In this document: one piece after another, positions 1 to 64,000 of the stretch
How positions within the stretch are numbered: the stretch's first letter is position 1
Layout of the letters: each line of letters begins with the position of its first letter
Source: Prevotella sp.
GTDB lineage: Bacteria > Bacteroidota > Bacteroidia > Bacteroidales > Bacteroidaceae
Assembly: GCA_017469955.1 (NCBI GenBank)
Contig: JAFUFJ010000020.1
Location: 1 to 64,000 of the forward strand
Reading direction: 5' to 3'
DNA: 64,000 nt
The notes under the pieces: generated by a model
What the model saw: the letters and a program-made list of their open reading frames with translations, nothing else
The model's database searches: none
What the model was told of the DNA's origin: nothing
Made by a program: the position numbers and the translations under genes

Positions 1-144
1 AAGAAGAAGAAAAGCGGGGGCGCAGGAACAGCAACATTCCGGAAGGATGACACCGGAAAGGGACATAAAGGCGCATGCCTGCGGCTGTGCATGCACATAC
101 ATACAAGCATATACGCGCGTACCATAATTACATACGCGCGCATA

Positions 145-477
145 GGCCCGTTCCTAGTTCTTCCATATCTTCGCCACCTAGAACTCCCTATTCGTTTTCG
201 GAATCTTGCAGCACGCAGAACTATTAACCATGAGCCCCTCACCTTGAACCGGTGGCATCGCCACCCCGTGCCCATGCCAAAAGCACCCGTTCACAAATAT
301 ACAAGTACGGTATTTGCGAAGCACCAAGTCAGGATACCCCGGCAGTCGCTTATGATTCAGCCTATATCGGAATCCCCGTTTCCACAACCCACGACGCACA
401 ATCATCTCTGGCTTCGTATCTTTCGACCGAATCGCCGCCATGCATTTGTACCGTTGTTGAGGTATGAAAAGGTCCAT
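145..477 (-). pseudogene. vsr: Vsr-type very short patch repair endonuclease, decayed
   Basis: Vsr nicks DNA at T:G mismatches left by deamination of 5-methylcytosine. The first ~70 codons fit the family well: an N-terminal RxxxM..IRSKDTKPE block, then LPGYPDLVL, then the zinc/catalytic segment FVNGCFWHGH. After that the reading breaks down. About 15 foreign residues precede a remnant CKIPKTNREF, then a TAG (178-180) stands where the family has Trp, followed by VAKIWKN and a second TAG (154-156). This matches the family pattern EFWxxKIxxNxxRD with two nonsense changes, and the C-terminal third is gone. No cytosine methylase, the usual partner, lies nearby in the window. A short functional protein is very unlikely. 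Confidence 0.8.
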
Positions 478-534
478 GTATTGATATTTTTTTCTTACCC
501 AATATTATACGATAATATAGTTCTGACGCTACAC

Positions 535-933
535 TTATTTTTTCTGCTTGTCGTAGTCTTCTTTCGTCATAATCCCCTCTCTAGCTTTTTCAAAGCTCTC
601 TGCATCTTTATAGAATATCCAATGTATAATGGGCGAGCCACTATACAATGAAGAATATGCCTGTTGGAAATTCCACCCACGATCAACCATATAATTAGCA
701 GCATCTACCATACTGTTAAACTCAATCTCTTTTCCCTCATCATCAACAAATTTCAACTTACTTCTTAAGTTACCCCATGCATTGTAGGACTGACTATTGC
801 CAAAATCAAAGATGATTTTCAAACCCGACGACAAACTCTTTTCTATTCCTTTAACTTCACAATAATACCGATGACTCTGTGCAGAAACTCCCAGAGAAAT
901 CGTTAATAAAAATACGAACAATACCTTCTTCAT
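535..933 (-). CDS. small secreted protein of unknown function
   Basis: 132 residues. The first ~19 residues form a clear Sec signal peptide (MKKVLFVFLLTISLGVSAQ, cleavage after SAQ), so the mature protein of ~113 residues is periplasmic or exported. The mature part is mixed alpha/beta with a charged end (EDYDKQKK) and no motif I recognise. It starts 2 bp after the stop of the upstream gene at 936-1586, so the two are probably one transcript. The DNA is clearly more AT-rich than the flanking core genes, which with the neighbouring pseudogenes suggests acquired DNA. Confidence 0.6.
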   Translation of the reverse strand: MKKVLFVFLLTISLGVSAQSHRYYCEVKGIEKSLSSGLKIIFDFGNSQSYNAWGNLRSKLKFVDDEGKEIEFNSMVDAANYMVDRGWNFQQAYSSLYSGSPIIHWIFYKDAESFEKAREGIMTKEDYDKQKK

Positions 934-935
934 AA

Positions 936-1586
936 TTATGACAGTTTATATATTATTTCATTCCAGTGTTTACTAAATGCCATCTCACAGGCATCATCAA
1001 GATATTCCTGCAAAAACTTAAATGGGAAAGGATATGTCATCAATTCATTCCAGCGGCCAAAACCAAACCTAAGCATATTTTCAATCTCTTGTATGTCCTC
1101 ATTTTGCTTTGATGGTTCTCCGCAGTGAAGGATGAGTATTTTTCTTGCTCTTGGCATTCGATCCATCTTGTTGCTTCTCATTATCTGCATGTTTTCACTA
1201 TTGAAACCAGAAATATATGAGTGAGCAGATTCTTTCTCATCGTCAATTCCTTCTGATTTCCAAAGATGGAATCCTATGTAGCCTCTTAAATACTGATGCG
1301 CTACTTTCTTCCTCTTGAATAATGAAAGTGGAGTATTGTTATTCACTATTTCTCCATATCCTTCATCGATTAAAGCTACATCTAGAATAGGTATTTCATC
1401 AGTATCGATAATGAGGTAAACATTACCACCTTGTTTTAATGCCATATAATCTCGTCTTCCTTGTATCTTTTCAGTTTCATTGAACATCAATTCCTGTTTT
1501 GAAAATGAATTAAAGTCTATGCACTTTTCATTTGAGGAGAACCCATATTCTTCTATTTGGATTTTGCCCTCTTCCTCCACAGCCAT
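936..1586 (-). CDS. protein of unknown function, AT-rich
   Basis: 216 residues, no signal peptide, no transmembrane segment and no family I recognise. It carries several acidic stretches near the N-terminus (MAVEEEGKIQIEEYG) and a Trp/Phe-rich C-terminal third. In frame upstream of the chosen ATG there are only 12 more codons before a stop at about 1620, which is where the truncated blaR1 reading ends. The junction therefore looks like the point where this AT-rich segment was joined to the blaI-blaR1 locus. The start could be non-ATG slightly upstream. It is followed 2 bp later by the small secreted protein at 535-933. Confidence 0.5.
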   Translation of the reverse strand: MAVEEEGKIQIEEYGFSSNEKCIDFNSFSKQELMFNETEKIQGRRDYMALKQGGNVYLIIDTDEIPILDVALIDEGYGEIVNNNTPLSLFKRKKVAHQYLRGYIGFHLWKSEGIDDEKESAHSYISGFNSENMQIMRSNKMDRMPRARKILILHCGEPSKQNEDIQEIENMLRFGFGRWNELMTYPFPFKFLQEYLDDACEMAFSKHWNEIIYKLS

Positions 1587-1617
1587 TGAGGCTCCAATAA
1601 CAAATCCTTCTTGAATC

Positions 1618-1758
1618 TTATATCACCACAAGGATTACCAGCAGAACGGCACGATTCAGACGGTGGAACGTCTCGCGCCGGAGCAATAGCCTATAGAGCG
1701 AGTAGAGCAGCGTAAGCGTTACCGCCCAACGGATGGCGTAGATAATGAATGTAGCCAT
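1618..1758 (-). pseudogene. blaR1: truncated BlaR1/MecR1-type M56 membrane metallopeptidase
   Basis: The ATG lies 3 bp past the stop of the repressor gene at 1762-2124, the normal blaI-blaR1 arrangement. The 46 codons read as the first transmembrane region of Bacteroidetes M56 proteins: MATFIIYAIRW, then LYSLYRLLLRRETFHRLNRA, then a hydrophobic run ending at a TAA. Full-length relatives have several hundred residues with an HExxH protease site and a sensor domain; none of that follows. The reading stops exactly where the AT-rich unrelated gene at 936-1586 begins, so a deletion or insertion removed the rest. A repressor without its sensor protease should be unable to respond to signal. Confidence 0.75.
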
Positions 1759-1761
1759 GCG

Positions 1762-2124
1762 TCAGCCCTCCTTACGTTTTAAGTCTGCCAGATATTGCAG
1801 CAAATCTGCCTCGGTTACTTTGTCCTCCTGCATCAGTGCCGACACGACGCTCATGTACGAGTCATTAAAAAAGCGATTGATGACGCTCGACAGCCTGCCT
1901 CGTCCGTATGCCTGCTTGTCCACGATAGGACGATAGACAAAGCCGCGTCCTTTCGGTTCATGTGCCAGGTAGCCTTTCTTCTCCAGTGCCTGAAATACCT
2001 GTGCAATAGCATTTGCGCTGGGCTGCGGTTCGGGATAGAGCGATGAAACATCCTTTGGGGCACACTGGCCAAGTTGCCAAATCAGTTCCATCACTTCCTC
2101 TTCTTTGCTTGTAAGTTTCTCCAT
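1762..2124 (-). CDS. BlaI/MecI/CopY-family transcriptional repressor
   Basis: 120 residues, the usual length for the family. The N-terminal winged helix is clear: MEKLTSKEEEVMELIWQLG is helix 1, and SANAIAQVFQALEKKGYLAHE is the recognition helix and start of the wing, ending GRGFVYRPIV. The C-terminal half is the helical dimerisation and protease-cleavage part. Such repressors bind palindromes in their own promoter and are cleaved by a BlaR1-type membrane protease. Here the protease gene directly downstream is cut off after 46 codons, so the repressor may be constitutive or regulate by other means. The stop is 3 bp before the blaR1 remnant. Confidence 0.85.
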   Translation of the reverse strand: MEKLTSKEEEVMELIWQLGQCAPKDVSSLYPEPQPSANAIAQVFQALEKKGYLAHEPKGRGFVYRPIVDKQAYGRGRLSSVINRFFNDSYMSVVSALMQEDKVTEADLLQYLADLKRKEG

Positions 2125-2173
2125 ATTTCAATTGTTTTAGTTCGTTTGAACATTATTTTCTGTTGATTTTGGT

Positions 2174-2206
2174 GCAAAGATAGGCTTTTTATTTGATTCA
2201 ACCAAA
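2174..2206 (-). promoter_or_regulatory. promoter and possible operator of the BlaI-type gene
   Basis: On the minus strand TATCTTTG (2174-2181) fits the Bacteroidetes -7 box TAnnTTTG, ~50 bp before the repressor ATG. Just upstream, 2192-2206 is a near-palindrome TTTGATTCAACCAAA (13 of 15 positions symmetric), a plausible self-regulatory operator overlapping the -33 region. The operator role is inference from position and family behaviour. Confidence 0.5.
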
Positions 2207-2574
2207 CAAATTAGTGTTTATTCAACAGAAAAAATGTTGTTAAAAGAATAAAAAATGGAGAGTTTTTGCTCTAATCTAACCCTAATTACTGGAATTGCTG
2301 CACACTTTGTGGAAAAAAGATGAAGAGATACTTCATGCCCTGAGAAGTTTTTCTCATTATCGACATCTGTTTGTTGAGACTCTGCGCCTGCAGCGATGCT
2401 ATTGACAGGACAGGCGAAAGCGTCTAAACCCCCAGACACTATTCGCCTTTCTTCCTCTGTGCAATGAGAATAGAAGAAAAGGGCTTGCGCTGTATCATGG
2501 TATCACCCCAAATACCATTCTCCGCAAAGTACTGGGTTCAGCAGGAATAGAGAAGTTAAACGGTTATAGCCTAT
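2207..2574. other. gap without a supported gene
   Basis: AT-rich stretch between the repressor promoter and the broken AbiE toxin. Both strands have short open frames. One on the plus strand (about 2410-2630) reads without stops, but it resembles nothing I know and runs into the antisense of the toxin. I see no RNA gene, repeat or terminator here. Confidence 0.4.
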
Positions 2575-3643
2575 CTATCCAATCAGTTGAATCTCGTTTA
2601 GATAGAAGAACGTCTCGGGATGTGTCTTCTTAAGTTTGTTGAGTTTGGTGGGCATAGGGAGTTGAAGAGTCTGTGATGCCAACATACCTATATCGTCAGG
2701 TGTATAGTGCCGTATCTCGTTAATCCCCTTCTCCAAAAGTCGGCTGAGGTATGCCACTTTGGCTGCATTGATGATGGCAGAATCCAAGGCGTACTTCTCG
2801 CTATGAATGAAATTGCCAATACGACTAATGCCATCTTGCAGGAGTTTGTATTCCTCTGGATTCGTCAAGCCGCGCATACAGATGGTGATGGCAGTCTAGT
2901 ATATGTCGTCAAGCACCTGCTGGATGTCCTCTGATGGCAGGTTGCGATATTGCAGTTCCACCTTGGCAAACTTCAGGAAGGTCTGACGGGTGACGGTCAG
3001 GTCGTTCGTGATATCGAACAGCGAGGCAACGTCAAAGAGCTGTTTGATAATCTCCATCGTACATTTCTTCTGTCCTTTGAAGAATGGGATGCCCGTCGTG
3101 TGCGGAGCAAAAGCCGTCAGTTTGTCGCCCAACAAATCCCCATGGCTCGGCAGACTGACCGTGACAAGAGGCTCGTCTGTCATCAGCAACGGACTCAGTA
3201 TGGGCAGCGGCACAATCTGCGAATAGTGCGTTTCCTCGAAGAGCACGTCAAGCAGAATCTTGTCCTGTCCACCCTTACCGGGATAGCTCACTTCGTAGTA
3301 AAACTTGGCGTATTGCTTTGGGACATCTGTGCGCGATATGCGCTCCACGAGTTCCACTTTGCCAAAGCCGTATTCTTCGGCATACTGGCTGAGGTAGTCT
3401 TCTATGGCGGTTCCTGGAGGACAGATGATGTCTATGTCTATTGACAATCGTTTGCTGGTGTTCAGGTGAAGCATCAGCGAACTGCCACCCTTGAAGATGA
3501 AAGGACAGCCTGAACGGGCCAGTGCTTCAAGCAGCGAAAAGGCACGGATGGATGGTCTTTTCAACCAATGCAATGTCGTGGACACCCATTTGGCGGGCAG
3601 ATTCGGTTATCCATTCAAGGCTTCTACTCTTGGGATTGATCAT
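2575..3643 (-). pseudogene. abiEii: AbiEii/AbiGii-type nucleotidyltransferase toxin, broken by frameshift and nonsense
   Basis: AbiEii proteins are nucleotidyltransferase-fold toxins that work with the AbiEi antitoxin. Read in three pieces this is a full-length ~330-codon member. Piece 1 starts at ATG 3643 (MINPKSRSLEWITESARQ) and goes out of frame at a tandem duplication GGATGGAT (3546-3553, plus strand); deleting one GGAT copy restores VEKTIRAFSLLEALARSG. Piece 2 has the hallmark FKGGSSLML and SIDIDIICP nucleotidyltransferase motif and a conserved LLGDKLTAFAP. Piece 3 (2575-2877) continues after an in-frame TAG at 2893-2895 following LDDIY. Two independent lesions make a functional toxin unlikely, although piece 2 keeps the active-site region. 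The intended start overlaps the antitoxin gene by 20 bp. Confidence 0.85.
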
Positions 3644-4367
3644 GGTCTATTGTGTATATGATATGTTCAACTTTCTCTTTTCTGTTGCGGCGGGAGGCAT
3701 ATCTCAACAGTTTTCTCATGTTGACATGATTCCTCTCACGCGCATACTCATATATATTGTATATCTCGGAACCGCTGGCGAACAGCAGTTCGTTGTCGCC
3801 AATGGCATCCACAAGGATTTTCTCTATACGCGGCACTTGGCAGCCATCCACGATGGTCAATGGCGACTGACCTATCAGTTGGCGTACCACTATGGCATCA
3901 GTCCCCGTCAGATAGCGGTCGCAGTCTATGGGTGACGGTGACAGGAGTATGTTTCTGCCAAGTTCCATCTCCTGCAAGGCATGAAATACCGTTTCCATAC
4001 CGTCTTTCTCCACATCCACGAAAACATAGCCGATGTTTGGCACATGGAGCATGAACGAGGCAAGCACCCGTGGACTCCAGATGCACATATCAAGGAGTGG
4101 GAACTTCTGCTTTAGTCTCAAAAAGATGTCCTTCTCCTTCTCTGATGGCTGATATACGAATTCTGGCAGACTATCAAGAGCCAATTTATACACACCGTAA
4201 CCAACCCTACGAAGTGAGCCAGATGCAAGCATCCGGTTAATCTGGAGGGTTAGCGCACTGCCCTTGATGCCCGTCTGCTGGCGGGCAACTTCACGCAACA
4301 GGTCCTTCCGATGGAAGATACCACCTTGTGCCACTGCGTAATTCAATATAGCTTCCGTTGCTGTCAT
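3624..4367 (-). CDS. abiEi: AbiEi-type antitoxin / winged-helix regulator
   Basis: 247 residues. The N-terminal ~75 residues are a winged-helix domain (ILNYAVAQGGIFHRKDLLREV, then ALTLQINRMLASGSLRRVGYGVYKL), as in AbiEi antitoxins and related regulators that repress their own operon. The rest is the family's antitoxin C-terminal domain. It is the first gene of the AbiE pair and overlaps the toxin's original start by 20 bp, the usual coupling. It appears intact although its toxin is broken. It has its own well-formed promoter just upstream. Confidence 0.8.
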   Translation of the reverse strand: MTATEAILNYAVAQGGIFHRKDLLREVARQQTGIKGSALTLQINRMLASGSLRRVGYGVYKLALDSLPEFVYQPSEKEKDIFLRLKQKFPLLDMCIWSPRVLASFMLHVPNIGYVFVDVEKDGMETVFHALQEMELGRNILLSPSPIDCDRYLTGTDAIVVRQLIGQSPLTIVDGCQVPRIEKILVDAIGDNELLFASGSEIYNIYEYARERNHVNMRKLLRYASRRNRKEKVEHIIYTIDHDQSQE

Positions 4368-4384
4368 ATCTTTGTTTGTCGCTG

Positions 4385-4415
4385 CAAAATTATATCTTTT
4401 TTGTCAAACATCAAA
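4385..4415 (-). promoter_or_regulatory. promoter of the AbiEi antitoxin gene
   Basis: Minus strand: TTTG (4412-4415), 19 bp spacer, TAATTTTG (4385-4392). This is a textbook Bacteroidetes -33/-7 pair, 17 bp before the ATG. Confidence 0.7.
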
Positions 4416-4445
4416 ACATTTTGCCAAGAAAGAAATATTTAGGTT

Positions 4446-4746
4446 GCTTTTTTAACAAATTACGAGTCCATTCTGACTAATTCCAGCATTATAACTGAAA
4501 AATCTTCTCTCAGATGAGCCATAGATATTGGCACATCTGACTGTCCTTTTCTTCTTCTTCGCTGACTTTGAATTATTAACCGCCACTGAATCCCAGCCAC
4601 TTAGAGCGTCCGAGATACAATAACGGTACAAGAACCCTGATTTTTGCCGATTTTCGAGCCATCTGCGAAGCAAAAAAAATGAGCCACCGATGTCAACCAG
4701 ACTTGGCAAACGGCAAAAATGCTTCAAAATCAAAAGTTAAATAATC
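4446..4746. other. gap without a convincing gene
   Basis: A 93-codon open frame on the minus strand (4452-4733) fills most of this gap, but it has no family resemblance, no promoter box upstream and an odd composition (a KKKKRT run, many Ser/Cys), so I do not call it a gene. The region is 3' to the small secreted protein at 4747-5127 and 5' to nothing on the plus strand. I see no terminator with a T tract or other RNA structure. Confidence 0.4.
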
Positions 4747-5127
4747 TTAATGAATTGTTAAATCTTTCTCTCTTTTGAAGGCTGGTTTTGCTCTGCAAAA
4801 CTCATCGATTTGCCCTTTTTCTTGATTGCACTTTTTTGCACCTTTCAACTTTGAGTATTTTACGTAAACCACTGTGCTGCAATCACTTGTAAACCTAAAA
4901 AAACAATCCCACATGAATTCTTCACCTTTTACATATTCCATTACTACAGGCTCGACTTCAACGCCTTTAAACTTCTTTGTGTTGAAGCTGTAGGCCATAT
5001 AGCCCTTTGCATTAAGCAGAGGTAGATAGTCGCTGAACGTTGATTCGTTCATCTTAATCTCTTGTGCCTGTCCCGCCATTGCAACAAGGGCAAACAGTGC
5101 GGTGATGATGATGGTTTTCTTGTTCAT
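4747..5127 (-). CDS. small secreted protein, partner of the adjacent thioredoxin
   Basis: 126 residues with a Sec signal peptide (MNKKTIIITALFALVAMAGQAQ). The mature ~104 residues contain two Cys (in FTSDCSTVVYV and AKKCNQEKG) plus one near the end (DEFCRAK). The protein family is unknown to me. The start ATG overlaps the stop of the thioredoxin gene upstream (ATGA at 5124-5127), so the two are translationally coupled. The first ~45 bp are almost identical to the start of that same upstream gene, showing that the signal-peptide coding block was copied. Cysteines plus coupling to a TlpA-like protein suggest a redox client or partner, which is inference. Confidence 0.65.
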   Translation of the reverse strand: MNKKTIIITALFALVAMAGQAQEIKMNESTFSDYLPLLNAKGYMAYSFNTKKFKGVEVEPVVMEYVKGEEFMWDCFFRFTSDCSTVVYVKYSKLKGAKKCNQEKGQIDEFCRAKPAFKREKDLTIH

Positions 5128-6806
5128 TTCCTATTGATTATTTCTTGCATCATTCTACGGACAGACTCTGGGTTATATGGCTTTGGCTCGCTATCTTCTG
5201 TTGTAACTCGTTGCCCCTCTTGGTCAAAGATAATGTAGGTCGGGAAGTGGCTTACGTGCAGATATTTCTCGACGGAACTTTGCTGAACGGCAGGGAGGTT
5301 GTAATGGACGAGGTGCTCACCTGTGAGTTTATACTCTGCAATCGTGCTACGCCAAGCCTCCGTTTTACTGCCATTACACAGATAAAGGTAAGTGACAGGC
5401 AGGTCGCTGAGGGCTTGATGCAGAGGGTGGGTAAAGTTCTTTAAGCCCATTTTGCAGGGGCCGCACCACGTTCCCCAGAAGTCGACGAAGACTATGCGCC
5501 CACGGTAGGGAGCGATGATTTTGTCGAAGATTTCCTTACCGTCGGTAAGACCTTCAAGTGGCTCGTTTGGCATTAGGCTTGATTCGTAATCGCTGCGGAG
5601 AGCCAAAGTATGATACCGTTCATTGGTCGATGTGATAATATTGCGCAAATAGTCGTTCTTGACTTCCGCTACAAGGTTAAAGAGGGGTGACTTTAAGGGA
5701 GCATGGTATTGCTCTATTTGGGTGTAGAGTAGTACGGCACGGGCATAGTCGCGGATTTCCTCAGGCATGTCGAAGTCTTTCAAGCGTTCTATGTCTTCCA
5801 TAGTTTCGCGCTCTCCGACGGCACCATCCGTCAGCAGTCCCGATAAGTATGCATCGGAAAAGTAATGCGGAACGGTCAGCGCAAAAGGATGATTTTTCAG
5901 AACGGAATCGGCCGCATTGTTGTTCGTCAGTGTCTTATAGTCTTGCAGCAAGGTGCGGAGTGTGCGCAAGCTGTCGGCGTATGCTTCGCCTCGGCCGATG
6001 GTTCCATCGGCATGCTGTTCAAGGGCGATGCTGATAGCAGTGTCGATGCTCCGCAGGTTGAAACCCTTGCGAAAGCGGGGGGCAACGAGTTCCATTGTGT
6101 AGTTCATGACAATGTAACCCAACTCGTCTTGAATGAGTGTATAGGGCTGGGGGAGTTGGCAGATGAAATGGTCGTGGAGACACTGCCATAGTTTTCCGTC
6201 AGTTGACTGGCGCACCGTGGCATCGACATAGCGCCTCTGCACAAGATATTTGGCAATGCTGCTGGCGGCGCGAGCGTTGGCATAGTCTCGCCAGCCTTGC
6301 GAAAGCGTGGGATTGCTTTTGTAGATAGAGTCGTTGGCGGCTTGCAGTCGTTTCAGTTCTTTCTCGGCTTCATCAATTACGACAGCGTCCGTCTGTGCCT
6401 TCATCCAGTCCATATCCCAAGTGCATACTGAGGGCTGATGGGCAATGACTTCGTTGCTAAGTTGTGCATCCTTGCCCTTGACAATGACATTACCTGTACC
6501 ACCATCCATTTCCACGTCGTATATTTCTCCTGGCGACAGCAAAAGATGTGCCCATACGAGAGTGACGGGAGCAGTATCCAGCAGAGGCACTTCCACCTCG
6601 AAGCGTCCAAGACTGTCAAGTTGCAATGGAACTTCATCAGAACTCATCGTTTGCAGAGGTTCCGTGTAATGAATGGTCAGCCGGTCTTCATGTCCTTTCG
6701 GTACGTTGATGATGCGACCACGAATCAAAGCCGAAGTTTCTGTTTGCCCCTGCCCTGCCATTGCAACAAGGGCAAACAGTGCGGTGATGATGGATTTCTT
6801 GTTCAT
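5124..6806 (-). CDS. secreted TlpA-like thioredoxin with long N-terminal region
   Basis: 560 residues. A signal peptide (residues 1-21, AMAGQGQ at cleavage) leads to a beta-rich DUF4369-like domain (~25-125), a long helical region (~130-420) and a C-terminal thioredoxin fold (~425-560). The redox motif WCGPC is at 447-451 in the context FVDFWGTWCGPCK, and the cis-Pro loop is HFPTYIIF. This architecture is common in Bacteroidetes and acts on disulfides in the periplasm. It ends in an ATGA overlap with the small secreted protein at 4747-5127. A larger relative lies at 13950-16349; both have a DSLGRF turn and an IxAPYRG/IxEPYRG lead-in to the thioredoxin domain. Confidence 0.85.
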   Translation of the reverse strand: MNKKSIITALFALVAMAGQGQTETSALIRGRIINVPKGHEDRLTIHYTEPLQTMSSDEVPLQLDSLGRFEVEVPLLDTAPVTLVWAHLLLSPGEIYDVEMDGGTGNVIVKGKDAQLSNEVIAHQPSVCTWDMDWMKAQTDAVVIDEAEKELKRLQAANDSIYKSNPTLSQGWRDYANARAASSIAKYLVQRRYVDATVRQSTDGKLWQCLHDHFICQLPQPYTLIQDELGYIVMNYTMELVAPRFRKGFNLRSIDTAISIALEQHADGTIGRGEAYADSLRTLRTLLQDYKTLTNNNAADSVLKNHPFALTVPHYFSDAYLSGLLTDGAVGERETMEDIERLKDFDMPEEIRDYARAVLLYTQIEQYHAPLKSPLFNLVAEVKNDYLRNIITSTNERYHTLALRSDYESSLMPNEPLEGLTDGKEIFDKIIAPYRGRIVFVDFWGTWCGPCKMGLKNFTHPLHQALSDLPVTYLYLCNGSKTEAWRSTIAEYKLTGEHLVHYNLPAVQQSSVEKYLHVSHFPTYIIFDQEGQRVTTEDSEPKPYNPESVRRMMQEIINRK

Positions 6807-6839
6807 GATATATAAGTCTTTTCTGCAATCATCGGCATT

Positions 6840-7319
6840 CTAATATTCTGTTTTGTCGTCCTTTTCCGCCCACAGCCGGAACGACTGCAACGCTTCATCG
6901 CGCAACATCGGGATAATAGGCACGGTGCGTTCGTCCATCGGACGGTCCAGTTCTTCGTAAATAAAGTCGTCGGCGAAGTCGATGTCACGGGCATCTTTCC
7001 GGGTGTTTCCATAGTAGATACGGCTGATATGAGCCCAATATATGGCTCCGAGACACATCGGGCAGGGCTCACACGAGGTATAGATGGTGCACCCTGAGAG
7101 GTCGAATGTGCCTAACTCATGGCAGGCCTTCCTGATGGTGTTCACCTCTGCATGTGCTGTCGGGTCTTTGTCAATGGTGACACTGTTTGCACTGCCCGCC
7201 ACTATTTTCCCGTCTTTCACTATGACGGCGCCGAAAGGACCTCCACCCTGCTTTACACTCTCATTGGCCAGTCTGATGGCCTCGCGCATAAATTCGCGGT
7301 CTTTTTCTGTTATTCTCAT
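6840..7319 (-). CDS. guaD: guanine deaminase (cytidine-deaminase fold)
   Basis: 159 residues, matching Bacillus GuaD in length and pattern. Guanine deaminase converts guanine to xanthine plus ammonia in purine salvage. The zinc site is complete: HAE at 56-58 and PCPMC at 85-89 (ligands His56, Cys86, Cys89; Glu58 is the proton shuttle). GGPFGAVIVKDG (26-37) and the C-terminal FIYEELDRPMDERTVP block favour guanine deaminase over tRNA adenosine deaminase TadA. It lies 66 bp downstream of luxS on the same strand and may share its transcript. The separation from the thioredoxin gene below is only ~33 bp. Confidence 0.85.
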   Translation of the reverse strand: MRITEKDREFMREAIRLANESVKQGGGPFGAVIVKDGKIVAGSANSVTIDKDPTAHAEVNTIRKACHELGTFDLSGCTIYTSCEPCPMCLGAIYWAHISRIYYGNTRKDARDIDFADDFIYEELDRPMDERTVPIIPMLRDEALQSFRLWAEKDDKTEY

Positions 7320-7385
7320 TGATTTCTTCTTTTCGTTGGTTGCAACTTGGTGCCGTTCACACGGACGATCCAGCCTGTTTTCCTC

Positions 7386-7880
7386 CTATGCGTCGGCAAA
7401 GACCCTGCCGTCGTCCAGGGTTATATGGAGCTTGGCATACTCGCTATGGAAATCATTCCTCAGACGATCCAGGTATCTTCTGCTCTCCCACTTGCACATT
7501 GGCAGGTCATGAAGCAGATAGTTACCGCAGGCTTCCGGCCTTGTGGCGGGCACTTCCTGCTGGGTTAGCATCCATTCCAGGCACTGAATAGTCAGCTCGC
7601 GGATGTCTTCCACGGAATAATCTCCCGTCATGATGAGGTACATGCCTGTCAGACACCCCATAGGACCGACATACACGACGTCGTCTTTCACCGCCGAGTT
7701 ACGGAACCAAGTGGCCATCAGATGCTCCATACTGTGCATGGCTGCGGGGGCGACAGCCGGCTCTTCGTTGGGTTCTGTGATACGAAGGTCAAACGTTGTG
7801 AAGCCCTTGTCTTGTCTTGACACATAGATGCCCGGCTTCAACTTGGTGTGGTCGATGGTGAAACTCTGAATTACTTCCAT
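7386..7880 (-). CDS. luxS: S-ribosylhomocysteine lyase LuxS
   Basis: 164 residues. LuxS splits S-ribosylhomocysteine into homocysteine and DPD, the precursor of autoinducer-2, in the activated methyl cycle. The metal site is present as H49-SME-H53 (HTLEH in many relatives) with Cys118 in EACGNY as third ligand. The catalytic Cys76 sits in GPMGCLTGMY and Glu52 is the base. No SAH/MTA nucleosidase gene is adjacent; guanine deaminase follows instead. A -7 box ~140 bp upstream implies a long 5' leader that can fold (see 7941-8001). Confidence 0.95.
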   Translation of the reverse strand: MEVIQSFTIDHTKLKPGIYVSRQDKGFTTFDLRITEPNEEPAVAPAAMHSMEHLMATWFRNSAVKDDVVYVGPMGCLTGMYLIMTGDYSVEDIRELTIQCLEWMLTQQEVPATRPEACGNYLLHDLPMCKWESRRYLDRLRNDFHSEYAKLHITLDDGRVFADA

Positions 7881-7940
7881 GTTGTTACTGTTGTTGTTTG
7901 ATTTGTGTTTCTGCCCTATTGATAAGTTTTCATTCCTTCA

Positions 7941-8001
7941 GGCACCCCCGAAGTCTGCCCGTTTACGAGGCAATGCCTCGCCGTTGCAGCCGGCCGGTGC
8001 C
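7941..8001 (-). promoter_or_regulatory. structured 5' leader of luxS
   Basis: In the luxS leader an outer stem pairs 7996-8001 with 7941-7946 (6 bp, GGCACC/GGTGCC on the transcript) and encloses a strong hairpin at 7966-7980 (6-bp stem CGAGGC/GCCTCG, 3-nt loop). This nested fold between promoter and start codon could be a cis-regulatory RNA. I cannot match it to a known SAM or SAH riboswitch class by eye. Confidence 0.35.
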
Positions 8002-8016
8002 GTCATTGTCCTGATG

Positions 8017-8024
8017 CAAAGGTA
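8017..8024 (-). promoter_or_regulatory. -7 box of the luxS promoter
   Basis: Minus-strand TACCTTTG fits TAnnTTTG, ~137 bp upstream of the luxS ATG. No clear TTTG lies 19-21 bp further up. Confidence 0.5.
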
Positions 8025-8101
8025 AGTAAAATTCCCCTATGCCGTACACTTGTCCGTGTGAATTTTATGTTATTTTACGGATTTCCTGCACAGAGGCTGC
8101 C

Positions 8102-8211
8102 GAGAAAGCTAAGAGTTTAGCCCGAGAAGTCTATGACTTATGAACAATAAACCTTAGCTTTCTCACCCTTAACCCATAGACTTCTCGGGGTGAAAGGATA
8201 GCTTTCTCAGG
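8102..8211 (+). repeat. family A 22-bp-pitch array, copy A1 (5 units)
   Basis: Five units of exactly 22 bp begin at 8102, 8124, 8146, 8168 and 8190. Units 1-2 open with GAGAA; units 3-5 carry TTCTC at unit positions 15-19. Units 2 and 4 contain a perfect 12-bp inverted pair (GAGAAGTCTATG and CATAGACTTCTC). It lies between the divergent luxS and GH127-fusion genes. Confidence 0.9.
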
Positions 8212-8272
8212 AAGACGGGAACGTGGAAAGGCGGAGAACGGACGATTTACTGCGAAAAGTTATGGCCAATTA

Positions 8273-8304
8273 TTTGGCTCATCGCAAAAATAATAGTAAA
8301 TTTG
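8273..8304 (+). promoter_or_regulatory. promoter of the ribose-salvage operon
   Basis: TTTG (8273-8276), 20-bp spacer, TAAATTTG (8297-8304). Good Bacteroidetes promoter ~70 bp upstream of the fusion gene's ATG. Confidence 0.7.
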
Positions 8305-8375
8305 CAGCAATGTTAGCCTCGTGAACATGCTCCGCTTGTTCTGCGACATACTATACGATCAGATACCTGAAACTT

Positions 8376-11300
8376 ATGGAAAAACCATCGACCACACAGC
8401 ATTCCCATCGGCCTGCATTCCACTTGTTGTACGCCCTGGGGCTTTTTGCCAGTATCTTTCTTTCCTGCCACGCCCCGGCTAAAGCCCAAACGGCGAGGAT
8501 GACGCTGCGAGGAGCCATGGGCGAACGCTATGAAGCCAACCTGCAGAACTGGCTGTTGCAGGCTCCTTTTGCCAATCCGGGCATGACAGAAATGTACTTC
8601 AGGCGCAACGCATCTCACCAGCCTATTGTGCCTTGGTATGGTGAGTTCTCGGGTAAATACCTGACGAGTGCGGCCCTTGCCTACGCCATGCAACCCGACG
8701 AACGATTGAGACAAGCCGTCGACTATGTGGTCGGAAGACTGGCTGAAGCGCAAGACTCCGACGGCTATCTCGGCGTGTGGTCCGACGAGAAAAAGCTGGC
8801 AGGCATGGCTCCCGGACACGGAAAGACATGGGACGTCTGGGCCCATTACCACAACATGCTGGGGCTCTTCTACTGGTATAAAGCCACCCATGACGAGCAG
8901 GCTCTGCAGGTCTTACGCAAAGCAGCCGACTGTCTGTACCAGTATTTCTGCGTCAACGGCCACGACCTTGACGAGGCAAAAGACGGTACCGACGCAGCCG
9001 TCGGCCACATCTTCGCCCTGCTATACAATCACTGTTCGCGCGAGGAACGCTATATGAAGATGGTCGAAAAGACGCTGCACACGTTCGCTTCCGAACAAGG
9101 AGGCGACTACTTCCGCAGCGGTCTTGAGGGAGTTCCGTTCTACAAGATGAAGCGCCGACGCTGGGAATGCCTGCATGCCGTCGAGACAATCCGCGAGATG
9201 TACGACATCAGTGGCGACGAGACCTACCGGAAAGCCTTTGAAAACATCTGGAGAAGCATCGCCGAATACGACCGCCACAACACCGGAGGTTTCTCGTCAG
9301 GCGAAGCAGCCTGCGGCAATCCCTACGACACTCGTGCCATAGAAACCTGCTGCACCATCGCCTGGATGGCACTGACAATCGACATGCTCAGCCTGACTCA
9401 CGACCCTAAAGTGGCCGACGAACTGGAACTGTCTACATGGAATGCGTTCCTGGGAGCACAGCATCCTTCCGGACGCAGCTTCACCTACAACACGCCAATG
9501 CTGGGCGACAAGAAGGCAAGTGCTCACGACATCGTCTTTCAATCCGTTGCCGGAAGTCCCGAACTGAACTGCTGCTCGGTGAACGGACCACGCGGTTTTG
9601 GAATGATTGGACAATGGGCCGTCACCAGCAACGACAAGATTCTCACCGTCAACTACTATGGCGAGTCATCCACAACCATCGACCATGACGGCGGAGAAGT
9701 CAGCGTGTTGCAGACCGGAAACTATCCCTTTGACAAGGACATCCACCTGCAATTCTCAACAGGAAAAGCCATCAAGACCCTTTGCTTGCGCATTCCCGCA
9801 TGGTCGAAAGAGACCATTCTTACCCTAAACGGGAAGCCTATGAAAGACGTGTGTGCAGGCACTTACTACACGATGCACGACATCCGTGACAACGACCAGA
9901 TAGACATCAGCTTCGACTTCAGCCTTCATTACTGGCAGGGCGACCGCGAACTCCACGGGAGAACAGCCATCTATCTCGGGCCGATTCTGCTGACTTGCGA
10001 CCAGCGATTCGAACCCCTCACGACCGACTCCCTACCCTCTCTTGAACTCTCTTCTATTGAAACCGAGCCACTCGACCCGTCAGCATGCCCATGGCCGCAA
10101 CCCTATCTGCTGGTCAAGGCTACCGACAGCAAGGGACACCAGCTCACGCTCTGCGACTTTGCCAGTGCCGGTCAGGCCGGAACAAGCTACACATCATGGC
10201 TTCCTACCCTGCCCTTGCTGCCCGTTTCCACAGGCATTATGCAGTGGAAAGACCGCCTTCCCGTGCAAGAACAGCAAGGAAAGCGCATCACACTCAGCAA
10301 GACAGTCCTCAAAGATAAGATCAGAGGCGGATGGGCTGGGCAAACTATCGGCTGCGCATATGGCGGACCTACGGAGTTCTGCTACCGTGGAATCATGATA
10401 GATGACAGCATCAACATCGCCTACCCCGAGCACCATCTGCAGTATTTCTATGACAAAGTTCCGGGACTCTACGACGACATCTACATGGATTTGACCTTCG
10501 TCGACGTGTTCAACCGTCTCGGTCTTGATGCGCCAGTCGACTCTTTCGCCACCGCTTTTGCCTATGCAAAATACCCGCTTTGGCATGCCAACCAAGCCGG
10601 ACGATACAACATTCAGCAGGGCATCATGCCCCCATCTTCGGGTTATTGGAAAAACAACCCGCACGCCGATTGTATCGATTACCAGATTGAAAGTGACTAT
10701 GCTGGCCTTATGACACCAGGAATGCCAAACGAAGCATCAAGGATTAGCGACAAGATCGGCCACATAATGAACTATGGAGACGGCTGGTATGGGGGCATAT
10801 TTGTTGGCGCAATGTATTCACTTTCCTTTGTATACAGCAACATCGAGACCATCGTTACTCAGGCGTTGAAGACCATTCCTCAGCGTAGTAAGTTCCATCA
10901 ATGCCTCAGCGACGTACTGAAATGGTACCATGAAGATCCCAAAGATTGGAAACGGGCATGGAGACTTTACAACGAGAAATGGGCCGAAGATGTGGGATGT
11001 CCCGAACTGACCATCGAACCAGGGAATATCGATGCGACGATGAACTCGGCCTATGTCGCCATAGGACTGCTCTATGGACACGGCGATTTCGGCAGGACTC
11101 TCGAGATTGCCACTCGTTGTGGTCAGGATTCTGACTGCAATCCGTCGACGGCAGGGGGCATCTTAGCCACCATGATGGGCTACAGTCATCTCCCAGAATC
11201 GTGGATGCCCAACCTGAGAGAGGTCGAGGATCGCAACCTTGCCTATACAGACATGTCGCTCAGCAAGGCCACCGATATCGTGTACAGACTGGCCCTTGAA

Positions 11301-11705
11301 GAGGTTGAACGCAATGGAGGAACCGTCGATGATGAGACGGTTACTATCAAGATTCAGCAGCCAAGAGCCGTAAGACTCGAACAGGGATTCACGGGATTGC
11401 ATCCCTTTCTGCTTGACAAAGACCGGGAACTCACGTCGGCAACCCTGTCCTTTGACGGCCACGCCATTGCCGTTTACGGCCAAGTTTCGTGTGCCGACAA
11501 GGACTATGAAGCGCAGCTGGAAGTCACAGTTGACGGGCATATCGACCGCATCATGACGCTTCCCGTCGCCTTCCTTCGTCGCTCGGCTGATGCTATTTAC
11601 TGGAACTACGACCTCGAAAAGGGGCATCATACCGTCACTTTCCGATTGCTGAATCCGCACGAAGACGCGAAAATCAACGCCCGTAAGATAATTGCTTATA
11701 ATTAG
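8376..11705 (+). CDS. secreted GH127-type glycosidase fused to ADP-ribosylglycohydrolase
   Basis: 1109 residues. The hydrophobic N-terminus is an export signal, with either a lipobox-like FLSC (Cys31) or signal peptidase I cleavage near 38. Residues ~40-640 form a GH127/DUF1680 barrel plus sandwich, the family of beta-L-arabinofuranosidases. Its zinc/nucleophile residues are visible: E323-T-C325 and C399-C400 in LNCCSVNG. Residues ~645-945 are an ADP-ribosylglycohydrolase (DraG/ARH) domain starting KIRGGWAGQTIGCAYGG, with DDSIN, YDDIYMD and the metal motif RCGQDSDCNPSTAGG (914-928). A C-terminal beta domain (~970-1109) may bind carbohydrate. A ribokinase and a permease follow at 6 and 12 bp spacing, so a ribofuranoside is the likely substrate. 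Both catalytic domains look intact; the precise substrate is inference. Confidence 0.85.
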   Translation: MEKPSTTQHSHRPAFHLLYALGLFASIFLSCHAPAKAQTARMTLRGAMGERYEANLQNWLLQAPFANPGMTEMYFRRNASHQPIVPWYGEFSGKYLTSAALAYAMQPDERLRQAVDYVVGRLAEAQDSDGYLGVWSDEKKLAGMAPGHGKTWDVWAHYHNMLGLFYWYKATHDEQALQVLRKAADCLYQYFCVNGHDLDEAKDGTDAAVGHIFALLYNHCSREERYMKMVEKTLHTFASEQGGDYFRSGLEGVPFYKMKRRRWECLHAVETIREMYDISGDETYRKAFENIWRSIAEYDRHNTGGFSSGEAACGNPYDTRAIETCCTIAWMALTIDMLSLTHDPKVADELELSTWNAFLGAQHPSGRSFTYNTPMLGDKKASAHDIVFQSVAGSPELNCCSVNGPRGFGMIGQWAVTSNDKILTVNYYGESSTTIDHDGGEVSVLQTGNYPFDKDIHLQFSTGKAIKTLCLRIPAWSKETILTLNGKPMKDVCAGTYYTMHDIRDNDQIDISFDFSLHYWQGDRELHGRTAIYLGPILLTCDQRFEPLTTDSLPSLELSSIETEPLDPSACPWPQPYLLVKATDSKGHQLTLCDFASAGQAGTSYTSWLPTLPLLPVSTGIMQWKDRLPVQEQQGKRITLSKTVLKDKIRGGWAGQTIGCAYGGPTEFCYRGIMIDDSINIAYPEHHLQYFYDKVPGLYDDIYMDLTFVDVFNRLGLDAPVDSFATAFAYAKYPLWHANQAGRYNIQQGIMPPSSGYWKNNPHADCIDYQIESDYAGLMTPGMPNEASRISDKIGHIMNYGDGWYGGIFVGAMYSLSFVYSNIETIVTQALKTIPQRSKFHQCLSDVLKWYHEDPKDWKRAWRLYNEKWAEDVGCPELTIEPGNIDATMNSAYVAIGLLYGHGDFGRTLEIATRCGQDSDCNPSTAGGILATMMGYSHLPESWMPNLREVEDRNLAYTDMSLSKATDIVYRLALEEVERNGGTVDDETVTIKIQQPRAVRLEQGFTGLHPFLLDKDRELTSATLSFDGHAIAVYGQVSCADKDYEAQLEVTVDGHIDRIMTLPVAFLRRSADAIYWNYDLEKGHHTVTFRLLNPHEDAKINARKIIAYN

Positions 11706-11711
11706 AAAGGT

Positions 11712-12635
11712 ATGGAAAGAAAGAAGAAAATCGTTGTAGTCGGCAGCTTCAACACCGACCTTGTCATCTCAACCGACCGCCATCCTCGCCCGGGAGAGAC
11801 CCTCATCGGACATGGTTTCATGGCCAATTTCGGCGGAAAAGGAGCCAATCAAGCCGTAGCTGCAGCCCGTTTGGGAGGCGATGTGGCCTTCGTTGCCTGC
11901 ATGGGTCGCGACGCATATGGGCAACAAGGACTTGAACACTTGGAGAAAGAGGGCGTCGACACGACCCATATCACTCGATCAGAGCAGCAGCCAACAGGCA
12001 TTGCCGTCATCACGGTTGATGCCAAAGGCGAGAATACCATCATCGTAGACAGCGGTGCGAACGGGCTGCTTTCGCCCGAGGACATCCACCAGTCTGCCGA
12101 CGTGTTCAGCCAGGCGTCGATCATATTGATGCAGCTTGAGACCCCGATACCTGCCCTTACCGAGGCAGCACGCTTAGGAAAGCAGCACGGAGCCCTTATC
12201 GTTCTCAACCCTGCTCCGGCACCAAAGACGCCCTTACCTCTTGAACTGCTGCAGCATGTCGACCTGCTTATTCCCAACCAAACCGAAGCTGAAAGCATCA
12301 GCGGCATTGCCGTCGGCGACCTATCTTCGGCCCAATCAGCCATTGAACGGTTAAGAACGATGGGCATCAACAACACCATCATCACCATGGGAAGCCAAGG
12401 AGCATCGCTGATGGAGGATGGAGAAATCAGGCTGATAGCCTCCTATCCTGCCCATGTAGTCGACACAACGGCAGCCGGAGACACCTTCTGTGGAGCCCTC
12501 TGTACGGCTCTTTCCGAAGGAAAAACGATGGCCGAAGCGGCCGACTTCGCCTGCAAAGCCTCCTCGATCACTGTCTCGCGCAAGGGTGCCCAGCAGTCAT
12601 TGCCCTATCGAAAAGAAATCAATCTCAACCATTAA
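11712..12635 (+). CDS. rbsK: ribokinase (PfkB family)
   Basis: 307 residues, normal for ribokinase, which phosphorylates D-ribose to ribose 5-phosphate with ATP in the cytoplasm. PfkB signature 1 is GGKGANQA at 41-48 preceded by FNTDLV (substrate Asp16). NQTEAE (189-194) is the nucleotide/Mg region, and signature 2 DTTAAGDTF (251-259) holds the catalytic base Asp257. The set GGKGANQA plus NQTEAE is typical of ribokinase rather than fructokinase or adenosine kinase. It begins 6 bp after the fusion enzyme and is followed 12 bp later by the permease, so the three form one operon. Confidence 0.9.
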   Translation: MERKKKIVVVGSFNTDLVISTDRHPRPGETLIGHGFMANFGGKGANQAVAAARLGGDVAFVACMGRDAYGQQGLEHLEKEGVDTTHITRSEQQPTGIAVITVDAKGENTIIVDSGANGLLSPEDIHQSADVFSQASIILMQLETPIPALTEAARLGKQHGALIVLNPAPAPKTPLPLELLQHVDLLIPNQTEAESISGIAVGDLSSAQSAIERLRTMGINNTIITMGSQGASLMEDGEIRLIASYPAHVVDTTAAGDTFCGALCTALSEGKTMAEAADFACKASSITVSRKGAQQSLPYRKEINLNH

Positions 12636-12647
12636 AAATAAGAAACT

Positions 12648-13652
12648 ATGTTTATTGTCAACAGTTATTTCCTTGCCGTCGTGCTCTGCGTGGTCACGAT
12701 GTTGTGCTGGGGTTCCTGGGGAAACACCCAGAAGCTGGCCGCCAAGAACTGGCGTTACGAGTTGTTCTATTGGGACTATGTCATAGGCATCGTTCTGTTC
12801 TCGCTCTTAATGGGCTTTACGCTGGGCAGTCACGGCAGCGAAGGCCGCGGCTTCGTGGCCGACTTACAGCAGCTTGCGCCAGCAGCCTTCTTGAGTGCGC
12901 TGCTGGGTGGCGTGATCTTCAATGCCTCCAACATCCTGCTTTCCACCTCAGTCTCGCTGGCAGGCATGTCGGTAGCCTTCCCCATTGGTGTGGGTCTGGC
13001 CCTTGTTCTCGGAGTCTTCAACACTTATTTCTTTGCTCCGAAGGGCGACCCTGTTACTCTTTTTGCCGGTGTAGCCTTAGTGGTGTTGGCCATCATCTTC
13101 AACGGAATGGCTGCAGCCAAGGCCCAGAAGTCTGACGACAGCCACAAGAAGAAAGGCATCGTCATTGCCATCATTGCCGGTATACTGATGTCGCTGTTCT
13201 ATCGTTTCGTAGCTGCTGCCATGGATCTCAGCGACTTTGCCCACCCAGCAGAAGGCAAAGCCACGCCCTACACTGCGTTCTTTATCTTCGCCCTTGGCAT
13301 CTTTGTCAGCAATTTTGTCTTCAACACCTATGTCATGCGCCGTCCGTTTGTGGGCGAGCCTGTCAGCTATAGCACCTATTTCAAGGGCTCACTCAGCACC
13401 CATTGCGTAGGCGTGCTCGGCGGTTTTGTGTGGGGACTTGGCACATTGCTCAGCTATATCTGTGCCGGAAAGGCCGGAGCTGCCGTCTCCTATGCACTCG
13501 GTCAAGGCGCACCAATGATAGCCGCGGCGTGGGGAGTGTTCATCTGGAAGGAGTTCAAGGGTGGCGGACGTGAAGTCAACCGCCTGCTGACGCTGATGTT
13601 CATCCTCTTCATTGCCGGACTCAGTCTTATCGTCATATCGGGCGGAAGCTAA
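12648..13652 (+). CDS. sugar permease of the GRP/RhaT-like (DMT) group, probable ribose importer
   Basis: 334 residues with about ten hydrophobic transmembrane helices and no signal peptide. It belongs to the glucose/ribose-uptake and rhamnose-permease branch of the drug/metabolite transporters: early WGSWGNTQKLA, ASNILLSTSVSLAGMSVAFPIGVGLALV in the middle, and ALGQGAPMIAAAWGVFIWKEFKG near the end. A central charged loop (SDDSHKKKG) separates two five-helix halves. Its position after a ribokinase in a three-gene operon argues for ribose uptake across the inner membrane. Rhamnose or another pentose cannot be excluded from sequence alone. Confidence 0.8.
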   Translation: MFIVNSYFLAVVLCVVTMLCWGSWGNTQKLAAKNWRYELFYWDYVIGIVLFSLLMGFTLGSHGSEGRGFVADLQQLAPAAFLSALLGGVIFNASNILLSTSVSLAGMSVAFPIGVGLALVLGVFNTYFFAPKGDPVTLFAGVALVVLAIIFNGMAAAKAQKSDDSHKKKGIVIAIIAGILMSLFYRFVAAAMDLSDFAHPAEGKATPYTAFFIFALGIFVSNFVFNTYVMRRPFVGEPVSYSTYFKGSLSTHCVGVLGGFVWGLGTLLSYICAGKAGAAVSYALGQGAPMIAAAWGVFIWKEFKGGGREVNRLLTLMFILFIAGLSLIVISGGS

Positions 13653-13684
13653 GCCGTCAGCTCCGCATGCCTTATCCGTCACGA

Positions 13685-13727
13685 CGGGCTGCCCTGCCAT
13701 TCATGCAGAGCAGCCCGCTTCTTTTCT
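13685..13727 (+). terminator. terminator of the ribose-salvage operon
   Basis: 8-bp stem CGGGCTGC / GCAGCCCG (13685-13692 with 13710-13717) followed by CTTCTTTTC. Confidence 0.65.
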
Positions 13728-13751
13728 CAGGACATCCCTTGCTCTCTCCTC

Positions 13752-13839
13752 TGTACACCATAGATGTATGCTCCATACACCTATGGAATATCGACCGTAC
13801 ATCTGCCGTGTATGGTGTGTACACGTGAGATATACGGCC
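13752..13839 (+). repeat. family B 22-bp-pitch array, copy B1 (4 units)
   Basis: Four 22-bp units start at 13752, 13774, 13796 and 13818. Each has TACA at unit positions 3-6, with TGTA or TATA at 14-17 in most. It is nearly identical to B2 (16418-16505), in the same orientation. It lies between the convergent permease and TlpA-like genes. Confidence 0.85.
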
Positions 13840-13949
13840 GTGGCATGTGCATCTTCTTCAGCACATCGCCATACAAGCTCCAGCAAATTCTTCTGTGTTT
13901 TCCGTGGGCATCATAACGACAAACGGGCAGAGACCATGCCACTCAACGG

Positions 13950-16349
13950 CTATTCCGCCGTTTTTCCCGTCAACTGTTCCACCAATCGTGCCAGACCTTC
14001 AAGGTCGCTTGGGTCGGCATTGACATCGAGTATGTTGCCCTCGGCATCGACAAGCCGGTAAGACGGGAAGCCAGTCACCTTCAGGAAGTGCTCAATGGCC
14101 GTCTGCTGGTCTATGGGAAGGTTGTAATGTGCGATATTGTCGCCCGTGAGATCGTATTCCTTGATGACCTGTCGCCAAGAGGCATCTTCCGACCGATTGG
14201 CAAGATAAAGGTACACCATGTCATAGGGTGCGAGCCTCTGATATACTTCCTTACTGTGAGAGAGGGCCTCCTTGCACGGAGCACACCACGTTCCCCATAC
14301 GTCGATTAGGATGACATGTCCGCGATAAGGCTCAAGTATCTTCCGCAGGATGGCCTCGCCACTGGTCATCTCTGCTACGCCGTCAGCCGGTTTCAGACTC
14401 TTCGACGTGGAAATGTCCCTATGCTGTATGGCGATGTATTTGTCGTTGAGCTGCCTTATTTGCTCAACAGCTGAGGGGATTTTGATTTCCTCTTCGGCAT
14501 ACTTCAGATAGGTCTTTGGTAGAGGCTGGCGCGTGCCGTCAATGTAGTTCAGCAGGTATCGGGTCAAGTAAATGTCGCGTAGCTGCCGATCATCACTCAC
14601 CGACTCTGCGACATCAGCGGTATTTCTCAGTTCCTTTGTATACAGTTCTTGCTCTAAAAGGCCGATGTTGCGCTGGATAAACGCCGTTGCCTCTGCCACG
14701 GTATCATTGGCATTGAAGGCATTGACGACAGCCTGTACCTCCTCGCTTCCTTGCGCTTTCTGCAGATTACTTTGTATCTCATCCTCGAGCCTGGCATATT
14801 CTCTCAGCGTATTCCACTCCGCTTCTGTGACAGAGAGCTTGCCTTCCTGCTCCAGTTTCCTCACCACATTCAGGGTCATGTTGCCGTCATGACGTTCGCG
14901 GGTCATCCGTATCTGCTCAAGATAGTCGTCCATGAAAGTCGAGAAGTCTCGGTAGAGCGTGTAAGGACGACGGGCCTTCGTCCACAGACTGTCAGTCACA
15001 AAGTTCATGTAAGGTTCGGGAAGACGCCATTCCGGTACGGCATAAAGTGCCTGCATCAGCGACTCTCCTTGACTGGTATCGTAATCTCCCTCCACGTAAT
15101 CGCCATACCTTGCCGAGAGGTTGGGGTGCTCTTGCAGGCGTGTTTCCAGCTCGTTCACGGCCGCATGCTTCACGCTGTCAACCTTGATTTTGAAATCCAT
15201 CACGTCTGCTTTGCCACGCTCGCTGTGGCTGATGCGTTGTGTCAGCCATGCGCGTGGGTAAGCCAACAGTTCGTTTTGCAGCCTACAGTCCGAGCCCATG
15301 AACAAGCGTTGCCCGGTTTTTCCGTCGTAAAGGAAGAAGTAAGTCTCACCCGGTTCCAGCATCGACCACATCTGTATTCGGTGCCAATCGATGAAAACCT
15401 CCGAGGAATTGAGCAGCGGTATCTTCAGCGAGAAGCGTCCGAGCGAGTCAATTGGGGCAAACACATTCTCCTGTTCGCCGGAGAAGATGTTGGTATATGT
15501 TATCTCAAACTCGCGACCGTCACGCCACATCTGCCCGTGCATGTCTTTATACCAGCCGATAAACGTCACGCTGTCAGCCATTTGAAAGCCAGTGTCCTTG
15601 AAGCCTTTGCGCAGGTCTTTCGTGGGATAGTCGGGCAAAGTTGCCGATGTAATCATGCTGCACTTGACGGGTTTTCCCCCTCCTATCGTGATATTCCTCA
15701 AGCCATGCTTTTCTCTTCCCACGCTAATTTGCAACCGTTCGCCGGTTGTCTTGTCGACGACTTTCAGCACATAAACCCCGTTCTTCTCAGTCTGTCCGAC
15801 GATGTCGTAGAGCTTACAGCCGCAGACGACTGCCTCACGTGCGAAGCCTATGAGCCATTCGCCCGTGGCTTCGCTGCGCCAATAGGTATCAGTAAGGCCT
15901 TCCGGCTGATAGGAAGTGCTGTGGATGCCGTGGAGAACCCACCCTCCGGGTTCTTCCATGTCGAAGATTTCCGTGCCGGAAGGCAGCGGTTCGAAGGTCA
16001 GAAGAAAGTCTGTCTTCCCGCTCTCCGGCATATAATAGTGCTCGCCAAGGGTGATTCCTGTGGCTTGCTTCACGGCATATTGCCGGCCGTCAGCCACAAG
16101 AACCGTGTTTGCGTTCATCCGTATCCACATGTGAGGTGGGTAGTCAACATGCAAGGAAACCTCCGTCCTGTCGGCAAACATCGCCACATGCGTTACTTTA
16201 ATCACAGGGGAATTGCTCCAGCCGACGGCCACATCGTCCCACACTTTTCCGGCCGTTCCATCTTGGGCCTGCGACACTATACATGCCGACAGCAGTGCTG
16301 TCAGCAGAAGAATCTTCCTTGTTGTCATCTGTCTTATTCTCGTTTTCAA
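13950..16349 (-). CDS. large secreted TlpA-like thioredoxin protein
   Basis: 799 residues. The annotated ATG could be replaced by the one 7 codons in (MTTRKILLLTALL), giving a cleaner signal peptide that ends at SQAQ. After an N-terminal ~230-residue beta-rich region comes a DUF4369-like domain (~240-340) with IDSLGRFSLKIPLL. A long helical stretch follows, then a C-terminal thioredoxin fold with WCAPC at 688-692 in LIDVWGTWCAPCKEA and a cis-Pro GFPSYRLV. It is a larger relative of the protein at 5124-6806. It is flanked by two near-identical family B arrays in direct orientation. The 590-codon open frame on the opposite strand is a shadow of its codon use. Confidence 0.85.
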   Translation of the reverse strand: MKTRIRQMTTRKILLLTALLSACIVSQAQDGTAGKVWDDVAVGWSNSPVIKVTHVAMFADRTEVSLHVDYPPHMWIRMNANTVLVADGRQYAVKQATGITLGEHYYMPESGKTDFLLTFEPLPSGTEIFDMEEPGGWVLHGIHSTSYQPEGLTDTYWRSEATGEWLIGFAREAVVCGCKLYDIVGQTEKNGVYVLKVVDKTTGERLQISVGREKHGLRNITIGGGKPVKCSMITSATLPDYPTKDLRKGFKDTGFQMADSVTFIGWYKDMHGQMWRDGREFEITYTNIFSGEQENVFAPIDSLGRFSLKIPLLNSSEVFIDWHRIQMWSMLEPGETYFFLYDGKTGQRLFMGSDCRLQNELLAYPRAWLTQRISHSERGKADVMDFKIKVDSVKHAAVNELETRLQEHPNLSARYGDYVEGDYDTSQGESLMQALYAVPEWRLPEPYMNFVTDSLWTKARRPYTLYRDFSTFMDDYLEQIRMTRERHDGNMTLNVVRKLEQEGKLSVTEAEWNTLREYARLEDEIQSNLQKAQGSEEVQAVVNAFNANDTVAEATAFIQRNIGLLEQELYTKELRNTADVAESVSDDRQLRDIYLTRYLLNYIDGTRQPLPKTYLKYAEEEIKIPSAVEQIRQLNDKYIAIQHRDISTSKSLKPADGVAEMTSGEAILRKILEPYRGHVILIDVWGTWCAPCKEALSHSKEVYQRLAPYDMVYLYLANRSEDASWRQVIKEYDLTGDNIAHYNLPIDQQTAIEHFLKVTGFPSYRLVDAEGNILDVNADPSDLEGLARLVEQLTGKTAE

Positions 16350-16417
16350 GAGAGTTTCCTAAAGTCTGTAAGGCAAAAGTGGCACATCGCTCAAGGTGCA
16401 TGCGTTCCATTCCTGAC

Positions 16418-16505
16418 CGTACATGGCAGATGTATGCCTCATACACCTATGGAATATCGACCGTACATCTGCCGTGTATGGTGCGTACACGTGAGATGTA
16501 CGGAC
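16418..16505 (+). repeat. family B 22-bp-pitch array, copy B2 (4 units)
   Basis: Units start at 16418, 16440, 16462 and 16484, with TACA at unit positions 3-6 in all four. Aligned with B1 over ~90 bp it has only about ten differences. Position: 5' of the large TlpA-like gene and 3' of the anti-sigma-like gene. The rest of the 340-bp gap (16350-16689) shows no gene. Confidence 0.85.
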
Positions 16506-16689
16506 GTGGTACGCGAGCCTTGACCGGTTCGTTCCACATGATGGTCACCGATTGCAAAGTTATTAAAAAGGGGGTATTTGGAGAAATTTGCTACTGACCG
16601 GGCACGGAACTTTAACATCTTTTTACCGACAGAGACCGTTTCATTCGAGCATTGCCGGCTGCAAGGACTCCAGACTGCACCCGCCAAGC

Positions 16690-17193
16690 TCAATAGGCTG
16701 CAAGCAGATCGTAGGGAATCTCGTCGCAAACGACGGAACATCCGTAGGACTCGGCGTCGCCGTCATCGCCGGTTTGCTCGCCAGTGGGACTTGCAACGTC
16801 GTTTCTTGCCGTCAGCGTTCCCAGTTCTTTTGCCGAAGCTGGGGCAACCGTCACGTATTGGGTCTGGTAGATGGTGTCACGGATGGTTTCGTAGCGTATC
16901 ACTGTATCGGTGTGCTCCACGGCCGTAGCATTGGCCAAGGCCGACTCGACCGATGGTGCCGAAGGGCGCATTCCGATGCCGAAGAGGAAGCCTATGAGGC
17001 TGGCTGCTGCAAGGAAGAGTCCCATCTTGCCGGCAGAAAGGAGCGGGCTGTCGGCCGGAACCTTGGCCGATGAGCCGCTGAACACTTCGTCAGCCGGGAA
17101 CGGACAGGGAGCCTTCATGCCGGCGTTCTGCTCGTCTTTCAGCTGCTTTGCCATCAGAATGATGTCGTCGTTGGTGATGTTATTGTTCTTCAT
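16690..17193 (-). CDS. membrane protein, probable anti-sigma factor
   Basis: 167 residues. A cytoplasmic N-terminal ~50 residues (NDDIILMAKQLKDEQNAG) is followed by one transmembrane helix at about 56-74 (KMGLFLAAASLIGFLFGIGM), then a ~90-residue outer part rich in Thr/Ala with two Cys near the end. I recognise no named domain. The gene overlaps the ECF sigma gene by 14 bp and has the single-span topology expected of a sigma regulator, so anti-sigma is the best guess from context. It is the last gene of the operon; a family B array follows. Confidence 0.6.
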   Translation of the reverse strand: MKNNNITNDDIILMAKQLKDEQNAGMKAPCPFPADEVFSGSSAKVPADSPLLSAGKMGLFLAAASLIGFLFGIGMRPSAPSVESALANATAVEHTDTVIRYETIRDTIYQTQYVTVAPASAKELGTLTARNDVASPTGEQTGDDGDAESYGCSVVCDEIPYDLLAAY

Positions 17194-17752
17194 ATTGCTT
17201 AAGTTGTTTGCGAATGATGTTCATTGTCTTGTGGAGTCGGCTCTTGACCGTACCTTCGGGGATAGCCATGACGGTGGCAATCTGGGGCACTGTGAGTTCC
17301 TCCTCATAGCGTAGCGAGAAAAGTTGGTGAAGCTCATCGGGCAGACCTTTCAACACTTCTTCGAGAGCTTGGTGCAGGGTCTCGCGGTCTAACGACAGCT
17401 CTATCTGCTGTTCTTCTGTGGGTTCTCTGTCGAGAGTGGCCAGAAAGTCGGCCTCATAGGCATTGTGTCGGTAGGTGTTCTTGCAGAGATTATAGGCTAT
17501 AGTGAACATCCACGTGGCCACATTGCCATCCTCTCGCCACCGGTTCCGGCTTTCATAGAGCCTAAGAAAGACGTCATGTGTGGCATCCTCGGCCCGGTTC
17601 TGGTCGCCACCGAGCAACCTGTAGAAGAATCCTTGCAGCCGACGAGCGTAACGACGGTAGAGTTCGTCGAAGCTTTTGCGATGGCCTTTCGAGAGGCGGA
17701 GCATCAGTTGCTCGTCGGTCTGCTGCTGAATATTAACGGGAAATATTGGCAT
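17180..17752 (-). CDS. ECF-type RNA polymerase sigma factor
   Basis: 190 residues with the two-domain ECF layout. Region 2 is at ~25-95 (DELYRRYARRLQGFFYRLLGGD, ATHDVFLRLYE, ATWMFTIAYNLCKNTYR). Region 4 is at ~130-182 (ALEEVLKGLPDELHQLFSLRYEE, then TVPQIATVMAIPEGTVKSRLHKTM as the helix-turn-helix). It directs RNA polymerase to a stress or envelope regulon. It starts 2 bp after a secreted 470-residue protein and overlaps the membrane protein downstream by 14 bp, so the three form a tight cluster. It is not next to a TonB receptor/FecR system. Confidence 0.9.
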   Translation of the reverse strand: MPIFPVNIQQQTDEQLMLRLSKGHRKSFDELYRRYARRLQGFFYRLLGGDQNRAEDATHDVFLRLYESRNRWREDGNVATWMFTIAYNLCKNTYRHNAYEADFLATLDREPTEEQQIELSLDRETLHQALEEVLKGLPDELHQLFSLRYEEELTVPQIATVMAIPEGTVKSRLHKTMNIIRKQLKQYEEQ

Positions 17753-17754
17753 GG

Positions 17755-19167
17755 CTACTGTTCTGGCTCAGTGATTAGGATGGTTTTCGTGCGCCCTTCA
17801 GCCAGGCTTTCGTTGCTGTCTGAGGGATCAAAGAAAGGCTTGCCGGTCACTCGCACCGCGTAGTGTGTGCCTCCTTCCTCAACTTTGTCGATGGTAAAGC
17901 CACGATTTGCGCCGAAGATTCCCCCCGTTCCACTGTCTGTGATACGCCGAAGGATGCTGTTGCAGATGCTGTTGAGCCACCTGAAGCGTAAGGAATCGTG
18001 CTTTTTATAGTAAGGCAGCAGGTCGGAAAGCAGGATGGCCGTATTGAAGGAGCTGATGAAAGCAGGCTCGTAAAGGCTCGCGGTCTCGTTCTGTTCGTCT
18101 TGGGGCGAGAACGACATTCGGAGATAGTCAAGCAGATAGCGCTCTTCCACGTTGCGGCGTTTCACCTGCATATTGTTGTAGGGAGTGGCCGAATAGCGCA
18201 GTGTCAGGCCTTCGTTGTAGAGACAGTTGCGCAGGTCTTCGGGGAGTCCATGCCCCAGAAGCAAGCCGGCAAAGTCACTTCCGGAGACATAGACGGGGCG
18301 CTTTGACTGGGAGAAGATTTGCCGGACAATCAGTTCATACTTCTTGCTCTGCTCCCATTCCTTCTGGTATGCGCCATCGGAAGCGAAGAATTCTTCAGAA
18401 AGACCGATACGGCGGAAGATGTCTTTGAGATAGGAAGGAACCATGGCGAAGTTCTCACAATAGAGTATTTTGTCCTGATGCAGCCCCATGACCAGCTGGA
18501 TGATGAGCTTGCCAAAGATGTGTCCTTCCTGCGATCCGAGGTAGACACCGCCGGGGTCCATGCCCTGCAGCTCGTTGAAATCATAGTGCAGACGGGAAGA
18601 AGAGAACCTGCCGCTCTGGTAATACTTGCGCAAGACGTCAGTCAGGCGTGCCTGGTCTTGGCGACAAGCGAGATAGCGGGCGCATGTTTCATAGTCGAAA
18701 TTCTGGGCGTTTTCAGGCAACAGCTCGATGGCACGGTCCATATAATGGATGGCATGCTGCTCGATGTCTTCGCCGTTCTGCCCGGAATAAAGGACAGATG
18801 CGTAGTTTCCCTGATAGGCACACCAGTTGAAAGTGTAGGTGTCGGGGATGGCTTGTTCCATACGGCCGAGCACATTCATTTCCTTAGAAAGGGAGATGTG
18901 CTGCGTGAGATAGTCTGATCCTGTAGAAGAAATCCGTGCCGGGATGAGAATCATCAGGTATCTTTCGTAGGCGAAGTAAAGGTTTCGCCATCCGTTTTCG
19001 TCGTCCGGATGCTCGGATACATATTGATTCCACTCGCCGTAGAGGGCAGCAACTTGGGCAGAGTCGTTAAGAAAGACGACATTAGGATTGAGGAGTTCGG
19101 CCTGCTGAGCCCACGACTGCAGGCTGAATGCGAGGGCTGCGACGGCAAGAATGGTTCTGCGTGTCAT
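17755..19167 (-). CDS. secreted protein of unknown function, first gene of the sigma operon
   Basis: 470 residues. A Sec signal peptide (MTRRTILAVAALAFSLQSWAQ) is followed by a largely helical protein with TPR-like helix pairs (HPDDENGWRNLYFAYERYL, HYMDRAIELLPENAQNFDYETCARYLACR). The second half has several aromatic blocks and a tail that looks beta-rich. I do not recognise the family. It is transcribed just ahead of an ECF sigma and an anti-sigma-like gene with a 2-bp gap, so it may be a periplasmic sensor or effector of that sigma system. Confidence 0.7.
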   Translation of the reverse strand: MTRRTILAVAALAFSLQSWAQQAELLNPNVVFLNDSAQVAALYGEWNQYVSEHPDDENGWRNLYFAYERYLMILIPARISSTGSDYLTQHISLSKEMNVLGRMEQAIPDTYTFNWCAYQGNYASVLYSGQNGEDIEQHAIHYMDRAIELLPENAQNFDYETCARYLACRQDQARLTDVLRKYYQSGRFSSSRLHYDFNELQGMDPGGVYLGSQEGHIFGKLIIQLVMGLHQDKILYCENFAMVPSYLKDIFRRIGLSEEFFASDGAYQKEWEQSKKYELIVRQIFSQSKRPVYVSGSDFAGLLLGHGLPEDLRNCLYNEGLTLRYSATPYNNMQVKRRNVEERYLLDYLRMSFSPQDEQNETASLYEPAFISSFNTAILLSDLLPYYKKHDSLRFRWLNSICNSILRRITDSGTGGIFGANRGFTIDKVEEGGTHYAVRVTGKPFFDPSDSNESLAEGRTKTILITEPEQ

Positions 19168-19179
19168 ATTGATGCGGTT

Positions 19180-19425
19180 TTAATGGTTATACTTTAGTTG
19201 AAGAGCGTGGCTGGCGTCGACGTCGGTTTGCCTTCTCACAACAGCATACACCCGAGGAGAAAAATCGTTCGCCGACTGCGCAACTTTTTTCTTCTTCACC
19301 TTGACGTCTTCCCTGTCGTTGTGCGAAAAGGCTCCTTTCGCTGACTGAAAAGGCAGAAAAGAACCCTGCACTCCTTTCCCAAGGAATGCAGGAAGGTGAT
19401 GATAACTATAATAATAACCTAACAT
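19180..19425 (-). other. doubtful small ORF with YYYSYHH start and internal hairpin
   Basis: Minus strand from ATG 19425: MLGYYYSYHHLPAFLG..., open for 81 codons and ending 12 bp before the secreted-protein gene. The cluster of Tyr and His codons is followed by an 11-bp hairpin (19366-19391, loop GGGA) and a T-rich stretch, the layout of a leader-peptide attenuator. The rest of the frame does not look like a folded protein. It could equally be chance. No amino-acid biosynthesis gene follows. Confidence 0.25.
19366..19391 (-). terminator. hairpin between cydB and the sigma operon
   Basis: Eleven consecutive pairs including one G.T (CTGCATTCCTT with AAAGGAGTGCAG), then GGTTCTTTTCTG on the minus strand. 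It could be the cyd operon terminator or a leader attenuator for the gene at 17755-19167. Confidence 0.45.
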
Positions 19426-19586
19426 TAAAAGCGTTCTTCTTGAAGTGTCAGCGGCAGAAAAAGCCACCTTCACGACGGTTGTCTAACTATATTACGCACG
19501 AAAGGGAGAAACGTTCCCTTCTGTTACGATATTTTAACCATACGAAACCGGTTTTAGGGTTTATTAGCAAATTGTACAATCAGTTC

Positions 19587-19674
19587 CAGATATCTGCCCT
19601 ATATGCTTCATACATCTAAGGTGTACGGTCGATACATGTGGCATATATGGACCATACACCTTAGATGTATCGGC
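19587..19674 (+). repeat. family B 22-bp-pitch array, copy B3 (4 units, diverged)
   Basis: Units start at 19587, 19609, 19631 and 19653. Units 2-4 keep TACA at positions 3-6, and units 2 and 4 form a perfect 16-bp inverted pair (19610-19625 with 19655-19670). It lies 3' of cydB. Sequence has diverged from B1/B2 but the 22-bp register is kept. The rest of the 578-bp gap holds only the doubtful ORF and hairpin. Confidence 0.8.
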
Positions 19675-19745
19675 AAGAAGTGGAAGACGGCATCGCCTGC
19701 CTTCCGCTTCTTGCCGATGACTGACGTCAGGAAAACGTAGTAAGA

Positions 19746-20897
19746 TTAATAGAGTTCTTCACCGGAAGCGACCTCCTGCCTGTCGATCTTCTTGGCGTCG
19801 AGCACCCTCCATGCATAGGCAATATAGGCCAAGACGAAAGGTATGAGCAGGGAGACAACGGCCATCGTGCGCAAGGTGAACTCGCTCGAACAGGAATTTG
19901 CGATGGTCAGCGACGACTGAAGGTCGGCCGTTGAGGGATAGTAGGCTGTGTGGTTCCACCCTGCACAGAGCAGAAGCACGAGCACCGTGAGCACGGTTCC
20001 GATGCCTGCAGGCCATATTCCCCGCACGTAGGTCTTGGAGACGACGGTCTTGACGATGCCGAAAAGCACCAGCCCGACGCCTGCTAATAATAGAATAAGG
20101 AGGGGCCACATCTGGAGAAGGTTTTCCAGATATTTGTGAGGTTGCATATAGATCTCGCCCGTTTCGGCCTGCCACGCATAGCCGTCTTTGAGCAAAAGAT
20201 GGGCAAGATAGGTCACGAAGAGCAGCACGAAGACAACCGACGTGCCCACAAGACGCACCGATCCGCGCGAACGAATGTTCTCGTCGCTGACGTTGTTCAT
20301 CACGTAGAGTATGCCTAAAGTGCGAGCCAAGAAGAATACGGCCACACCGAAAATGAGCACCCAGGGATTGAGCAGTGCGTCAAGACCGTGGGAAGCATTG
20401 GCCCAACGGCTGATGATTGGCGTCAGCGAAGAGGCGTCAACAAGGTTGCTCTTCTCAACGATGAAGTTCGAACCCTCGAAGAATGTGGCTACGGCTCCAC
20501 CCAAAAGCAGCGGACCGAGAATGCCGTTGGCCACGAGGAAGCATTGGAACGTGCGCGTGCCGAGCAAGTTGCCAAGCTTGTTCTGGAACTCATAGCTGAC
20601 GGCTTGCAGCACGAACGAGAAGAGGATGACCATCCAAAGCCAGTAGGCTCCGCCAAAACTCGTAGAATAGAACAGGGGGAACGAAGCGAAGAAGGCTCCG
20701 CCAAACGTGACAAGAGTGGTAAAAGTGATCTCCCACTTGCGGCCGGTTGAGTTGACGATCATGCGCCGTTCGTCCTTATCGCGACCCAGAGAGAACACAA
20801 GAGAGTTGGCTCCTTGAACAAACATCAGGAACACAAGCAGGGCTCCCAGCAAAGAAACGAGAAGCCACCAGTATTGTTGTAAGAACGTGTAATCCAT
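19746..20897 (-). CDS. cydB: cytochrome bd quinol oxidase subunit II
   Basis: CydB is the partner membrane subunit of the high-affinity terminal oxidase that reduces O2 with quinol. With the start at ATG 20897 the protein is 383 residues, beginning MDYTFLQQYWWLLVSLLGA as usual for the family. An in-frame ATG at 20924 would overlap cydA by 11 bp and is less likely. There are eight to nine hydrophobic helices, with an early FVQGANSL segment and GRKWEITFTTLVTFGGAFFA, both typical. It directly follows cydA. Confidence 0.95.
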   Translation of the reverse strand: MDYTFLQQYWWLLVSLLGALLVFLMFVQGANSLVFSLGRDKDERRMIVNSTGRKWEITFTTLVTFGGAFFASFPLFYSTSFGGAYWLWMVILFSFVLQAVSYEFQNKLGNLLGTRTFQCFLVANGILGPLLLGGAVATFFEGSNFIVEKSNLVDASSLTPIISRWANASHGLDALLNPWVLIFGVAVFFLARTLGILYVMNNVSDENIRSRGSVRLVGTSVVFVLLFVTYLAHLLLKDGYAWQAETGEIYMQPHKYLENLLQMWPLLILLLAGVGLVLFGIVKTVVSKTYVRGIWPAGIGTVLTVLVLLLCAGWNHTAYYPSTADLQSSLTIANSCSSEFTLRTMAVVSLLIPFVLAYIAYAWRVLDAKKIDRQEVASGEELY

Positions 20898-20913
20898 AAT
20901 CTTTTCTGCTAAA

Positions 20914-22536
20914 TTATCTGTCAAACATGTCGGGTTGCTCGGCTGTCATCTCGGGACCTTTCTTGATTTGCTTGCAGAGAATGCTGATCTCAACGGCAAG
21001 CATCGTGGTGAAAAGTACGAGGAAGATGAAGAAAGTCAGGATGACCGAACTGGAATGAAGGTCGCTCACGGCCACCCACGTGGGCAGCATGTCCTGAATC
21101 GTCCACGGCTGACGGCCCATCTCTGCCACCAACCAGCCACTCTCTGAGGCGATATAGGCCAAAGGCACGAGGGCGATGGCTACCATGTGAAGGTATTTAT
21201 GCTCGGCAAACGGAAGGTGCTTCCACAAGCGGGCAAGTCCTTTAAGGTTGTCTTGGTAGAGGATCATCAGCACCAAAGCAAAGAAGACTATGAAGAGACA
21301 ACCCATGCCAACCATGATGCGGAAGGCCCAGAAATTCATGGGAATATTCGGAACAACCTGCTCAGGATCCTTGACATATCCATAACCAAAGTAGGGCATG
21401 TTGGCTCTGAGTGTGGCCAACAAGCCGGCGACCTCCTGCTCATCTGCACCCTCAGCCTTGGCCTTTCGATAGGCAGCAAGGGCTTCGATGGCCTGCTTTC
21501 CGCGCTCAATCTTCTCGGCAACCGAGGACTCGTGGGTGCCGTCAGGGCGGGTATAGCCATTCAATATGTCGTTGATGCCCGGCACATATCCATGAATATC
21601 ACGCGTGGCCATCACCGAAAGAGCATAAGGCATGGCGATGCGCAAGGGTGCTTCTTCCTGAGTTTGATAGTCAGGCTGGCGGAAAGGATTGACCCAGGCA
21701 ACGGCCGTCAGGCTCTGATCAGTGCCACCATTGTAAAGAGCTTCCATCGCAGCAAGCTTCATTGGCTGGCTCTTGGCTACCTGTTCTCCTGACAGATGAC
21801 CCGTAAAGGCAGCCAGCAACGAGGCCACTAATCCCACACAAGCACCAATCTTGATGCTCTCAAGAGCCAGTCTTTGCTCGCGCTTCTTCAACAGATACCA
21901 CGAAGAAACAGCCACCGTGAAGACGGCACCGATGATCCATGCCGAAGTGACGGTGTGGCAAAACTTGCCGACAGCGAAAGGAGAAAGGGCTACGTCAAAG
22001 AACGAAACCATCTCGTTGCGCATCGTATCAGGATTGAATTCGCAACCGACGGGATTCTGCATCCATGCGTTTGCAACCAAGATCCACCATGCAGAGATGG
22101 TTGCACCGAGGCCGGTCAGCCACGTGGAAGCTAAGTGAAATCCTGGAGAAACCTTCTTCCAGCCGAAGTACATCACGGCCACAAAGGTCGACTCCATGAA
22201 GAAAGCAACAATGCCTTCGATAGCCAATGGGGCGCCAAAGATGTCGCCTACGAACCACGAATAGTTCGACCAGTTGGTGCCAAACTCAAATTCAAGGATG
22301 ATTCCCGTCGCTACTCCCATGGCAAAATTGACACCAAAGAGCTTCTGCCAGAACTTGGAACAGTCACGCCAGAAGGGCTCTTTAGTTCTGTAATAACGCG
22401 TTTCCATGAGGCCCATGATAACAGCCAAGCCAAGCGTCAACGGGACAAATAGCCAGTGATAGATTGCCGTCAGGGCAAATTGCGCCCGAGACCAGTCAAC
22501 GGTCGACGACGAAATGTCCAATAGTAGATTTGTCAT
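20914..22536 (-). CDS. cydA: cytochrome bd quinol oxidase subunit I
   Basis: 540 residues, carrying all three hemes. Axial ligands are visible: His27 (IYHWLFVPLTLG) for heme d, and His194 (KFCHTVTSAW) and Met408 (FWAFRIMVGMG) for heme b558. The quinol-binding Q-loop starts at GEQVAKSQPMK (250-260), and the family signature GRQPW lies near the C-terminus. This is the bd oxidase used by Bacteroidetes for nanaerobic growth and oxygen scavenging. Gene order DUF4492-cydA-cydB is the usual one. Confidence 0.97.
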   Translation of the reverse strand: MTNLLLDISSSTVDWSRAQFALTAIYHWLFVPLTLGLAVIMGLMETRYYRTKEPFWRDCSKFWQKLFGVNFAMGVATGIILEFEFGTNWSNYSWFVGDIFGAPLAIEGIVAFFMESTFVAVMYFGWKKVSPGFHLASTWLTGLGATISAWWILVANAWMQNPVGCEFNPDTMRNEMVSFFDVALSPFAVGKFCHTVTSAWIIGAVFTVAVSSWYLLKKREQRLALESIKIGACVGLVASLLAAFTGHLSGEQVAKSQPMKLAAMEALYNGGTDQSLTAVAWVNPFRQPDYQTQEEAPLRIAMPYALSVMATRDIHGYVPGINDILNGYTRPDGTHESSVAEKIERGKQAIEALAAYRKAKAEGADEQEVAGLLATLRANMPYFGYGYVKDPEQVVPNIPMNFWAFRIMVGMGCLFIVFFALVLMILYQDNLKGLARLWKHLPFAEHKYLHMVAIALVPLAYIASESGWLVAEMGRQPWTIQDMLPTWVAVSDLHSSSVILTFFIFLVLFTTMLAVEISILCKQIKKGPEMTAEQPDMFDR

Positions 22537-22583
22537 ATGATATTAAGATTTAAGTAATAAATATCGGATGATTCCCATTCCTG

Positions 22584-22808
22584 TCAAGGAGCAGCCCGCT
22601 CAATGAACTCGTTTGACACATACTCAACCTCTCCCCCACTGCCTGCATGCTGCTTGAGGAAGTTGGGAAAGAAGAAAACTTTCAGTATGGCAAACATGAT
22701 AAACAACTTGATAAGAATTACGGTCCAAAGGGTTCGTCCCAACGTCATGTGACGAAAACCATCGGCATACAGGTCGTAGACCCTATAAAGAAAACTGCTC
22801 TTGGTCAT
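22584..22808 (-). CDS. DUF4492 small membrane protein upstream of cydA
   Basis: 74 residues with one long hydrophobic helix (LWTVILIKLFIMFAILKVFFFPNFL) preceded by a basic amphipathic segment (YRVYDLYADGFRHMTLGRTL). It matches the DUF4492 family, which in Bacteroidetes and Campylobacterota sits immediately before cydA. It is probably a small accessory subunit or assembly factor of cytochrome bd. First gene of the operon, 47 bp ahead of cydA. Confidence 0.85.
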   Translation of the reverse strand: MTKSSFLYRVYDLYADGFRHMTLGRTLWTVILIKLFIMFAILKVFFFPNFLKQHAGSGGEVEYVSNEFIERAAP

Positions 22809-22830
22809 AAAGTCAGGTGGTTTTCTGTGG

Positions 22831-22862
22831 CAAATTTAGTCATTTCCCTACAAATTGGCAAA
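22831..22862 (-). promoter_or_regulatory. promoter of the cyd operon
   Basis: Minus strand TTTG (22859-22862), 20-bp spacer, TAAATTTG (22831-22838), ~22 bp ahead of the DUF4492 ATG. Confidence 0.7.
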
Positions 22863-23041
22863 AAAATGTTATATTATTTTCACATTATCATCCATTCTAT
22901 TGGCTGCCGACACCATCAGAAGCAAGTCCCATTGCCACAAGAAGACAGATTTTTTGTCCGCTTTTTCCGCTTTTTCCAATTATTTTAACTTATTAAAGAT
23001 TTACTAATATTTATTTTATTGTCGGTTTCAACGAAAAGAAT

Positions 23042-23049
23042 TAACTTTG
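23042..23049 (+). promoter_or_regulatory. -7 box of the efflux operon
   Basis: TAACTTTG, ~38 bp before the ATG at 23087. The sequence 20 bp upstream is ATTG, a weak -33. Confidence 0.6.
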
Positions 23050-23086
23050 CAGCCATATTGACAAAACAAAGAGAACAGACACTGAT

Positions 23087-23959
23087 ATGAACAAGAAAGT
23101 TTGGATTCCCGTGGCATTTGCAGCCCTATTGCTTATCGCAGGCATTGCCTATCTGGTCATGAACCTACACCAACAACGACAAGAACTGGAAGAAATGCAG
23201 GCGTTAGCCGAGATGGATAAGCAGGAGATGGAAAACGAATATCAGGATTTTGCCTTGCAGTATAGCGAGATGATGACAAAAATCACCAATGACTCGCTGA
23301 TCCAACAACTCACACTTGAGCAGGAGAAAAATATCAAACTGCTCGAAGAACTGAAGACCGTCAAGGCTAATGATGCACGCGAAATCACCCGACTCAAGAA
23401 AGAATTGGCCACCTGCCGTGCCGTCATCCGCAGCTATGTACTCGAAATTGACTCACTCAACAGGCTCAACCAGAACCTGATGGAGGAAAACTCACGGGTG
23501 AAAGCTCAGAACGAAGAAGCCTCGCGACAGATTCAAAACCTAAACATTGACAAGGAGGCCTTGAACGAAAAAGTGGCAATTGCAGCACAACTTGATGCAA
23601 CAGGGCTGAACCTGATGCTGCTCGACAAACGTAACAAAGCAGCAAAAAAAGTCAGCAAATGCAAAACGATGCAGGCCTCATTCACCATTGCAAAGAATGT
23701 TACAGCCTCTAATGGCACAAAGACTTTCTACGTACGCATCACCTCTCCCACCGGCTCCACATTGGGTAATGCGGGAACTTTCCCCTATGAGAACCGACAA
23801 CTGCAATGTTCTATGAAGAAGACCGTTGAATATGGCGGACAAGAGTTGCCGATGACTCTCTATTGGGAAGTTACCCAAGCTCTGCAAGAAGGAACATACC
23901 AGATGAGCGTATTTGCTGACGGGAACATGATTGGAAGCAAAAGTTTTACATTTGAATAA
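23087..23959 (+). CDS. membrane-anchored coiled-coil protein
   Basis: 290 residues. An N-terminal transmembrane anchor (residues ~5-25) is followed by a long coiled coil to about residue 175 (many heptads of Glu/Gln/Leu). The C-terminal beta domain (~190-290) has KTFYVRITSPTGSTLG and MTLYWEVTQALQEGTYQMSVF. I know similar proteins from other Bacteroidetes but no function. Its stop overlaps the ATG of the TolC-like gene by one base, so it is the first gene of the efflux operon and may be a periplasmic scaffold. Confidence 0.7.
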   Translation: MNKKVWIPVAFAALLLIAGIAYLVMNLHQQRQELEEMQALAEMDKQEMENEYQDFALQYSEMMTKITNDSLIQQLTLEQEKNIKLLEELKTVKANDAREITRLKKELATCRAVIRSYVLEIDSLNRLNQNLMEENSRVKAQNEEASRQIQNLNIDKEALNEKVAIAAQLDATGLNLMLLDKRNKAAKKVSKCKTMQASFTIAKNVTASNGTKTFYVRITSPTGSTLGNAGTFPYENRQLQCSMKKTVEYGGQELPMTLYWEVTQALQEGTYQMSVFADGNMIGSKSFTFE

Positions 23960-25437
23960 TGAAAAAGAATATATTGATAGGATGCCTGTTTGCTGTTGTC
24001 ATGCCTGTCATGGCGCAAAGAGAGCTATGCCTTGATAGCTGCAGAGCTTTGGCTTTACGCAACAACAAGCAGTTGAGCATCTCAAGAGTCAATCAAGATG
24101 TGGCACGGAATGTCCGACGGTCCGTACGCACAAAATACCTTCCCAAGGTGGACGCTGTTGGCGGTTATGAGTACTTTAGCCGTGAAGTATCTATCTTGAA
24201 CAATAGACAAAAAAATGCGTTAAGCAATCTTGGCAACAGTTTTGGAGCAAACATTGGCGCAACAACAACCGAACTTATCACCAGCTTGGCTCAGCAAGGC
24301 ATGATAGATCCGCAAATGGCGCAACAGTTAGGTCAGATGGCTACGTCAGTGACAACTCCTCTTGTTGAGGCAGGAAACCAAATTGGCAATACCATCCGCG
24401 ATGCCTTTAAGACTGACAACAAGAACATGTGGGGCGGAGCAGTCACCGTAAGGCAGCCCATTTTCATGGGAGGAGCCATCAAGACGGCCAACAATATGGC
24501 TGATATTCAGGAAGAGATGGCCCGGAACGACCTTGACTTTAAGACGCAGACCACTCTCTATAGCATTGACAAAACCTATTGGACCGTGGTCTCTTTGCGC
24601 CAGAAACAACTGCTTGTCCAAAGCTATCTTGACCTTGTAAAGAAGCTTGACAACGACGTACATAAGCTCATTGACGAGGGATTTGCCACACGAGCTGACG
24701 GATTAAAGGTTGATGTCAAGGTCAATGAAGCTGAGATGCAAATCACACAAGTGGAAAATGGATTGTCGTTAGCTAAGATGCTCCTGTGCCAGATATGCGG
24801 TCTTCCTCTCGATGAAGACATTGTGTTGACCGACGAAGTGGCATCCTATCTTCCCCTGGGAAATGAGGAATTATCTGTATCAAGAGCATCACGACCAGAA
24901 ATAAGGCTACTTCAAAACGCCGTCGAACTGAGCGAACAAGCCACACGTCTCATACGTGCCGAGTACTTACCCCATGTTGCTTTGACCGGGGGATATATGA
25001 TTTCCAATCCAAATGTGTTCAATGGCTTCGAACGACATTTTGCCGGTGTGTGGAATATAGGTGTCCTTGTACAGGTACCAGTATGGACATGGATGGAGAG
25101 CAAATATAAGATTCGTGCATCAAAAGGAGCGACAGCGATTGCTGAGCTTGAATTGAATGATCTGCAGGAAAAAGTAGAGTTGCAGGTCACGCAAGGTGAA
25201 TATAAGCTCCGTGAAGCCCGCAAAAGACTTGCATCTGCCCAAAAGAACATTCTGAGTGCCGAGGAGAATCTCCGCTGCGCCAATATCGGTTTTCAAGAAG
25301 GAGTCATGGAAAGTACGGACGTCATGGCTGCCCAAACAGCCTGGCAAATGGCACAAAGCCAGAAGATTGACGCAGAGATTGACCTCCGCATGGCCGAGGT
25401 TAACCTCCGCAAGGCACAAGGTTCGCTTATCTATTAA
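23959..25437 (+). CDS. TolC-family outer membrane efflux protein
   Basis: 492 residues with signal peptide (MKKNILIGCLFAVVMPVMAQ). It shows the two internally repeated OEP halves: long helices with LDSCRALALRNNKQLSISRVNQDVARN at the start and the matching AVELSEQATRLIRAEYLPHVALTGGY in the second half. TolC-type trimers form the outer-membrane channel of tripartite exporters. It precedes the HlyD-like adaptor by 26 bp and two ABC-2 permeases, which completes an export machine. Confidence 0.9.
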   Translation: MKKNILIGCLFAVVMPVMAQRELCLDSCRALALRNNKQLSISRVNQDVARNVRRSVRTKYLPKVDAVGGYEYFSREVSILNNRQKNALSNLGNSFGANIGATTTELITSLAQQGMIDPQMAQQLGQMATSVTTPLVEAGNQIGNTIRDAFKTDNKNMWGGAVTVRQPIFMGGAIKTANNMADIQEEMARNDLDFKTQTTLYSIDKTYWTVVSLRQKQLLVQSYLDLVKKLDNDVHKLIDEGFATRADGLKVDVKVNEAEMQITQVENGLSLAKMLLCQICGLPLDEDIVLTDEVASYLPLGNEELSVSRASRPEIRLLQNAVELSEQATRLIRAEYLPHVALTGGYMISNPNVFNGFERHFAGVWNIGVLVQVPVWTWMESKYKIRASKGATAIAELELNDLQEKVELQVTQGEYKLREARKRLASAQKNILSAEENLRCANIGFQEGVMESTDVMAAQTAWQMAQSQKIDAEIDLRMAEVNLRKAQGSLIY

Positions 25438-25463
25438 ATAAATAATGATATAACAGAAAGACT

Positions 25464-26450
25464 ATGTCAGTTAAATCCCAACATAACAACATCCTGCTGG
25501 CCATATTAGGCTTTGCATCCGTAGTTGCCATTGTGGCATTGATTGGCTATTTCACCCTTGGAAGAAACGATGAGATCATACAAGGTGAAATAGAGGTTTC
25601 TGAATACCGCGTATCGAGCAAACTTCCCGGCCGCATTCTCGAGCTTCGCGTCAAAGAAGGCGACTATGTACACGTTGGCGACACGCTGGCAATCCTTGAA
25701 GTGCCTGAGGTTGAAGCCCAGAAGAGAGCAGCCGAGGCCACGGGCGATGCTGCTGAAGCCATAAGCGAGATGGCCGATAACGGTGCGCGCAAGGAACAAG
25801 TGCAGGCAGCATACCAGCTGTGGCAACAAGCCGAGGCTGCCAGTGATATCAGTAAAAAGACCTATGAGCGCGTGCAACGCCTTTTCGATGAGGGTGTGAT
25901 GAGTGCTCAGAAACGCGACGAAGCCTTTGCCGCTTACAAGGCTACTGAGGCTCAAGTAAAGGCTGCCAAGAGCCAATACGACATGGCAAAGAATGGAGCT
26001 CGTGCCGAAGAGCGTAAGGCTGCTGCCAAACAAGCGCAAGCTGCCAGGAGTGCAGTTGAGGTTGTTCAGTCGCTGCTTCGTGAGACTGTTCAGGTATCAC
26101 AGGTAGAAGGTGAGGTGAGCGACATTTATCCAAAAGTAGGAGAACTGGTAGGAACGGGCTCGCCTATCATGAGCATTTCGATGATGAACGACATGTGGGG
26201 AACCTTTAATGTACGTGAAGACCAGCTCAGCGGCATGTCTGTCGGCAGCACCATCAAGGCCTATCTGCCAGCATTTAAGCAAGATATCGAGCTGACAGTC
26301 TTCCATATCAAAGACGAAGGTTCCTATGCTGTATGGAAGGCAACCAAGGCCTCCGGCCAGTATGACCTGAAGACTTTTGAGGTAAAGGCCCGTCCTACGA
26401 CGGCTTTTGAAGGCCTTCGCCCCGGCATGTCTTTAATCGTAAAAGAATAA
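25464..26450 (+). CDS. HlyD/EmrA-type periplasmic adaptor
   Basis: 328 residues. It has an N-terminal membrane anchor (~12-33), then a biotinyl-lipoyl-like half (IEVSEYRVSSKLPGRILELRVKEGDYVHVGDTLAILE). A helical hairpin of Ala/Gln/Lys-rich repeats (~85-200) leads to the second lipoyl half (VSQVEGEVSDIYPKVGELVGTGSPIMSI) and a beta-barrel end. It bridges the ABC permeases and the TolC-like channel. Membership in the operon is clear from the spacing (26 bp upstream, 40 bp downstream). Confidence 0.9.
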   Translation: MSVKSQHNNILLAILGFASVVAIVALIGYFTLGRNDEIIQGEIEVSEYRVSSKLPGRILELRVKEGDYVHVGDTLAILEVPEVEAQKRAAEATGDAAEAISEMADNGARKEQVQAAYQLWQQAEAASDISKKTYERVQRLFDEGVMSAQKRDEAFAAYKATEAQVKAAKSQYDMAKNGARAEERKAAAKQAQAARSAVEVVQSLLRETVQVSQVEGEVSDIYPKVGELVGTGSPIMSISMMNDMWGTFNVREDQLSGMSVGSTIKAYLPAFKQDIELTVFHIKDEGSYAVWKATKASGQYDLKTFEVKARPTTAFEGLRPGMSLIVKE

Positions 26451-26490
26451 TTGCACACAGTTCTTCCTATCAGAACTGCCAGATGGCACT

Positions 26491-27654
26491 ATGTTAAAGA
26501 GAATCATCCAGATAGCCAAACGCGAATGTGGCATCATGCTTCGCAACCCCATCTATGGGTTCTGCATGGTGGTATTCCCCTTGTTGGTCATCCTCTTTTT
26601 CACATCACTCATGTCAGAAGGCCTGCCAACCGACATGCCCGTGGGCGTTGTCGACCTTGACGACACCCCTACTACCCGCCATCTCATCCGCACTCTCGAC
26701 AGTTTTCAGACCACCAAGATTGTGGCTCATTACCCTAATCTCAATGAAGCCCGCGAAGCAATCCAGAGCAATGAGATCTATGCCTTTCTACTCATCCCGA
26801 AAGGAACGACCGACGGTCTGCTGGCCTCCCGCCAGCCTGATGTGTCATTCTACTACAGCAGCACGACCCTTGTCGCAGGCTCTATGCTCTATCGCGACCT
26901 GAAAACCGCTACGACTCTGGCAGCAGCCTCGGTGGGTTCGGCCAAACTTTCCGCCTTGGGAAAGCGCCCCGATGAGATTAAATCCTTCCTGCAGCCCATC
27001 GCCATCGACCTGCACATGATCGGCAATCCATGGTCTGACTACAATGTTTACTTGACTACATCGATGGTTCCCGGCGTGCTGATGATCTTCATCTTCCTAC
27101 TTACAGCCTATTCCATCGGCACAGAATTGAAGTTCCGGCGTTCCCATGAGTGGATGGAAAAGGCCGGAGGCAACATATATGTGGCCATTGCGGGCAAGAT
27201 GTTGCCCCAGACTCTGGTGTTCCTTTTGATGTTCTTCGGCTTTGAATACTACATCTACGGAGCCTTGTTGTTCCCCCATCCGGGCGGTGTTCTTCCCATT
27301 CTCCTGTTAGGATTCCTTGCCGTCTTGTCGGCACAGTGCTTCGGCATCTTCGTCTTTGGACTGATGCCTTCTCTACGAATGTCGATGAGCATCTGCTCTC
27401 TGTGGGCAGTCCTGAGTTTCTCAGCCAGCGGATCAACCTTTCCCACGTCAGCGATGAGCCCGATGATCGAGGCCTTGGCCCAGCTGTTTCCTTTGCGGCA
27501 TTACTATATGATCTATCAGTCGGCCGTCTTCAACGGCTTCCCTCTGGGCTACTCGTGGCTTCATATCGTCGCGCTGCTGCTTTTCATCATGCTGCCGTTG
27601 TTCACCATCAAGAACATCAAGCGCGCCATGCTTGAGTACGTATACATTCCTTAG
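26491..27654 (+). CDS. ABC-2 type permease, first copy
   Basis: 387 residues with the ABC-2 membrane layout. One N-terminal helix (FCMVVFPLLVILFFTSLM) is followed by a ~150-residue periplasmic loop starting PVGVVDLDDTPTTRHL, then five C-terminal helices from ~185. The same fold occurs in the YhgE/YhhJ group that exports drugs or lipids with a TolC partner. The gene is followed after 13 bp by a second permease. No ATP-binding subunit is encoded in the operon, which is odd for an ABC exporter. Confidence 0.85.
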   Translation: MLKRIIQIAKRECGIMLRNPIYGFCMVVFPLLVILFFTSLMSEGLPTDMPVGVVDLDDTPTTRHLIRTLDSFQTTKIVAHYPNLNEAREAIQSNEIYAFLLIPKGTTDGLLASRQPDVSFYYSSTTLVAGSMLYRDLKTATTLAAASVGSAKLSALGKRPDEIKSFLQPIAIDLHMIGNPWSDYNVYLTTSMVPGVLMIFIFLLTAYSIGTELKFRRSHEWMEKAGGNIYVAIAGKMLPQTLVFLLMFFGFEYYIYGALLFPHPGGVLPILLLGFLAVLSAQCFGIFVFGLMPSLRMSMSICSLWAVLSFSASGSTFPTSAMSPMIEALAQLFPLRHYYMIYQSAVFNGFPLGYSWLHIVALLLFIMLPLFTIKNIKRAMLEYVYIP

Positions 27655-27667
27655 CCCGCCAGAAACC

Positions 27668-28930
27668 ATGACAAAAGAGACACTGCGACATAGGATTATC
27701 GACGGCCTGCGCGACATGTGCTACATCTGGGCCAAAGAGATGCGGAGCACCATCACCGACGAAGGCGTGCTCATCTTCTTCATTCTCGTGCCGCTTCTCT
27801 ACCCCTTGCTCTATTCATGGATCTACACCAACGAGGTCGTCCGTGAGGTTCCTGTGGCAGTAGTCGACCTGTCCCACTCGTCCCAGAGCCGTCAGTTCAT
27901 CCGCATGTTCGACGCTACTCCCGACGCCAAGATAGCCTACCACTGCAACAACCTTGCCGAAGCCGAACGGCTTGTCGAGCGACAAGTGGTGAAAGGCATC
28001 CTATACTTCCCCGACGACTTTGCCACTCAGCTGCTCCGCTCTGAGCAAACCCACGTAGGTGTCTATTGCGACATGAGCCTGATGCTCACCTATAAGGCCA
28101 TCTATCAGAGTGCACAAGGCGTAGCAGGGCGCATGGGATCGGGCATACAGATAGCGAAAAGCGGCAGCACCACCAAGCGTGATGCCGAGATAACGGCAGC
28201 TCCGCTGCACGTCAGCGAGGTACAGATGTTCAATTCCACTGGAGGTTATGGCAATGCCATCATACCAGGCGTGCTCATGCTCATCATCCAACAGACCCTG
28301 CTTCTGGGCATAGGATTGTCGGCAGGCACGGCCAGAGAGAACAACAGATATCAAGATCTCGTACCTATCAGCCACCATTACAACGGCATTTTCCGCATCG
28401 TTCTCGGCAAGTCCCTGTGCTATCTCATGATCTATTCCGTGCTTGCTGCCTATCTGGCTTTGGCCGTTCCCCGGCTGTTTGGCTACACTTCCATCTCCCA
28501 ACCCTCAGCCCTTCTCGGCATGATGGTGCCCTATCTGCTGGCATGCATCTTCTTCGGCATGTCCATCTCCTGCCTGGTTCGCTACCGCGAAAACGTGATG
28601 CTGCTCGTTGTCTTCATGAGTGTTCCGCTGTTGTTCCTCTCAGGCGTGTCGTGGCCCGAGAGCAACATCCCCGGCCTTTGGAAAGGCATCTCGCTGCTGT
28701 TCCCCTCCACTTTCGGCGTGAGAGCCTTCATTCGCGTCAATACGATGGGAGCCGCGTTGGGCAACATCCAGCCCGAATACATTGCCATGTGGGTGCAGGC
28801 TCTGGCCTATTTCTTCCTCACGTGCATCGTATATCAGCACCAGCTCAACCAGACTCGGCGCCATGCACGCGAGCATATACGCCAGCTCAAGCAGCGTATC
28901 GATGCCGCTCTTGAAGAAAAGAAGGACTGA
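27668..28930 (+). CDS. ABC-2 type permease, second copy
   Basis: I chose ATG 27668 (MTKETLRHRIIDGLRDMC), giving 420 residues. A start 12 codons earlier would overlap the upstream gene by 23 bp. The layout repeats the first permease: helix 1 (LIFFILVPLLYPLLYSWIY), loop starting PVAVVDLSHSSQSRQF, five C-terminal helices, then a charged tail (RRHAREHIRQLKQRIDA). The two permeases likely form a heterodimer. Last gene of the efflux operon; a family A array and a hairpin follow. Confidence 0.85.
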   Translation: MTKETLRHRIIDGLRDMCYIWAKEMRSTITDEGVLIFFILVPLLYPLLYSWIYTNEVVREVPVAVVDLSHSSQSRQFIRMFDATPDAKIAYHCNNLAEAERLVERQVVKGILYFPDDFATQLLRSEQTHVGVYCDMSLMLTYKAIYQSAQGVAGRMGSGIQIAKSGSTTKRDAEITAAPLHVSEVQMFNSTGGYGNAIIPGVLMLIIQQTLLLGIGLSAGTARENNRYQDLVPISHHYNGIFRIVLGKSLCYLMIYSVLAAYLALAVPRLFGYTSISQPSALLGMMVPYLLACIFFGMSISCLVRYRENVMLLVVFMSVPLLFLSGVSWPESNIPGLWKGISLLFPSTFGVRAFIRVNTMGAALGNIQPEYIAMWVQALAYFFLTCIVYQHQLNQTRRHAREHIRQLKQRIDAALEEKKD

Positions 28931-28937
28931 ACGTCTC

Positions 28938-29069
28938 GAGAAAGCTGTCCTTTCAGGGCGAGAATCCTATCCTTTCAGGACGAGAATCCTTAGCTTTCTC
29001 GCCAATAACCCTATCCTTTCTCACCCATAACCCTATGACTTCTCAGGCTGAAGCCATAGGTTTCTCAGG
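28938..29069 (+). repeat. family A 22-bp-pitch array, copy A2 (6 units)
   Basis: Six units start at 28938, 28960, 28982, 29004, 29026 and 29048. Units 1-3 open with GAGAA; units 3-6 carry TTCTC at positions 15-19. It lies between the convergent efflux operon and mrp and has one more unit than the other well-kept copies. Confidence 0.9.
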
Positions 29070-29099
29070 CCCTTCCCCGGCACTTCTGTGCGGGAAGGG
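29070..29099. terminator. hairpin between the efflux operon and mrp
   Basis: CCCTTCCCC...GGGAAGGG stem with GGCAC/GTGC extension in a 30-bp span, directly after array A2. It is suited to terminate both converging transcripts, although the T tract is weak. Confidence 0.5.
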
Positions 29100-29252
29100 A
29101 TAAAAATCATGTATTCTTTCCAGTGGCGTCACCTCGGCAACGACGGGCGTTTTGCCTGTCGTCCGGTGGCATTCCCGCTCCCTGCAGGCTCCTTTCATTC
29201 CTGCCATGGAGGCCATTGGGCGCCTTCACCGACGGCACTCGCCACTGCGTTT

Positions 29253-30332
29253 TCAGGCGTTCAGCCTCTTGCTTTCCTGCCTTCTCACCACCGTCACCAC
29301 GCTTTGCGCCAGCGAAAGGAAAGCCTGTCCGGTCGCAGTACTCGCGTCAAGTGCGGCAGGAGTGCCGTTGTCGCCCTGCTCACAGACGCTCTGTACGAGC
29401 GGTATCTGTGCCAGAAGAGGCAGGCCCAGCTGCTCTGCGAGCGGCTTGCAGCCGTCCTTTCCGAAGATGAAGTATCGATGGTCGGGCAGCTCGGCCGGCG
29501 TAAACCACGCCATGTTTTCTACGAGTCCAAGGATGGGCACGTTGATTTTCTCGTTCCGATACATGTCGATACCCTTGCGTGCATCGGCCAAAGCCACCTG
29601 CTGAGGGGTAGAGACGATGAGCGCTCCCGTGAGCTTCAAGGTCTGGAGTATGGTCAGATGAATGTCAGAAGTGCCGGGAGGAGTGTCGAGGATCAGGTAG
29701 TCAAGTGCTCCCCAGTCGGCATCAGCGATGAGTTGTTTCAGTGCCGATGTGGCCATGCCCCCTCGCCATATCGTGGCCGTATGGGGAGCGACAAAGAAGC
29801 CGATTGACAAGAGTTTTACCCCATAACGCTCGACAGGTTCGATGAGCGTCCGGCCGTCAACATCCACGCCATAGGGGTGTGCGTCCTCTACTCCGAACAT
29901 CTTTGGCATCGACGGTCCGAAGACATCCGTGTCGAGCAGGCCCACCTTGTAGCCCATGCGGGCCAGCGCAATGGCCAGGTTGGCTGAGACTGTCGACTTG
30001 CCTACACCGCCTTTCCCCGAGCTGACGGCTATGATATGCTTCACGTCGGGCAGCAGTTCGTCGGCTTTCGGACGAGGCTTCGAGAGAAATTCCGTCACGA
30101 TTGTCACCTTCACTTCTGGAGACACATGATAGTGAATGGCTGCCTCTGCGGCCTTGACTGTTGACCTCAGAAAGGGATCGGTGTCACGCGGAAAGACGAG
30201 AGTCACCCTCACTGCCATGCCGTTGATCACGATATCATCGCCTACCATCTGGCTTTCCACCAGGTTTTTCTTCGTTCCGGCATAGGTCACTGTTGCCAGA
30301 GCGTCACGTATTAAGTTTGGATACAATGTCAT
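29253..30332 (-). CDS. mrp: Mrp/NBP35-type iron-sulfur carrier ATPase
   Basis: 359 residues with start at ATG 30332 (MTLYPNLIRDAL). A longer frame to 30383 would begin upstream of the promoter box and is rejected. Residues ~1-85 are a DUF59/MIP18-like domain. The P-loop GKGGVGKST is at 106-114 (deviant Walker A of the MinD/Mrp group), followed by DTDVFGPSMPKMFG and DTPPGTSD. The protein is thought to bind and deliver Fe-S clusters in the cytoplasm. The usual CxxC near the C-terminus is not obvious. Single gene with its own promoter. Confidence 0.9.
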   Translation of the reverse strand: MTLYPNLIRDALATVTYAGTKKNLVESQMVGDDIVINGMAVRVTLVFPRDTDPFLRSTVKAAEAAIHYHVSPEVKVTIVTEFLSKPRPKADELLPDVKHIIAVSSGKGGVGKSTVSANLAIALARMGYKVGLLDTDVFGPSMPKMFGVEDAHPYGVDVDGRTLIEPVERYGVKLLSIGFFVAPHTATIWRGGMATSALKQLIADADWGALDYLILDTPPGTSDIHLTILQTLKLTGALIVSTPQQVALADARKGIDMYRNEKINVPILGLVENMAWFTPAELPDHRYFIFGKDGCKPLAEQLGLPLLAQIPLVQSVCEQGDNGTPAALDASTATGQAFLSLAQSVVTVVRRQESKRLNA

Positions 30333-30353
30333 CTGTCTCAATGTTTGTGAGTG

Positions 30354-30361
30354 CAAAGTTA
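30354..30361 (-). promoter_or_regulatory. -7 box of mrp
   Basis: Minus-strand TAACTTTG, 21 bp before ATG 30332; it decides against the longer upstream start. Confidence 0.6.
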
Positions 30362-30416
30362 CGGAAAGTTGAGGGCAGAACAAAAGAAATTTATTTCTTT
30401 TTTATGGCGAGACGGA

Positions 30417-30520
30417 GTAACTTTGCCGATTAGAAATCGGCGAAGTTACGCAAAAACGAGAGCAATGCAAAAAGAAAAGCCTCTCTTTTTTATGCCATCA
30501 ACCGGTAACTTCGCCGGTTT
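30417..30520. repeat. three-copy 16-bp motif upstream of mrp
   Basis: GTAACTTTGCCGATT (30417-30431) faces an inverted AAATCGGCGAAGTTAC (30434-30449), one mismatch, and a third direct copy GTAACTTCGCCGGTTT lies at 30505-30520. The first contains a plus-strand TAACTTTG (-7-like). Between them, 30447-30479 resembles the 39-bp repeat near miaA (41988-42026). The whole 448-bp gap (30333-30780) is filled by promoter, these motifs, array A3 and a terminator. Confidence 0.6.
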
Positions 30521-30526
30521 CTTCCT

Positions 30527-30636
30527 GAGAAAGCTTAGGTTTTAGCCCGAGAAGTCATAGCTTTCATGCCAATAAACCTTAGCTTTCTCACTGATAACTC
30601 TATGACTTCTCGGGCTAAAACCTAAGCTTTCTCGCT
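30527..30636 (+). repeat. family A 22-bp-pitch array, copy A3 (5 units)
   Basis: Units start at 30527, 30549, 30571, 30593 and 30615. It is the most symmetric copy: 30527-30560 and 30600-30633 are perfect 34-bp inverted arms around a 39-bp centre. It lies between the mrp 5' side and the terminator of the acidic-protein operon. Confidence 0.95.
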
Positions 30637-30705
30637 GGCAAGGCACACCCGGCTGGCGACGAAGCCTTGCGCTTGCGTGGCTCAACGGCCGTCTGCCTGC
30701 CGCAA

Positions 30706-30740
30706 AAAGCAAGGGAGCATGGCCCTGAAGCCATGCTCCC
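30706..30740 (-). terminator. terminator of the secreted/acidic protein operon
   Basis: Perfect 11-bp stem GGGAGCATGGC / GCCATGCTCCC (30713-30723 with 30730-30740), followed on the minus strand by TTGCTTTTTGC. Confidence 0.75.
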
Positions 30741-30780
30741 TACGGCCTTGGTCCGCAATGTTCAAGTTCCGGTTCCAGAC

Positions 30781-30975
30781 CTAATCCCAGATGTTATAGC
30801 GGGGATACAAGAAGTCATCCTCCTCGTCGTCCCAGTCGGGGGCGCCCTTTGCGAATCCCTCGTCTACCTCTTCATCGTCGACAAGCCAGTCTTTCTTGCT
30901 CGCCATCAGCGGGCTGTACGGCTGCGTTGCTATGCGCTCGGCAGCAGGAGCGATATAGTGTTTCTTCTGCATCAT
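30781..30975 (-). CDS. tiny acidic protein ending in IWD, copy 2
   Basis: 64 residues, no signal peptide. The N-terminus MMQKKHYIAPAAERI resembles the short leader-like start common to many Prevotella small proteins (KKxYxxPxxE). The middle has PLMASKKDW, the second half is strongly acidic (DWDDEEDD), and the end is YPRYNIWD. It is clearly a paralog of the 65-residue protein at 32353-32550. The gene starts 11 bp after a secreted protein with a DLQGR tail, as its paralog does. Function unknown; it may be a processed peptide or a partner of the large protein. Confidence 0.7.
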   Translation of the reverse strand: MMQKKHYIAPAAERIATQPYSPLMASKKDWLVDDEEVDEGFAKGAPDWDDEEDDFLYPRYNIWD

Positions 30976-30986
30976 GGCGTCCTCCG

Positions 30987-32279
30987 TTATTTTACGACCA
31001 CTTTACGGCCGTTCTTGATATATATTCCGCCTGACGGATGGTCTACACGTCGGCCTTGCAGGTCGTAGCAGACGTCGTCAAGAGGCTGCGATTCATATTG
31101 GTGGGCTACGATGTCAATGCCCGTTGTCTCGTCTTCCACGAAGTCGAAGTCTACATAGACGGTGCTCACCTGTTGCGCCTGCTCAGAGAGTTTGCTCTTG
31201 TCGAGGAAGGCTTTGTTGGCCGGCATGTAGGGGTTCTTGCTCTTGTTCAGCTTATAAAAGCCGATCACTCCTGCCGAGTTTACGTTCAGAACACGATAGT
31301 TGGCATCGTCGTTCGCGGTCTTACCGGCCATATAGGTGCCCGACAAGGCATTCGTTCCCGAGGCTGCTTCCGTAGGACTGCCGAGCACATGCTGTCCGGT
31401 TGGCTTCAGCTTACAGTCGGAAACCTCCGTCGAAGTACACTTCAGCAGCACGGGAGTGCCGGCCGGAACGGTCTGTCCCTGGTCGTACTGTTTCACAGGA
31501 TGGACAAACACCTGCCCGTCTTCCGTCGAGCTCTCTCTCACAAAGTAGGCACCCTCGACGCCTCCACCCATGGGAATTGTATAGGGGAAGGCTGTGCAAA
31601 GCGTCACCCAACAGTTGCCTTCGCTGTCGCGAACACGCTCTGAAGGCTGCACGGCAAAGTAGTTTTCATTCTCATCGATCGGCGTGATATACCACTTGGT
31701 CGTATGGTCTGTATTGGTCTTGCTGGCCGTAAACTTGGAAGAAGCATCCTGAAAATACATGTTTCCAAGGTCTACGCTCCAAAATAAATAAGACTTCTTT
31801 ACCTGAATATAGGCTGAATATAAGTTGTCAGAAGTGCTGATGGAGAGGTAAATGTCATTGAAATCGAAATTTCCAACCGATGATTTCCACGTACCAGTCG
31901 TAATGGTATGCACCCCGGTTCCTTGTGCTTGCACATCGTAAGAAGTACCGGTACGGCGCACAAAGTACATCACCGTCGACGGGTCGGTCAGCTGTTTTCC
32001 GCCGCTTACCAGATTGATGTCACCCTCCAGATACTGCGTTGCCCTCGCGATGGCTTTGTCGCGTGCCCCGTCAGTGTCATTGAAGAGCTTGGTTCCTCCA
32101 CCTGCAGCCGACACGATTGTATTATAGTTGAAGGCGTCGTTGACAAGACTCACGTAGTCGTCTGAGGTCGAAGCATTCGCATTTCTGATGCGATAATACC
32201 CGGTATTCGTCAGCTGGGCATCGGCCATCATCGGGAGAAACAGACAAGAAAGAGCAAGTAAGACTTTCTTCATAAACAT
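30987..32279 (-). CDS. secreted protein with DLQGR/NGKK C-terminal tail, copy 2
   Basis: 430 residues with signal peptide (MFMKKVLLALSCLFLPMMADA). The mature protein opens TNTGYYRIRNANAS, a ricin/lectin-like start shared with its paralog at 32577-34328. It ends CYDLQGRRVDHPSGGIYIKNGRKVVVK, the Prevotella-type C-terminal tail associated with surface or type IX-like export. The body is beta-rich with no recognised enzyme motif. A DETTGIDIV linker precedes the tail. It is followed after 11 bp by the tiny acidic protein copy 2. Substrate or ligand unknown. Confidence 0.75.
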   Translation of the reverse strand: MFMKKVLLALSCLFLPMMADAQLTNTGYYRIRNANASTSDDYVSLVNDAFNYNTIVSAAGGGTKLFNDTDGARDKAIARATQYLEGDINLVSGGKQLTDPSTVMYFVRRTGTSYDVQAQGTGVHTITTGTWKSSVGNFDFNDIYLSISTSDNLYSAYIQVKKSYLFWSVDLGNMYFQDASSKFTASKTNTDHTTKWYITPIDENENYFAVQPSERVRDSEGNCWVTLCTAFPYTIPMGGGVEGAYFVRESSTEDGQVFVHPVKQYDQGQTVPAGTPVLLKCTSTEVSDCKLKPTGQHVLGSPTEAASGTNALSGTYMAGKTANDDANYRVLNVNSAGVIGFYKLNKSKNPYMPANKAFLDKSKLSEQAQQVSTVYVDFDFVEDETTGIDIVAHQYESQPLDDVCYDLQGRRVDHPSGGIYIKNGRKVVVK

Positions 32280-32307
32280 TCTTGTGGTAGGTATGTTTGA
32301 AAGAACA

Positions 32308-32332
32308 GTGGGACTTCACCGAGAAGTCCCAC
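32308..32332 (-). terminator. hairpin between the two secreted/acidic pairs
   Basis: Perfect 10-bp stem GTGGGACTTC / GAAGTCCCAC with 5-nt loop, then TGTTCTTTC on the minus strand. It separates pair 1 from pair 2 and would reduce read-through. Confidence 0.65.
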
Positions 32333-32352
32333 CTTGTTTGCACTATCTTCGA

Positions 32353-32550
32353 TTAATCCCAGATGCTGAAATACGGAAGCGAATAGTCTTCTTCCTCCTC
32401 ATCGTCTTCCCAGTCATTGAAACCTTTGGCACCCTGTCCGCCGCCGTTCAGCAAGTCGTCATCGTCGGTTGGCACTGAGAACGAGGCCATTGTAACCTCA
32501 GTTACAGGGGCAAGTACTTCACACATCGGGTTGAAATATTCTTTTTTCAT
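32353..32550 (-). CDS. tiny acidic protein ending in IWD, copy 1
   Basis: 65 residues. MKKEYFNPMCEVLAP fits the same KKxYxxPxxE start as copy 2. Then come TMASFSVPTDDDD, GAKGFNDWEDDEEEED and the end YFSIWD. Shared with copy 2: the start, a MAS segment, a GA(K)..DW acidic block, a Pro, and the final IWD. No Cys pair or transmembrane segment. It starts 26 bp after the 583-residue secreted protein and is followed by a terminator hairpin. Two copies in the same relation to a secreted protein indicate a real functional unit. Confidence 0.7.
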   Translation of the reverse strand: MKKEYFNPMCEVLAPVTEVTMASFSVPTDDDDLLNGGGQGAKGFNDWEDDEEEEDYSLPYFSIWD

Positions 32551-32576
32551 ATCGCTGATCCTTTCTTCTTTTAAAA

Positions 32577-34328
32577 TTATTTGAAGGCAACCTTCTTGCC
32601 GTTGATAATGAATACGCCGTTGAACGGACGGGCCACTTCGCGACCCTGGAGGTCATACACCTTGGCCTCGGTGCCTTCAGCTGCACTGATTGCATCCACT
32701 TCTGTGGTATTTTCGCCGAAGGTTACGACGTTCGACTTGATGCTATTAGCCGTAGCATTGGCATCATCGATGACGAGAATGGCCTTGTTTCCGTTCAAGT
32801 CGCCTTGATACTTGTAGTAGCCAAGTCTATGGCTTGTGGTGGTCCAAAGGGTATGAATCTTGCCCTCAGACATAAGCTGTGTGGCGTTCGATGCTTCTGC
32901 TGCATCATATATTTCCTCCTCTGTCAGGCCGAAAAAGAACTTGTTTTTGATGGTTCCGGCGTTCTTCAAAAGCAGGTGTTCATAGTCGTCTAAGAGCATG
33001 GTTCCATTGAGAATACCGTCAGCAAGTTCAAAAAGGCCGACGAGTTCCTGGGTCTTGATCTGCAGGGTGTTGATGAGATAGTCGTTGCCTTTGAGCAGGT
33101 TTCCGGTGATAGCGGTACCGCCAGTGGTCGGGGTCAGTTTGTTGTCTTCGGCAGCAGTGTTTGCAGACTCGAGCATGATGGGGGTCTGTGCGGGGATGAT
33201 GTTATCTGCTACTTCGGTACATACGGCGTTTCCGTTATCCTTGATGCTCGACACATAATAGGCTTTTACACCTTCAGGCAGCTGGTAGGCGAAGTCGGTA
33301 TAGAGGGTGGTATAGTACTTCTTCGCTCCGTCTACTTCCCGATAAAGATTTTCGTTGCAGGTGAAACCGAAGTAGTTGTCGTCGGAAATCTGCTCAAGAG
33401 TCCACACAGCCTTCTGGTCGTTGCTCTTGATGGCGGTGTTGCCTTCGCTGATTACATCGAAATCATCGCCGTCGGCAACGATGTAATATTTGAAGTCGGG
33501 ACGGATCTTTTTGATCAGGTTCCAGTATTTTTCATATTCTGTGCCGGCAATGTACTGGCTGTATGCGCTCTTACCCTCTACGAATTCCATGTAGTATGTG
33601 GCTGTCTGATAGGCAAACTGCCATACGTTTTTCTCGCTGACAAGCACGCTCTGATAGAATGCACGGCCACCATCTTCGGCCGAAGGAGCGGTCAGATCAG
33701 TGCAGCCTGCAGCAACCATGCGATTGTAAATGACCTGGTTTGAGAAGGTGTTTTTCAAGCTTTCACCCTTCTTAAGGCGGGCAACTATCTTGGCGATGGC
33801 GTCGTTGAGTGCCTGTTCCAGACCGGGAAGCTTGGCGTCAACCTTCGCTTTGTTTTCCTGATAAAACTCGACTACGGGCTTCATACTTGGGGTTTTCCCG
33901 TAGATGCGATAGCCTCCACTAACCTCTTCGAGATAGAGATTGACGTCGAGTGACTCGTTGAACTTGTCGAGAATGGTTTGCTCTCCTGTGCTGCCAAGCA
34001 GGTCTTGGAGCTCGAGTTTCTCAACGACTGTGCTCACGATGCCTGGTACATACTTGAGTGCTTTCTTGGCATAAGCGGTCGGGTCTACGCCTTGAGAACG
34101 CAGTGTTGTCACCTTGTTGCCGGCGGCTTCGACCTCGAAAATGGTACCTGCCTTGGTGTAGACATTGGCCTGATCTTGGTCGGGAGCGGCTGTCTTACGG
34201 CCACGAACTTCCACATACTTGCCACTACCTGCATTCTTGATGCGGTAGTAACCATCACTGACTTGTGCCGAAGCACCAACAGTCATCACACACGCAAGGA
34301 GCGTGCATACGAGTTTAGATTTCTTCAT
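32577..34328 (-). CDS. secreted protein with DLQGR/NGKK C-terminal tail, copy 1
   Basis: 583 residues with signal peptide (MKKSKLVCTLLACVMTVGASAQ). The mature start SDGYYRIKNAGSGKYVEVRG is ricin-B-like. The middle is helical (~60-200), followed by beta-rich parts, and the tail is KVYDLQGREVARPFNGVF...NGKKVAFK. Fibrillar or surface attachment is plausible but not shown. It heads a four-gene minus-strand operon of two [large secreted + tiny acidic] pairs. The two large proteins are similar at both ends and differ in length in the middle, so the pair arose by duplication. Confidence 0.75.
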   Translation of the reverse strand: MKKSKLVCTLLACVMTVGASAQVSDGYYRIKNAGSGKYVEVRGRKTAAPDQDQANVYTKAGTIFEVEAAGNKVTTLRSQGVDPTAYAKKALKYVPGIVSTVVEKLELQDLLGSTGEQTILDKFNESLDVNLYLEEVSGGYRIYGKTPSMKPVVEFYQENKAKVDAKLPGLEQALNDAIAKIVARLKKGESLKNTFSNQVIYNRMVAAGCTDLTAPSAEDGGRAFYQSVLVSEKNVWQFAYQTATYYMEFVEGKSAYSQYIAGTEYEKYWNLIKKIRPDFKYYIVADGDDFDVISEGNTAIKSNDQKAVWTLEQISDDNYFGFTCNENLYREVDGAKKYYTTLYTDFAYQLPEGVKAYYVSSIKDNGNAVCTEVADNIIPAQTPIMLESANTAAEDNKLTPTTGGTAITGNLLKGNDYLINTLQIKTQELVGLFELADGILNGTMLLDDYEHLLLKNAGTIKNKFFFGLTEEEIYDAAEASNATQLMSEGKIHTLWTTTSHRLGYYKYQGDLNGNKAILVIDDANATANSIKSNVVTFGENTTEVDAISAAEGTEAKVYDLQGREVARPFNGVFIINGKKVAFK

Positions 34329-34572
34329 AAAGATAGATTTGTCTTATTACTATTAATTTACTTCAAATGGTTGTCTGGCACAGCACGGCCTCGTCATCTA
34401 ACAATCTCTTGCTGTAGGCTTCGCAGGCGTCGTTAAGTCTGATAGAGTCTATACGCTATAGAGCTTTGTATGTAGATGTCCCGAAAACTCTCTTTGCGGT
34501 GCCGAAGCACCATGCGAGCAGCTTTTTCGTCGTTTTCGTGCCATACGCGTCACACGTGCGCGTATTTGATAG

Positions 34573-34580
34573 CAAAGGTA
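34573..34580 (-). promoter_or_regulatory. -7 box of the secreted/acidic protein operon
   Basis: Minus-strand TACCTTTG with ATTG 19 bp upstream. It lies ~245 bp before ATG 34328, so the transcript would have a long leader. I see no protein or known riboswitch in that leader. A run of 14 T (34609-34622) lies just upstream. Confidence 0.5.
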
Positions 34581-34697
34581 CGAAAAAAAGTTTGATCCCC
34601 AATCTTCATTTTTTTTTTTTTTGAACATGATAAACATTGTTAACCTTTCCGTCTGTGTTCGCAAACAATTTTAACAATGTTTAGACTGGATCAAAGG

Positions 34698-34807
34698 CAG
34701 AAAGCTAAGGGTTATGAGTGAGAAGTCATAGGTTTTTCGTCAATAACTCTTAGCTTTCTCGACCATATCTCTATGACTTCTCGGACTAAAAGGATAGCTT
34801 TCTCGGC
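34698..34807 (+). repeat. family A 22-bp-pitch array, copy A4 (5 units)
   Basis: Units start at 34698, 34720, 34742, 34764 and 34786. Units 2 and 4 contain the pair GAGAAGTCATAG / CTATGACTTCTC. It lies in the 730-bp gap between the GH57 terminator and the secreted-protein promoter; the rest of the gap has no gene. Confidence 0.9.
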
Positions 34808-34956
34808 GTCGTTCCCTACCCTTCTCCTGAAGAAGGGTCAAGAATCCGGGGCATGTGGCTGCGGAATGCATGGCACGGCCTGCCTTCTGGCAGGGACGAA
34901 GGCTGATGCATCGGGGACTGGAGGCCTACACCTTATTATATATATAGGGGCTGAAG

Positions 34957-34997
34957 CGGAAACGAAAAGAAGGAAATGATCGCTTGAACATTTCCTT
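34957..34997 (-). terminator. terminator of the glycogen operon
   Basis: 9-bp stem AAGGAAATG / CATTTCCTT (34970-34978 with 34989-34997), followed on the minus strand by CTTTTCGTTT. Confidence 0.65.
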
Positions 34998-35058
34998 CTG
35001 ACGGGGTAAACTGGGATAGGACAAGGGCTGAACGGCTGCCTTCGGGCCCTTCCCTGCC

Positions 35059-36444
35059 CTATTTCTTGGCTGCTTTCTTCTTCGGGGCAGCGGGCTTCTT
35101 GGCTTTCGCTGTCTTTGTTTCGGCAGCGGGCTTGACGCCTTTGGCGTCTTCCATCTTCTCGATCTTGGTCTGCAACCGGATGATTTCCTTCTCCTTGCGC
35201 TCGAGTTCCTCGCCCAGATTGCGGATGGTTGTGAGCAGGGAATTGAGTTCGTCGTTGTCGATGTCTTCAGGATAGAGCGTGTTCACGCGGTTGATGAAGT
35301 CGCCAAGAATGTTCATATAGTTAGTAAAGGCGTCGAACGGGCTGGTATAGATGCCCCTGTCTACGCCGAGAACCGACGGTTTGGTGGTCATGAAGCGGAA
35401 GTTGTTGGAGGCCTGCAAGTAGTCCCAGTCTTTGTTAAGTCGGGGATCATTGGCAATGCGCACGCGGTCGGCCACGCTGTATAACTTCTGGAAGGCTTCG
35501 CGCTGCATGGCATTTCCGAGCCACGAGCTGACGTCTCGCTCCTCGTCTGTCCACGAGAGTGTGTCGGGTACGTCGAGTGCTCCGACGCTCTTCATCTTCA
35601 TGCATATCTCGGTAGGCGTCGAGAAGGTGATGCCTTTGGCCTTGGCACAGGCCGGTATGGCGCGCAGGAACTCGAGGATGTTCGACGACAGAGGCTGGGC
35701 AATGCCGAGAGCTGTGAGCTCCATGAAGATGTTGATGATCTGGCTTCCCTCGGGATGAGAGGCTATTTCGTTGACATAGGCGTCGGCAAACAGGGGGTAA
35801 CCCTCCCATTCGCTGTTGTTGAAGCGCAGCGAGATGTCGTCGGAAAGCTTCACGTCGCGTAGCAGCAGCTTGACGTTTGGTGCCATCGCACAGTGGTACA
35901 TATAGTGAGGAGACTTCCATCCGAGCACGTGCTTGGCACCCTCGGTGAGCATTCCCTTGAAGCCCATCTGGGCTGCCATCGCACCAATCTCGTCGTTGTA
36001 GATCAGCGAGGAATTGCGCAACACCTTAGGCTTCTGGCCGAAATATTCATAGACTTTCTCGCACTGGCGCTTCACTTCATCCTTGAAGCTCTCCTCGTTG
36101 ATGAGCGAAGCAAGGCCGTGGCTGTAGGGCTCGGCTATGAATTCAACACAGCCTGTCTCGTTGAGTTCCTGCAGCTTTTCAAGCACTTGTGGGGCATGAA
36201 ACTCAAGCTGCTCGATGCCAACTCCCGAAAGTGAGAAGGCAACCTTGAAGTATTTTCCGTTTTGACGGATCATGTCGAGCAGCGTGTTCAGTGCCGGCAT
36301 GTAGGAGCGCTCTGCTATTTCAGCGATGTTACGCTCGTTCTCGTAGTCGTCATAATAATAATGGTCGGTGCCGATATCGAAGAAACGATAGCGTTTGAGA
36401 TGGATGATCTGGTGTATCTCAAAATACAGACATATTGTTTTCAT
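35059..36444 (-). CDS. GH57-family alpha-glucan hydrolase
   Basis: 461 residues with start at ATG 36444 (MKTICLYFEIHQIIHLKRYRFF); a frame extending to 36492 lacks family similarity. GH57 enzymes are amylase, pullulanase or branching enzymes; FEIHQ is the usual first motif (HQP in many) and NSSLIYNDEIGAMAAQMGF holds the catalytic-region pattern. The C-terminal ~40 residues are Lys/Ala-rich (KKPAAPKKKAAKK), likely disordered. It is the third gene of a GH133-GT4-GH57 cluster that in Bacteroidetes handles intracellular glycogen-like glucan. The 182-bp gap before it is larger than within the rest of the operon. Confidence 0.85.
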   Translation of the reverse strand: MKTICLYFEIHQIIHLKRYRFFDIGTDHYYYDDYENERNIAEIAERSYMPALNTLLDMIRQNGKYFKVAFSLSGVGIEQLEFHAPQVLEKLQELNETGCVEFIAEPYSHGLASLINEESFKDEVKRQCEKVYEYFGQKPKVLRNSSLIYNDEIGAMAAQMGFKGMLTEGAKHVLGWKSPHYMYHCAMAPNVKLLLRDVKLSDDISLRFNNSEWEGYPLFADAYVNEIASHPEGSQIINIFMELTALGIAQPLSSNILEFLRAIPACAKAKGITFSTPTEICMKMKSVGALDVPDTLSWTDEERDVSSWLGNAMQREAFQKLYSVADRVRIANDPRLNKDWDYLQASNNFRFMTTKPSVLGVDRGIYTSPFDAFTNYMNILGDFINRVNTLYPEDIDNDELNSLLTTIRNLGEELERKEKEIIRLQTKIEKMEDAKGVKPAAETKTAKAKKPAAPKKKAAKK

Positions 36445-36626
36445 ACGCGTTTTGTTTTGGGGAGCCATGGTGTTGCCGGCAGCTCTGATCATTGAAAAGT
36501 CGCTGTTCCGTCTCGCTCCTGCTCCGTGTTAAATATTTTGTTATGGTATAGAATAGCGGAAAACTGGCTCGACCGGCCGGACTTTGCCGGCCCATTCCTG
36601 TGGATTTCCGCTTTCTTTCTGAATCA

Positions 36627-37895
36627 TTATTTCCAGCCTAAGGTACGTTCGTAAAGCTCTCTGATCCAAAGTCCTACCTTCTCCCAGGTGATCTGGTCGA
36701 CTTCACGCTTTCCCTCTTCCTGCAGATACCTGAAAAGGCTCTCGTTGTGGCAGATGCCATAAATGGCGTCGGCCATGGCATTCACGTCCCAATAGTCGAC
36801 CTTGATGCAGTTGGTCAGTATCTCAGCACAACCGCTTTGCTTGGAGATGATGGTGGGAGTACCGCACTGCATGGCCTCCAAAGGCGAGATGCCAAAGGGT
36901 TCACTCACTGATGGCATCACGTAGACATCTGAGTCTTTCAGGCATTCATATACCTGCTTGCCCCGCATAAAACCGGGAAAATGGAACCTGTCGGCTATGC
37001 CTCGTTCGGCAGCAAGATAAATCATCTGGTCCATCATGTCGCCCGATCCGGCCATACAGAAGCGCACATTACGGGTGCGATGGAGCACCATGCTCGCTGC
37101 TTCGACAAAATATTCAGGACCCTTCTGCATCGTAAGCCGGCCAAGGAAGGTGACAACCTTCTCCTTACCCGTATGGTCGGGACGCGGGATGGCTTGCAGT
37201 TCCTCCCGTAAAGGATAGACGGCATTGTGCACCGTAAAGCACTTTCGAGGGTCTTGATGATACTGATTGATGACCGTCTGGCGCGTCAGTTCCGACACAC
37301 ACATAATGCAATCAGCATTGTCCATGCCATCCTTCTCAATGCCATAGACCGTCGGATTGACCTTGCCTCGCGAGCGATCAAAGTCGGTAGCATGAACATG
37401 TATGCAGAGAGGACGCCCACTTACCTGCTTGGCATGTATGCCTGCCGGGTAGGTAAGCCAGTCATGCGCATGGATGATGTCAAACTGAAGTGTGCGAGCA
37501 ACCACACCTGCAATGACAGAATAGTTGTTGATCTCCTCGTGCAGATTTTGCGGATATCCACCGGCAAACTCCATACAGCCGAGATCATTGACGCCCATAT
37601 AGTTGAAATCGGCATAGATATGGTCGCGCAACTGGTAATAAAGCTCCGGCGACATGATGTTGCCTATGCGGTTCTTCACATAGTCATAATCGACATCACG
37701 CCAGGCAATCGGCACGGCATTCATCGCCAAAAGACTGGCAGCAGTACGGTCTTCGTCACCGAAAGGTTTCGGCAAACACAGCGTGATGTCCATATCGCCC
37801 TGGGCATGAAGTCCCTCTGTAATGCCATAGTTTGCTGTGGCAAGACCACCATATACATGAGGAGGATACTCCCATCCGAACATTAAAACTTTCAT
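36627..37895 (-). CDS. GT4-family glycosyltransferase, glycogen synthase-like
   Basis: 422 residues with two Rossmann halves. The N-terminal half starts MKVLMFGWEYPPHVYGGLATA, with the glycine loop for the acceptor side, and HAHDWLTYPAGI is the GT4/GT5 DW motif. The C-terminal half has FLGRLTMQKGPEYFVEAA and the E-x7-E motif EPFGISPLEAMQCGTP. In Bacteroidetes this protein is found beside GH57 and debranching enzyme and probably extends alpha-glucan from a nucleotide sugar. It starts 14 bp after the debranching gene. Confidence 0.88.
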   Translation of the reverse strand: MKVLMFGWEYPPHVYGGLATANYGITEGLHAQGDMDITLCLPKPFGDEDRTAASLLAMNAVPIAWRDVDYDYVKNRIGNIMSPELYYQLRDHIYADFNYMGVNDLGCMEFAGGYPQNLHEEINNYSVIAGVVARTLQFDIIHAHDWLTYPAGIHAKQVSGRPLCIHVHATDFDRSRGKVNPTVYGIEKDGMDNADCIMCVSELTRQTVINQYHQDPRKCFTVHNAVYPLREELQAIPRPDHTGKEKVVTFLGRLTMQKGPEYFVEAASMVLHRTRNVRFCMAGSGDMMDQMIYLAAERGIADRFHFPGFMRGKQVYECLKDSDVYVMPSVSEPFGISPLEAMQCGTPTIISKQSGCAEILTNCIKVDYWDVNAMADAIYGICHNESLFRYLQEEGKREVDQITWEKVGLWIRELYERTLGWK

Positions 37896-37909
37896 AGTTT
37901 TTCCTCCTA

Positions 37910-39856
37910 TTATTGATATTTATATTTGGACAATAACTCAAGACTGCGCAGAATCTCTGCCACATTCATGGCAAATGACATCGCCCCACGGCCGTGGAAC
38001 GGAGGATTACCGTCGAAAAGTTCGGGGATGGTTCCTAAGCAATGATAGGCCATTTCCTCCTCATAGCCCGCCATATGTCGTTCGATAAAGCTCAGCCTGG
38101 TTCGCTTGTAGAGCTTCAGACATGCCTCCATATAGAACCCTCCAAGCCATGGCCAAGCCGTACCTTGATGGTATGCGTAGTCACGTTGTGCCTGCGGTCC
38201 TACATACATTGGGTTATATCCGCCGCTCTTAGGGGATAGAGATCTCAATCCCTTTGGTGTCAGAAGCTCACGAGTACAGATATCTATCACGCCCTTCTTT
38301 TGCTGCTGATCAAGCGGAGAATAGTCAAAAGCTACGGCAAAAATCATATTCGGGCGAACGCTCCAGTCCATCATATTTCCGTCGACATAGTCAAACAAAT
38401 AGCCGTAATCGTTGAGGAAAGTATCGACGAATGACTGTTTGCACCGCTCAGCCAGCTGCTCCAAGTGCTTCGCATCGTCAAGGTGATTGTCCTCCTCTGC
38501 ACACGATGCTACGAAGCGAAGGGCATTATACCAAAGCGCATTGAACTCAACTATGAAGCCTGTACGTGGCACAACCGGGCGACCATTGGCGGTGGAGTTC
38601 ATCCACGTCACTGCCTTTTCACGCCCTTCCGTACGAAGGAGGCCGTTGTCTTCCAGCGTGAGGTTGGGGTGCTTTCCGTCTTCAATAAAGTGAACAAGGT
38701 CACGAAGGAGCTGACCATAGCGTTCAATACAACGCTTGCGACCACACTTTTTAGCATATTGCTGAATGGCCCATATGGCCCAGAGGGGCACGTCGGGCTG
38801 CTCTATTTCATAGATTTTCCCTGTGACTGTCTTGCCTTCCATGAACTCGCGAAGGGCTCGTTCTGAAGTTTTCATGACAAGTTCAAAGTAGTCAACCTCT
38901 TCGATTGAGAGGGTCAAGCCTGGCAAAGATATGAACGTATCGCGTGCTCTGGCCTTGAACCAGGGATAGCCTGCGAGGATGTATCGGTCGTCGTCTTTGG
39001 TACGGTTGTGGAACTGATGGGCCGCATTGACAAGACAATGGAAGAAGTTGTCGCGCGGAGGACGGTAGCTTACCTCCTCTTCGAAGAGTTTCTTCAGGCG
39101 GGTTGTCCTGATCTCTGACGTGGAAGCTGCGAATACAATGCTCTCGCCCTTCTTGATGTTCATCTCAAAATAGCCGGGCACATAGAGGTCTTCGTTGGAA
39201 GCATAGCCACGTTCCTGCTCCTTCGGATACTCTACTCCACGGTACCAATCGGGCTGAAAGACAAACTCATTCTTCTTGGAGAACTGCATGAAGAGGTCGG
39301 GATAACCGGCATACATGCAAGTTTTGATGCCGTTGTCGACCAAGTGGTATTCGCGCGAAGCGGTAGAGTTCTCATGAGTAAACTGCCTTACGCTTCTGAA
39401 TGCCAAGAAGGGTCGAAAGCGTAAGGTTGTTGCAGAATGGGCGTCAACCAGCGTGTATCTGATCAAGAGGCGGTCTTCATAATTCTGGAAGAGGAATTCC
39501 TTCTTCAGCACAACTCCGCCTACACGATAGATGGTCGTTGGTATTTTGTCGCAATCGAACTCTCTGATGTACTTGTGACCCTTCGGTGAGAAATTGTTGC
39601 CTTGATACTTGTGCAACCCGAGATTGAACTCGGCTCCGTGCTGGATGACTGTGCAGTCAAGCGACGACAGCAGCACGTGGTTTTCGTCGTCGAGCTCGGG
39701 AATGGGCACGACAAGCAAGCCATGATATTTGCGGATGTTGCAATCGACAATCGTCGAGCATGAATAAGCTCCCGACCGATTTGTGCGTAGCAGCTCTTTC
39801 GGCAGCGATTCTTCAAGGTTAGTCATCAGAGCTTTTTCAAACTTCAAATAGCTCAT
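37910..39856 (-). CDS. glycogen debranching enzyme (GH133-like amylo-alpha-1,6-glucosidase)
   Basis: 648 residues, the usual size for the bacterial type. The N-terminal beta domain (SLPKELLRTNRSGAYSCSTIVDCNIRKYHGLLV) is followed from ~280 by an (alpha/alpha)6 barrel with GYPWFKARARDTFISLPGLTL, the catalytic-region signature, and PNMIFAVAFDYSPLD and HQGTAWPWLGGFYMEA near the end. It hydrolyses alpha-1,6 branches of glycogen. First gene of the glycogen operon, preceded by a strong promoter. Confidence 0.92.
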   Translation of the reverse strand: MSYLKFEKALMTNLEESLPKELLRTNRSGAYSCSTIVDCNIRKYHGLLVVPIPELDDENHVLLSSLDCTVIQHGAEFNLGLHKYQGNNFSPKGHKYIREFDCDKIPTTIYRVGGVVLKKEFLFQNYEDRLLIRYTLVDAHSATTLRFRPFLAFRSVRQFTHENSTASREYHLVDNGIKTCMYAGYPDLFMQFSKKNEFVFQPDWYRGVEYPKEQERGYASNEDLYVPGYFEMNIKKGESIVFAASTSEIRTTRLKKLFEEEVSYRPPRDNFFHCLVNAAHQFHNRTKDDDRYILAGYPWFKARARDTFISLPGLTLSIEEVDYFELVMKTSERALREFMEGKTVTGKIYEIEQPDVPLWAIWAIQQYAKKCGRKRCIERYGQLLRDLVHFIEDGKHPNLTLEDNGLLRTEGREKAVTWMNSTANGRPVVPRTGFIVEFNALWYNALRFVASCAEEDNHLDDAKHLEQLAERCKQSFVDTFLNDYGYLFDYVDGNMMDWSVRPNMIFAVAFDYSPLDQQQKKGVIDICTRELLTPKGLRSLSPKSGGYNPMYVGPQAQRDYAYHQGTAWPWLGGFYMEACLKLYKRTRLSFIERHMAGYEEEMAYHCLGTIPELFDGNPPFHGRGAMSFAMNVAEILRSLELLSKYKYQ

Positions 39857-39934
39857 AGTCTATAGTGTGGTTGTTTGTTATTTATGTTTTCGCCGACATC
39901 AGCCTCTGACTGACCCAGCTATCGTCTACGACTT

Positions 39935-39965
39935 CAAAGTTAGCCATTTTTTCTTTGTACGCAAA
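39935..39965 (-). promoter_or_regulatory. promoter of the glycogen operon
   Basis: Minus strand TTTG (39962-39965), 19-bp spacer, TAACTTTG (39935-39942), ~79 bp ahead of ATG 39856. Confidence 0.75.
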
Positions 39966-40096
39966 ATTTTTTACGTGCCAATTATCAAAAAAAGTCTATT
40001 TTAGCCTAACATCCGACAAGAAAAGCACGGTGTGTGCCTTAACAGCAAGAAAGGGCTGCCGAAAAATTTCCTTTTCTGCGTCGTGCCACGGCTCGT

Positions 40097-41032
40097 TCAG
40101 GGTATCAGAAAGTTGATGACTTCCTGTTCTACGCTGACTGTAAAGCTTCCAGCCGGTGTGTTCATCACCCTTCCGTCTACGCTTACCATGGCATGTTGCA
40201 GGTCGATCACGTCGACTTTCTTCGTGCGATAGGGGTGAACATTGCGGTGATTAAGGTATTTCCCGCGGACAAAAAGGTAGATTCCTTCAAACAATTGCAG
40301 CAAGGCTGGATGGTAGACCACCGACACATCAAGCAGTCCGTTGTATGGCACTGCACTCGGTGTTTGCCCATAACCGTGAGCGTTGCCGATGCAAACGGTC
40401 ATCACTTTCCTGCGTATTTCGTCGGAGTTGATCTTCAGATGCATGGCATATTCCATGCGTTGGAAGACGAGAAGAACGAAGGAAATGATGAACGAGAGCG
40501 TGCGCGAGCCAAGCAGATAATGGCGGGTCTTACGGCGCAGGTCCATGATACGGGCCACGAGTCCGATGTTCAGGCAGTTCAGAAAATACCGTCGGCAAGC
40601 CTCACCCTCCTTGTTACGATAGCGCACACAGCCCAGGTCGACTTTCCTTACCCGGTGTCTCTTCAAAGCTTTCACGGTTGTTTCCATGTCACTTTCCGTG
40701 ATATTCCAAAAGCGTGCAAAGTCGTTCATCGTACCGTTTGGAATGACGCCCAAGGCTATCTCGCCACGCTCTTTCGAATCAATCTGCATCAGACAGTTGA
40801 CTGCATCGTTCAGCGCCGAGTCGCCTCCTACGACGACTATGGTCTTATAGCCGTTGTTGACGAGCATCTTGACGAGGCGCTCCACGCTGCCTCGCGACTC
40901 GCTTTGCACATGGTCGAACTCGATACCCTCGGCATGAAGGCACCTTTCTACTTGCTCCCATCGCTTTTGAGGGTGCATGCTCCCGGTCTTGGGGCAGTAG
41001 AGCACGCCCCACTTTTCTTGTTCAGCAATCAT
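40097..41032 (-). CDS. diacylglycerol kinase-family lipid kinase
   Basis: 311 residues. The DAGK/NAD-kinase-like fold shows VVVGGDSALNDAVN (GGDG motif in the GGDS variant) near residue 70, and GVIPNGTMNDFARFW, the second nucleotide motif, near 95-109. The C-terminal beta sandwich has the usual DVSVVYHP and DGRVMNTPAGSF end. It phosphorylates diacylglycerol or a related lipid at the inner membrane face. The gene starts 3 bp after miaA, so they are cotranscribed. Confidence 0.85.
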   Translation of the reverse strand: MIAEQEKWGVLYCPKTGSMHPQKRWEQVERCLHAEGIEFDHVQSESRGSVERLVKMLVNNGYKTIVVVGGDSALNDAVNCLMQIDSKERGEIALGVIPNGTMNDFARFWNITESDMETTVKALKRHRVRKVDLGCVRYRNKEGEACRRYFLNCLNIGLVARIMDLRRKTRHYLLGSRTLSFIISFVLLVFQRMEYAMHLKINSDEIRRKVMTVCIGNAHGYGQTPSAVPYNGLLDVSVVYHPALLQLFEGIYLFVRGKYLNHRNVHPYRTKKVDVIDLQHAMVSVDGRVMNTPAGSFTVSVEQEVINFLIP

Positions 41033-41035
41033 AGC

Positions 41036-41965
41036 TCAGCATTCACAGTTCATTATTTCCGACACTTTCCTGTCCATGGGAAGGCTTCCGTCTATCCAAT
41101 GTATGGCCGTTCCCCGGCGCTCCATGCCACGGAACCACGTCATCTGTCGCTTGGCAAACTGATGGATAGCGATCTCAAGCTGGCGAAACATCTCATCATA
41201 AGAAAGCCTCCCGATTACATATTCAGTCACGTATTTATACTCCAGTCCGTAGTAAATCAGGTCGTCTGCGGCAATGCCGCGCGCCAGAAGTCCGCGCACT
41301 TCGTCAGCCATGCCCTCGTCCAGCCTGGCCTTCAAGCGCCGGCTGATGCGCTCCCGACGCACATCCCGACCCACATCTACACCCACGACCAGCGACTCTA
41401 TGGCCGGGAAAGGCCTCAGAGGCACGGGGTGTTCCATGTTATACACCTCTATTTCAATCGCCCTAATGGCCCGCTGCGGCGAGTCAACATCAGTCTTGTT
41501 GTGCATGCTCGAGCCCGTCTTCCGCTTCAGATCCTCCAGCATCCGGGCAAGTTCGTCCAGCGGTTTGCCCTCCAACTCGTCGCGCAACGGCTGGTTTTGC
41601 GGCACAGGCGACAGGTGGTAGCCCTTGAGAACCGCCTCCAAATAGAGCCCCGTCCCACCGCAAAATATGGGTTTGGCCCCGCGGCTTGTCACCGACTCAT
41701 AGGCCTCCAGAAAGTCGTGCTGATACTCAAACAGATTGTACTTCGTGCCAGGTTCACAGATGTCAATCAAGTGATACGGCACAGTTCGGCCGTCAATCAC
41801 ATAGTCAGACAAGTCCTTTCCCGTACCGATATCCATACCTCTGTACACCTGACGCGAGTCGGCACTGAGTATCTCTGCAGGCAGTCCCCGCCGCGAAAAA
41901 GCATCAGCCAGCGCCACGGCAAGCGCGGTTTTCCCGCAAGCCGTCGGTCCAAGTATGGTTATCAT
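41036..41965 (-). CDS. miaA: tRNA dimethylallyltransferase
   Basis: MiaA adds a dimethylallyl group to A37 of tRNAs reading UNN codons. With ATG 41965 (MITILGPTACGKTALAVALADAF) the P-loop GPTACGKT lies at residues 6-13, as is normal; upstream in-frame ATGs at 41974 and 42007 are at or before the likely transcription start. DSRQVYRGMDIGTGKD and the IDICEPG and GGTGLYLEA motifs are complete. 309 residues, typical length. The leader appears to be only ~10-15 nt. dagK-like gene follows. Confidence 0.93.
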   Translation of the reverse strand: MITILGPTACGKTALAVALADAFSRRGLPAEILSADSRQVYRGMDIGTGKDLSDYVIDGRTVPYHLIDICEPGTKYNLFEYQHDFLEAYESVTSRGAKPIFCGGTGLYLEAVLKGYHLSPVPQNQPLRDELEGKPLDELARMLEDLKRKTGSSMHNKTDVDSPQRAIRAIEIEVYNMEHPVPLRPFPAIESLVVGVDVGRDVRRERISRRLKARLDEGMADEVRGLLARGIAADDLIYYGLEYKYVTEYVIGRLSYDEMFRQLEIAIHQFAKRQMTWFRGMERRGTAIHWIDGSLPMDRKVSEIMNCEC

Positions 41966-41982
41966 CTTCTGCATATCCTCTG

Positions 41983-41990
41983 CAAAGATA
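41983..41990 (-). promoter_or_regulatory. -7 box of miaA
   Basis: Minus-strand TATCTTTG only 18 bp before ATG 41965; implies a very short leader and rules out the longer start. Confidence 0.55.
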
Positions 41991-42026
41991 CGCAAAGTCG
42001 AGTGCAATGCAAAGGAAAAGACGAAG
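41988..42026. repeat. 39-bp direct repeat upstream of miaA, copy 1
   Basis: Perfect 39-bp repeat of 42076-42114, begins ATACGCAAAGTCGAG and ends GAAAAGACGAAG. It overlaps the miaA promoter region by a few bases. Confidence 0.85.
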
Positions 42027-42075
42027 TTTTTTCACTTTCTTTGCCGAGACAAACCATCTTCGGCGGCAGCCAAAA

Positions 42076-42114
42076 ATACGCAAAGTCGAGTGCAATGCAA
42101 AGGAAAAGACGAAG
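42076..42114. repeat. 39-bp direct repeat upstream of miaA, copy 2
   Basis: Identical to 41988-42026, 88 bp away. A weaker third relative lies at 30447-30479 upstream of mrp (TACGCAAA..CGAG.GCAATGCAAA..GAAAAG). No coding potential. Confidence 0.85.
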
Positions 42115-42156
42115 GTCTACTCACAGAAGAAAACCCGCAACCATCCTATTCGCCCA

Positions 42157-42266
42157 GAGAAAGCTTAGGTTTCAGCCCCAGAAGTCATAGCTTTCTCACC
42201 CAGAACTCTTAGCTTTCTCGGCCATAACCCATAGACTTCTTGACCTGAAACCTAAGCTTTCTCAAC
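42157..42266 (+). repeat. family A 22-bp-pitch array, copy A5 (5 units)
   Basis: Units start at 42157, 42179, 42201, 42223 and 42245. The outer arms pair: GAGAAAGCTTAGGTTTCAG with CTGAAACCTAAGCTTTCTC, a C:G pair where A3 has T:A. It lies between the miaA 5' side and the gapA terminator. Confidence 0.95.
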
Positions 42267-42338
42267 CGCCCGGCAAGTCGTTCCCCGCACCGAGGCCAAT
42301 CTTTCTGTCCGACAGTCGTTTCCTTTCAACACACAACA

Positions 42339-42368
42339 AAAAAGGCTGCCCGAACAAGTCGGGCAGCC
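42339..42368 (-). terminator. terminator of gapA
   Basis: 10-bp stem GGCTGCCCGA / TCGGGCAGCC (42344-42368) followed on the minus strand by TTTTTTGTTGTG. Confidence 0.8.
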
Positions 42369-42395
42369 CTTCTGTCTTTATCTGCTTGAATCAGA

Positions 42396-43421
42396 TTAGA
42401 GTTCAGCAAGATACTTGATGGTGCGAACCATCTGAGAAGTGTAAGAGTTCTCGTTGTCATACCAAGAAACAACCTGAACCTGATAGGTCTCTTCGTCGAT
42501 CTTCGAAACCATTGTCTGAGTAGCATCGAAGAGAGAACCGAACTTCATGCCGATGATGTCAGAAGAAACAATCTGATCTTCAGTGTAACCGAAAGACTCA
42601 GTCTGGGCAGCCTTCATGGCAGCATTGATGCCTTCAACGGTAACGTCCTTAGCCTTTACGACAGCAACGAGGATGGTTGTAGAGCCAGTTGGAGTCGGAA
42701 CACGCTGAGCAGAGCCGATGAGCTTGCCGTTCAACTCAGGAATTACGAGGCCGATAGCCTTGGCAGCACCCGTTGAGTTAGGAACGATGTTCTGGGCACC
42801 TGCACGTGAACGACGGAGGTCGCCTTTGCGCTGTGGGCCGTCAAGAATCATCTGGTCGCCAGTGTAAGCGTGGATGGTCGACATGATACCAGAAGCGATA
42901 GGAGCATAGCTGTTGAGAGCTGCAGCCATCGGAGCCAAGCAGTTAGTGGTGCAAGAAGCAGCAGAGATAACGGTATCGGCAGGAGTCAAAGTCTTGTGGT
43001 TTACGTTGTAAACGATAGTTGGCAGGTCGTTGCCGGCAGGAGCAGAGATGACTACCTTCTTGGCACCAGCCTGAATATGAGCAGAAGCCTTTTCCTTTGA
43101 TGTGTAGAAACCTGTGCACTCAAGAACTACGTCAACACCCAGCTCACCCCAAGGCAGCTCAGCTGCGTTTGGCTTAGCATAGATAGTAATCTCCTTACCA
43201 TCGACGATGATTGAGTTCTCTGTTGCCTCAACAGTGTGCTTACCCTCACCAAACTTGCCGGCGAAACCACCCTGAGCAGTGTCGTACTTAAGAAGATGTG
43301 CAAGCATCTTGGGGCTTGTCAAGTCGTTGATAGCTACTACTTCATAACCTTCAGCCTCAAACATCTGACGGAATGCGAGGCGACCGATACGGCCAAAGCC
43401 GTTAATTGCAACTTTTGTCAT
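42396..43421 (-). CDS. gapA: glyceraldehyde-3-phosphate dehydrogenase
   Basis: 341 residues. GAPDH oxidises glyceraldehyde 3-phosphate with phosphate and NAD in glycolysis. The Rossmann start is [17 protein letters not shown]; Asp33 in INDLTS indicates NAD preference. The active-site Cys157 lies in [13 protein letters not shown], with its His partner in the HAYTGDQ segment further on. [13 protein letters not shown] closes the protein. Codon use is noticeably more uniform than its neighbours, fitting high expression. It stands alone between its own promoter and a strong terminator. Confidence 0.97.
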
Positions 43422-43505
43422 TTTTACTTTTAATATTTAAAGGGTTTGTACCTAATTTTATCGAAAATATAAAGCTTTTCAACACTTTTTTTATTTTTTC
43501 GGATG

Positions 43506-43532
43506 CAAAGTTACATTTTTTTTATATATTTG
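43506..43532. promoter_or_regulatory. back-to-back promoters for gapA (-) and mscL (+)
   Basis: Minus-strand TAACTTTG (43506-43513) serves gapA; plus-strand TATATTTG (43525-43532) could serve mscL. The two -7 boxes are 11 bp apart, so polymerase could occupy only one at a time. The gapA box is convincing; the mscL one lacks a visible -33. Confidence 0.5.
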
Positions 43533-43686
43533 CATCGTAAAATTTTCTTAATTTACATAAAAAGTTTTAAGATGGCAACTCTCTTTACAAAATTAGGGAG
43601 AGCAACTTAAAGATTGTAAGATGAAGATTGCAAATTGACAAAGAAGAGAATGACCAATTATATTTACTAACTTAAAATTAAAGTTT

Positions 43687-44082
43687 ATGGGATTTATCAA
43701 AGAATTTAAGGAATTTGCCATGAAGGGTAATGTGATGGACATGGCAGTAGGTGTAATCATTGGCGGAGCTTTCGGAAAAATCGTCAGCTCACTTGTTGAC
43801 GACATTCTCATGCCTCTCGTAGGAATGGTTACCGGCAACGTCGACTTTACGAAGCTTGCATTCAGCTTTGGCGAAGGCGACTTGAAGGCTACCCTCAACT
43901 ATGGCAACTTCATTCAGAACACGGTTGACTTCCTCATCGTTGCATTCTGCATCTTCCTCATGCTCAAAGGCATCAACAAACTCAACCGCAAGAAGGAAGA
44001 AGAACCCGCTCCAGAAGTACCTGCAGGCCCAACCCAGGAAGAACTTCTTGCAGAAATTCGCGACTTGCTCAAGAATAAATAA
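43687..44082 (+). CDS. mscL: large-conductance mechanosensitive channel
   Basis: 131 residues. MscL opens under membrane tension to release solutes during osmotic downshock. The N-terminal amphipathic helix and TM1 read [44 protein letters not shown], the family hallmark. TM2 is [18 protein letters not shown], followed by a charged cytoplasmic helix ([14 protein letters not shown]). The length is standard. YccF follows 3 bp later. Confidence 0.97.
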
Positions 44083-44085
44083 GCA

Positions 44086-44451
44086 ATGAAAACCATCGGG
44101 AATATCCTATGGCTAATATTCGGTGGCATCGAAACTGCCATCGAATATTTGTTGTCAGGGGTGGTCATGATGATAACTGTCATCGGCATTCCCTTCGGAC
44201 TGCAGGCTTTCAAGCTCGGACTTTTCTGCCTTTGGCCTTTCGGTTCACAGGTTGTAAAGAAGCCGACAAGCGGATGCCTGAACACGGGAATGAACGTGTT
44301 GTGGTTCTTTGTGGGTGGTCTGGCGATATGTCTGACCCACTTGTTCTTCGGAGTTCTGCTCTGCATTACAATCGCCGGCATACCATTCGGCAAGCAACAC
44401 TTCAAGATGGCCGGCCTTGCTCTCACTCCCTTTGGCAGGGAAATCATCTGA
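44086..44451 (+). CDS. YccF-domain inner membrane protein
   Basis: 121 residues with four hydrophobic segments arranged as an internal duplication. Each half ends in the family motif GIPFGxQxFK...PFG (IGIPFGLQAFKLGLFCLWPFG and AGIPFGKQHFKMAGLALTPFG). The function of YccF is unknown. It begins 3 bp after mscL, so both are on one transcript, with a bidirectional terminator behind. Confidence 0.88.
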   Translation: MKTIGNILWLIFGGIETAIEYLLSGVVMMITVIGIPFGLQAFKLGLFCLWPFGSQVVKKPTSGCLNTGMNVLWFFVGGLAICLTHLFFGVLLCITIAGIPFGKQHFKMAGLALTPFGREII

Positions 44452-44472
44452 GATGCCATACCCGAATATTAG

Positions 44473-44514
44473 AACAGGGACAAGGCTGTTTCATTTGTAA
44501 GCCTTGTCCCTGTT
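44473..44514. terminator. bidirectional terminator between yccF-like gene and fcl
   Basis: Perfect 14-bp stem AACAGGGACAAGGC / GCCTTGTCCCTGTT (44473-44486 with 44501-44514), then TCTTTTGC on the plus strand and TCTAATATT on the minus strand. Confidence 0.85.
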
Positions 44515-44530
44515 TCTTTTGCGAAAGGAG

Positions 44531-45709
44531 TTAGGATTGGGAGTGCAAGTCTTCCCGATACCAATCGAAAAGCATCTTTACGCCATCCTCTATCTCTACC
44601 CGATGCTTCCAGCCCAGACGATGAAGCTTTTCCACGTCAATCAGCTTACGAGGTGTGCCGTCCGGTTTCGATGAGTCAAACTCAACACAACCGTTGAATC
44701 CAACTGTTTTGGCCACAAGTTCTGAGAGATCCCTGATGGAAAGCTCCTTTCCTGTCCCCACATTGATATGGCAATTGCGGATCTCCCCTAATTGAGGCAA
44801 GGCACCACCCCTACCCTTACTGCTGTCACGGCTGACAGTTCCGTCGGTCGACACTCCATAGAAAACGGAAGAATACTTTTCAATGCCGATAATATCGCTA
44901 AAACTTACGTTCAACAAGAGATGGACTGAAGCATCAGCCATGTCCTCGCTCCAAAGGAATTCACGAAGGGGCGTCCCCGTTCCCCATAGTATTACCTTAT
45001 TATTATATATACCATACCTTGCAAGAACATCAAGAATCGCCTGAGAGGATTCTTCTCCGGATGTGCCTTCGACCGGGCGTTTGGCAAGGTCCTTCCTAAT
45101 CAAGTCCCACTTGTTCTCATTGATAAGCTTCGCCAAATAGATTTTCCTTATCATCGCAGGCAGCACATGCGAATTCTCCAAATGGAAATTATCATTCGGA
45201 CCATAAAGATTAGTCGGCATCACTGCAATATAGTCTGTACCATATTGAAGATTGTATGACTCACACATTTTCAGCCCGGCAATCTTTGCTATGGCATACT
45301 CTTCGTTCGTATATTCCAAAGGCGACGTAAGCAAACAGTCTTCTTTCATCGGCTGAGGAGCATTCTTTGGATAGATACAAGTCGAACCTAAGAACAAGAG
45401 TTTCTTTACCCCATGTCGGAAAGACTCACCTATTACATTGCATTGTATCAGCATGTTCTGCATGATAAAGTCGGCCCTATATAGCGAATTTGCCATGATA
45501 CCACCCACGAAAGCTGCTGCCAAGACAACCGCATCAGGTTGCACTTCATCGAAGAATTGCCGCACGGCAGCCTGATCGGTCAAATCAAGTTCGTCATGAG
45601 TTCTTCCTATCAAGTGCTCATAGCCTCGTGCTTTCAGATTATTCCATATAGCAGACCCAACCAGTCCTCTATGGCCTGCGACATAGATTCTGCTTTGTTT
45701 ATCCAACAT
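44531..45709 (-). CDS. fcl: GDP-L-fucose synthase
   Basis: 392 residues. The enzyme epimerises and reduces GDP-4-keto-6-deoxymannose to GDP-L-fucose. The NADP-binding start is [13 protein letters not shown]; the SDR catalytic Ser is in LGSTCIYP and the Tyr/Lys pair is in [20 protein letters not shown] is typical. Compared with the ~320-residue Escherichia coli enzyme it has extra segments (around 185-215 and 265-295), as in many Bacteroidetes. The start overlaps the end of gmd by 11 bp. Confidence 0.93.
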
Positions 45710-46790
45710 AATCTTTCTTTCGATAATGCAATTTCCTCACAAAATCCATATCATGACTAACCATTATTCGCACAAGATCTTCAAAAGACGTCTTACGAGG
45801 CTCCCATCCCAACTGGGCTTTAGCCTTTGCAGGATTGCCAAGAAGCTGCTCAACTTCCGAAGGACGGAAATATTTCGGGTCAACTTCAACAAGAACTTTA
45901 CCGGTCGTTTTGTCAAAACCTTGCTCGTCAACACCATCACCGCGCCATTCAAGTTCAATCCCTACATGACGGAATGCCAATGTACAGAATTCACGAACAG
46001 AATGATATTCGCCCGTAGCTATGACGAAATCGTCTGGCTCTGGTTGTTGAAGCATCAGCCACATGCACTCAACATAATCCTTAGCATAGCCCCAATCGCG
46101 CAAGGCATTCAAGTTTCCCAAATAGAGTTTGTCTTGATAACCCTGTGCTATACGGCATGCTGCAAGCGTAATTTTTCTGGTAACAAAAGTTTCTCCACGA
46201 CGTTCACTCTCGTGATTAAACAGGATTCCGTTGCAGCAGAACATGCCATATGACTCACGATAGTTCTTGATTATCCAGTAACCATACAACTTGGCTACCC
46301 CATAAGGAGAACGTGGGTAGAACGGAGTTGTCTCCGTTTGCGGTATCTCTTGCACCTTTCCATACAGTTCACTCGTAGAAGCCTGATAGATTTTGCATTG
46401 GTGTTCCAGCCCACAAATACGAACTGCCTCCAGCAATCTCAGCACACCTATTGCGTCGGTGTCTGCCGTATATTCCGGTACTTCGAAAGAAACCTTGACA
46501 TGACTTTGGGCTGCAAGATTATAGATTTCTGTCGGTTTTACTTCACCAATAATCCGTATAAGTGAAGAAGAGTCGGTCATATCTGCCCAATGAAGGTTGA
46601 TAAGTCTTTCTCTTTTCATGTCTCTGACCCACTCATCGAGATACAAATGCTCTATACGGCCTGTGTTAAATGACGATGAGCGACGCAGCAAGCCATGAAC
46701 TTCGTAATCCTTTTCAATAAGAAATTCTGCCAAGAAGGAACCGTCTTGGCCTGTAATACCTGTAATCAGGGCTACCTTTCTGCTTTCCAT
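45699..46790 (-). CDS. gmd: GDP-mannose 4,6-dehydratase
   Basis: 363 residues. It converts GDP-mannose to GDP-4-keto-6-deoxymannose, the step before Fcl. The glycine loop is [57 protein letters not shown] carries the catalytic Thr/Ser-Glu and YxxxK motifs. [14 protein letters not shown] binds the nucleotide. It follows manC by 18 bp and overlaps fcl, so all of GDP-fucose synthesis from mannose 1-phosphate is in one operon. Confidence 0.96.
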
Positions 46791-46808
46791 ATTTCAGTTT
46801 CGATTATA

Positions 46809-47873
46809 TTATTTCGAAGAAAACTGTTTTATACGCTGCTCCTCTGACAGTTTGCATATAAGCAAAGTCCCGTCTTTTTCGGCAACGATATATCCGTCTA
46901 ATCCCTGCACTACAACCCTCTTTGCTTGCGTGGCATGGACTATACAATTATGAGAATCATAGAAATCAATATTCTCTCCTATTGCAGCATTGCCGTATAG
47001 ATCCCGATGACTCTTCATCAACAGGGAACCCCATGTGCCCAAATCCGTCCATCCGAAGCTTGCCGGACATACAAAAATTTCGTCAGCTTTCTCCATAATA
47101 GCATAGTCTACCGAGATACTTTCACATTCCGGATAGTATTCGTCGATAGCCTTTTGCTCTTCGGAGGTTCCATATATCGGCAATAAGTTTTCAAAAATCC
47201 TGCTCATTGCCGGTTGATAGATACGGAAAGCATTTACAATTGTGCTGACCCTCCATATAAATATTCCGGCATTCCAGAAATAGTTATTCTGCTTCACATA
47301 AGCCTTTGCCGTTTCCAAGTCAGGCTTTTCACGGAAAGAATCCACACTGAAGATTTCCTTGTTGCGTGCCGAACTTGTCCGTAAGTCAGCCTGTATATAG
47401 CCATAACCTGTCTCCGGTCTGTCTGGTTTCATTCCCAAAGTTACGATAGCATCTGTCTCGTTTGTGAATTTAAGGCATTGTGTTACAACCCGCCGGAACT
47501 CCATATTATCAGTGACATATGCGTCGCTTGGTGCTACTATGACATTGGCATCGGGAGCTTGACTCTTAATACGCCAGCTCACATAGGCTATGCATGGTGC
47601 CGTATTTCTTCGGCATGGTTCCAGTAAAATATTCTGTTTCGGCACCTCAGGCAGCTGTTCCATTACCAAGTTTTGGTATCTTCTATTGGTAAGCACCCAT
47701 ACGTTTTCAGGTGGACAAATACCTTTAAAGCGGTCTAAGGTCAGCTGAAGCAGTGAACGTCCCACGCCTAACACGTCAATAAACTGCTTTGGCTTGTCTT
47801 CAGTACTCATGGGCCAGAAGCGACTTCCTACTCCTCCTGCCATAACAACCAGATGATTATTCTTCTCAGACAT
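46809..47873 (-). CDS. manC: mannose-1-phosphate guanylyltransferase
   Basis: Start chosen at ATG 47873 (MSEKNNHLVVMAGGVGSRFWPMS), giving 354 residues; the frame upstream to 47996 crosses the promoter. The nucleotidyltransferase signature GGVGSRFWPMSTEDKPKQF is complete, with EPCRRNTAPCIAY and EKPDLETAKAYV further on. It makes GDP-mannose for the following gmd-fcl pair, feeding fucosylation of surface glycans and glycoproteins. There is no fused phosphomannose isomerase domain. Confidence 0.94.
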   Translation of the reverse strand: MSEKNNHLVVMAGGVGSRFWPMSTEDKPKQFIDVLGVGRSLLQLTLDRFKGICPPENVWVLTNRRYQNLVMEQLPEVPKQNILLEPCRRNTAPCIAYVSWRIKSQAPDANVIVAPSDAYVTDNMEFRRVVTQCLKFTNETDAIVTLGMKPDRPETGYGYIQADLRTSSARNKEIFSVDSFREKPDLETAKAYVKQNNYFWNAGIFIWRVSTIVNAFRIYQPAMSRIFENLLPIYGTSEEQKAIDEYYPECESISVDYAIMEKADEIFVCPASFGWTDLGTWGSLLMKSHRDLYGNAAIGENIDFYDSHNCIVHATQAKRVVVQGLDGYIVAEKDGTLLICKLSEEQRIKQFSSK

Positions 47874-47964
47874 AATGATTGGCTTATTTAATGTTAGCGT
47901 AAAGTGACCTTCTATGTGTTCTTTCCTTCTCCAGACTCTACGTCTGAAGAATGTCTTTCGGCTG

Positions 47965-47997
47965 CAAAGATAAACAATTTTATTGAGAAACAGCAAA
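47965..47997 (-). promoter_or_regulatory. promoter of the GDP-fucose operon
   Basis: Minus strand TTTG (47994-47997), 21-bp spacer, TATCTTTG (47965-47972), ~92 bp before ATG 47873. Confidence 0.7.
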
Positions 47998-48086
47998 ATT
48001 GGAGAGATATATTTGCTGTTGAATGACTGACGCTATTCCTGGCATTTGCAAAGTTTCCTCCTACAAAACGAGAGGCATCTGCTTTG

Positions 48087-48416
48087 CTAAAACAGCGGAA
48101 GGGACAGTTCTTCCGTCTGACTGTCCTGACCTTCTGCCGGTTTTTCGTCCTTGAATTGCAACATCAACTGCCTGGCATCATCAGAGTTTGGATTAATACG
48201 GTAGATACCTCTTGGCTCTGCACGTTCAACAATAGAATTGGGATTTCTTGAGTTCTTCGACAGGTACCGGGCCACATAGTCATGTACATCATCTGGATTG
48301 ATGACGTGAAAGAGCGAATTGCAAGCATTAAAGACATGCATTGAAATCTTCTGCACCGAGAGTCCTTTCTCTCCTGCTTCAGCAAGTATGCCCAATATTT
48401 CCTGGTCGTAGTTCAT
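48087..48416 (-). CDS. small HARE-HTH/winged-helix-like protein
   Basis: 109 residues. The whole length looks like a single helix-rich winged-helix domain: ILGILAEAGEKGLSVQKISMHVFNACNSLF, then NPDDVHDYVARYLSKNSRNPNSIVERAEPRGIYRIN, the last block being the wing. This resembles HARE-HTH-type domains that link DNA or chromatin factors. It ends in an acidic tail. It lies ~80 bp downstream of another winged-helix protein (48497-48799), with a terminator between. The family assignment is from pattern only. Confidence 0.55.
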   Translation of the reverse strand: MNYDQEILGILAEAGEKGLSVQKISMHVFNACNSLFHVINPDDVHDYVARYLSKNSRNPNSIVERAEPRGIYRINPNSDDARQLMLQFKDEKPAEGQDSQTEELSLPLF

Positions 48417-48431
48417 CTTTTATATTATAAA

Positions 48432-48464
48432 GAAGAGGGCTGTCATACGATGGCAGCCCTCTTC
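48432..48464. terminator. strong terminator between two winged-helix genes
   Basis: Near-perfect 15-bp stem GAAGAGGGCTG... / ...CAGCCCTCTTC with 3-nt loop, T-rich on both sides. Terminates the histone-H1-like gene on the minus strand. Confidence 0.75.
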
Positions 48465-48496
48465 TCTTCATATTCTTGGTTGGAACGAGTGTTCAC

Positions 48497-48799
48497 TTAA
48501 GCCAATGTGATGAGCTTGTTGTCGTCTCTCACCTTTCCTTCTTTGAAGAGCCAGCCGATACCCAGATAAGCTTCCTCTACTGCGATGTTGGCTTTCTTTG
48601 CGATATCAGCCACACTGAGTGCCTTTCCTGCTGCTGCCAAGGCCTGATATACGTCACCAGCCTTAAAGCCTACGTTCTCAGCATTGATTGCTACTTCAAC
48701 CTTTTTTGCTGCTGTTTTCTTTGGTGCTGCAGCCTTTTTTGGTGCTGCTTCAGCCTTTGGTGTAGCAGCTTTCTTAGTTGTTGCTTTTTTTTCTGCCAT
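48497..48799 (-). CDS. histone H1-like winged-helix protein (DUF2582-like)
   Basis: 100 residues. Residues 1-34 are a Lys/Ala/Pro tail (KKATTKKAATPKAEAAPKKA) as in eukaryotic H1 and bacterial H1-like proteins. Residues ~38-100 are a compact winged helix (NVGFKAGDVYQALAAAGKALSVADIAKKANI, then EEAYLGIGWLFKEGKVRDDNKL), the DUF2582 pattern. The combination suggests a small abundant nucleoid-associated protein. It has its own terminator downstream. Confidence 0.7.
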   Translation of the reverse strand: MAEKKATTKKAATPKAEAAPKKAAAPKKTAAKKVEVAINAENVGFKAGDVYQALAAAGKALSVADIAKKANIAVEEAYLGIGWLFKEGKVRDDNKLITLA

Positions 48800-48926
48800 G
48801 TTTTTTTAATTAGAAATTATCCCAAAACTTTCTTCTCTGTCTCTGCAATCACTTGCTTTCGACGTTGCAAAAGTACGCAATAATTCCAATTTAACTGACA
48901 GATTGTTAGCGTCTAAGAGGTTTTGC

Positions 48927-50690
48927 TTACTTTTCTTGACTTACGTCAACCTTGAGCTGTAATTCATCGAGTTGCTTTTGGTCAATGACCGACGGGGCAT
49001 CCAGCATGACATCACGCCCCGAGTTGTTTTTGGGGAAGGCGATACAGTCGCGGATAGAGTCGAGACCTGCCATAATACTCACGAAGCGGTCGAGTCCGAA
49101 TGCTAAGCCTGCATGAGGTGGTGCGCCATATTTAAAGGCGTTGATAAGGAATCCGAACTGGGCCATGGCACGCTCTGGTGTGAAGCCAAGGATCTGGAAC
49201 ATCTTCTCTTGCAGCTTTCCATCGTGGATACGCAGTGAGCCTCCACCAAGTTCCACACCGTTGCAGACGAAGTCATAGGCCACGGCTCTGACCTTCTCCG
49301 GATGCTCATCAAGCAGTGGAATGTCGTCGGGATTGGGCATAGTGAATGGATGGTGTGTGGCCATCAGGCGCTGTTCTTCTTCGCTCCACTCAAAGAGCGG
49401 GAAGTCAACGATCCACAAGCAGACAAACTTGTCTTTGTCGCGCAGGCCAAGACGGTCGCCCATCTCCAAGCGGAGCGTACACAGTTGCACCCGCGTCTTG
49501 TTCGCATTGTCTCCACTAAGGATCAGCACAAGGTCGCCATCCTTGGCTCCCATGGCCTCTTTCACTTGCAGCCATACCTCAGGTTCATAGAATTTCTCTA
49601 CTGAAGACTTGACTGTTCCGTCGCTGTTGAACTTCACATAGACCAGACCTTTTGCGCCCACCTGCGGACGTTTCACGAAGTCTGTCAACTGGTCGAGCTG
49701 CTTTCGTGTATAGTCGGCAGCCCCCGGCACGCAGATTCCGCCGATGTATTCGGCATCGTTGAATACCGGGAACGAGCCTGTTCCCTTCAGTTGCTGCATG
49801 AGTTCTACAAACTCCATGCCGAATCTCAAGTCGGGTTTATCTGAACCGAAACGGCGCATCGCCTCGTGCCATGTCATGCGTTGCAGCGGAGGAAGCTCCA
49901 CGCCACGCACTTCTTTGAACAGGTGGCGCGCCATGTCTTCAAAGAGTTGCAGCACGTCTTCCTGCTCTACGAATGACATTTCACAGTCGATTTGCGTGAA
50001 TTCTGGCTGACGGTCGGCACGCAGATCTTCATCGCGGAAGCACTTCGCAATTTGGAAATAACGGTCAAAACCGCTCACCATCAGCAGCTGTTTCAGCGTC
50101 TGTGGCGACTGTGGAAGGGCATAGAACTGCCCAGGATTCATGCGCGAAGGCACCACGAAGTCGCGTGCTCCTTCTGGTGTAGAGCCGATCAAGATGGGTG
50201 TCTCTACTTCTATAAACTGGCGTGCATCGAGAAAGTTGCGGATGAGAATGGTCATGCGATGCCGCAGTTCCAGATTGCTTCTCACGACATTTCTCCGCAG
50301 ATCCAAGTAGCGGTATTTCATGCGAATATCGTCACCGCCGTCGGTATTGTCTTCGATAGTGAAGGGAGGTGTCAGGCTTTCCGACAAGACATTCAGCTCA
50401 CGCGCAATGATTTCGATGTCGCCAGTCGGCATCTTTGGATTCTTCGACTGTCGTTCGCTCACCTCGCCTTTCACCTGCACACAGTATTCGCGTCCAAGCC
50501 TATTAGCTCGTTCACAGAGGGCTGCGTCCTCGGCTTCATTGAACACAATCTGGGTGATTCCATAGCGGTCGCGCACGTCGACGAACGTCATGCCGCCCAT
50601 TTTCCTCGTGCGTTGCACCCATCCGGCCAACGTTACTGCCTGACCGGCGTTATCGAGCCTCAGCTCTCCACATGTCTTGCTTCTATACAT
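48927..50690 (-). CDS. aspS: aspartyl-tRNA synthetase
   Basis: 587 residues, bacterial-type. The N-terminal OB-fold anticodon domain is at ~1-105 ([23 protein letters not shown]). Class II motif 2 is [23 protein letters not shown] and motif 3 is [21 protein letters not shown]. The bacterial GAD insertion lies in between (~290-410). It charges tRNA-Asp with aspartate. Single gene with a clear promoter. Confidence 0.97.
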
Positions 50691-50718
50691 ATTTATATAT
50701 CTTATCGAATTTGAGATG

Positions 50719-50749
50719 CAAAAATACTACAATTTGACGGAAACTCAAA
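50719..50749 (-). promoter_or_regulatory. promoter of aspS
   Basis: Minus strand TTTG (50746-50749), 19-bp spacer, TATTTTTG (50719-50726), 28 bp before the ATG. Confidence 0.75.
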
Positions 50750-50810
50750 ATAAAAAACGATAAATATAAAAAAAACTGTTAAATCTTTTCACCGTAGCTT
50801 TTACTTTTCG

Positions 50811-50818
50811 TAACTTTG
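50811..50818 (+). promoter_or_regulatory. -7 box of the DUF1573 gene
   Basis: TAACTTTG, ~110 bp before ATG 50928; the leader shows no strong fold. Confidence 0.5.
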
Positions 50819-50927
50819 CATGTCGAAAGTATAGAACAAACGAATCCATACCATGTGCCGGCACCTTCCTCCCGCTAATCGGCCGGCACGCTCTGCTACG
50901 ACAGGGACAGGGAGGAGCCATACTGAC

Positions 50928-51329
50928 ATGAAGAAGATGCTGACTATGCTGACAATGCTGCTTGCATGCATGAATATCGCCTATGCACAGCTGCCTGAGG
51001 CTGAGATTAAGTTTGACAAAACGACCCACGACTTCGGCACTTTCAGCGAGGCTGACGGTGTGCAGAAGTGCGTATTCACATTTACAAACACAGGAGACGC
51101 CCCCTTGATCATCAACCAAGCCGTGGCCTCTTGTGGCTGTACTGTCCCGTCTTACACCAAATCGCCCATCGCTCCGGGCGAGAAAGGCGAGATCAAGGTG
51201 ACCTATAACGGCAAGGGAAAGTTTCCCGGCCACTTTAAGAAGACCATCACCGTGCGCACCAACGGCGCCACAGAAATGACGCGTCTCTACATTGAAGGCA
51301 CCATGAAGGATGGAGACGCCTCCGAGTAG
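50928..51329 (+). CDS. secreted DUF1573 protein
   Basis: 133 residues with start at ATG 50928 (MKKMLTMLTMLLACMNIAYAQ), a clean signal peptide; the frame upstream has no signal. The mature ~112 residues form the DUF1573 immunoglobulin-like sandwich: FDKTTHDFGTFSEADGVQKCVFTFTNTGDAPLIINQAVASCGCTVPSYTKSPIAPGEKGEIKVTYN is the complete family signature. It is common in Bacteroidetes as a short periplasmic or surface protein; function unknown. Single gene. Confidence 0.88.
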   Translation: MKKMLTMLTMLLACMNIAYAQLPEAEIKFDKTTHDFGTFSEADGVQKCVFTFTNTGDAPLIINQAVASCGCTVPSYTKSPIAPGEKGEIKVTYNGKGKFPGHFKKTITVRTNGATEMTRLYIEGTMKDGDASE

Positions 51330-51392
51330 GCAACTGTTAAAAAATCAGATTTTTCACGACAAACGGTCTGTAGTCTAAGGCTGTCGAACATA

Positions 51393-51436
51393 AAGAGTGG
51401 GATTTCTTCTGGAATTTAGGAAGATATTCCACTCTT
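51393..51436. terminator. terminator of the DUF1573 gene
   Basis: 8-bp stem AAGAGTGG / CCACTCTT with an inner GGAAT/ATTCC pairing, followed by TTCTATAC. Confidence 0.55.
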
Positions 51437-51500
51437 TTCTATACGTCTCTCTATCAATAAGTTACAAAGAATCCCGCAAAGAACGATTCTTGTTCGCCTT

Positions 51501-51632
51501 GAGAAAGCTGCTGATTCTCGCCCTGAAAGGTGTCCTTTCTCGGCCACAGGCATATCCATTCTGCCCGTAAAGTATGTGGTTACTGGATGAGAAAAGGCAG
51601 ACTTCTCATCAAGAAAGGGCGCAGCCTTCATC
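51501..51632 (+). repeat. family A 22-bp-pitch array, copy A6 (6 units, degenerate)
   Basis: Units start at 51501, 51523, 51545, 51567, 51589 and 51611. Sequence is eroded (unit 4 keeps little), but GAGAA at the start of units 1 and 5 and TTCTC at positions 15-19 of units 1, 2 and 5 remain in register. It lies in the 470-bp gap between the convergent DUF1573 and trmN6 genes; the rest of that gap has no gene. Confidence 0.75.
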
Positions 51633-51799
51633 AAGAAGGCGTATGAAACGCCACTAAAAGCATACTTTTATACTGCCGAAAGGCTTAGAACCATCGCCCG
51701 GAAAGTGTTAAAATCTGACCAAATAAATTGACAATCGAACCCGTCTCCCGCTCTTGTTTCGGCCGTAAGACGGCACGGTACGGCAGCAGGACTGAGAGA

Positions 51800-52510
51800 C
51801 TATCGCAGGTAGAAACTGTCAGTTATTTTCCGATACCAGCTGCTTCTTTCCCCTGACTCGTCGGAAAGGCATACGTCCTCCTCCTCGAAAGTCCCGCTCC
51901 GATGCCTTGAAAATGCCAGCAAATAGCGCTTCACCGGCTTCTTCTCCGTCGTCTTCACACCACACTTACGAATAAGAAAAAGTCCTGACAGCGAGGCTTC
52001 TCCGCAGAACTGTTCAATACTTTCAGCAGGAACTATTGCCGAAAAAACTCCGCCATCGGCAAGCAGGCGGCCCACGCCCTTGAACAAGTCGGCATAGGAA
52101 AGCGTGTCTGCATGGCGGGCAAGGCTGCGCCTTCTGTCAGGATTTTTCAAGCTGTTTACAAAATAAGGAGGATTGCTCACGATGAGATCGTAGGCTATCA
52201 AGGGTTCGAATGCCTGCAGAGAAGATTCTATAACGCGAACCCTGTCGGCGAAAGGGCTTTCCGAAACGTTCTCAAAAGCCTGCCGACAAGCCTCGCCATC
52301 GACGTCAATCGCGTCGACAATGGCATCGGAAAAGCGCTGCGCAAGCATCAAGGCAATGACCGAAGTGCCCGTTCCGACGTCGAGACACCTCGCCGGACAG
52401 GGACATTCAGCCCACGCTCCCAGCAGGACACCGTCAGTCCCAACCTTCATGGCACAGCGATCTTGCCGTATCAGAAACTGCCTAAAAGCAAACACATCGT
52501 GGCCCATCAC
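51800..52510 (-). CDS. trmN6: tRNA1(Val) adenine-37 N6-methyltransferase
   Basis: 236 residues. The Rossmann methyltransferase has the SAM loop CLDVGTGTSVIALMLAQR near 43-60, and the N6-adenine motif NPPY in YDLIVSNPPYFVNSL near 110-120. QDRCAMKVGTDGVLLGAW is the typical TrmN6/YfiC start. A second ATG one codon in would serve equally. It modifies A37 of tRNA1-Val. Divergent from lon, convergent with the DUF1573 gene. Confidence 0.9.
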   Translation of the reverse strand: MMGHDVFAFRQFLIRQDRCAMKVGTDGVLLGAWAECPCPARCLDVGTGTSVIALMLAQRFSDAIVDAIDVDGEACRQAFENVSESPFADRVRVIESSLQAFEPLIAYDLIVSNPPYFVNSLKNPDRRRSLARHADTLSYADLFKGVGRLLADGGVFSAIVPAESIEQFCGEASLSGLFLIRKCGVKTTEKKPVKRYLLAFSRHRSGTFEEEDVCLSDESGERSSWYRKITDSFYLR

Positions 52511-52606
52511 CTATAAAAACGTCAAACATGCCGCTTTATTTTATTAAAAACAACTAAAAAAACACCATCTTTACGCGTCCATATCTGTTGTTTCAGCTTT
52601 TCTTTG

Positions 52607-52614
52607 TACCTTTG
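52607..52614 (+). promoter_or_regulatory. -7 box of the lon-tgt-lptG operon
   Basis: TACCTTTG, 35 bp before ATG 52649. It sits inside the longer open frame starting at 52604 and so excludes that start. Confidence 0.6.
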
Positions 52615-52648
52615 CACTCCATATTTTTTCACACACATACACACGTAC

Positions 52649-55105
52649 ATGAGCAAGAAATCAAATACATCCATCCAAATGATCGCCGACTACGAAGGCG
52701 ACATTTCTACCCTATTCAACTCACAGGAAGAAGGAATATATCCCATCCTGGCCACAAGGAACATGGTGTTCTTTCCTGGAGTAATCTCGCCTATCCTCAT
52801 CGGAAGAGACTCAAGCCTGAACCTCATCAAGCGCCTTGAGAAGCATCCTAACGCCACGTTCTGCATCTTCTGCCAGAAGAATCAGAACGTGGAAGAGCCC
52901 GAAATGGACGACCTCTACGAATATGGCGTCTTTGCAAAACTCGTCAGAGTGCTCGAGATTCCAGGCTCCTCAGAGAACCTTACGGCCATCATCCAAGGAC
53001 TTGGACGATGCAAGCTCTCGGCCATCACAGGCAAGAAACCCCACCTGCAAGGACTCTGCCAGCCGGCTCCCGACACACTTCCCGAGAAAGACGACAAAGA
53101 ATTTGCCACGGCAGTCGAAGACCTCAAGGCCGAAACCATTGAATACATCAAGCAAAACGACGAGATTCCAGACGAATCGCAGTTCGCACTCAACAACATA
53201 CAGAACGAGATCATACTGGTAGACTTCATCTGCTCAACCCTGCCATTCAATACGAACGACAAGATGAGAATGCTCAAGGCAAACTCATTCTACGAACGTG
53301 TCATCATCACTCTGAAGGCCATCAACAAGGAACTTCAGCTGCTCGAACTCAAGCACAACATACGAACCAAGACCAGAGAGGAAATCGACGAGCAGCAACG
53401 AGAGTACTTCCTTCAGCAGCAAATCAAGAACATCAAGGAAGAACTGGGCAACGGAGACGGCTCGCCCGAGCGCCATGAACTGGAACAAAAAGCAGGCAAG
53501 AAACTCTGGAGCGAGGAGGTGGCCAAGGTGTTCTACAAAGAACTCGACAAACTTGACCTGTATAACCCGCAAAGCCCCGAATACAGCATCCAGGTGAACT
53601 ATCTGCAGACAATGGTAGGACTGCCGTGGAACGAGTATACAGAAGACAACCTCGACCTGAAGAGAGCCCAGCGAATACTCAATCATGACCACTATGGCAT
53701 GGAGAAAGTAAAGGAGCGTATCCTGGAATATATCGCCGTATTAAAGCTGAGAGGCGACCTGAAATCGCCCATCATCTGCCTCTACGGCCCCCCGGGAGTG
53801 GGCAAAACAAGCCTCGGAAAGAGCATCGCTGAAGCCATGAAGCGAAAGTATGTAAGAATGTCATTGGGAGGCTTGCACGACGAAAGCGAAATAAGAGGCC
53901 ACCGCCGCACTTACGTTGGTGCCATGCCCGGACGCATCATCAAGAGCATACAAAAAGCCGGATCGGCCAACCCCGTGTTCATTCTCGACGAAATCGACAA
54001 GGTAACACAGATGACTCACAACGGAGACCCGTCGTCAGCACTGCTGGAAGTGCTCGATCCCGAGCAGAACAATGCCTTCCACGACAACTATCTTGACGTC
54101 GACTTCGACCTCTCTAAGGTGCTTTTCATTGCCACAGCCAACGATCTCAACACGATACCTCGTCCGCTGCTTGACCGCATGGAAGTCATTGAAGTGTCAG
54201 GATATATCACGGAAGAGAAAATAGAAATCGCCAAGCGGCACCTCATTCCACGCGAACTTGAGAACACAGGTTTCGGCGGAGAAGACATGAAACCGCAGTT
54301 CAACAAGGCCTCCATTGAGAAAATTATCGAGCAATATACACGCGAAAGCGGTGTGCGCCAGCTCGAGAAACAAATCAATAAAGCCATGAGAAAGATGGCT
54401 CTCAAGAAGGCAACGGAAGGCGAACTCACCAATCTGAAGATCACTCCCAGCGAACTAAAAGGCCTCTTGGGCAAACCACCCTTCTATCGCGACATCTATC
54501 AGGGCAACGATTATGCAGGAGTAGTGACAGGGCTGGCCTGGACAAGCGTTGGCGGAGAGATACTCTTCATCGAGACTTCACTCTCAAAGGGCAAGCCGGG
54601 CAAGCTGACACTGACGGGCAATCTGGGCGACGTCATGAAGGAAAGTGCCGTCATTGCCTTAGAATACGTAAAGGCACATGTCGACATTCTCGGCATAGAC
54701 CATCGACTGTTCGACCAGTGGAACATCCACATTCATGTGCCCGAAGGAGCCACTCCTAAGGACGGACCCTCAGCAGGCATCACCATCGCCACATCAATTG
54801 CATCGGCGTTGACTCAGAGAAAAGTGAGAAAAAACACAGCCATGACCGGCGAAATAACGCTGCGCGGAAAAGTACTTCCTGTGGGTGGTATCAAAGAAAA
54901 GATACTGGCAGCCAAACGAGCAGGCATCACTGACATCGTCATGTGCAAGGAAAACCGCAAGGACATTGAGGAGATACCCGAGAAATACCTTACGGGAGTC
55001 ACCTTCCACTATGTCGAAAACATACAGGATGTGTGGAAATTCGCCCTCACCGACGAAATTGTTGACTCCCCCATTAAACTGACTGTTGAGGAAGATAAAA
55101 AATGA
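52649..55105 (+). CDS. lon: ATP-dependent Lon protease
   Basis: 818 residues with start at ATG 52649 ([18 protein letters not shown]). Lon degrades misfolded and regulatory proteins in the cytoplasm. Domains: N-terminal substrate domain (~25-230) with a coiled coil to ~340, AAA+ module with Walker A GPPGVGKT at 380-387 and Walker [10 protein letters not shown], then the protease domain with the catalytic dyad Ser708 (PKDGPSAG) and Lys751 (GGIKEK). Its stop overlaps tgt (ATGA at 55102-55105). Confidence 0.97.
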
Positions 55106-56229
55106 CTTTCGAACTACAGCACACCGATTCTGCCAGTGATGCACGCACAGGCATCATCACAACCGGCCACGGACAGATAAAGACTCCTATCTTTATGCCC
55201 GTAGGAACATGCGGATCTGTCAAGGGAATTCACTTCGAAGAACTGCGACAACAGGTGGAAGCCCAAATCATTTTGGGCAACACTTACCACCTCTATCTGC
55301 GCCCAGGACTGGATGTTTTGCGAAAAGCAGGCGGGTTACACAAGTTCAATACGTGGGACAGACCTATCCTTACCGACTCTGGAGGCTTTCAGGTTTTCTC
55401 CCTGACCGGCATCAGAAAGCTCAAGGAAGAGGGCTGCGAATTCCGTTCACACATAGACGGATCGAAACATTTCTTTACCCCTGAAAGCGTCATGGACACC
55501 GAACGTGTCATAGGAGCGGATATTATGATGGCCTTCGACGAATGCCCTCCTGGGAAAAGTGACTATCAATATGCCAAGAAAAGCCTTCATATGACCCAGA
55601 GATGGCTCGACCGTTGCATCAAGAGATTTAACGAAACCGAACCTCTTTACGGGTATGAGCAGAGCCTTTTCCCCATCGTTCAGGGCTGCACTTACAAAGA
55701 TCTGCGCCAAGAAGCAGCCAAGTTCGTGGCTGACAAGGGGGCCGATGGCAACGCCATAGGTGGCCTGGCTGTCGGCGAACCCACGGAAGTGATGTACGAA
55801 ATGATTGAAGTTGTCAACGACATTCTCCCCAAAGACAAACCACGATACCTTATGGGCGTCGGCACTCCTCAGAACATTCTCGAAGGGATTGCACGCGGAG
55901 TTGACATGTTTGACTGCGTAATGCCTACACGCAACGGCCGCAATGCCATGCTGTTTACATATCAAGGCACCATGAATATGCGCAACAAGAAGTGGGAGAC
56001 TGACTTCTCTCCCATCGATCCCGACAGCTGTTATGTCGACCGTATACACACAAAGGCCTACTTGCATCATCTCTTCAAGGCCCAGGAACTGCTGGCTATG
56101 CAGATAGCATCCATCCATAACCTCGCCTTCTACCTGCGCCTGGTCACCGACGCACGTCAGCATATAGAGCAAGGAGACTTTGCAAGATGGAAGGATTCCG
56201 TCATCGATCAGTTAGGGAAACGAGTCTAA
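55102..56229 (+). CDS. tgt: queuine/preQ1 tRNA-guanine transglycosylase
   Basis: 375 residues. Tgt swaps guanine-34 of Asn, Asp, His and Tyr tRNAs for the queuosine precursor. The catalytic base region is ILTDSGGFQVFSL, the nucleophile Asp lies in MFDCVMPTRNGRN, and GGLAVGE and MGVGTPQNILEG are intact. The zinc site of most bacterial Tgt (CxCxxC...H) is replaced: DSCYVDRIHTKAYLHHL keeps one Cys only. I recall the same in other Bacteroidetes, so it is likely a lineage trait and not damage. It overlaps lon by 4 bp. Confidence 0.95.
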   Translation: MTFELQHTDSASDARTGIITTGHGQIKTPIFMPVGTCGSVKGIHFEELRQQVEAQIILGNTYHLYLRPGLDVLRKAGGLHKFNTWDRPILTDSGGFQVFSLTGIRKLKEEGCEFRSHIDGSKHFFTPESVMDTERVIGADIMMAFDECPPGKSDYQYAKKSLHMTQRWLDRCIKRFNETEPLYGYEQSLFPIVQGCTYKDLRQEAAKFVADKGADGNAIGGLAVGEPTEVMYEMIEVVNDILPKDKPRYLMGVGTPQNILEGIARGVDMFDCVMPTRNGRNAMLFTYQGTMNMRNKKWETDFSPIDPDSCYVDRIHTKAYLHHLFKAQELLAMQIASIHNLAFYLRLVTDARQHIEQGDFARWKDSVIDQLGKRV

Positions 56230-56244
56230 TGAACATATAAGGAC

Positions 56245-57468
56245 ATGGACATCAGAAAGACAACCGAAGCGACAAAACGGCTCAAATGTGAGCTTTCACT
56301 TCTTCTTTCCCGGCTAAAACTTCTTTTTTCCCGGCTAAAGAAGAGGCTAAGTTTTCTTTCTGTATTGGATCCCAAGCGATATATCAAGATATTAGACTGG
56401 TACATTATCAAGAAGTTCATCGGCACTTATATCTTTTCAATAGCCCTGATCATCGCCATTGCCATTGTGTTTGACTTCAACGAGAACCTGTCAAAATTCA
56501 CACAATACCATGCTCCGATGAGGGCTATCATCTTTGATTATTATGCGAACTTCATCCCTTATTACTCAAATCTGTTCAGTCCGCTTTTCGTTTTCATTGC
56601 CGTTATCTTCTTCACTTCTAAGCTGGCTGGCAATAGTGAGATAATATCCATCCTTGCAGCTGGCGTCTCTTTCAAGCGTCTGATGCGCCCTTATATGATT
56701 TCCTGCATACTCATCTCCGCCTTGTCGTTCTACTTAAGTGCCTATGTTATTCCCCATGGTACCATTGTCAGGCAAAACTTCGAGGCACAATACCGCAACT
56801 CCAAGAAGCGTACTACAGCTGACAATGTGCAACTTCAGGTAGACCAAGGGACGATAGCCTATATCCAACACTTCGACAACAACACCAAACGAGGCTATGG
56901 CTTCGCCTTATACAAGTTCGACAACAAAAAGCTTGTGAGCCACATGACTGCCTATGAAATCCAATATGACACCATATCTGACTCCAAATTCCATTGGAGT
57001 GCCCGCAACTGGAAGATCCGAGAACTGAAAGGATTGCGAGAACACATCACCAACGGGACGCAGCTTGACACCCTGATCATGATGGAACCTGCCGACCTTG
57101 TCTACTCAAAAGGCCAGCAAGAGACCTTCACAAGTCCCGAACTGAAGGCCTATATTTCGAAGCAGATCAACCGAGGGTCGGTCAATGTGGTGCAGTATCA
57201 GGTGGAGTATCATAAGCGTATTGCCTCATCATTCGCATCATTCATTCTTACCATCATCGGCCTTTCCCTTTCATCAAGGAAGCGAAAGGGAGGCATGGGA
57301 CTATACCTTGGCATCGGTCTGGCGCTCAGTTTTACCTATATTATGCTCCAGACCGTATCGTCAACCTTTGCCATCAACGCCAGCGCACCTCCCATGCTTG
57401 CTGCTTGGACACCCAACATCATATTTGCCGTCGTAGCCTATTTCTGCTACCGTAAAGCCCCTAATTAG
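56245..57468 (+). CDS. LptF/LptG-family lipopolysaccharide export permease
   Basis: 407 residues. The canonical start of the family is seen at ~50 (ILDWYIIKKFIGTYIFSIALIIAIAI), with three N-terminal helices, a ~170-residue periplasmic beta-jellyroll (~140-310) and three C-terminal helices (ASFILTIIGLSLSSRKRKGGMGLYLG). It moves LPS from the inner membrane to the Lpt bridge with LptB. The first ~45 residues are a basic extension that includes a 21-bp tandem duplication (56299-56340) coding LLLSRLK LLFSRLK. It starts 15 bp after tgt. Confidence 0.9.
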   Translation: MDIRKTTEATKRLKCELSLLLSRLKLLFSRLKKRLSFLSVLDPKRYIKILDWYIIKKFIGTYIFSIALIIAIAIVFDFNENLSKFTQYHAPMRAIIFDYYANFIPYYSNLFSPLFVFIAVIFFTSKLAGNSEIISILAAGVSFKRLMRPYMISCILISALSFYLSAYVIPHGTIVRQNFEAQYRNSKKRTTADNVQLQVDQGTIAYIQHFDNNTKRGYGFALYKFDNKKLVSHMTAYEIQYDTISDSKFHWSARNWKIRELKGLREHITNGTQLDTLIMMEPADLVYSKGQQETFTSPELKAYISKQINRGSVNVVQYQVEYHKRIASSFASFILTIIGLSLSSRKRKGGMGLYLGIGLALSFTYIMLQTVSSTFAINASAPPMLAAWTPNIIFAVVAYFCYRKAPN

Positions 57469-57473
57469 CGACT

Positions 57474-59108
57474 ATGAAATTTGAAGAAACATATCTTAGC
57501 GACAATATCCTCGACGCTCTCTACGACATGCGCTTTGAGGAGATGACGCCTATTCAGGAGAAGTGTATCCCTGAAATCCTTGACGGGCATGATGTGCTCG
57601 GCGTAGCCCAGACCGGAACGGGCAAGACGGCAGCCTATCTGCTGCCAGTACTCTCTATGCTCGACGACGGAGGGGTAACGTTTCCCGACGGCCGTGACAT
57701 CACTTTTCCGCGTGATGCCATCAACTGCATCGTCATGTCACCCACCCGCGAACTTGCCCAACAAATCGATCAAGCCATGCAAGGCTTCAGCTACTATCTC
57801 ACCGACGTAAGCAGCATCGCCATCTATGGAGGAAATGACGGCAGTCGATACGAACAAGAGCACCGCGGACTGACGCTCGGAGCCGACGTTGTCATTGCCA
57901 CTCCCGGCCGTCTTATCAGCCATCTCACGATGGGAAATGCCGACTTCTCACGCGTGTCTTTCTTCATATTAGACGAAGCCGACCGCATGCTTGACATGGG
58001 CTTTTCCGACGATATCCTGAAAATTGCGCGCCACTTGCCCCCGACATGCCAGACCATCATGTTCTCAGCCACTATGCCTGAAAAGATTGAAGAGCTGGCC
58101 AAGACGCTCCTGAAGAATCCGGTAGAAGTGAAGATTGCCGTCAGCAAACCGGCTGAGAAGATACGCCAAAGCGCCTATATGTGCTATGAACCCCAGAAGA
58201 TTCAGCTTGTCAGGCATCTATTTAAAGAAGGCAACCTCAAGCGAGTCATTATCTTCGGAGGCAAGAAACAGAAGGTTAAACTCATCAACAGACAGCTGCA
58301 GCAGATGGGAATCAGTAGCGGTGAGATGCATTCTGACCTCGAACAAGCCCAACGAGACGACATGATGTACCGGTTTAAGAGCGGACAAATCGACGTGCTT
58401 GTGGCTACAGACATCGTGAGTCGTGGCATTGACATCGACGATATTGCAATGGTCATCAACTATGACGTGCCCCATGACGCCGAAGATTACGTCCATCGTA
58501 TCGGACGAACGGCCCGGGCTGAGCGTGACGGCATAGCCATCACCTTCATAACCGAAGACGACATCTACTATTTCAACCAGATTGAGCGCCTGCTTGAGAA
58601 AGAAGTCACGAAGAATCCGCTGCCGGAAGACTCGGGCAACGGGCCTGAATATCGTGTCATAAAGGGTGGCAACAGGGGCAAAAGGAGCCCGCATTCCGAC
58701 CGCAAAGACGGCCATAAATCCCGAAAAGGCCATGCCAGAAAGCCTCAGGAGAAGGCTTCTCAACCTGAAAATGCAGCCCAAGGACAGCAGGAACAACAGC
58801 CCCGTCGCGACTCGAAAAAACAGAAAGACGGCCGGCAGAGGTCCCAAAAGAGCAGCAAACCACACGAGAAGCGTCCGGCGGAGCAGCCCCTTGCGATGCA
58901 GAATGCTGCCGCCAGTGCCGACAAACCCAAGAAAAAGAAGCCGAGAAACCACCGCAAACCGTCGGACAACCGACCTGCGAAACCGGCTCAAAAACCTGTC
59001 GCAAAACCGGCAACTGCCACATCTGCTCCCGCAAAGGCCGAACATCCTGCCGGCATCAAGAAACTTTTGTCAAAACCATTAGGCTGGCTCAAGAAAGTCG
59101 TCGGATGA
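57474..59108 (+). CDS. DEAD-box RNA helicase, RhlE-like
   Basis: 544 residues. Helicase core ~1-375: Q motif FEEMTPIQEKCIPEIL, motif I AQTGTGKTAAYLLP, Ia PTRELAQQ, II DEADRMLDMGF, III SAT, V ATDIVSRGIDI, VI HRIGRTARAERDG. The C-terminal ~165 residues are Lys/Arg/Pro/Gln-rich and low complexity (KKKKPRNHRKPSDNRP), an RNA-binding tail typical of cold-adapted or ribosome-assembly helicases. It follows the LptG-like gene by 5 bp, so it may be read from the lon promoter. Confidence 0.93.
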   Translation: MKFEETYLSDNILDALYDMRFEEMTPIQEKCIPEILDGHDVLGVAQTGTGKTAAYLLPVLSMLDDGGVTFPDGRDITFPRDAINCIVMSPTRELAQQIDQAMQGFSYYLTDVSSIAIYGGNDGSRYEQEHRGLTLGADVVIATPGRLISHLTMGNADFSRVSFFILDEADRMLDMGFSDDILKIARHLPPTCQTIMFSATMPEKIEELAKTLLKNPVEVKIAVSKPAEKIRQSAYMCYEPQKIQLVRHLFKEGNLKRVIIFGGKKQKVKLINRQLQQMGISSGEMHSDLEQAQRDDMMYRFKSGQIDVLVATDIVSRGIDIDDIAMVINYDVPHDAEDYVHRIGRTARAERDGIAITFITEDDIYYFNQIERLLEKEVTKNPLPEDSGNGPEYRVIKGGNRGKRSPHSDRKDGHKSRKGHARKPQEKASQPENAAQGQQEQQPRRDSKKQKDGRQRSQKSSKPHEKRPAEQPLAMQNAAASADKPKKKKPRNHRKPSDNRPAKPAQKPVAKPATATSAPAKAEHPAGIKKLLSKPLGWLKKVVG

Positions 59109-59142
59109 CATCCCGACCGGCATACTTCCTTTGACATAAATC

Positions 59143-59191
59143 AAAATATTCTCGATTTTTCTGTCATTTTGACTGAAATCGAGGATATTTT
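59143..59191 (+). terminator. hairpin between the DEAD-box helicase and gdhA
   Basis: ~17-bp inverted repeat AAAATATTCTCGATTTT / GAAATCGAGGATATTTT (59143-59159 with 59175-59191; two mismatches), then TCTTTCAATTTGTTTT. It probably ends the long lon-helicase transcript. Confidence 0.6.
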
Positions 59192-59225
59192 CTTTCAATT
59201 TGTTTTGATTTAGACGCAAAAAGCT

Positions 59226-59233
59226 TACCTTTG
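59226..59233 (+). promoter_or_regulatory. -7 box of gdhA
   Basis: TACCTTTG with a TTTG 18 bp upstream, 70 bp before ATG 59303; it lies at the very start of the longer open frame and rules that start out. Confidence 0.65.
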
Positions 59234-59302
59234 CAATCAGAAAAGAGTATCACATGCTTCCTTAAGGTAAAAAGATTGTATAACACATCAAAGCACAAAA
59301 CA

Positions 59303-60640
59303 ATGAAAGCAACCGAAGTTGTTGAGAACTTGAAGCGCCGCTTCCCCAACGAGCCTGAGTATATTCAGGCCGTAAGCCAGGTCCTTTCCACCATTGAGGA
59401 CGAGTACAACAAACATCCTGAATTCGAGCGTGCCAACCTGATCGAGCGTCTTTGCATACCCGATCGCCTCGTCCAGTTCCGCGTTACATGGACTGACGAC
59501 CACGGAAACGTGCAGACCAACATGGGCTATCGCATCCAGCACAACAACGTCATCGGCCCTTATAAGGGAGGCATCCGCTTCCATGCATCGGTCAATCTCT
59601 CCATCTTGAAGTTCCTTGCTTTCGAACAAACCTTCAAAAACTCGCTCACCACCCTGCCTATGGGCGGTGCAAAGGGTGGCTCTGACTTCTCTCCCCGGGG
59701 CAAGTCCAATGCCGAGGTGATGCGTTTCTGCCAGGCCTTCGTCAGCGAACTCTATCGCCACATAGGTCCTGACGAGGATGTTCCGGCAGGCGACATCGGC
59801 GTAGGCGGTCGCGAAGTGGGCTACATGTTTGGCATGTACAAGAAGCTTACCCACCAGTTCCAGGGCGTTTTCACCGGCAAAGGCCTCGAGTTCGGGGGCT
59901 CGCTCATCCGTCCGGAAGCCACCGGTTACGGCAACGTATACTTCCTTCTGAACATGCTTAAGACCCGCAACATCGACATCAAGGGCAAGACCGTGCTCGT
60001 CAGCGGTGCCGGCAATGTGGCCCAATACACGCTGGAGAAGCTCATCGAGCTGGGTGCCAAGCCCGTCACCTGCAGCGACTCTGACGGATATATCTATGAT
60101 CCTGACGGCATCGACCGCGAGAAGCTCGACTTCATCATGGAGCTAAAGAACATTGACCGCGGACGCATCTCTGAGTATGCCGAGCGCTATCCGGGCGTGA
60201 AATACGTGCCAGGAGCCAAGCCTTGGTTCGAGAAGGCCGACATCGCCCTGCCCTCTGCCACCCAGAACGAGATCAACGAAGAGGCAGCACTGGCCCTTGT
60301 CGCCAACGGAGTGATTGCCGTTAGCGAGGGCGCCAACATGCCTTCTACGCCTGAAGCCATCCGCGTGTTCCAGGAAGCCCGCATACTTTACGCTCCCGGA
60401 AAGGCTGCCAATGCCGGAGGAGTGGCCGTGAGCGGACTCGAAATGAGCCAGAACTCGGAGCGCCTGCGCTGGAGTCGTGAGGAAGTAGACCAAAAACTCC
60501 ACGACATCATGAACGACATCCACGCCAACTGCGTGCGCTATGGAGCCGAGCCCGACGGCTATATCAACTACGTGCGCGGTGCCAATGTGGCCGGCTTCCT
60601 GAAGGTTGCCAAGGCTATGATGGCACAAGGCATCGTCTGA
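59303..60640 (+). CDS. gdhA: NAD(P)-dependent glutamate dehydrogenase
   Basis: 445 residues with start at ATG 59303 (MKATEVVENLKRRF). It makes glutamate from 2-oxoglutarate and ammonia, or the reverse. Substrate motifs: GPYKGGIRFH and the catalytic-lysine block PMGGAKGGSDFSPRGKS; DVPAGDIGVGGREVGYMFG; the Rossmann part has VSGAGNVAQYT. Size and motifs match the hexameric ~50-kDa family (NADP type). Codon use suggests high expression. Single gene. Confidence 0.96.
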   Translation: MKATEVVENLKRRFPNEPEYIQAVSQVLSTIEDEYNKHPEFERANLIERLCIPDRLVQFRVTWTDDHGNVQTNMGYRIQHNNVIGPYKGGIRFHASVNLSILKFLAFEQTFKNSLTTLPMGGAKGGSDFSPRGKSNAEVMRFCQAFVSELYRHIGPDEDVPAGDIGVGGREVGYMFGMYKKLTHQFQGVFTGKGLEFGGSLIRPEATGYGNVYFLLNMLKTRNIDIKGKTVLVSGAGNVAQYTLEKLIELGAKPVTCSDSDGYIYDPDGIDREKLDFIMELKNIDRGRISEYAERYPGVKYVPGAKPWFEKADIALPSATQNEINEEAALALVANGVIAVSEGANMPSTPEAIRVFQEARILYAPGKAANAGGVAVSGLEMSQNSERLRWSREEVDQKLHDIMNDIHANCVRYGAEPDGYINYVRGANVAGFLKVAKAMMAQGIV

Positions 60641-60702
60641 CTCCTGAGCCTCTCGGGAGACAACGCCGGCCGTCGTCGGCCATCCCCGTGAGGCATCAGC
60701 CT

Positions 60703-60812
60703 GAGAAAGCTTAGCTTTCAGGGTGAGAAGTCTTAGGATTATTGGCAACAACTCATAGCTTTCTCGCTGATAACCCTTAGCTTTCTGACCTTGAAAGCTA
60801 AGCTTTCTCGCG
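60703..60812 (+). repeat. family A 22-bp-pitch array, copy A7 (5 units)
   Basis: Units start at 60703, 60725, 60747, 60769 and 60791. The outer arms pair over 18-19 bp (GAGAAAGCTTAGCTTTCA with TGAAAGCTAAGCTTTCTC); here the inner bases differ from A3 and A5 on both sides and still pair. It lies between gdhA and the next plus-strand gene. Confidence 0.95.
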
Positions 60813-61030
60813 CTGGCCGGCAAGACTTTGAAAGCCGAAAGACCTGACTTCCCCGCACGACAGGACGGAAAAGTCCGCCTGACGATCCTGCCTACCTTAT
60901 TATATATACGCATGCGTGTGCGCGGGAAGAAGAACTTTCTGGGGCGGAGACCTTCCACTTGCCGCAACTATTGCGAACCGGTTGCAAACAAATGCGAACC
61001 CCTTTTCTTGCATATTCAGCAGAAAACACC

Positions 61031-61038
61031 TACCTTTG
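61031..61038 (+). promoter_or_regulatory. -7 box of the secreted protein gene
   Basis: TACCTTTG with CTTG 20 bp upstream, 65 bp before ATG 61104; excludes the longer open frame from 60828. Confidence 0.6.
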
Positions 61039-61103
61039 CATCGTCGAAATCCAGTCAGACAAGACCGAAACAACATTCAAACGTCAATAAAAACATAGCT
61101 GAT

Positions 61104-62012
61104 ATGAAAAAGATCCTATTCGTTTGCAGCATGATGGTCATGGCCGTCGCTGCCCAGGCACAAGTGAAAGTGGCTCCGAAGATGCAGAAAGGCGCCAAGC
61201 ACACCTACGTCGTCGAGACCGATACCGAGATTGGCGGACAAGTGAACACCAAGGTAACAACCGAGATTGACTACGTGGTCAAGGATGAAACAGCCGAAGG
61301 CTACGTAGTGGAGTCGACCTTGACCAAGGTCGAGACCGACGACGGCGACAACATTATGAACCGTATAATGAACATCTCGCAGGAGTTGATGAAAGGCATT
61401 CCGAGCCTCATCTCCACCGACAAAGACGGAAAAGTAACGGGCGTTCTCAACATCGACGAGATGAAATCACGCACAGCAGACTACATGGACAACTTCGTTG
61501 ACGAGCTCTACAACAACAATCCGGGCATGGAAAGCATGCTGCCAAAAGAACGGCTCATGGAGCAAGCCCTCAGCGTCGTCAGCGAGGAGCAAGTCGTAAA
61601 AAGCTTTTCAGAGACACCCACCAACCCCATGTGCCTCAACGGAAAGGTCATCACCAATGCCGTACAAGACACATACAACAATGCTCAGGACATCCCAATG
61701 ACGCGCATCTACTTCATCTCAAAGGACGGAAAAAGCATTACCACCACCAGCAAGTCGTCGATGAACGAAGAAGAAGTGAAAGAGTTCTTCCTCAAGCAAA
61801 TCGAGAAAGAGGCTCCCGAACAGCTCGAAATGATCAAAGACAACATCGACTCCATGCTCGCAGGTGGCATGCTGAAGATAGAAAGCTCCGAACAAACCAA
61901 GTATGAAATGGGCGACGACGGATGGCCTGTAAGCATCGACTGCAGCATGAAGATGAACATGATGGGCTCGGAAATCAACCTCAAGTCTGTCGTAAAGCTG
62001 AAAGCCGAATAA
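61104..62012 (+). CDS. secreted protein of unknown function (DUF6263-like)
   Basis: 302 residues with start at ATG 61104 (MKKILFVCSMMVMAVAAQAQ), a clear signal peptide. The mature protein begins with beta strands (KHTYVVETDTEIGGQVNTKVTTEIDYVVKD), has a helical middle and ends in beta strands (DGWPVSIDCSMKMNMMGSEINLKSVVKLKAE). The pattern of alternating threonines around a GG resembles DUF6263-type proteins of Bacteroidetes, of unknown function. A longer frame from 60828 would include the promoter and is rejected. Single gene with terminator. Confidence 0.75.
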   Translation: MKKILFVCSMMVMAVAAQAQVKVAPKMQKGAKHTYVVETDTEIGGQVNTKVTTEIDYVVKDETAEGYVVESTLTKVETDDGDNIMNRIMNISQELMKGIPSLISTDKDGKVTGVLNIDEMKSRTADYMDNFVDELYNNNPGMESMLPKERLMEQALSVVSEEQVVKSFSETPTNPMCLNGKVITNAVQDTYNNAQDIPMTRIYFISKDGKSITTTSKSSMNEEEVKEFFLKQIEKEAPEQLEMIKDNIDSMLAGGMLKIESSEQTKYEMGDDGWPVSIDCSMKMNMMGSEINLKSVVKLKAE

Positions 62013-62050
62013 CGTTTCTCCAGGCAAAACGCAAGAAAACAGGAAACAAA

Positions 62051-62082
62051 GAGGGGATGTGCCAGCACTGGTACATCCCCTC
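62051..62082. terminator. terminator between the secreted protein gene and pdxT
   Basis: Perfect 10-bp stem GAGGGGATGT / ACATCCCCTC (62051-62060 with 62073-62082), then TTCTCTAT. Confidence 0.75.
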
Positions 62083-62116
62083 TTCTCTATACAAGCAGGC
62101 CCCTCCGCTACGGCAG

Positions 62117-62695
62117 TCATAAGGAACGACTGCCTTCAGCAAGACGCGTCTCTGCCATCTTCATGAAATATCGGTGCATCCGAAGGTCGGAGTCCAGCTC
62201 AGGATGGAAGGCCGTCACGAGCTGATTGCCCTCGCGGGCTGCCACGATACGGCCGTCGACTCGGCAAAGAGCACGACACTCGCCACCGGTAATGGCCTCG
62301 ATATAAGGTGCCCTGATAAAGGTTAGCGGCACGTCGGCACCCACTTCGTCGACCTGAGCCACGGCATGAAAGCTGCCAAGTTGGCGTCCATAGGCATTGC
62401 GACGCACACGGATGTGCATCGTCGAGAGATGGCTTTCCGAGAGGAGTATGAGCCCTGCACAGGTGCCAAAGACAGGCAACCCGCCGAGAATGGCTTCGCG
62501 GATGGGTTCAAGAAGCTGCAGGTCGCCGAGCAGTTTCATCATCGTTGTCGACTCTCCCCCTGGCAATACCAGCCCGTCTTTGGGCTGCATCCAGTCGGCA
62601 AGCTGGCGCACTTCAAAGGTTTCCACGCCCAGTTTCCCGAGTGCCTGACGATGTTCTATGAAGGCTCCCTGCAAGGCTAATACGGCAATTCTCAT
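62117..62695 (-). CDS. pdxT: pyridoxal 5'-phosphate synthase, glutaminase subunit
   Basis: 192 residues. PdxT releases ammonia from glutamine and passes it to PdxS. Class I amidotransferase residues are visible: oxyanion GGEST (47-51), nucleophile Cys79 in FGTCAGL, and HPE near the end ([10 protein letters not shown]). The length is standard. It follows pdxS by 59 bp on the same strand. Confidence 0.95.
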
Positions 62696-62754
62696 GTCTT
62701 CTGCTCCTTCTTCACTGTCGTTTCACAGGAGAGAGCGGCTGCATCAGCCCCGCT

Positions 62755-63630
62755 CTACTGCCCGCGCTCCTCCATGATAAGCTTGATTTCCTGTTCGTTA
62801 ATGCCCACCATTGCCTCGCCAAGGTCTTCACTCAGCTCGGCTAAGAGACGGGCATCGCCATAGTTGGTGACGGCTTTCACGATGGCTGCAGCACGCTTCT
62901 GCGGATTACCGCTCTTGAAAATGCCCGAGCCTACGAACACTCCTTCGGCTCCAAGCTGCATCATCAGGGCTGCATCGGCCGGCGTTGCGACGCCTCCTGC
63001 TGCGAAATTCACCACAGGCAGACGCCCATTGTCATGAACAAAGCGCACGAGGTCGAGGGGCACCTGCAGCTGTTTGGCTGCTTCAAACAGCTCATCGTCG
63101 GCCATAGAGACCAGCCGTCGTATCTCGCTTTGCATCTTTCGCATGTGGCGAACGGCCTGAACAATGTCACCAGTTCCCGGCTCTCCCTTGGTTCTTATCA
63201 TCGTTGCCCCCTCAGCTATACGGCGTAAGGCCTCGCCAAGGTCGCGTGCTCCGCAGACGAAGGGTACGTCAAAACGGGTCTTGTCGATATGATAGACATC
63301 GTCAGCAGGGCTCAACACCTCACTTTCGTCAATGTAGTCTATCTCGATGGCCTGCAATATCTGGGCCTCAGCAAAATGACCTATGCGACACTTTGCCATC
63401 ACGGGAATGGAAACTGCCTGCTGAATGCCGCGAATCATCTTGGGATCGCTCATGCGCGATACACCGCCTGCTGCACGAATGTCGGCAGGAATGCGCTCAA
63501 GAGCCATCACTGCACATGCCCCAGCTTCCTCAGCTATACGGGCCTGTTCGGGCGTGGTCACGTCCATAATCACTCCGCCCTTCAGCATTTGAGCCAGCTG
63601 GCGGTTGAGCTGTTGTCTTTCTTGTGTCAT
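62755..63630 (-). CDS. pdxS: pyridoxal 5'-phosphate synthase, synthase subunit
   Basis: 291 residues. PdxS builds PLP from ribose 5-phosphate, glyceraldehyde 3-phosphate and ammonia. Highly conserved blocks include [43 protein letters not shown], the catalytic Lys in [19 protein letters not shown] and [20 protein letters not shown]. The start ATG overlaps the stop of the upstream AraC-type gene (ATGA at 63627-63630), so the two are translationally coupled. Confidence 0.97.
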
Positions 63631-64000
63631 CGTTTTCTGTATTCTGATGGTGTTTGTTTTGTCTGTTTCTTGAAGAATTTAGAGAGATGGGCTTGCGACG
63701 AAAAGCCATGTGCATAGGCGATTTCCTGTACGGTCAGGTCGGTGTTTGCAAGGTCACGACAGATGCTTTCAGTCAGTTTCTCGTCGATAATGGTCTTGGG
63801 GGCTTTGGATGAAATGCGACGAGTCACCTGGGCAAGGTAGCGTGAAGACACGTTCAAACGATCGGCATAATAGGCAACATCGCTGTTCTTGCGATAGCCT
63901 TCGCTGACAGCATCAAGAAACTCATTATAGAGTTCTGAGGCACGACCCTGCACCAGCGAGGAGCGAACAATCTGGGTATTGATGTAGGCTTGTCCGCGTT
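63627..64000 (-). CDS. AraC-family transcriptional regulator, C-terminal part (runs off the window)
   Basis: At least 124 residues; the frame is open to the window edge, so the N-terminal sensing domain is missing here. The C-terminal AraC DNA-binding domain is complete: first helix-turn-helix ([25 protein letters not shown]), linker helix ([19 protein letters not shown]), second helix-turn-helix ([24 protein letters not shown]) and the signature end TPSEYRK. It overlaps pdxS by ATGA and so probably regulates, or is co-regulated with, vitamin B6 synthesis. A GTG at 63953 is a possible but less likely internal start. Confidence 0.88.

What the first reader, a model, noticed from the sequence alone, without database searches (positions are those of the whole stretch)
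8102..60812. Seven dispersed arrays with an exact 22-bp pitch (family A: GAGAA...TTCTC)
Arrays at 8102-8211, 28938-29069, 30527-30636, 34698-34807, 42157-42266, 51501-51632 and 60703-60812 each split cleanly into 5 or 6 consecutive 22-bp units. Units are not identical: they share only a degenerate palindrome (GAGAAAGCT / AGCTTTCTC). What is kept is the register: TTCTC at unit positions 15-19, GAGAA at 1-5. Twenty-two bp is about two helical turns, so every half-site would face the same side of the DNA. This fits neither CRISPR (no spacers) nor a simple tandem repeat (units too diverged), and no transposase is linked. The closest analogue I recall is the BrickBuilt element of P. gingivalis, with ~23-bp bricks.
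Basis: partly seen in the sequence, partly recalled or inferred. Interest (0 to 1): 0.85.

Follow-up and report, generated by a model that had tools for sequence, protein, structure and literature searches.

The report
Helix-phased palindrome arrays across Prevotella genomes
Between its genes this gut bacterium carries more than a hundred short arrays of palindromes spaced exactly two DNA-helix turns apart; related species carry arrays with the same spacing but other letters, which suggests that the shape of the DNA, more than its wording, is what is kept.

Summary
Identity between positions inside the seven arrays is 0.61 at lag 22 and 0.55 at lag 44, otherwise 0.15-0.33. A geometry-only detector finds exactly these seven in the window at half-pitch 11 bp and none at 9, 10, 12 or 13.

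The genome holds at least 136 such arrays. In 99 copies the AA at unit positions 4-5 and TT at 15-16, an AA/TT step every 11 bp, deviate 0.2% of the time; other core positions deviate 21.8%. Arrays are intergenic, favour convergent gaps and sit nearer stops than starts.

60 of 100 sampled same-genus genomes hold matches to a mixed profile, with species-specific letters. In Prevotella nigrescens one replicon mixes many cores at this pitch. The catalogued 188-bp PINSR repeat is probably one member. Predicted curvature is high, though not unique to arrays. MITE, RAYT-REP, CRISPR, BrickBuilt and terminator readings are unsupported or contradicted.

Best reading: a helically phased bending/wrapping element at transcription-unit ends, working like a BIME. 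The bound protein is unknown.

The parts
8102..8211 (+). five-unit array; core 8102-8208, between divergent genes (luxS and a GH127-type gene)
   Evidence: units read; AA 5/5, TT 5/5; genes by hexamer caller and Pfam
28938..29069 (+). six-unit array; standard core from 28960; between convergent genes (ABC-2 permease gene and mrp-like gene)
   Evidence: AA 6/6, TT 6/6
30527..30636 (+). five-unit array, the query used for searches; co-directional gap
   Evidence: AA 5/5, TT 5/5; best match to profile R1; most curved spot of the window in the wedge model
34698..34807 (+). five-unit array, unit 4 lacks its AA; on the 3' side of a GH57 gene
   Evidence: AA 4/5, TT 5/5
42157..42266 (+). five-unit array in the gapA-miaA gap, beyond a hairpin with flanking T/A run that follows gapA
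   Evidence: AA 5/5, TT 5/5; gap sequence printed; Pfam
51501..51632 (+). degenerate six-unit array in a convergent gap; below the profile threshold, not in the 99 copies, and not curved in the model
   Evidence: AA 5/6, TT 4/6; absent from the profile list; value 0.874
60703..60812 (+). five-unit array; co-directional gap downstream of a glutamate-dehydrogenase-type gene
   Evidence: AA 5/5, TT 5/5

Best explanation
The arrays are helically phased bending or wrapping elements placed at the ends of transcription units. Shown: each unit puts an AA and a TT step 11 bp apart, and five units in register put ten AA/TT steps on one face of the helix over 110 bp; a weaker form of the same phase runs on for about four units on each side. 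Predicted by a wedge model: static curvature (my conversion, if planar: very roughly 110-200 degrees per array), which holds or grows when the model helix is underwound. Inferred: the curved, dyad-symmetric DNA is wrapped by a chromosomal protein (gyrase or another nucleoid protein; none identified) and acts as a topological anchor or supercoil sink between neighbouring genes, as E. coli BIME-2 arrays, strong gyrase sites, are proposed to do. Also inferred: arrays spread within a genome by copying or conversion of the core, and their letters drift or are replaced between species while selection keeps the geometry.
For: AA/TT positions deviate from consensus in 0.2% of cases against 21.8% at the other 87 core positions, in 99 copies; all ten dinucleotides intact in 95 of 99. 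The phase persists in flanks whose consensus is only 0.7-5.7 bits per unit against 28-31 in the core. Related species keep the 22-bp frame with other letters. In two 50-kb stretches of Prevotella nigrescens the cores differ from array to array while A- and T-runs stay: 13 hits at half-pitch 11, 2 at the other four tested. Wedge model: end-to-end over contour 0.758 for 99 own arrays against 0.921 for dinucleotide shuffles, 0.685 against 0.907 in 12 G006 arrays, 0.839 against 0.927 in 8 P. nigrescens arrays; far flanks 0.911 against 0.922. Convergent gaps enriched, 31 of 95 against 16 of 119, p 0.0009; 36 of 48 co-directional copies nearer the upstream stop, p 0.0007. Precedent: the E. coli gyrase motif is 130 bp, symmetric, periodic at 10.75 bp, and BIME-2 elements are strong gyrase sites (PMC6379681, passages).
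Against: No bound protein was found. Curvature is not unique to arrays: three of the eight most curved spots of the window are not arrays, the degenerate array 51501 is not curved, and array-free samples have 17-21 strongly curved spots per 100 kb against 24-26 in array-bearing ones. Underwinding did not increase curvature for the own arrays (0.758, 0.748, 0.765). In this genome eight hexamers make 89.5% of 990 half-sites, more specific than bending alone needs. 40 of 100 same-genus genomes show no match, so the element is dispensable. One species (G115) replaces most AA/TT by AT (2 of 8 kept). Wedge parameters are recalled, not looked up. [quoted passage not shown]
Confidence: 0.4

Rival explanations
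1. Operator- or iteron-like array: a sequence-specific dimeric DNA-binding protein binds each palindrome and lines up along one face at two turns per dimer; recognition letters co-evolve with the protein in each species; the role is regulatory or nucleoid-organising.
For: Restricted half-site vocabulary, 43 hexamers and eight words for 89.5% of 990; dyad in each unit; C at 8 and G at 12 mostly kept across species; species-specific consensus.
Against: P. nigrescens mixes many cores in one replicon, which a base-reading dimer would not tolerate; phase leaks into flanks without the words; no DNA-binding gene family stands out next to arrays in the families listed.
Confidence: 0.25
2. Non-autonomous mobile element (MITE- or REPIN-like): the array is the sequence a transposase in trans recognises; conservation reflects transposition needs and recent copying, not host function.
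For: High copy number (at least 136 places); two 98% identical cores 1.1 kb apart with unrelated flanks in L094; patchy distribution in the genus; gapA-miaA gap 389 bp in the window but 80-198 bp in L112-L114, without an array.
Against: No clear target-site duplication. Y1 transposase present in 6 of 12 array-rich and 6 of 12 array-free genomes; DDE_Tnp_1 in 8 of 12 and 9 of 12; neither is found in the own genome, which is 75.6% complete. Median pairwise core identity is only 0.757 with AA/TT intact. Other transposase families were not tested.
Confidence: 0.18
3. RNA element: the transcribed array folds into a long hairpin acting as terminator, attenuator or mRNA stabiliser.
For: Very stable predicted hairpins on both strands, z -11.4 and -12.1; position after stop codons; columns 13, 14 and 17 pair above expectation, by 0.14-0.17.
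Against: No overall covariation in 80 non-redundant copies, mean excess -0.009 over 21 variable pairs; the pairing is a by-product of tandem palindromes. Terminator-like hairpins already lie between stop and array in 26 of 74 segments. 16 of 95 copies are in divergent gaps. No Rfam match in the window.
Confidence: 0.06
4. Neutral minisatellite: ordinary local tandem duplication of a palindromic 22-mer.
For: In G006 several arrays have units that share linkers within the array; one plain 22-bp minisatellite occurs at L202:12848.
Against: A hundredfold difference of constraint between AA/TT and other positions, the shared frame across species and biased placement.
Confidence: 0.05

Closest known systems
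[quoted passage not shown] 2015, PMC4755523)
   Same: Intergenic, 177-184 copies, non-coding, no terminal inverted repeats (section 14). Four matches to the array repeat of G108 are exactly 188 bp, the PINSR length, and that repeat occurs at nine places in a P. nigrescens replicon as a 22-bp-pitch array.
   Different: The window's arrays have another sequence, no conserved long flanks and a fixed five-unit core. Other G108 matches are longer or shorter than 188 bp. The PINSR consensus (a figure) could not be read, so identity is inferred.
BIME/REP elements of E. coli, as gyrase sites
   Same: Many intergenic palindromic copies; dyad symmetry; helical phasing as in the gyrase motif (PMC6379681, passages); bias to gene ends.
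   Different: No GTAG/CGTC tag in the core (seen in the alignment; tags from PMC3733652, passages); strict 22-bp pitch; no association with a Y1 transposase; letters change between species.
BrickBuilt of Porphyromonas gingivalis (PMC4596501)
   Same: Tandem units of about two helical turns, intergenic, Bacteroidales.
   Different: 23-nt near-identical direct repeats, 1 to 22.8 per element, 19 copies, leader and tail, IS5-like terminal repeats; here 22 bp, diverged palindromes, usually five units, at least 136 copies.
Plasmid iteron arrays such as the 22-bp iterons of R6K (recalled, from no call)
   Same: Two-turn pitch puts each site on one face.
   Different: Iterons are a cluster at an origin; these are at least 136 dispersed chromosomal arrays.

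Membership tests
PINSR (as a sequence family) | 188-bp consensus sequence | tested here: inconclusive
   consensus not readable here; the window array had no match in plasmids, where the G108 repeat hits P. nigrescens, so the window array is not PINSR by sequence at that sensitivity
PINSR (as a sequence family) | absence of terminal inverted repeats | tested here: not met
   the window's five-unit core is itself a near palindrome with mirrored ends
BrickBuilt | 23-nt pitch | tested here: not met
   lag 22 gives 0.61, lag 23 gives 0.28
BrickBuilt | leader and tail with IS5-like terminal repeats | tested here: not met
   no conserved flanks beyond phase; core ends GAGAAAGCT/AGCTTTCTC differ from the TIRs of Table 2
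MITE | target-site duplication | tested here: not met
   best excess of equal 2-mers 26 of 99 against 18.4 expected; 4-mers 4 of 98 against 0.8
MITE | cognate transposase in the genome | tested here: inconclusive
   PF01797 and PF01609 absent from the own, 75.6% complete genome; other families not tested
REP/RAYT | association with a Y1 (RAYT) transposase | tested here: not met
   6 of 12 array-rich and 6 of 12 array-free genomes have PF01797
BIME-like gyrase site (works like) | dyad-symmetric, ~11-bp periodic AT/GC over about 130 bp | tested here: met
   motif described
BIME-like gyrase site (works like) | gyrase binding or cleavage | not testable with these tools
   needs Topo-Seq
CRISPR | repeats separated by unique spacers of similar length | tested here: not met
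   units abut at 22 bp
Intrinsic terminator or RNA hairpin | compensatory changes in the stem | tested here: not met
   mean excess -0.009 in 80 non-redundant copies, though three column pairs exceed by 0.14-0.17
Iteron / operator array | cognate binding protein | not testable with these tools
   no candidate among the Pfam families listed for flanking genes

The most novel reading that the evidence does not exclude
A widespread Bacteroidaceae class of chromosomal architecture element is defined by geometry rather than sequence: dyads every 22 bp with AA/TT steps every 11 bp. It is kept at transcription-unit ends while its letters are rewritten species by species, a bacterial wrapping code, comparable to nucleosome positioning, read by an undescribed or re-purposed nucleoid protein or topoisomerase.
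Probability: 0.33. Interest if true: 0.9.

Novelty: new variant of a known kind. Interest (0 to 1): 0.72.

Why it matters
High-copy intergenic repeats in bacteria are usually defined by sequence. Here what is shared across species is helical geometry, with letters free to change, which is what a DNA-bending or DNA-wrapping role predicts. That would make the old question of what ~11-bp AA/TT phasing does in bacterial chromosomes testable at discrete, countable loci. It would also give the catalogued but unexplained PINSR repeat a structural description and a family, and it offers natural experiments: gaps with and without an array in related species.

Tried and rejected
RNA hairpin: strong folds, but the pairing excess seen with 30 copies is absent on average in 80 non-redundant copies, with three column pairs still above expectation. 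RAYT and DDE_Tnp_1 as drivers: no association. Enriched neighbour family: none stands out among the 25 families listed (of 190 matched) for 139 of 192 flanking proteins; the top is GH43 in 4 of 139. Conservation at orthologous sites: only suggestive; 4 of 11 G006 orthologues of flanking genes also flank arrays, against 33 of 239 G006 genes (p 0.049), and two of the four belong to one gap. Carriage by phages or plasmids: the window array (401 bases) had no match in plasmids; one literal pattern of it had none in viral contigs; the G108 repeat had none in phages. Named gapA neighbourhoods: none of 80 loci has an array at 9 of 10 or better; at 8 of 10 a subset of 646,975 bases gave 1 at half-pitch 11 and 4 at the others. 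Pitch-agnostic palindrome scan: noisy; G006 peaks at 22 bp (16) against 0-8 at pitches 15-32, but 17 at 33; the window gives 3 at 22 and 3 at 33; array-free samples show no peak. Orphan CRISPR of B. fragilis (PMC5704556, passages): 24-bp repeats with 39-bp spacers, so another thing.

Rows dropped and limits: array 51501 is below the profile threshold and not in the 99 copies. In one search, 1 copy overlapping a gene call and 3 without a called gene on both sides were left out of the 95. In one search one plain 22-bp minisatellite (L202:12848) was left out; of the 23 relatives' arrays printed there, L189, L196, one in L202, L034, L035 and L036 were not used in alignment A2. I entered 150 of the 151 matches into. 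The tool scored only some candidates per genome (40, 150, 60, 38, 40, 19), so copy numbers are lower bounds. In one search the offset pairs 10/12 and 12/10, which also make 22 bp, gave 15 and 11 hits in G006 because A- and T-runs are longer than two. G006 stretches were taken from three contigs already known to hold matches. The 99 copies were chosen by similarity.
Full report
Observation. The seven arrays were read directly. They split into 22-bp units with identity 0.61 at lag 22 and 0.55 at lag 44, and 0.15-0.33 at the other lags from 10 to 45. Asking only for AA and TT alternating every 11 bp, with no other letters, recovers exactly the seven arrays in 64 kb and nothing at half-pitch 9, 10, 12 or 13. 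The better invariant is AA at positions 4-5 and TT at 15-16 (35 of 37 units each), so the helical step is 11 bp and the unit is two such steps.

Copy number and anatomy. The own genome is 2.26 Mb in 22 contigs, 75.6% complete. A sequence-only profile built from 34 copies gives 151 matches, the tool having scored 150 of 1450 first-look candidates; the 150 that I entered fall at 136 distinct places, a lower bound. The standard element is five units (110 bp) and nearly palindromic as a whole: unit 1 mirrors unit 5 and unit 2 mirrors unit 4. In 99 distinct copies all ten dinucleotides are intact in 95 and nine in 4. Deviation from consensus is 0.2% at the 20 AA/TT positions and 21.8% at the other 87 of the 107-bp core. 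These copies were chosen by similarity, which favours conserved ones but not AA/TT over other columns by itself. The 990 half-sites use 43 hexamers, and eight of them cover 89.5%. Outside the core the consensus drops from 28-31 bits per unit to 0.7-5.7, yet T at 15-16 on the left and A at 4-5 on the right stay raised for about four units. The nearest flank units keep a trace of the consensus, so they may be decayed units.

Placement. Of 99 copies, 95 could be placed between called genes: 48 co-directional, 31 convergent, 16 divergent; one overlaps a gene call and three lack a called gene on one side. Array-free gaps of 30 bp or more, in the window and the fetched stretches, are 80, 16 and 23. 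Convergent gaps are enriched (p 0.0009), divergent ones not changed (p 0.72), and 36 of 48 co-directional copies are nearer the upstream stop (p 0.0007). The gene caller is my own hexamer scorer and the background is local, not genome-wide. Terminator-like hairpins lie between stop and array in 26 of 74 segments; in array-free gaps they are found in 2 of 52 co-directional and 9 of 26 convergent gene ends. So many arrays follow a terminator rather than being one.

Relatives. The GapA scan of named genomes points to herbivore-gut Prevotellaceae/Bacteroidaceae assemblies (96-97% GapA identity in the closest). The first profile matched only the same genus: 7 of 60 genomes including the own. Loci from those genomes carry other palindromes, in G006 and G014 clearly at the same pitch. 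A mixed profile matched 60 of 100 same-genus genomes including the own at E up to 0.001, 28 of 201 of the family in 14 of 30 genera and 11 of 198 of the order, 8 of these outside the family and weak. The best locus per genome mostly shows species-specific units in the frame AA-NN-C-WWW-G-NN-TT at 22 bp; G115 keeps only 2 of 8 AA/TT steps. Because that profile was trained on 22-bp arrays it cannot show that other pitches are absent. Two named Bacteroidales loci have palindromes at 21 and 23 bp (L128, L117), and some order-level hits look like 21-bp arrays. In 300 kb of G006 the detector gives 17 arrays at half-pitch 11 and 0-1 at 8, 9, 10, 12, 13, 14. G016 and G024 samples (200 kb each) gave none at 8 of 8.

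Link to a catalogued repeat. Four matches to the array repeat in G108, a two-contig 2.7-Mb genome, are exactly 188 bp, while others run longer or shorter. That repeat hits a 567,798-bp Prevotella nigrescens replicon at nine places and a second P. nigrescens record at one. The one examined with annotation lies in a convergent gap. Naito et al. described a 188-bp intergenic repeat, PINSR, in 177 and 184 copies in two P. intermedia strains and present in P. nigrescens, without terminal inverted repeats and of unknown function (PMC4755523; outline, passages, sections 7 and 14 seen). I conclude that PINSR is probably the member of this class in that group; its consensus could not be read. In two 50-kb P. 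nigrescens stretches there are 13 hits at half-pitch 11 and 2 at 9, 10, 12 and 13 together. A few of the 13 are weak by eye, but the clear ones carry different cores within one replicon, with A- and T-runs every 11 bp.

Mechanism. Two facts weigh most. First, the letters between the AA/TT steps change between species and, in P. nigrescens, within one replicon, while the phase does not. Second, the phase continues into the flanks. This is what bending or wrapping needs. A dinucleotide wedge model (parameters recalled) gives strong curvature for arrays of three species against dinucleotide shuffles. For G006 and P. nigrescens it grows when the helix is underwound; for the own arrays it stays about the same. 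Five of the eight most curved spots in the window are arrays, but three are not, and array-free genomes also have curved spots, 17-21 per 100 kb in G016 and G024 against 24-26 in the window, G006 and P. nigrescens. Curvature therefore supports the reading without proving it. The E. coli gyrase motif, 130 bp, symmetric and periodic at 10.75 bp, and its BIME-2 sites give a concrete precedent (PMC6379681, passages). The restricted word set in this genome keeps a base-reading dimer array as the main rival.

Spread. Two 98%-identical cores with unrelated flanks lie 1.1 kb apart in L094, so the core can be copied or converted exactly. No clear target-site duplication is seen. Y1 and DDE_Tnp_1 transposases do not track the arrays. 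In G006 several arrays look locally expanded. The gapA-miaA gap has an array in the window and in G006, with different letters. The fourteen named loci whose sequence after gapA I printed show none by eye, and the detector finds none at 9 of 10 in the 80 named loci, though L128 has a 21-bp-pitch palindrome run near the end of gapA. Overall positional conservation is marginal (p 0.049).

Literature. Searches for Prevotella, Bacteroides or Bacteroidales palindromic or 22-bp intergenic arrays, for BrickBuilt, for PINSR and for curved DNA returned no description of this geometry in the listings and passages that I saw. Only open-licence papers are held, so this is no proof of absence from print.

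Noticed in passing
L128 near 11174 and L117 near 19894: Named Bacteroidales loci with tandem palindromes at 21-bp (near the end of gapA) and 23-bp pitch, possible cousins with another pitch.
   Followed up: no
L094:1381-1487 and L094:2504-2610: Two 98% identical array cores 1.1 kb apart on the same strand with unrelated flanks: recent exact copying or gene conversion.
   Followed up: partly
L005, L007, L013 (contig C4 of the own genome): Three arrays share flanking sequence on one side, which looks like segmental duplication.
   Followed up: no
L202:12848: A plain 22-bp minisatellite in G006, units CTCAAATTCTTGATTTTTAATT-like, same pitch but hardly palindromic.
   Followed up: no
L300, L301 (another genus of the family): Arrays bordered on the right by a TTTCCAGGG-like stretch that may be a longer repeat unit.
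   Followed up: no
L314-L316 (NZ_CP082843.1): A 568-kb P. nigrescens record filed as a plasmid carries housekeeping-type genes such as purD and dihydroorotase, so it may be a second chromosome.
   Followed up: no
window 22905-23011: The second most curved spot of the window in the wedge model at default twist is not an array.
   Followed up: no
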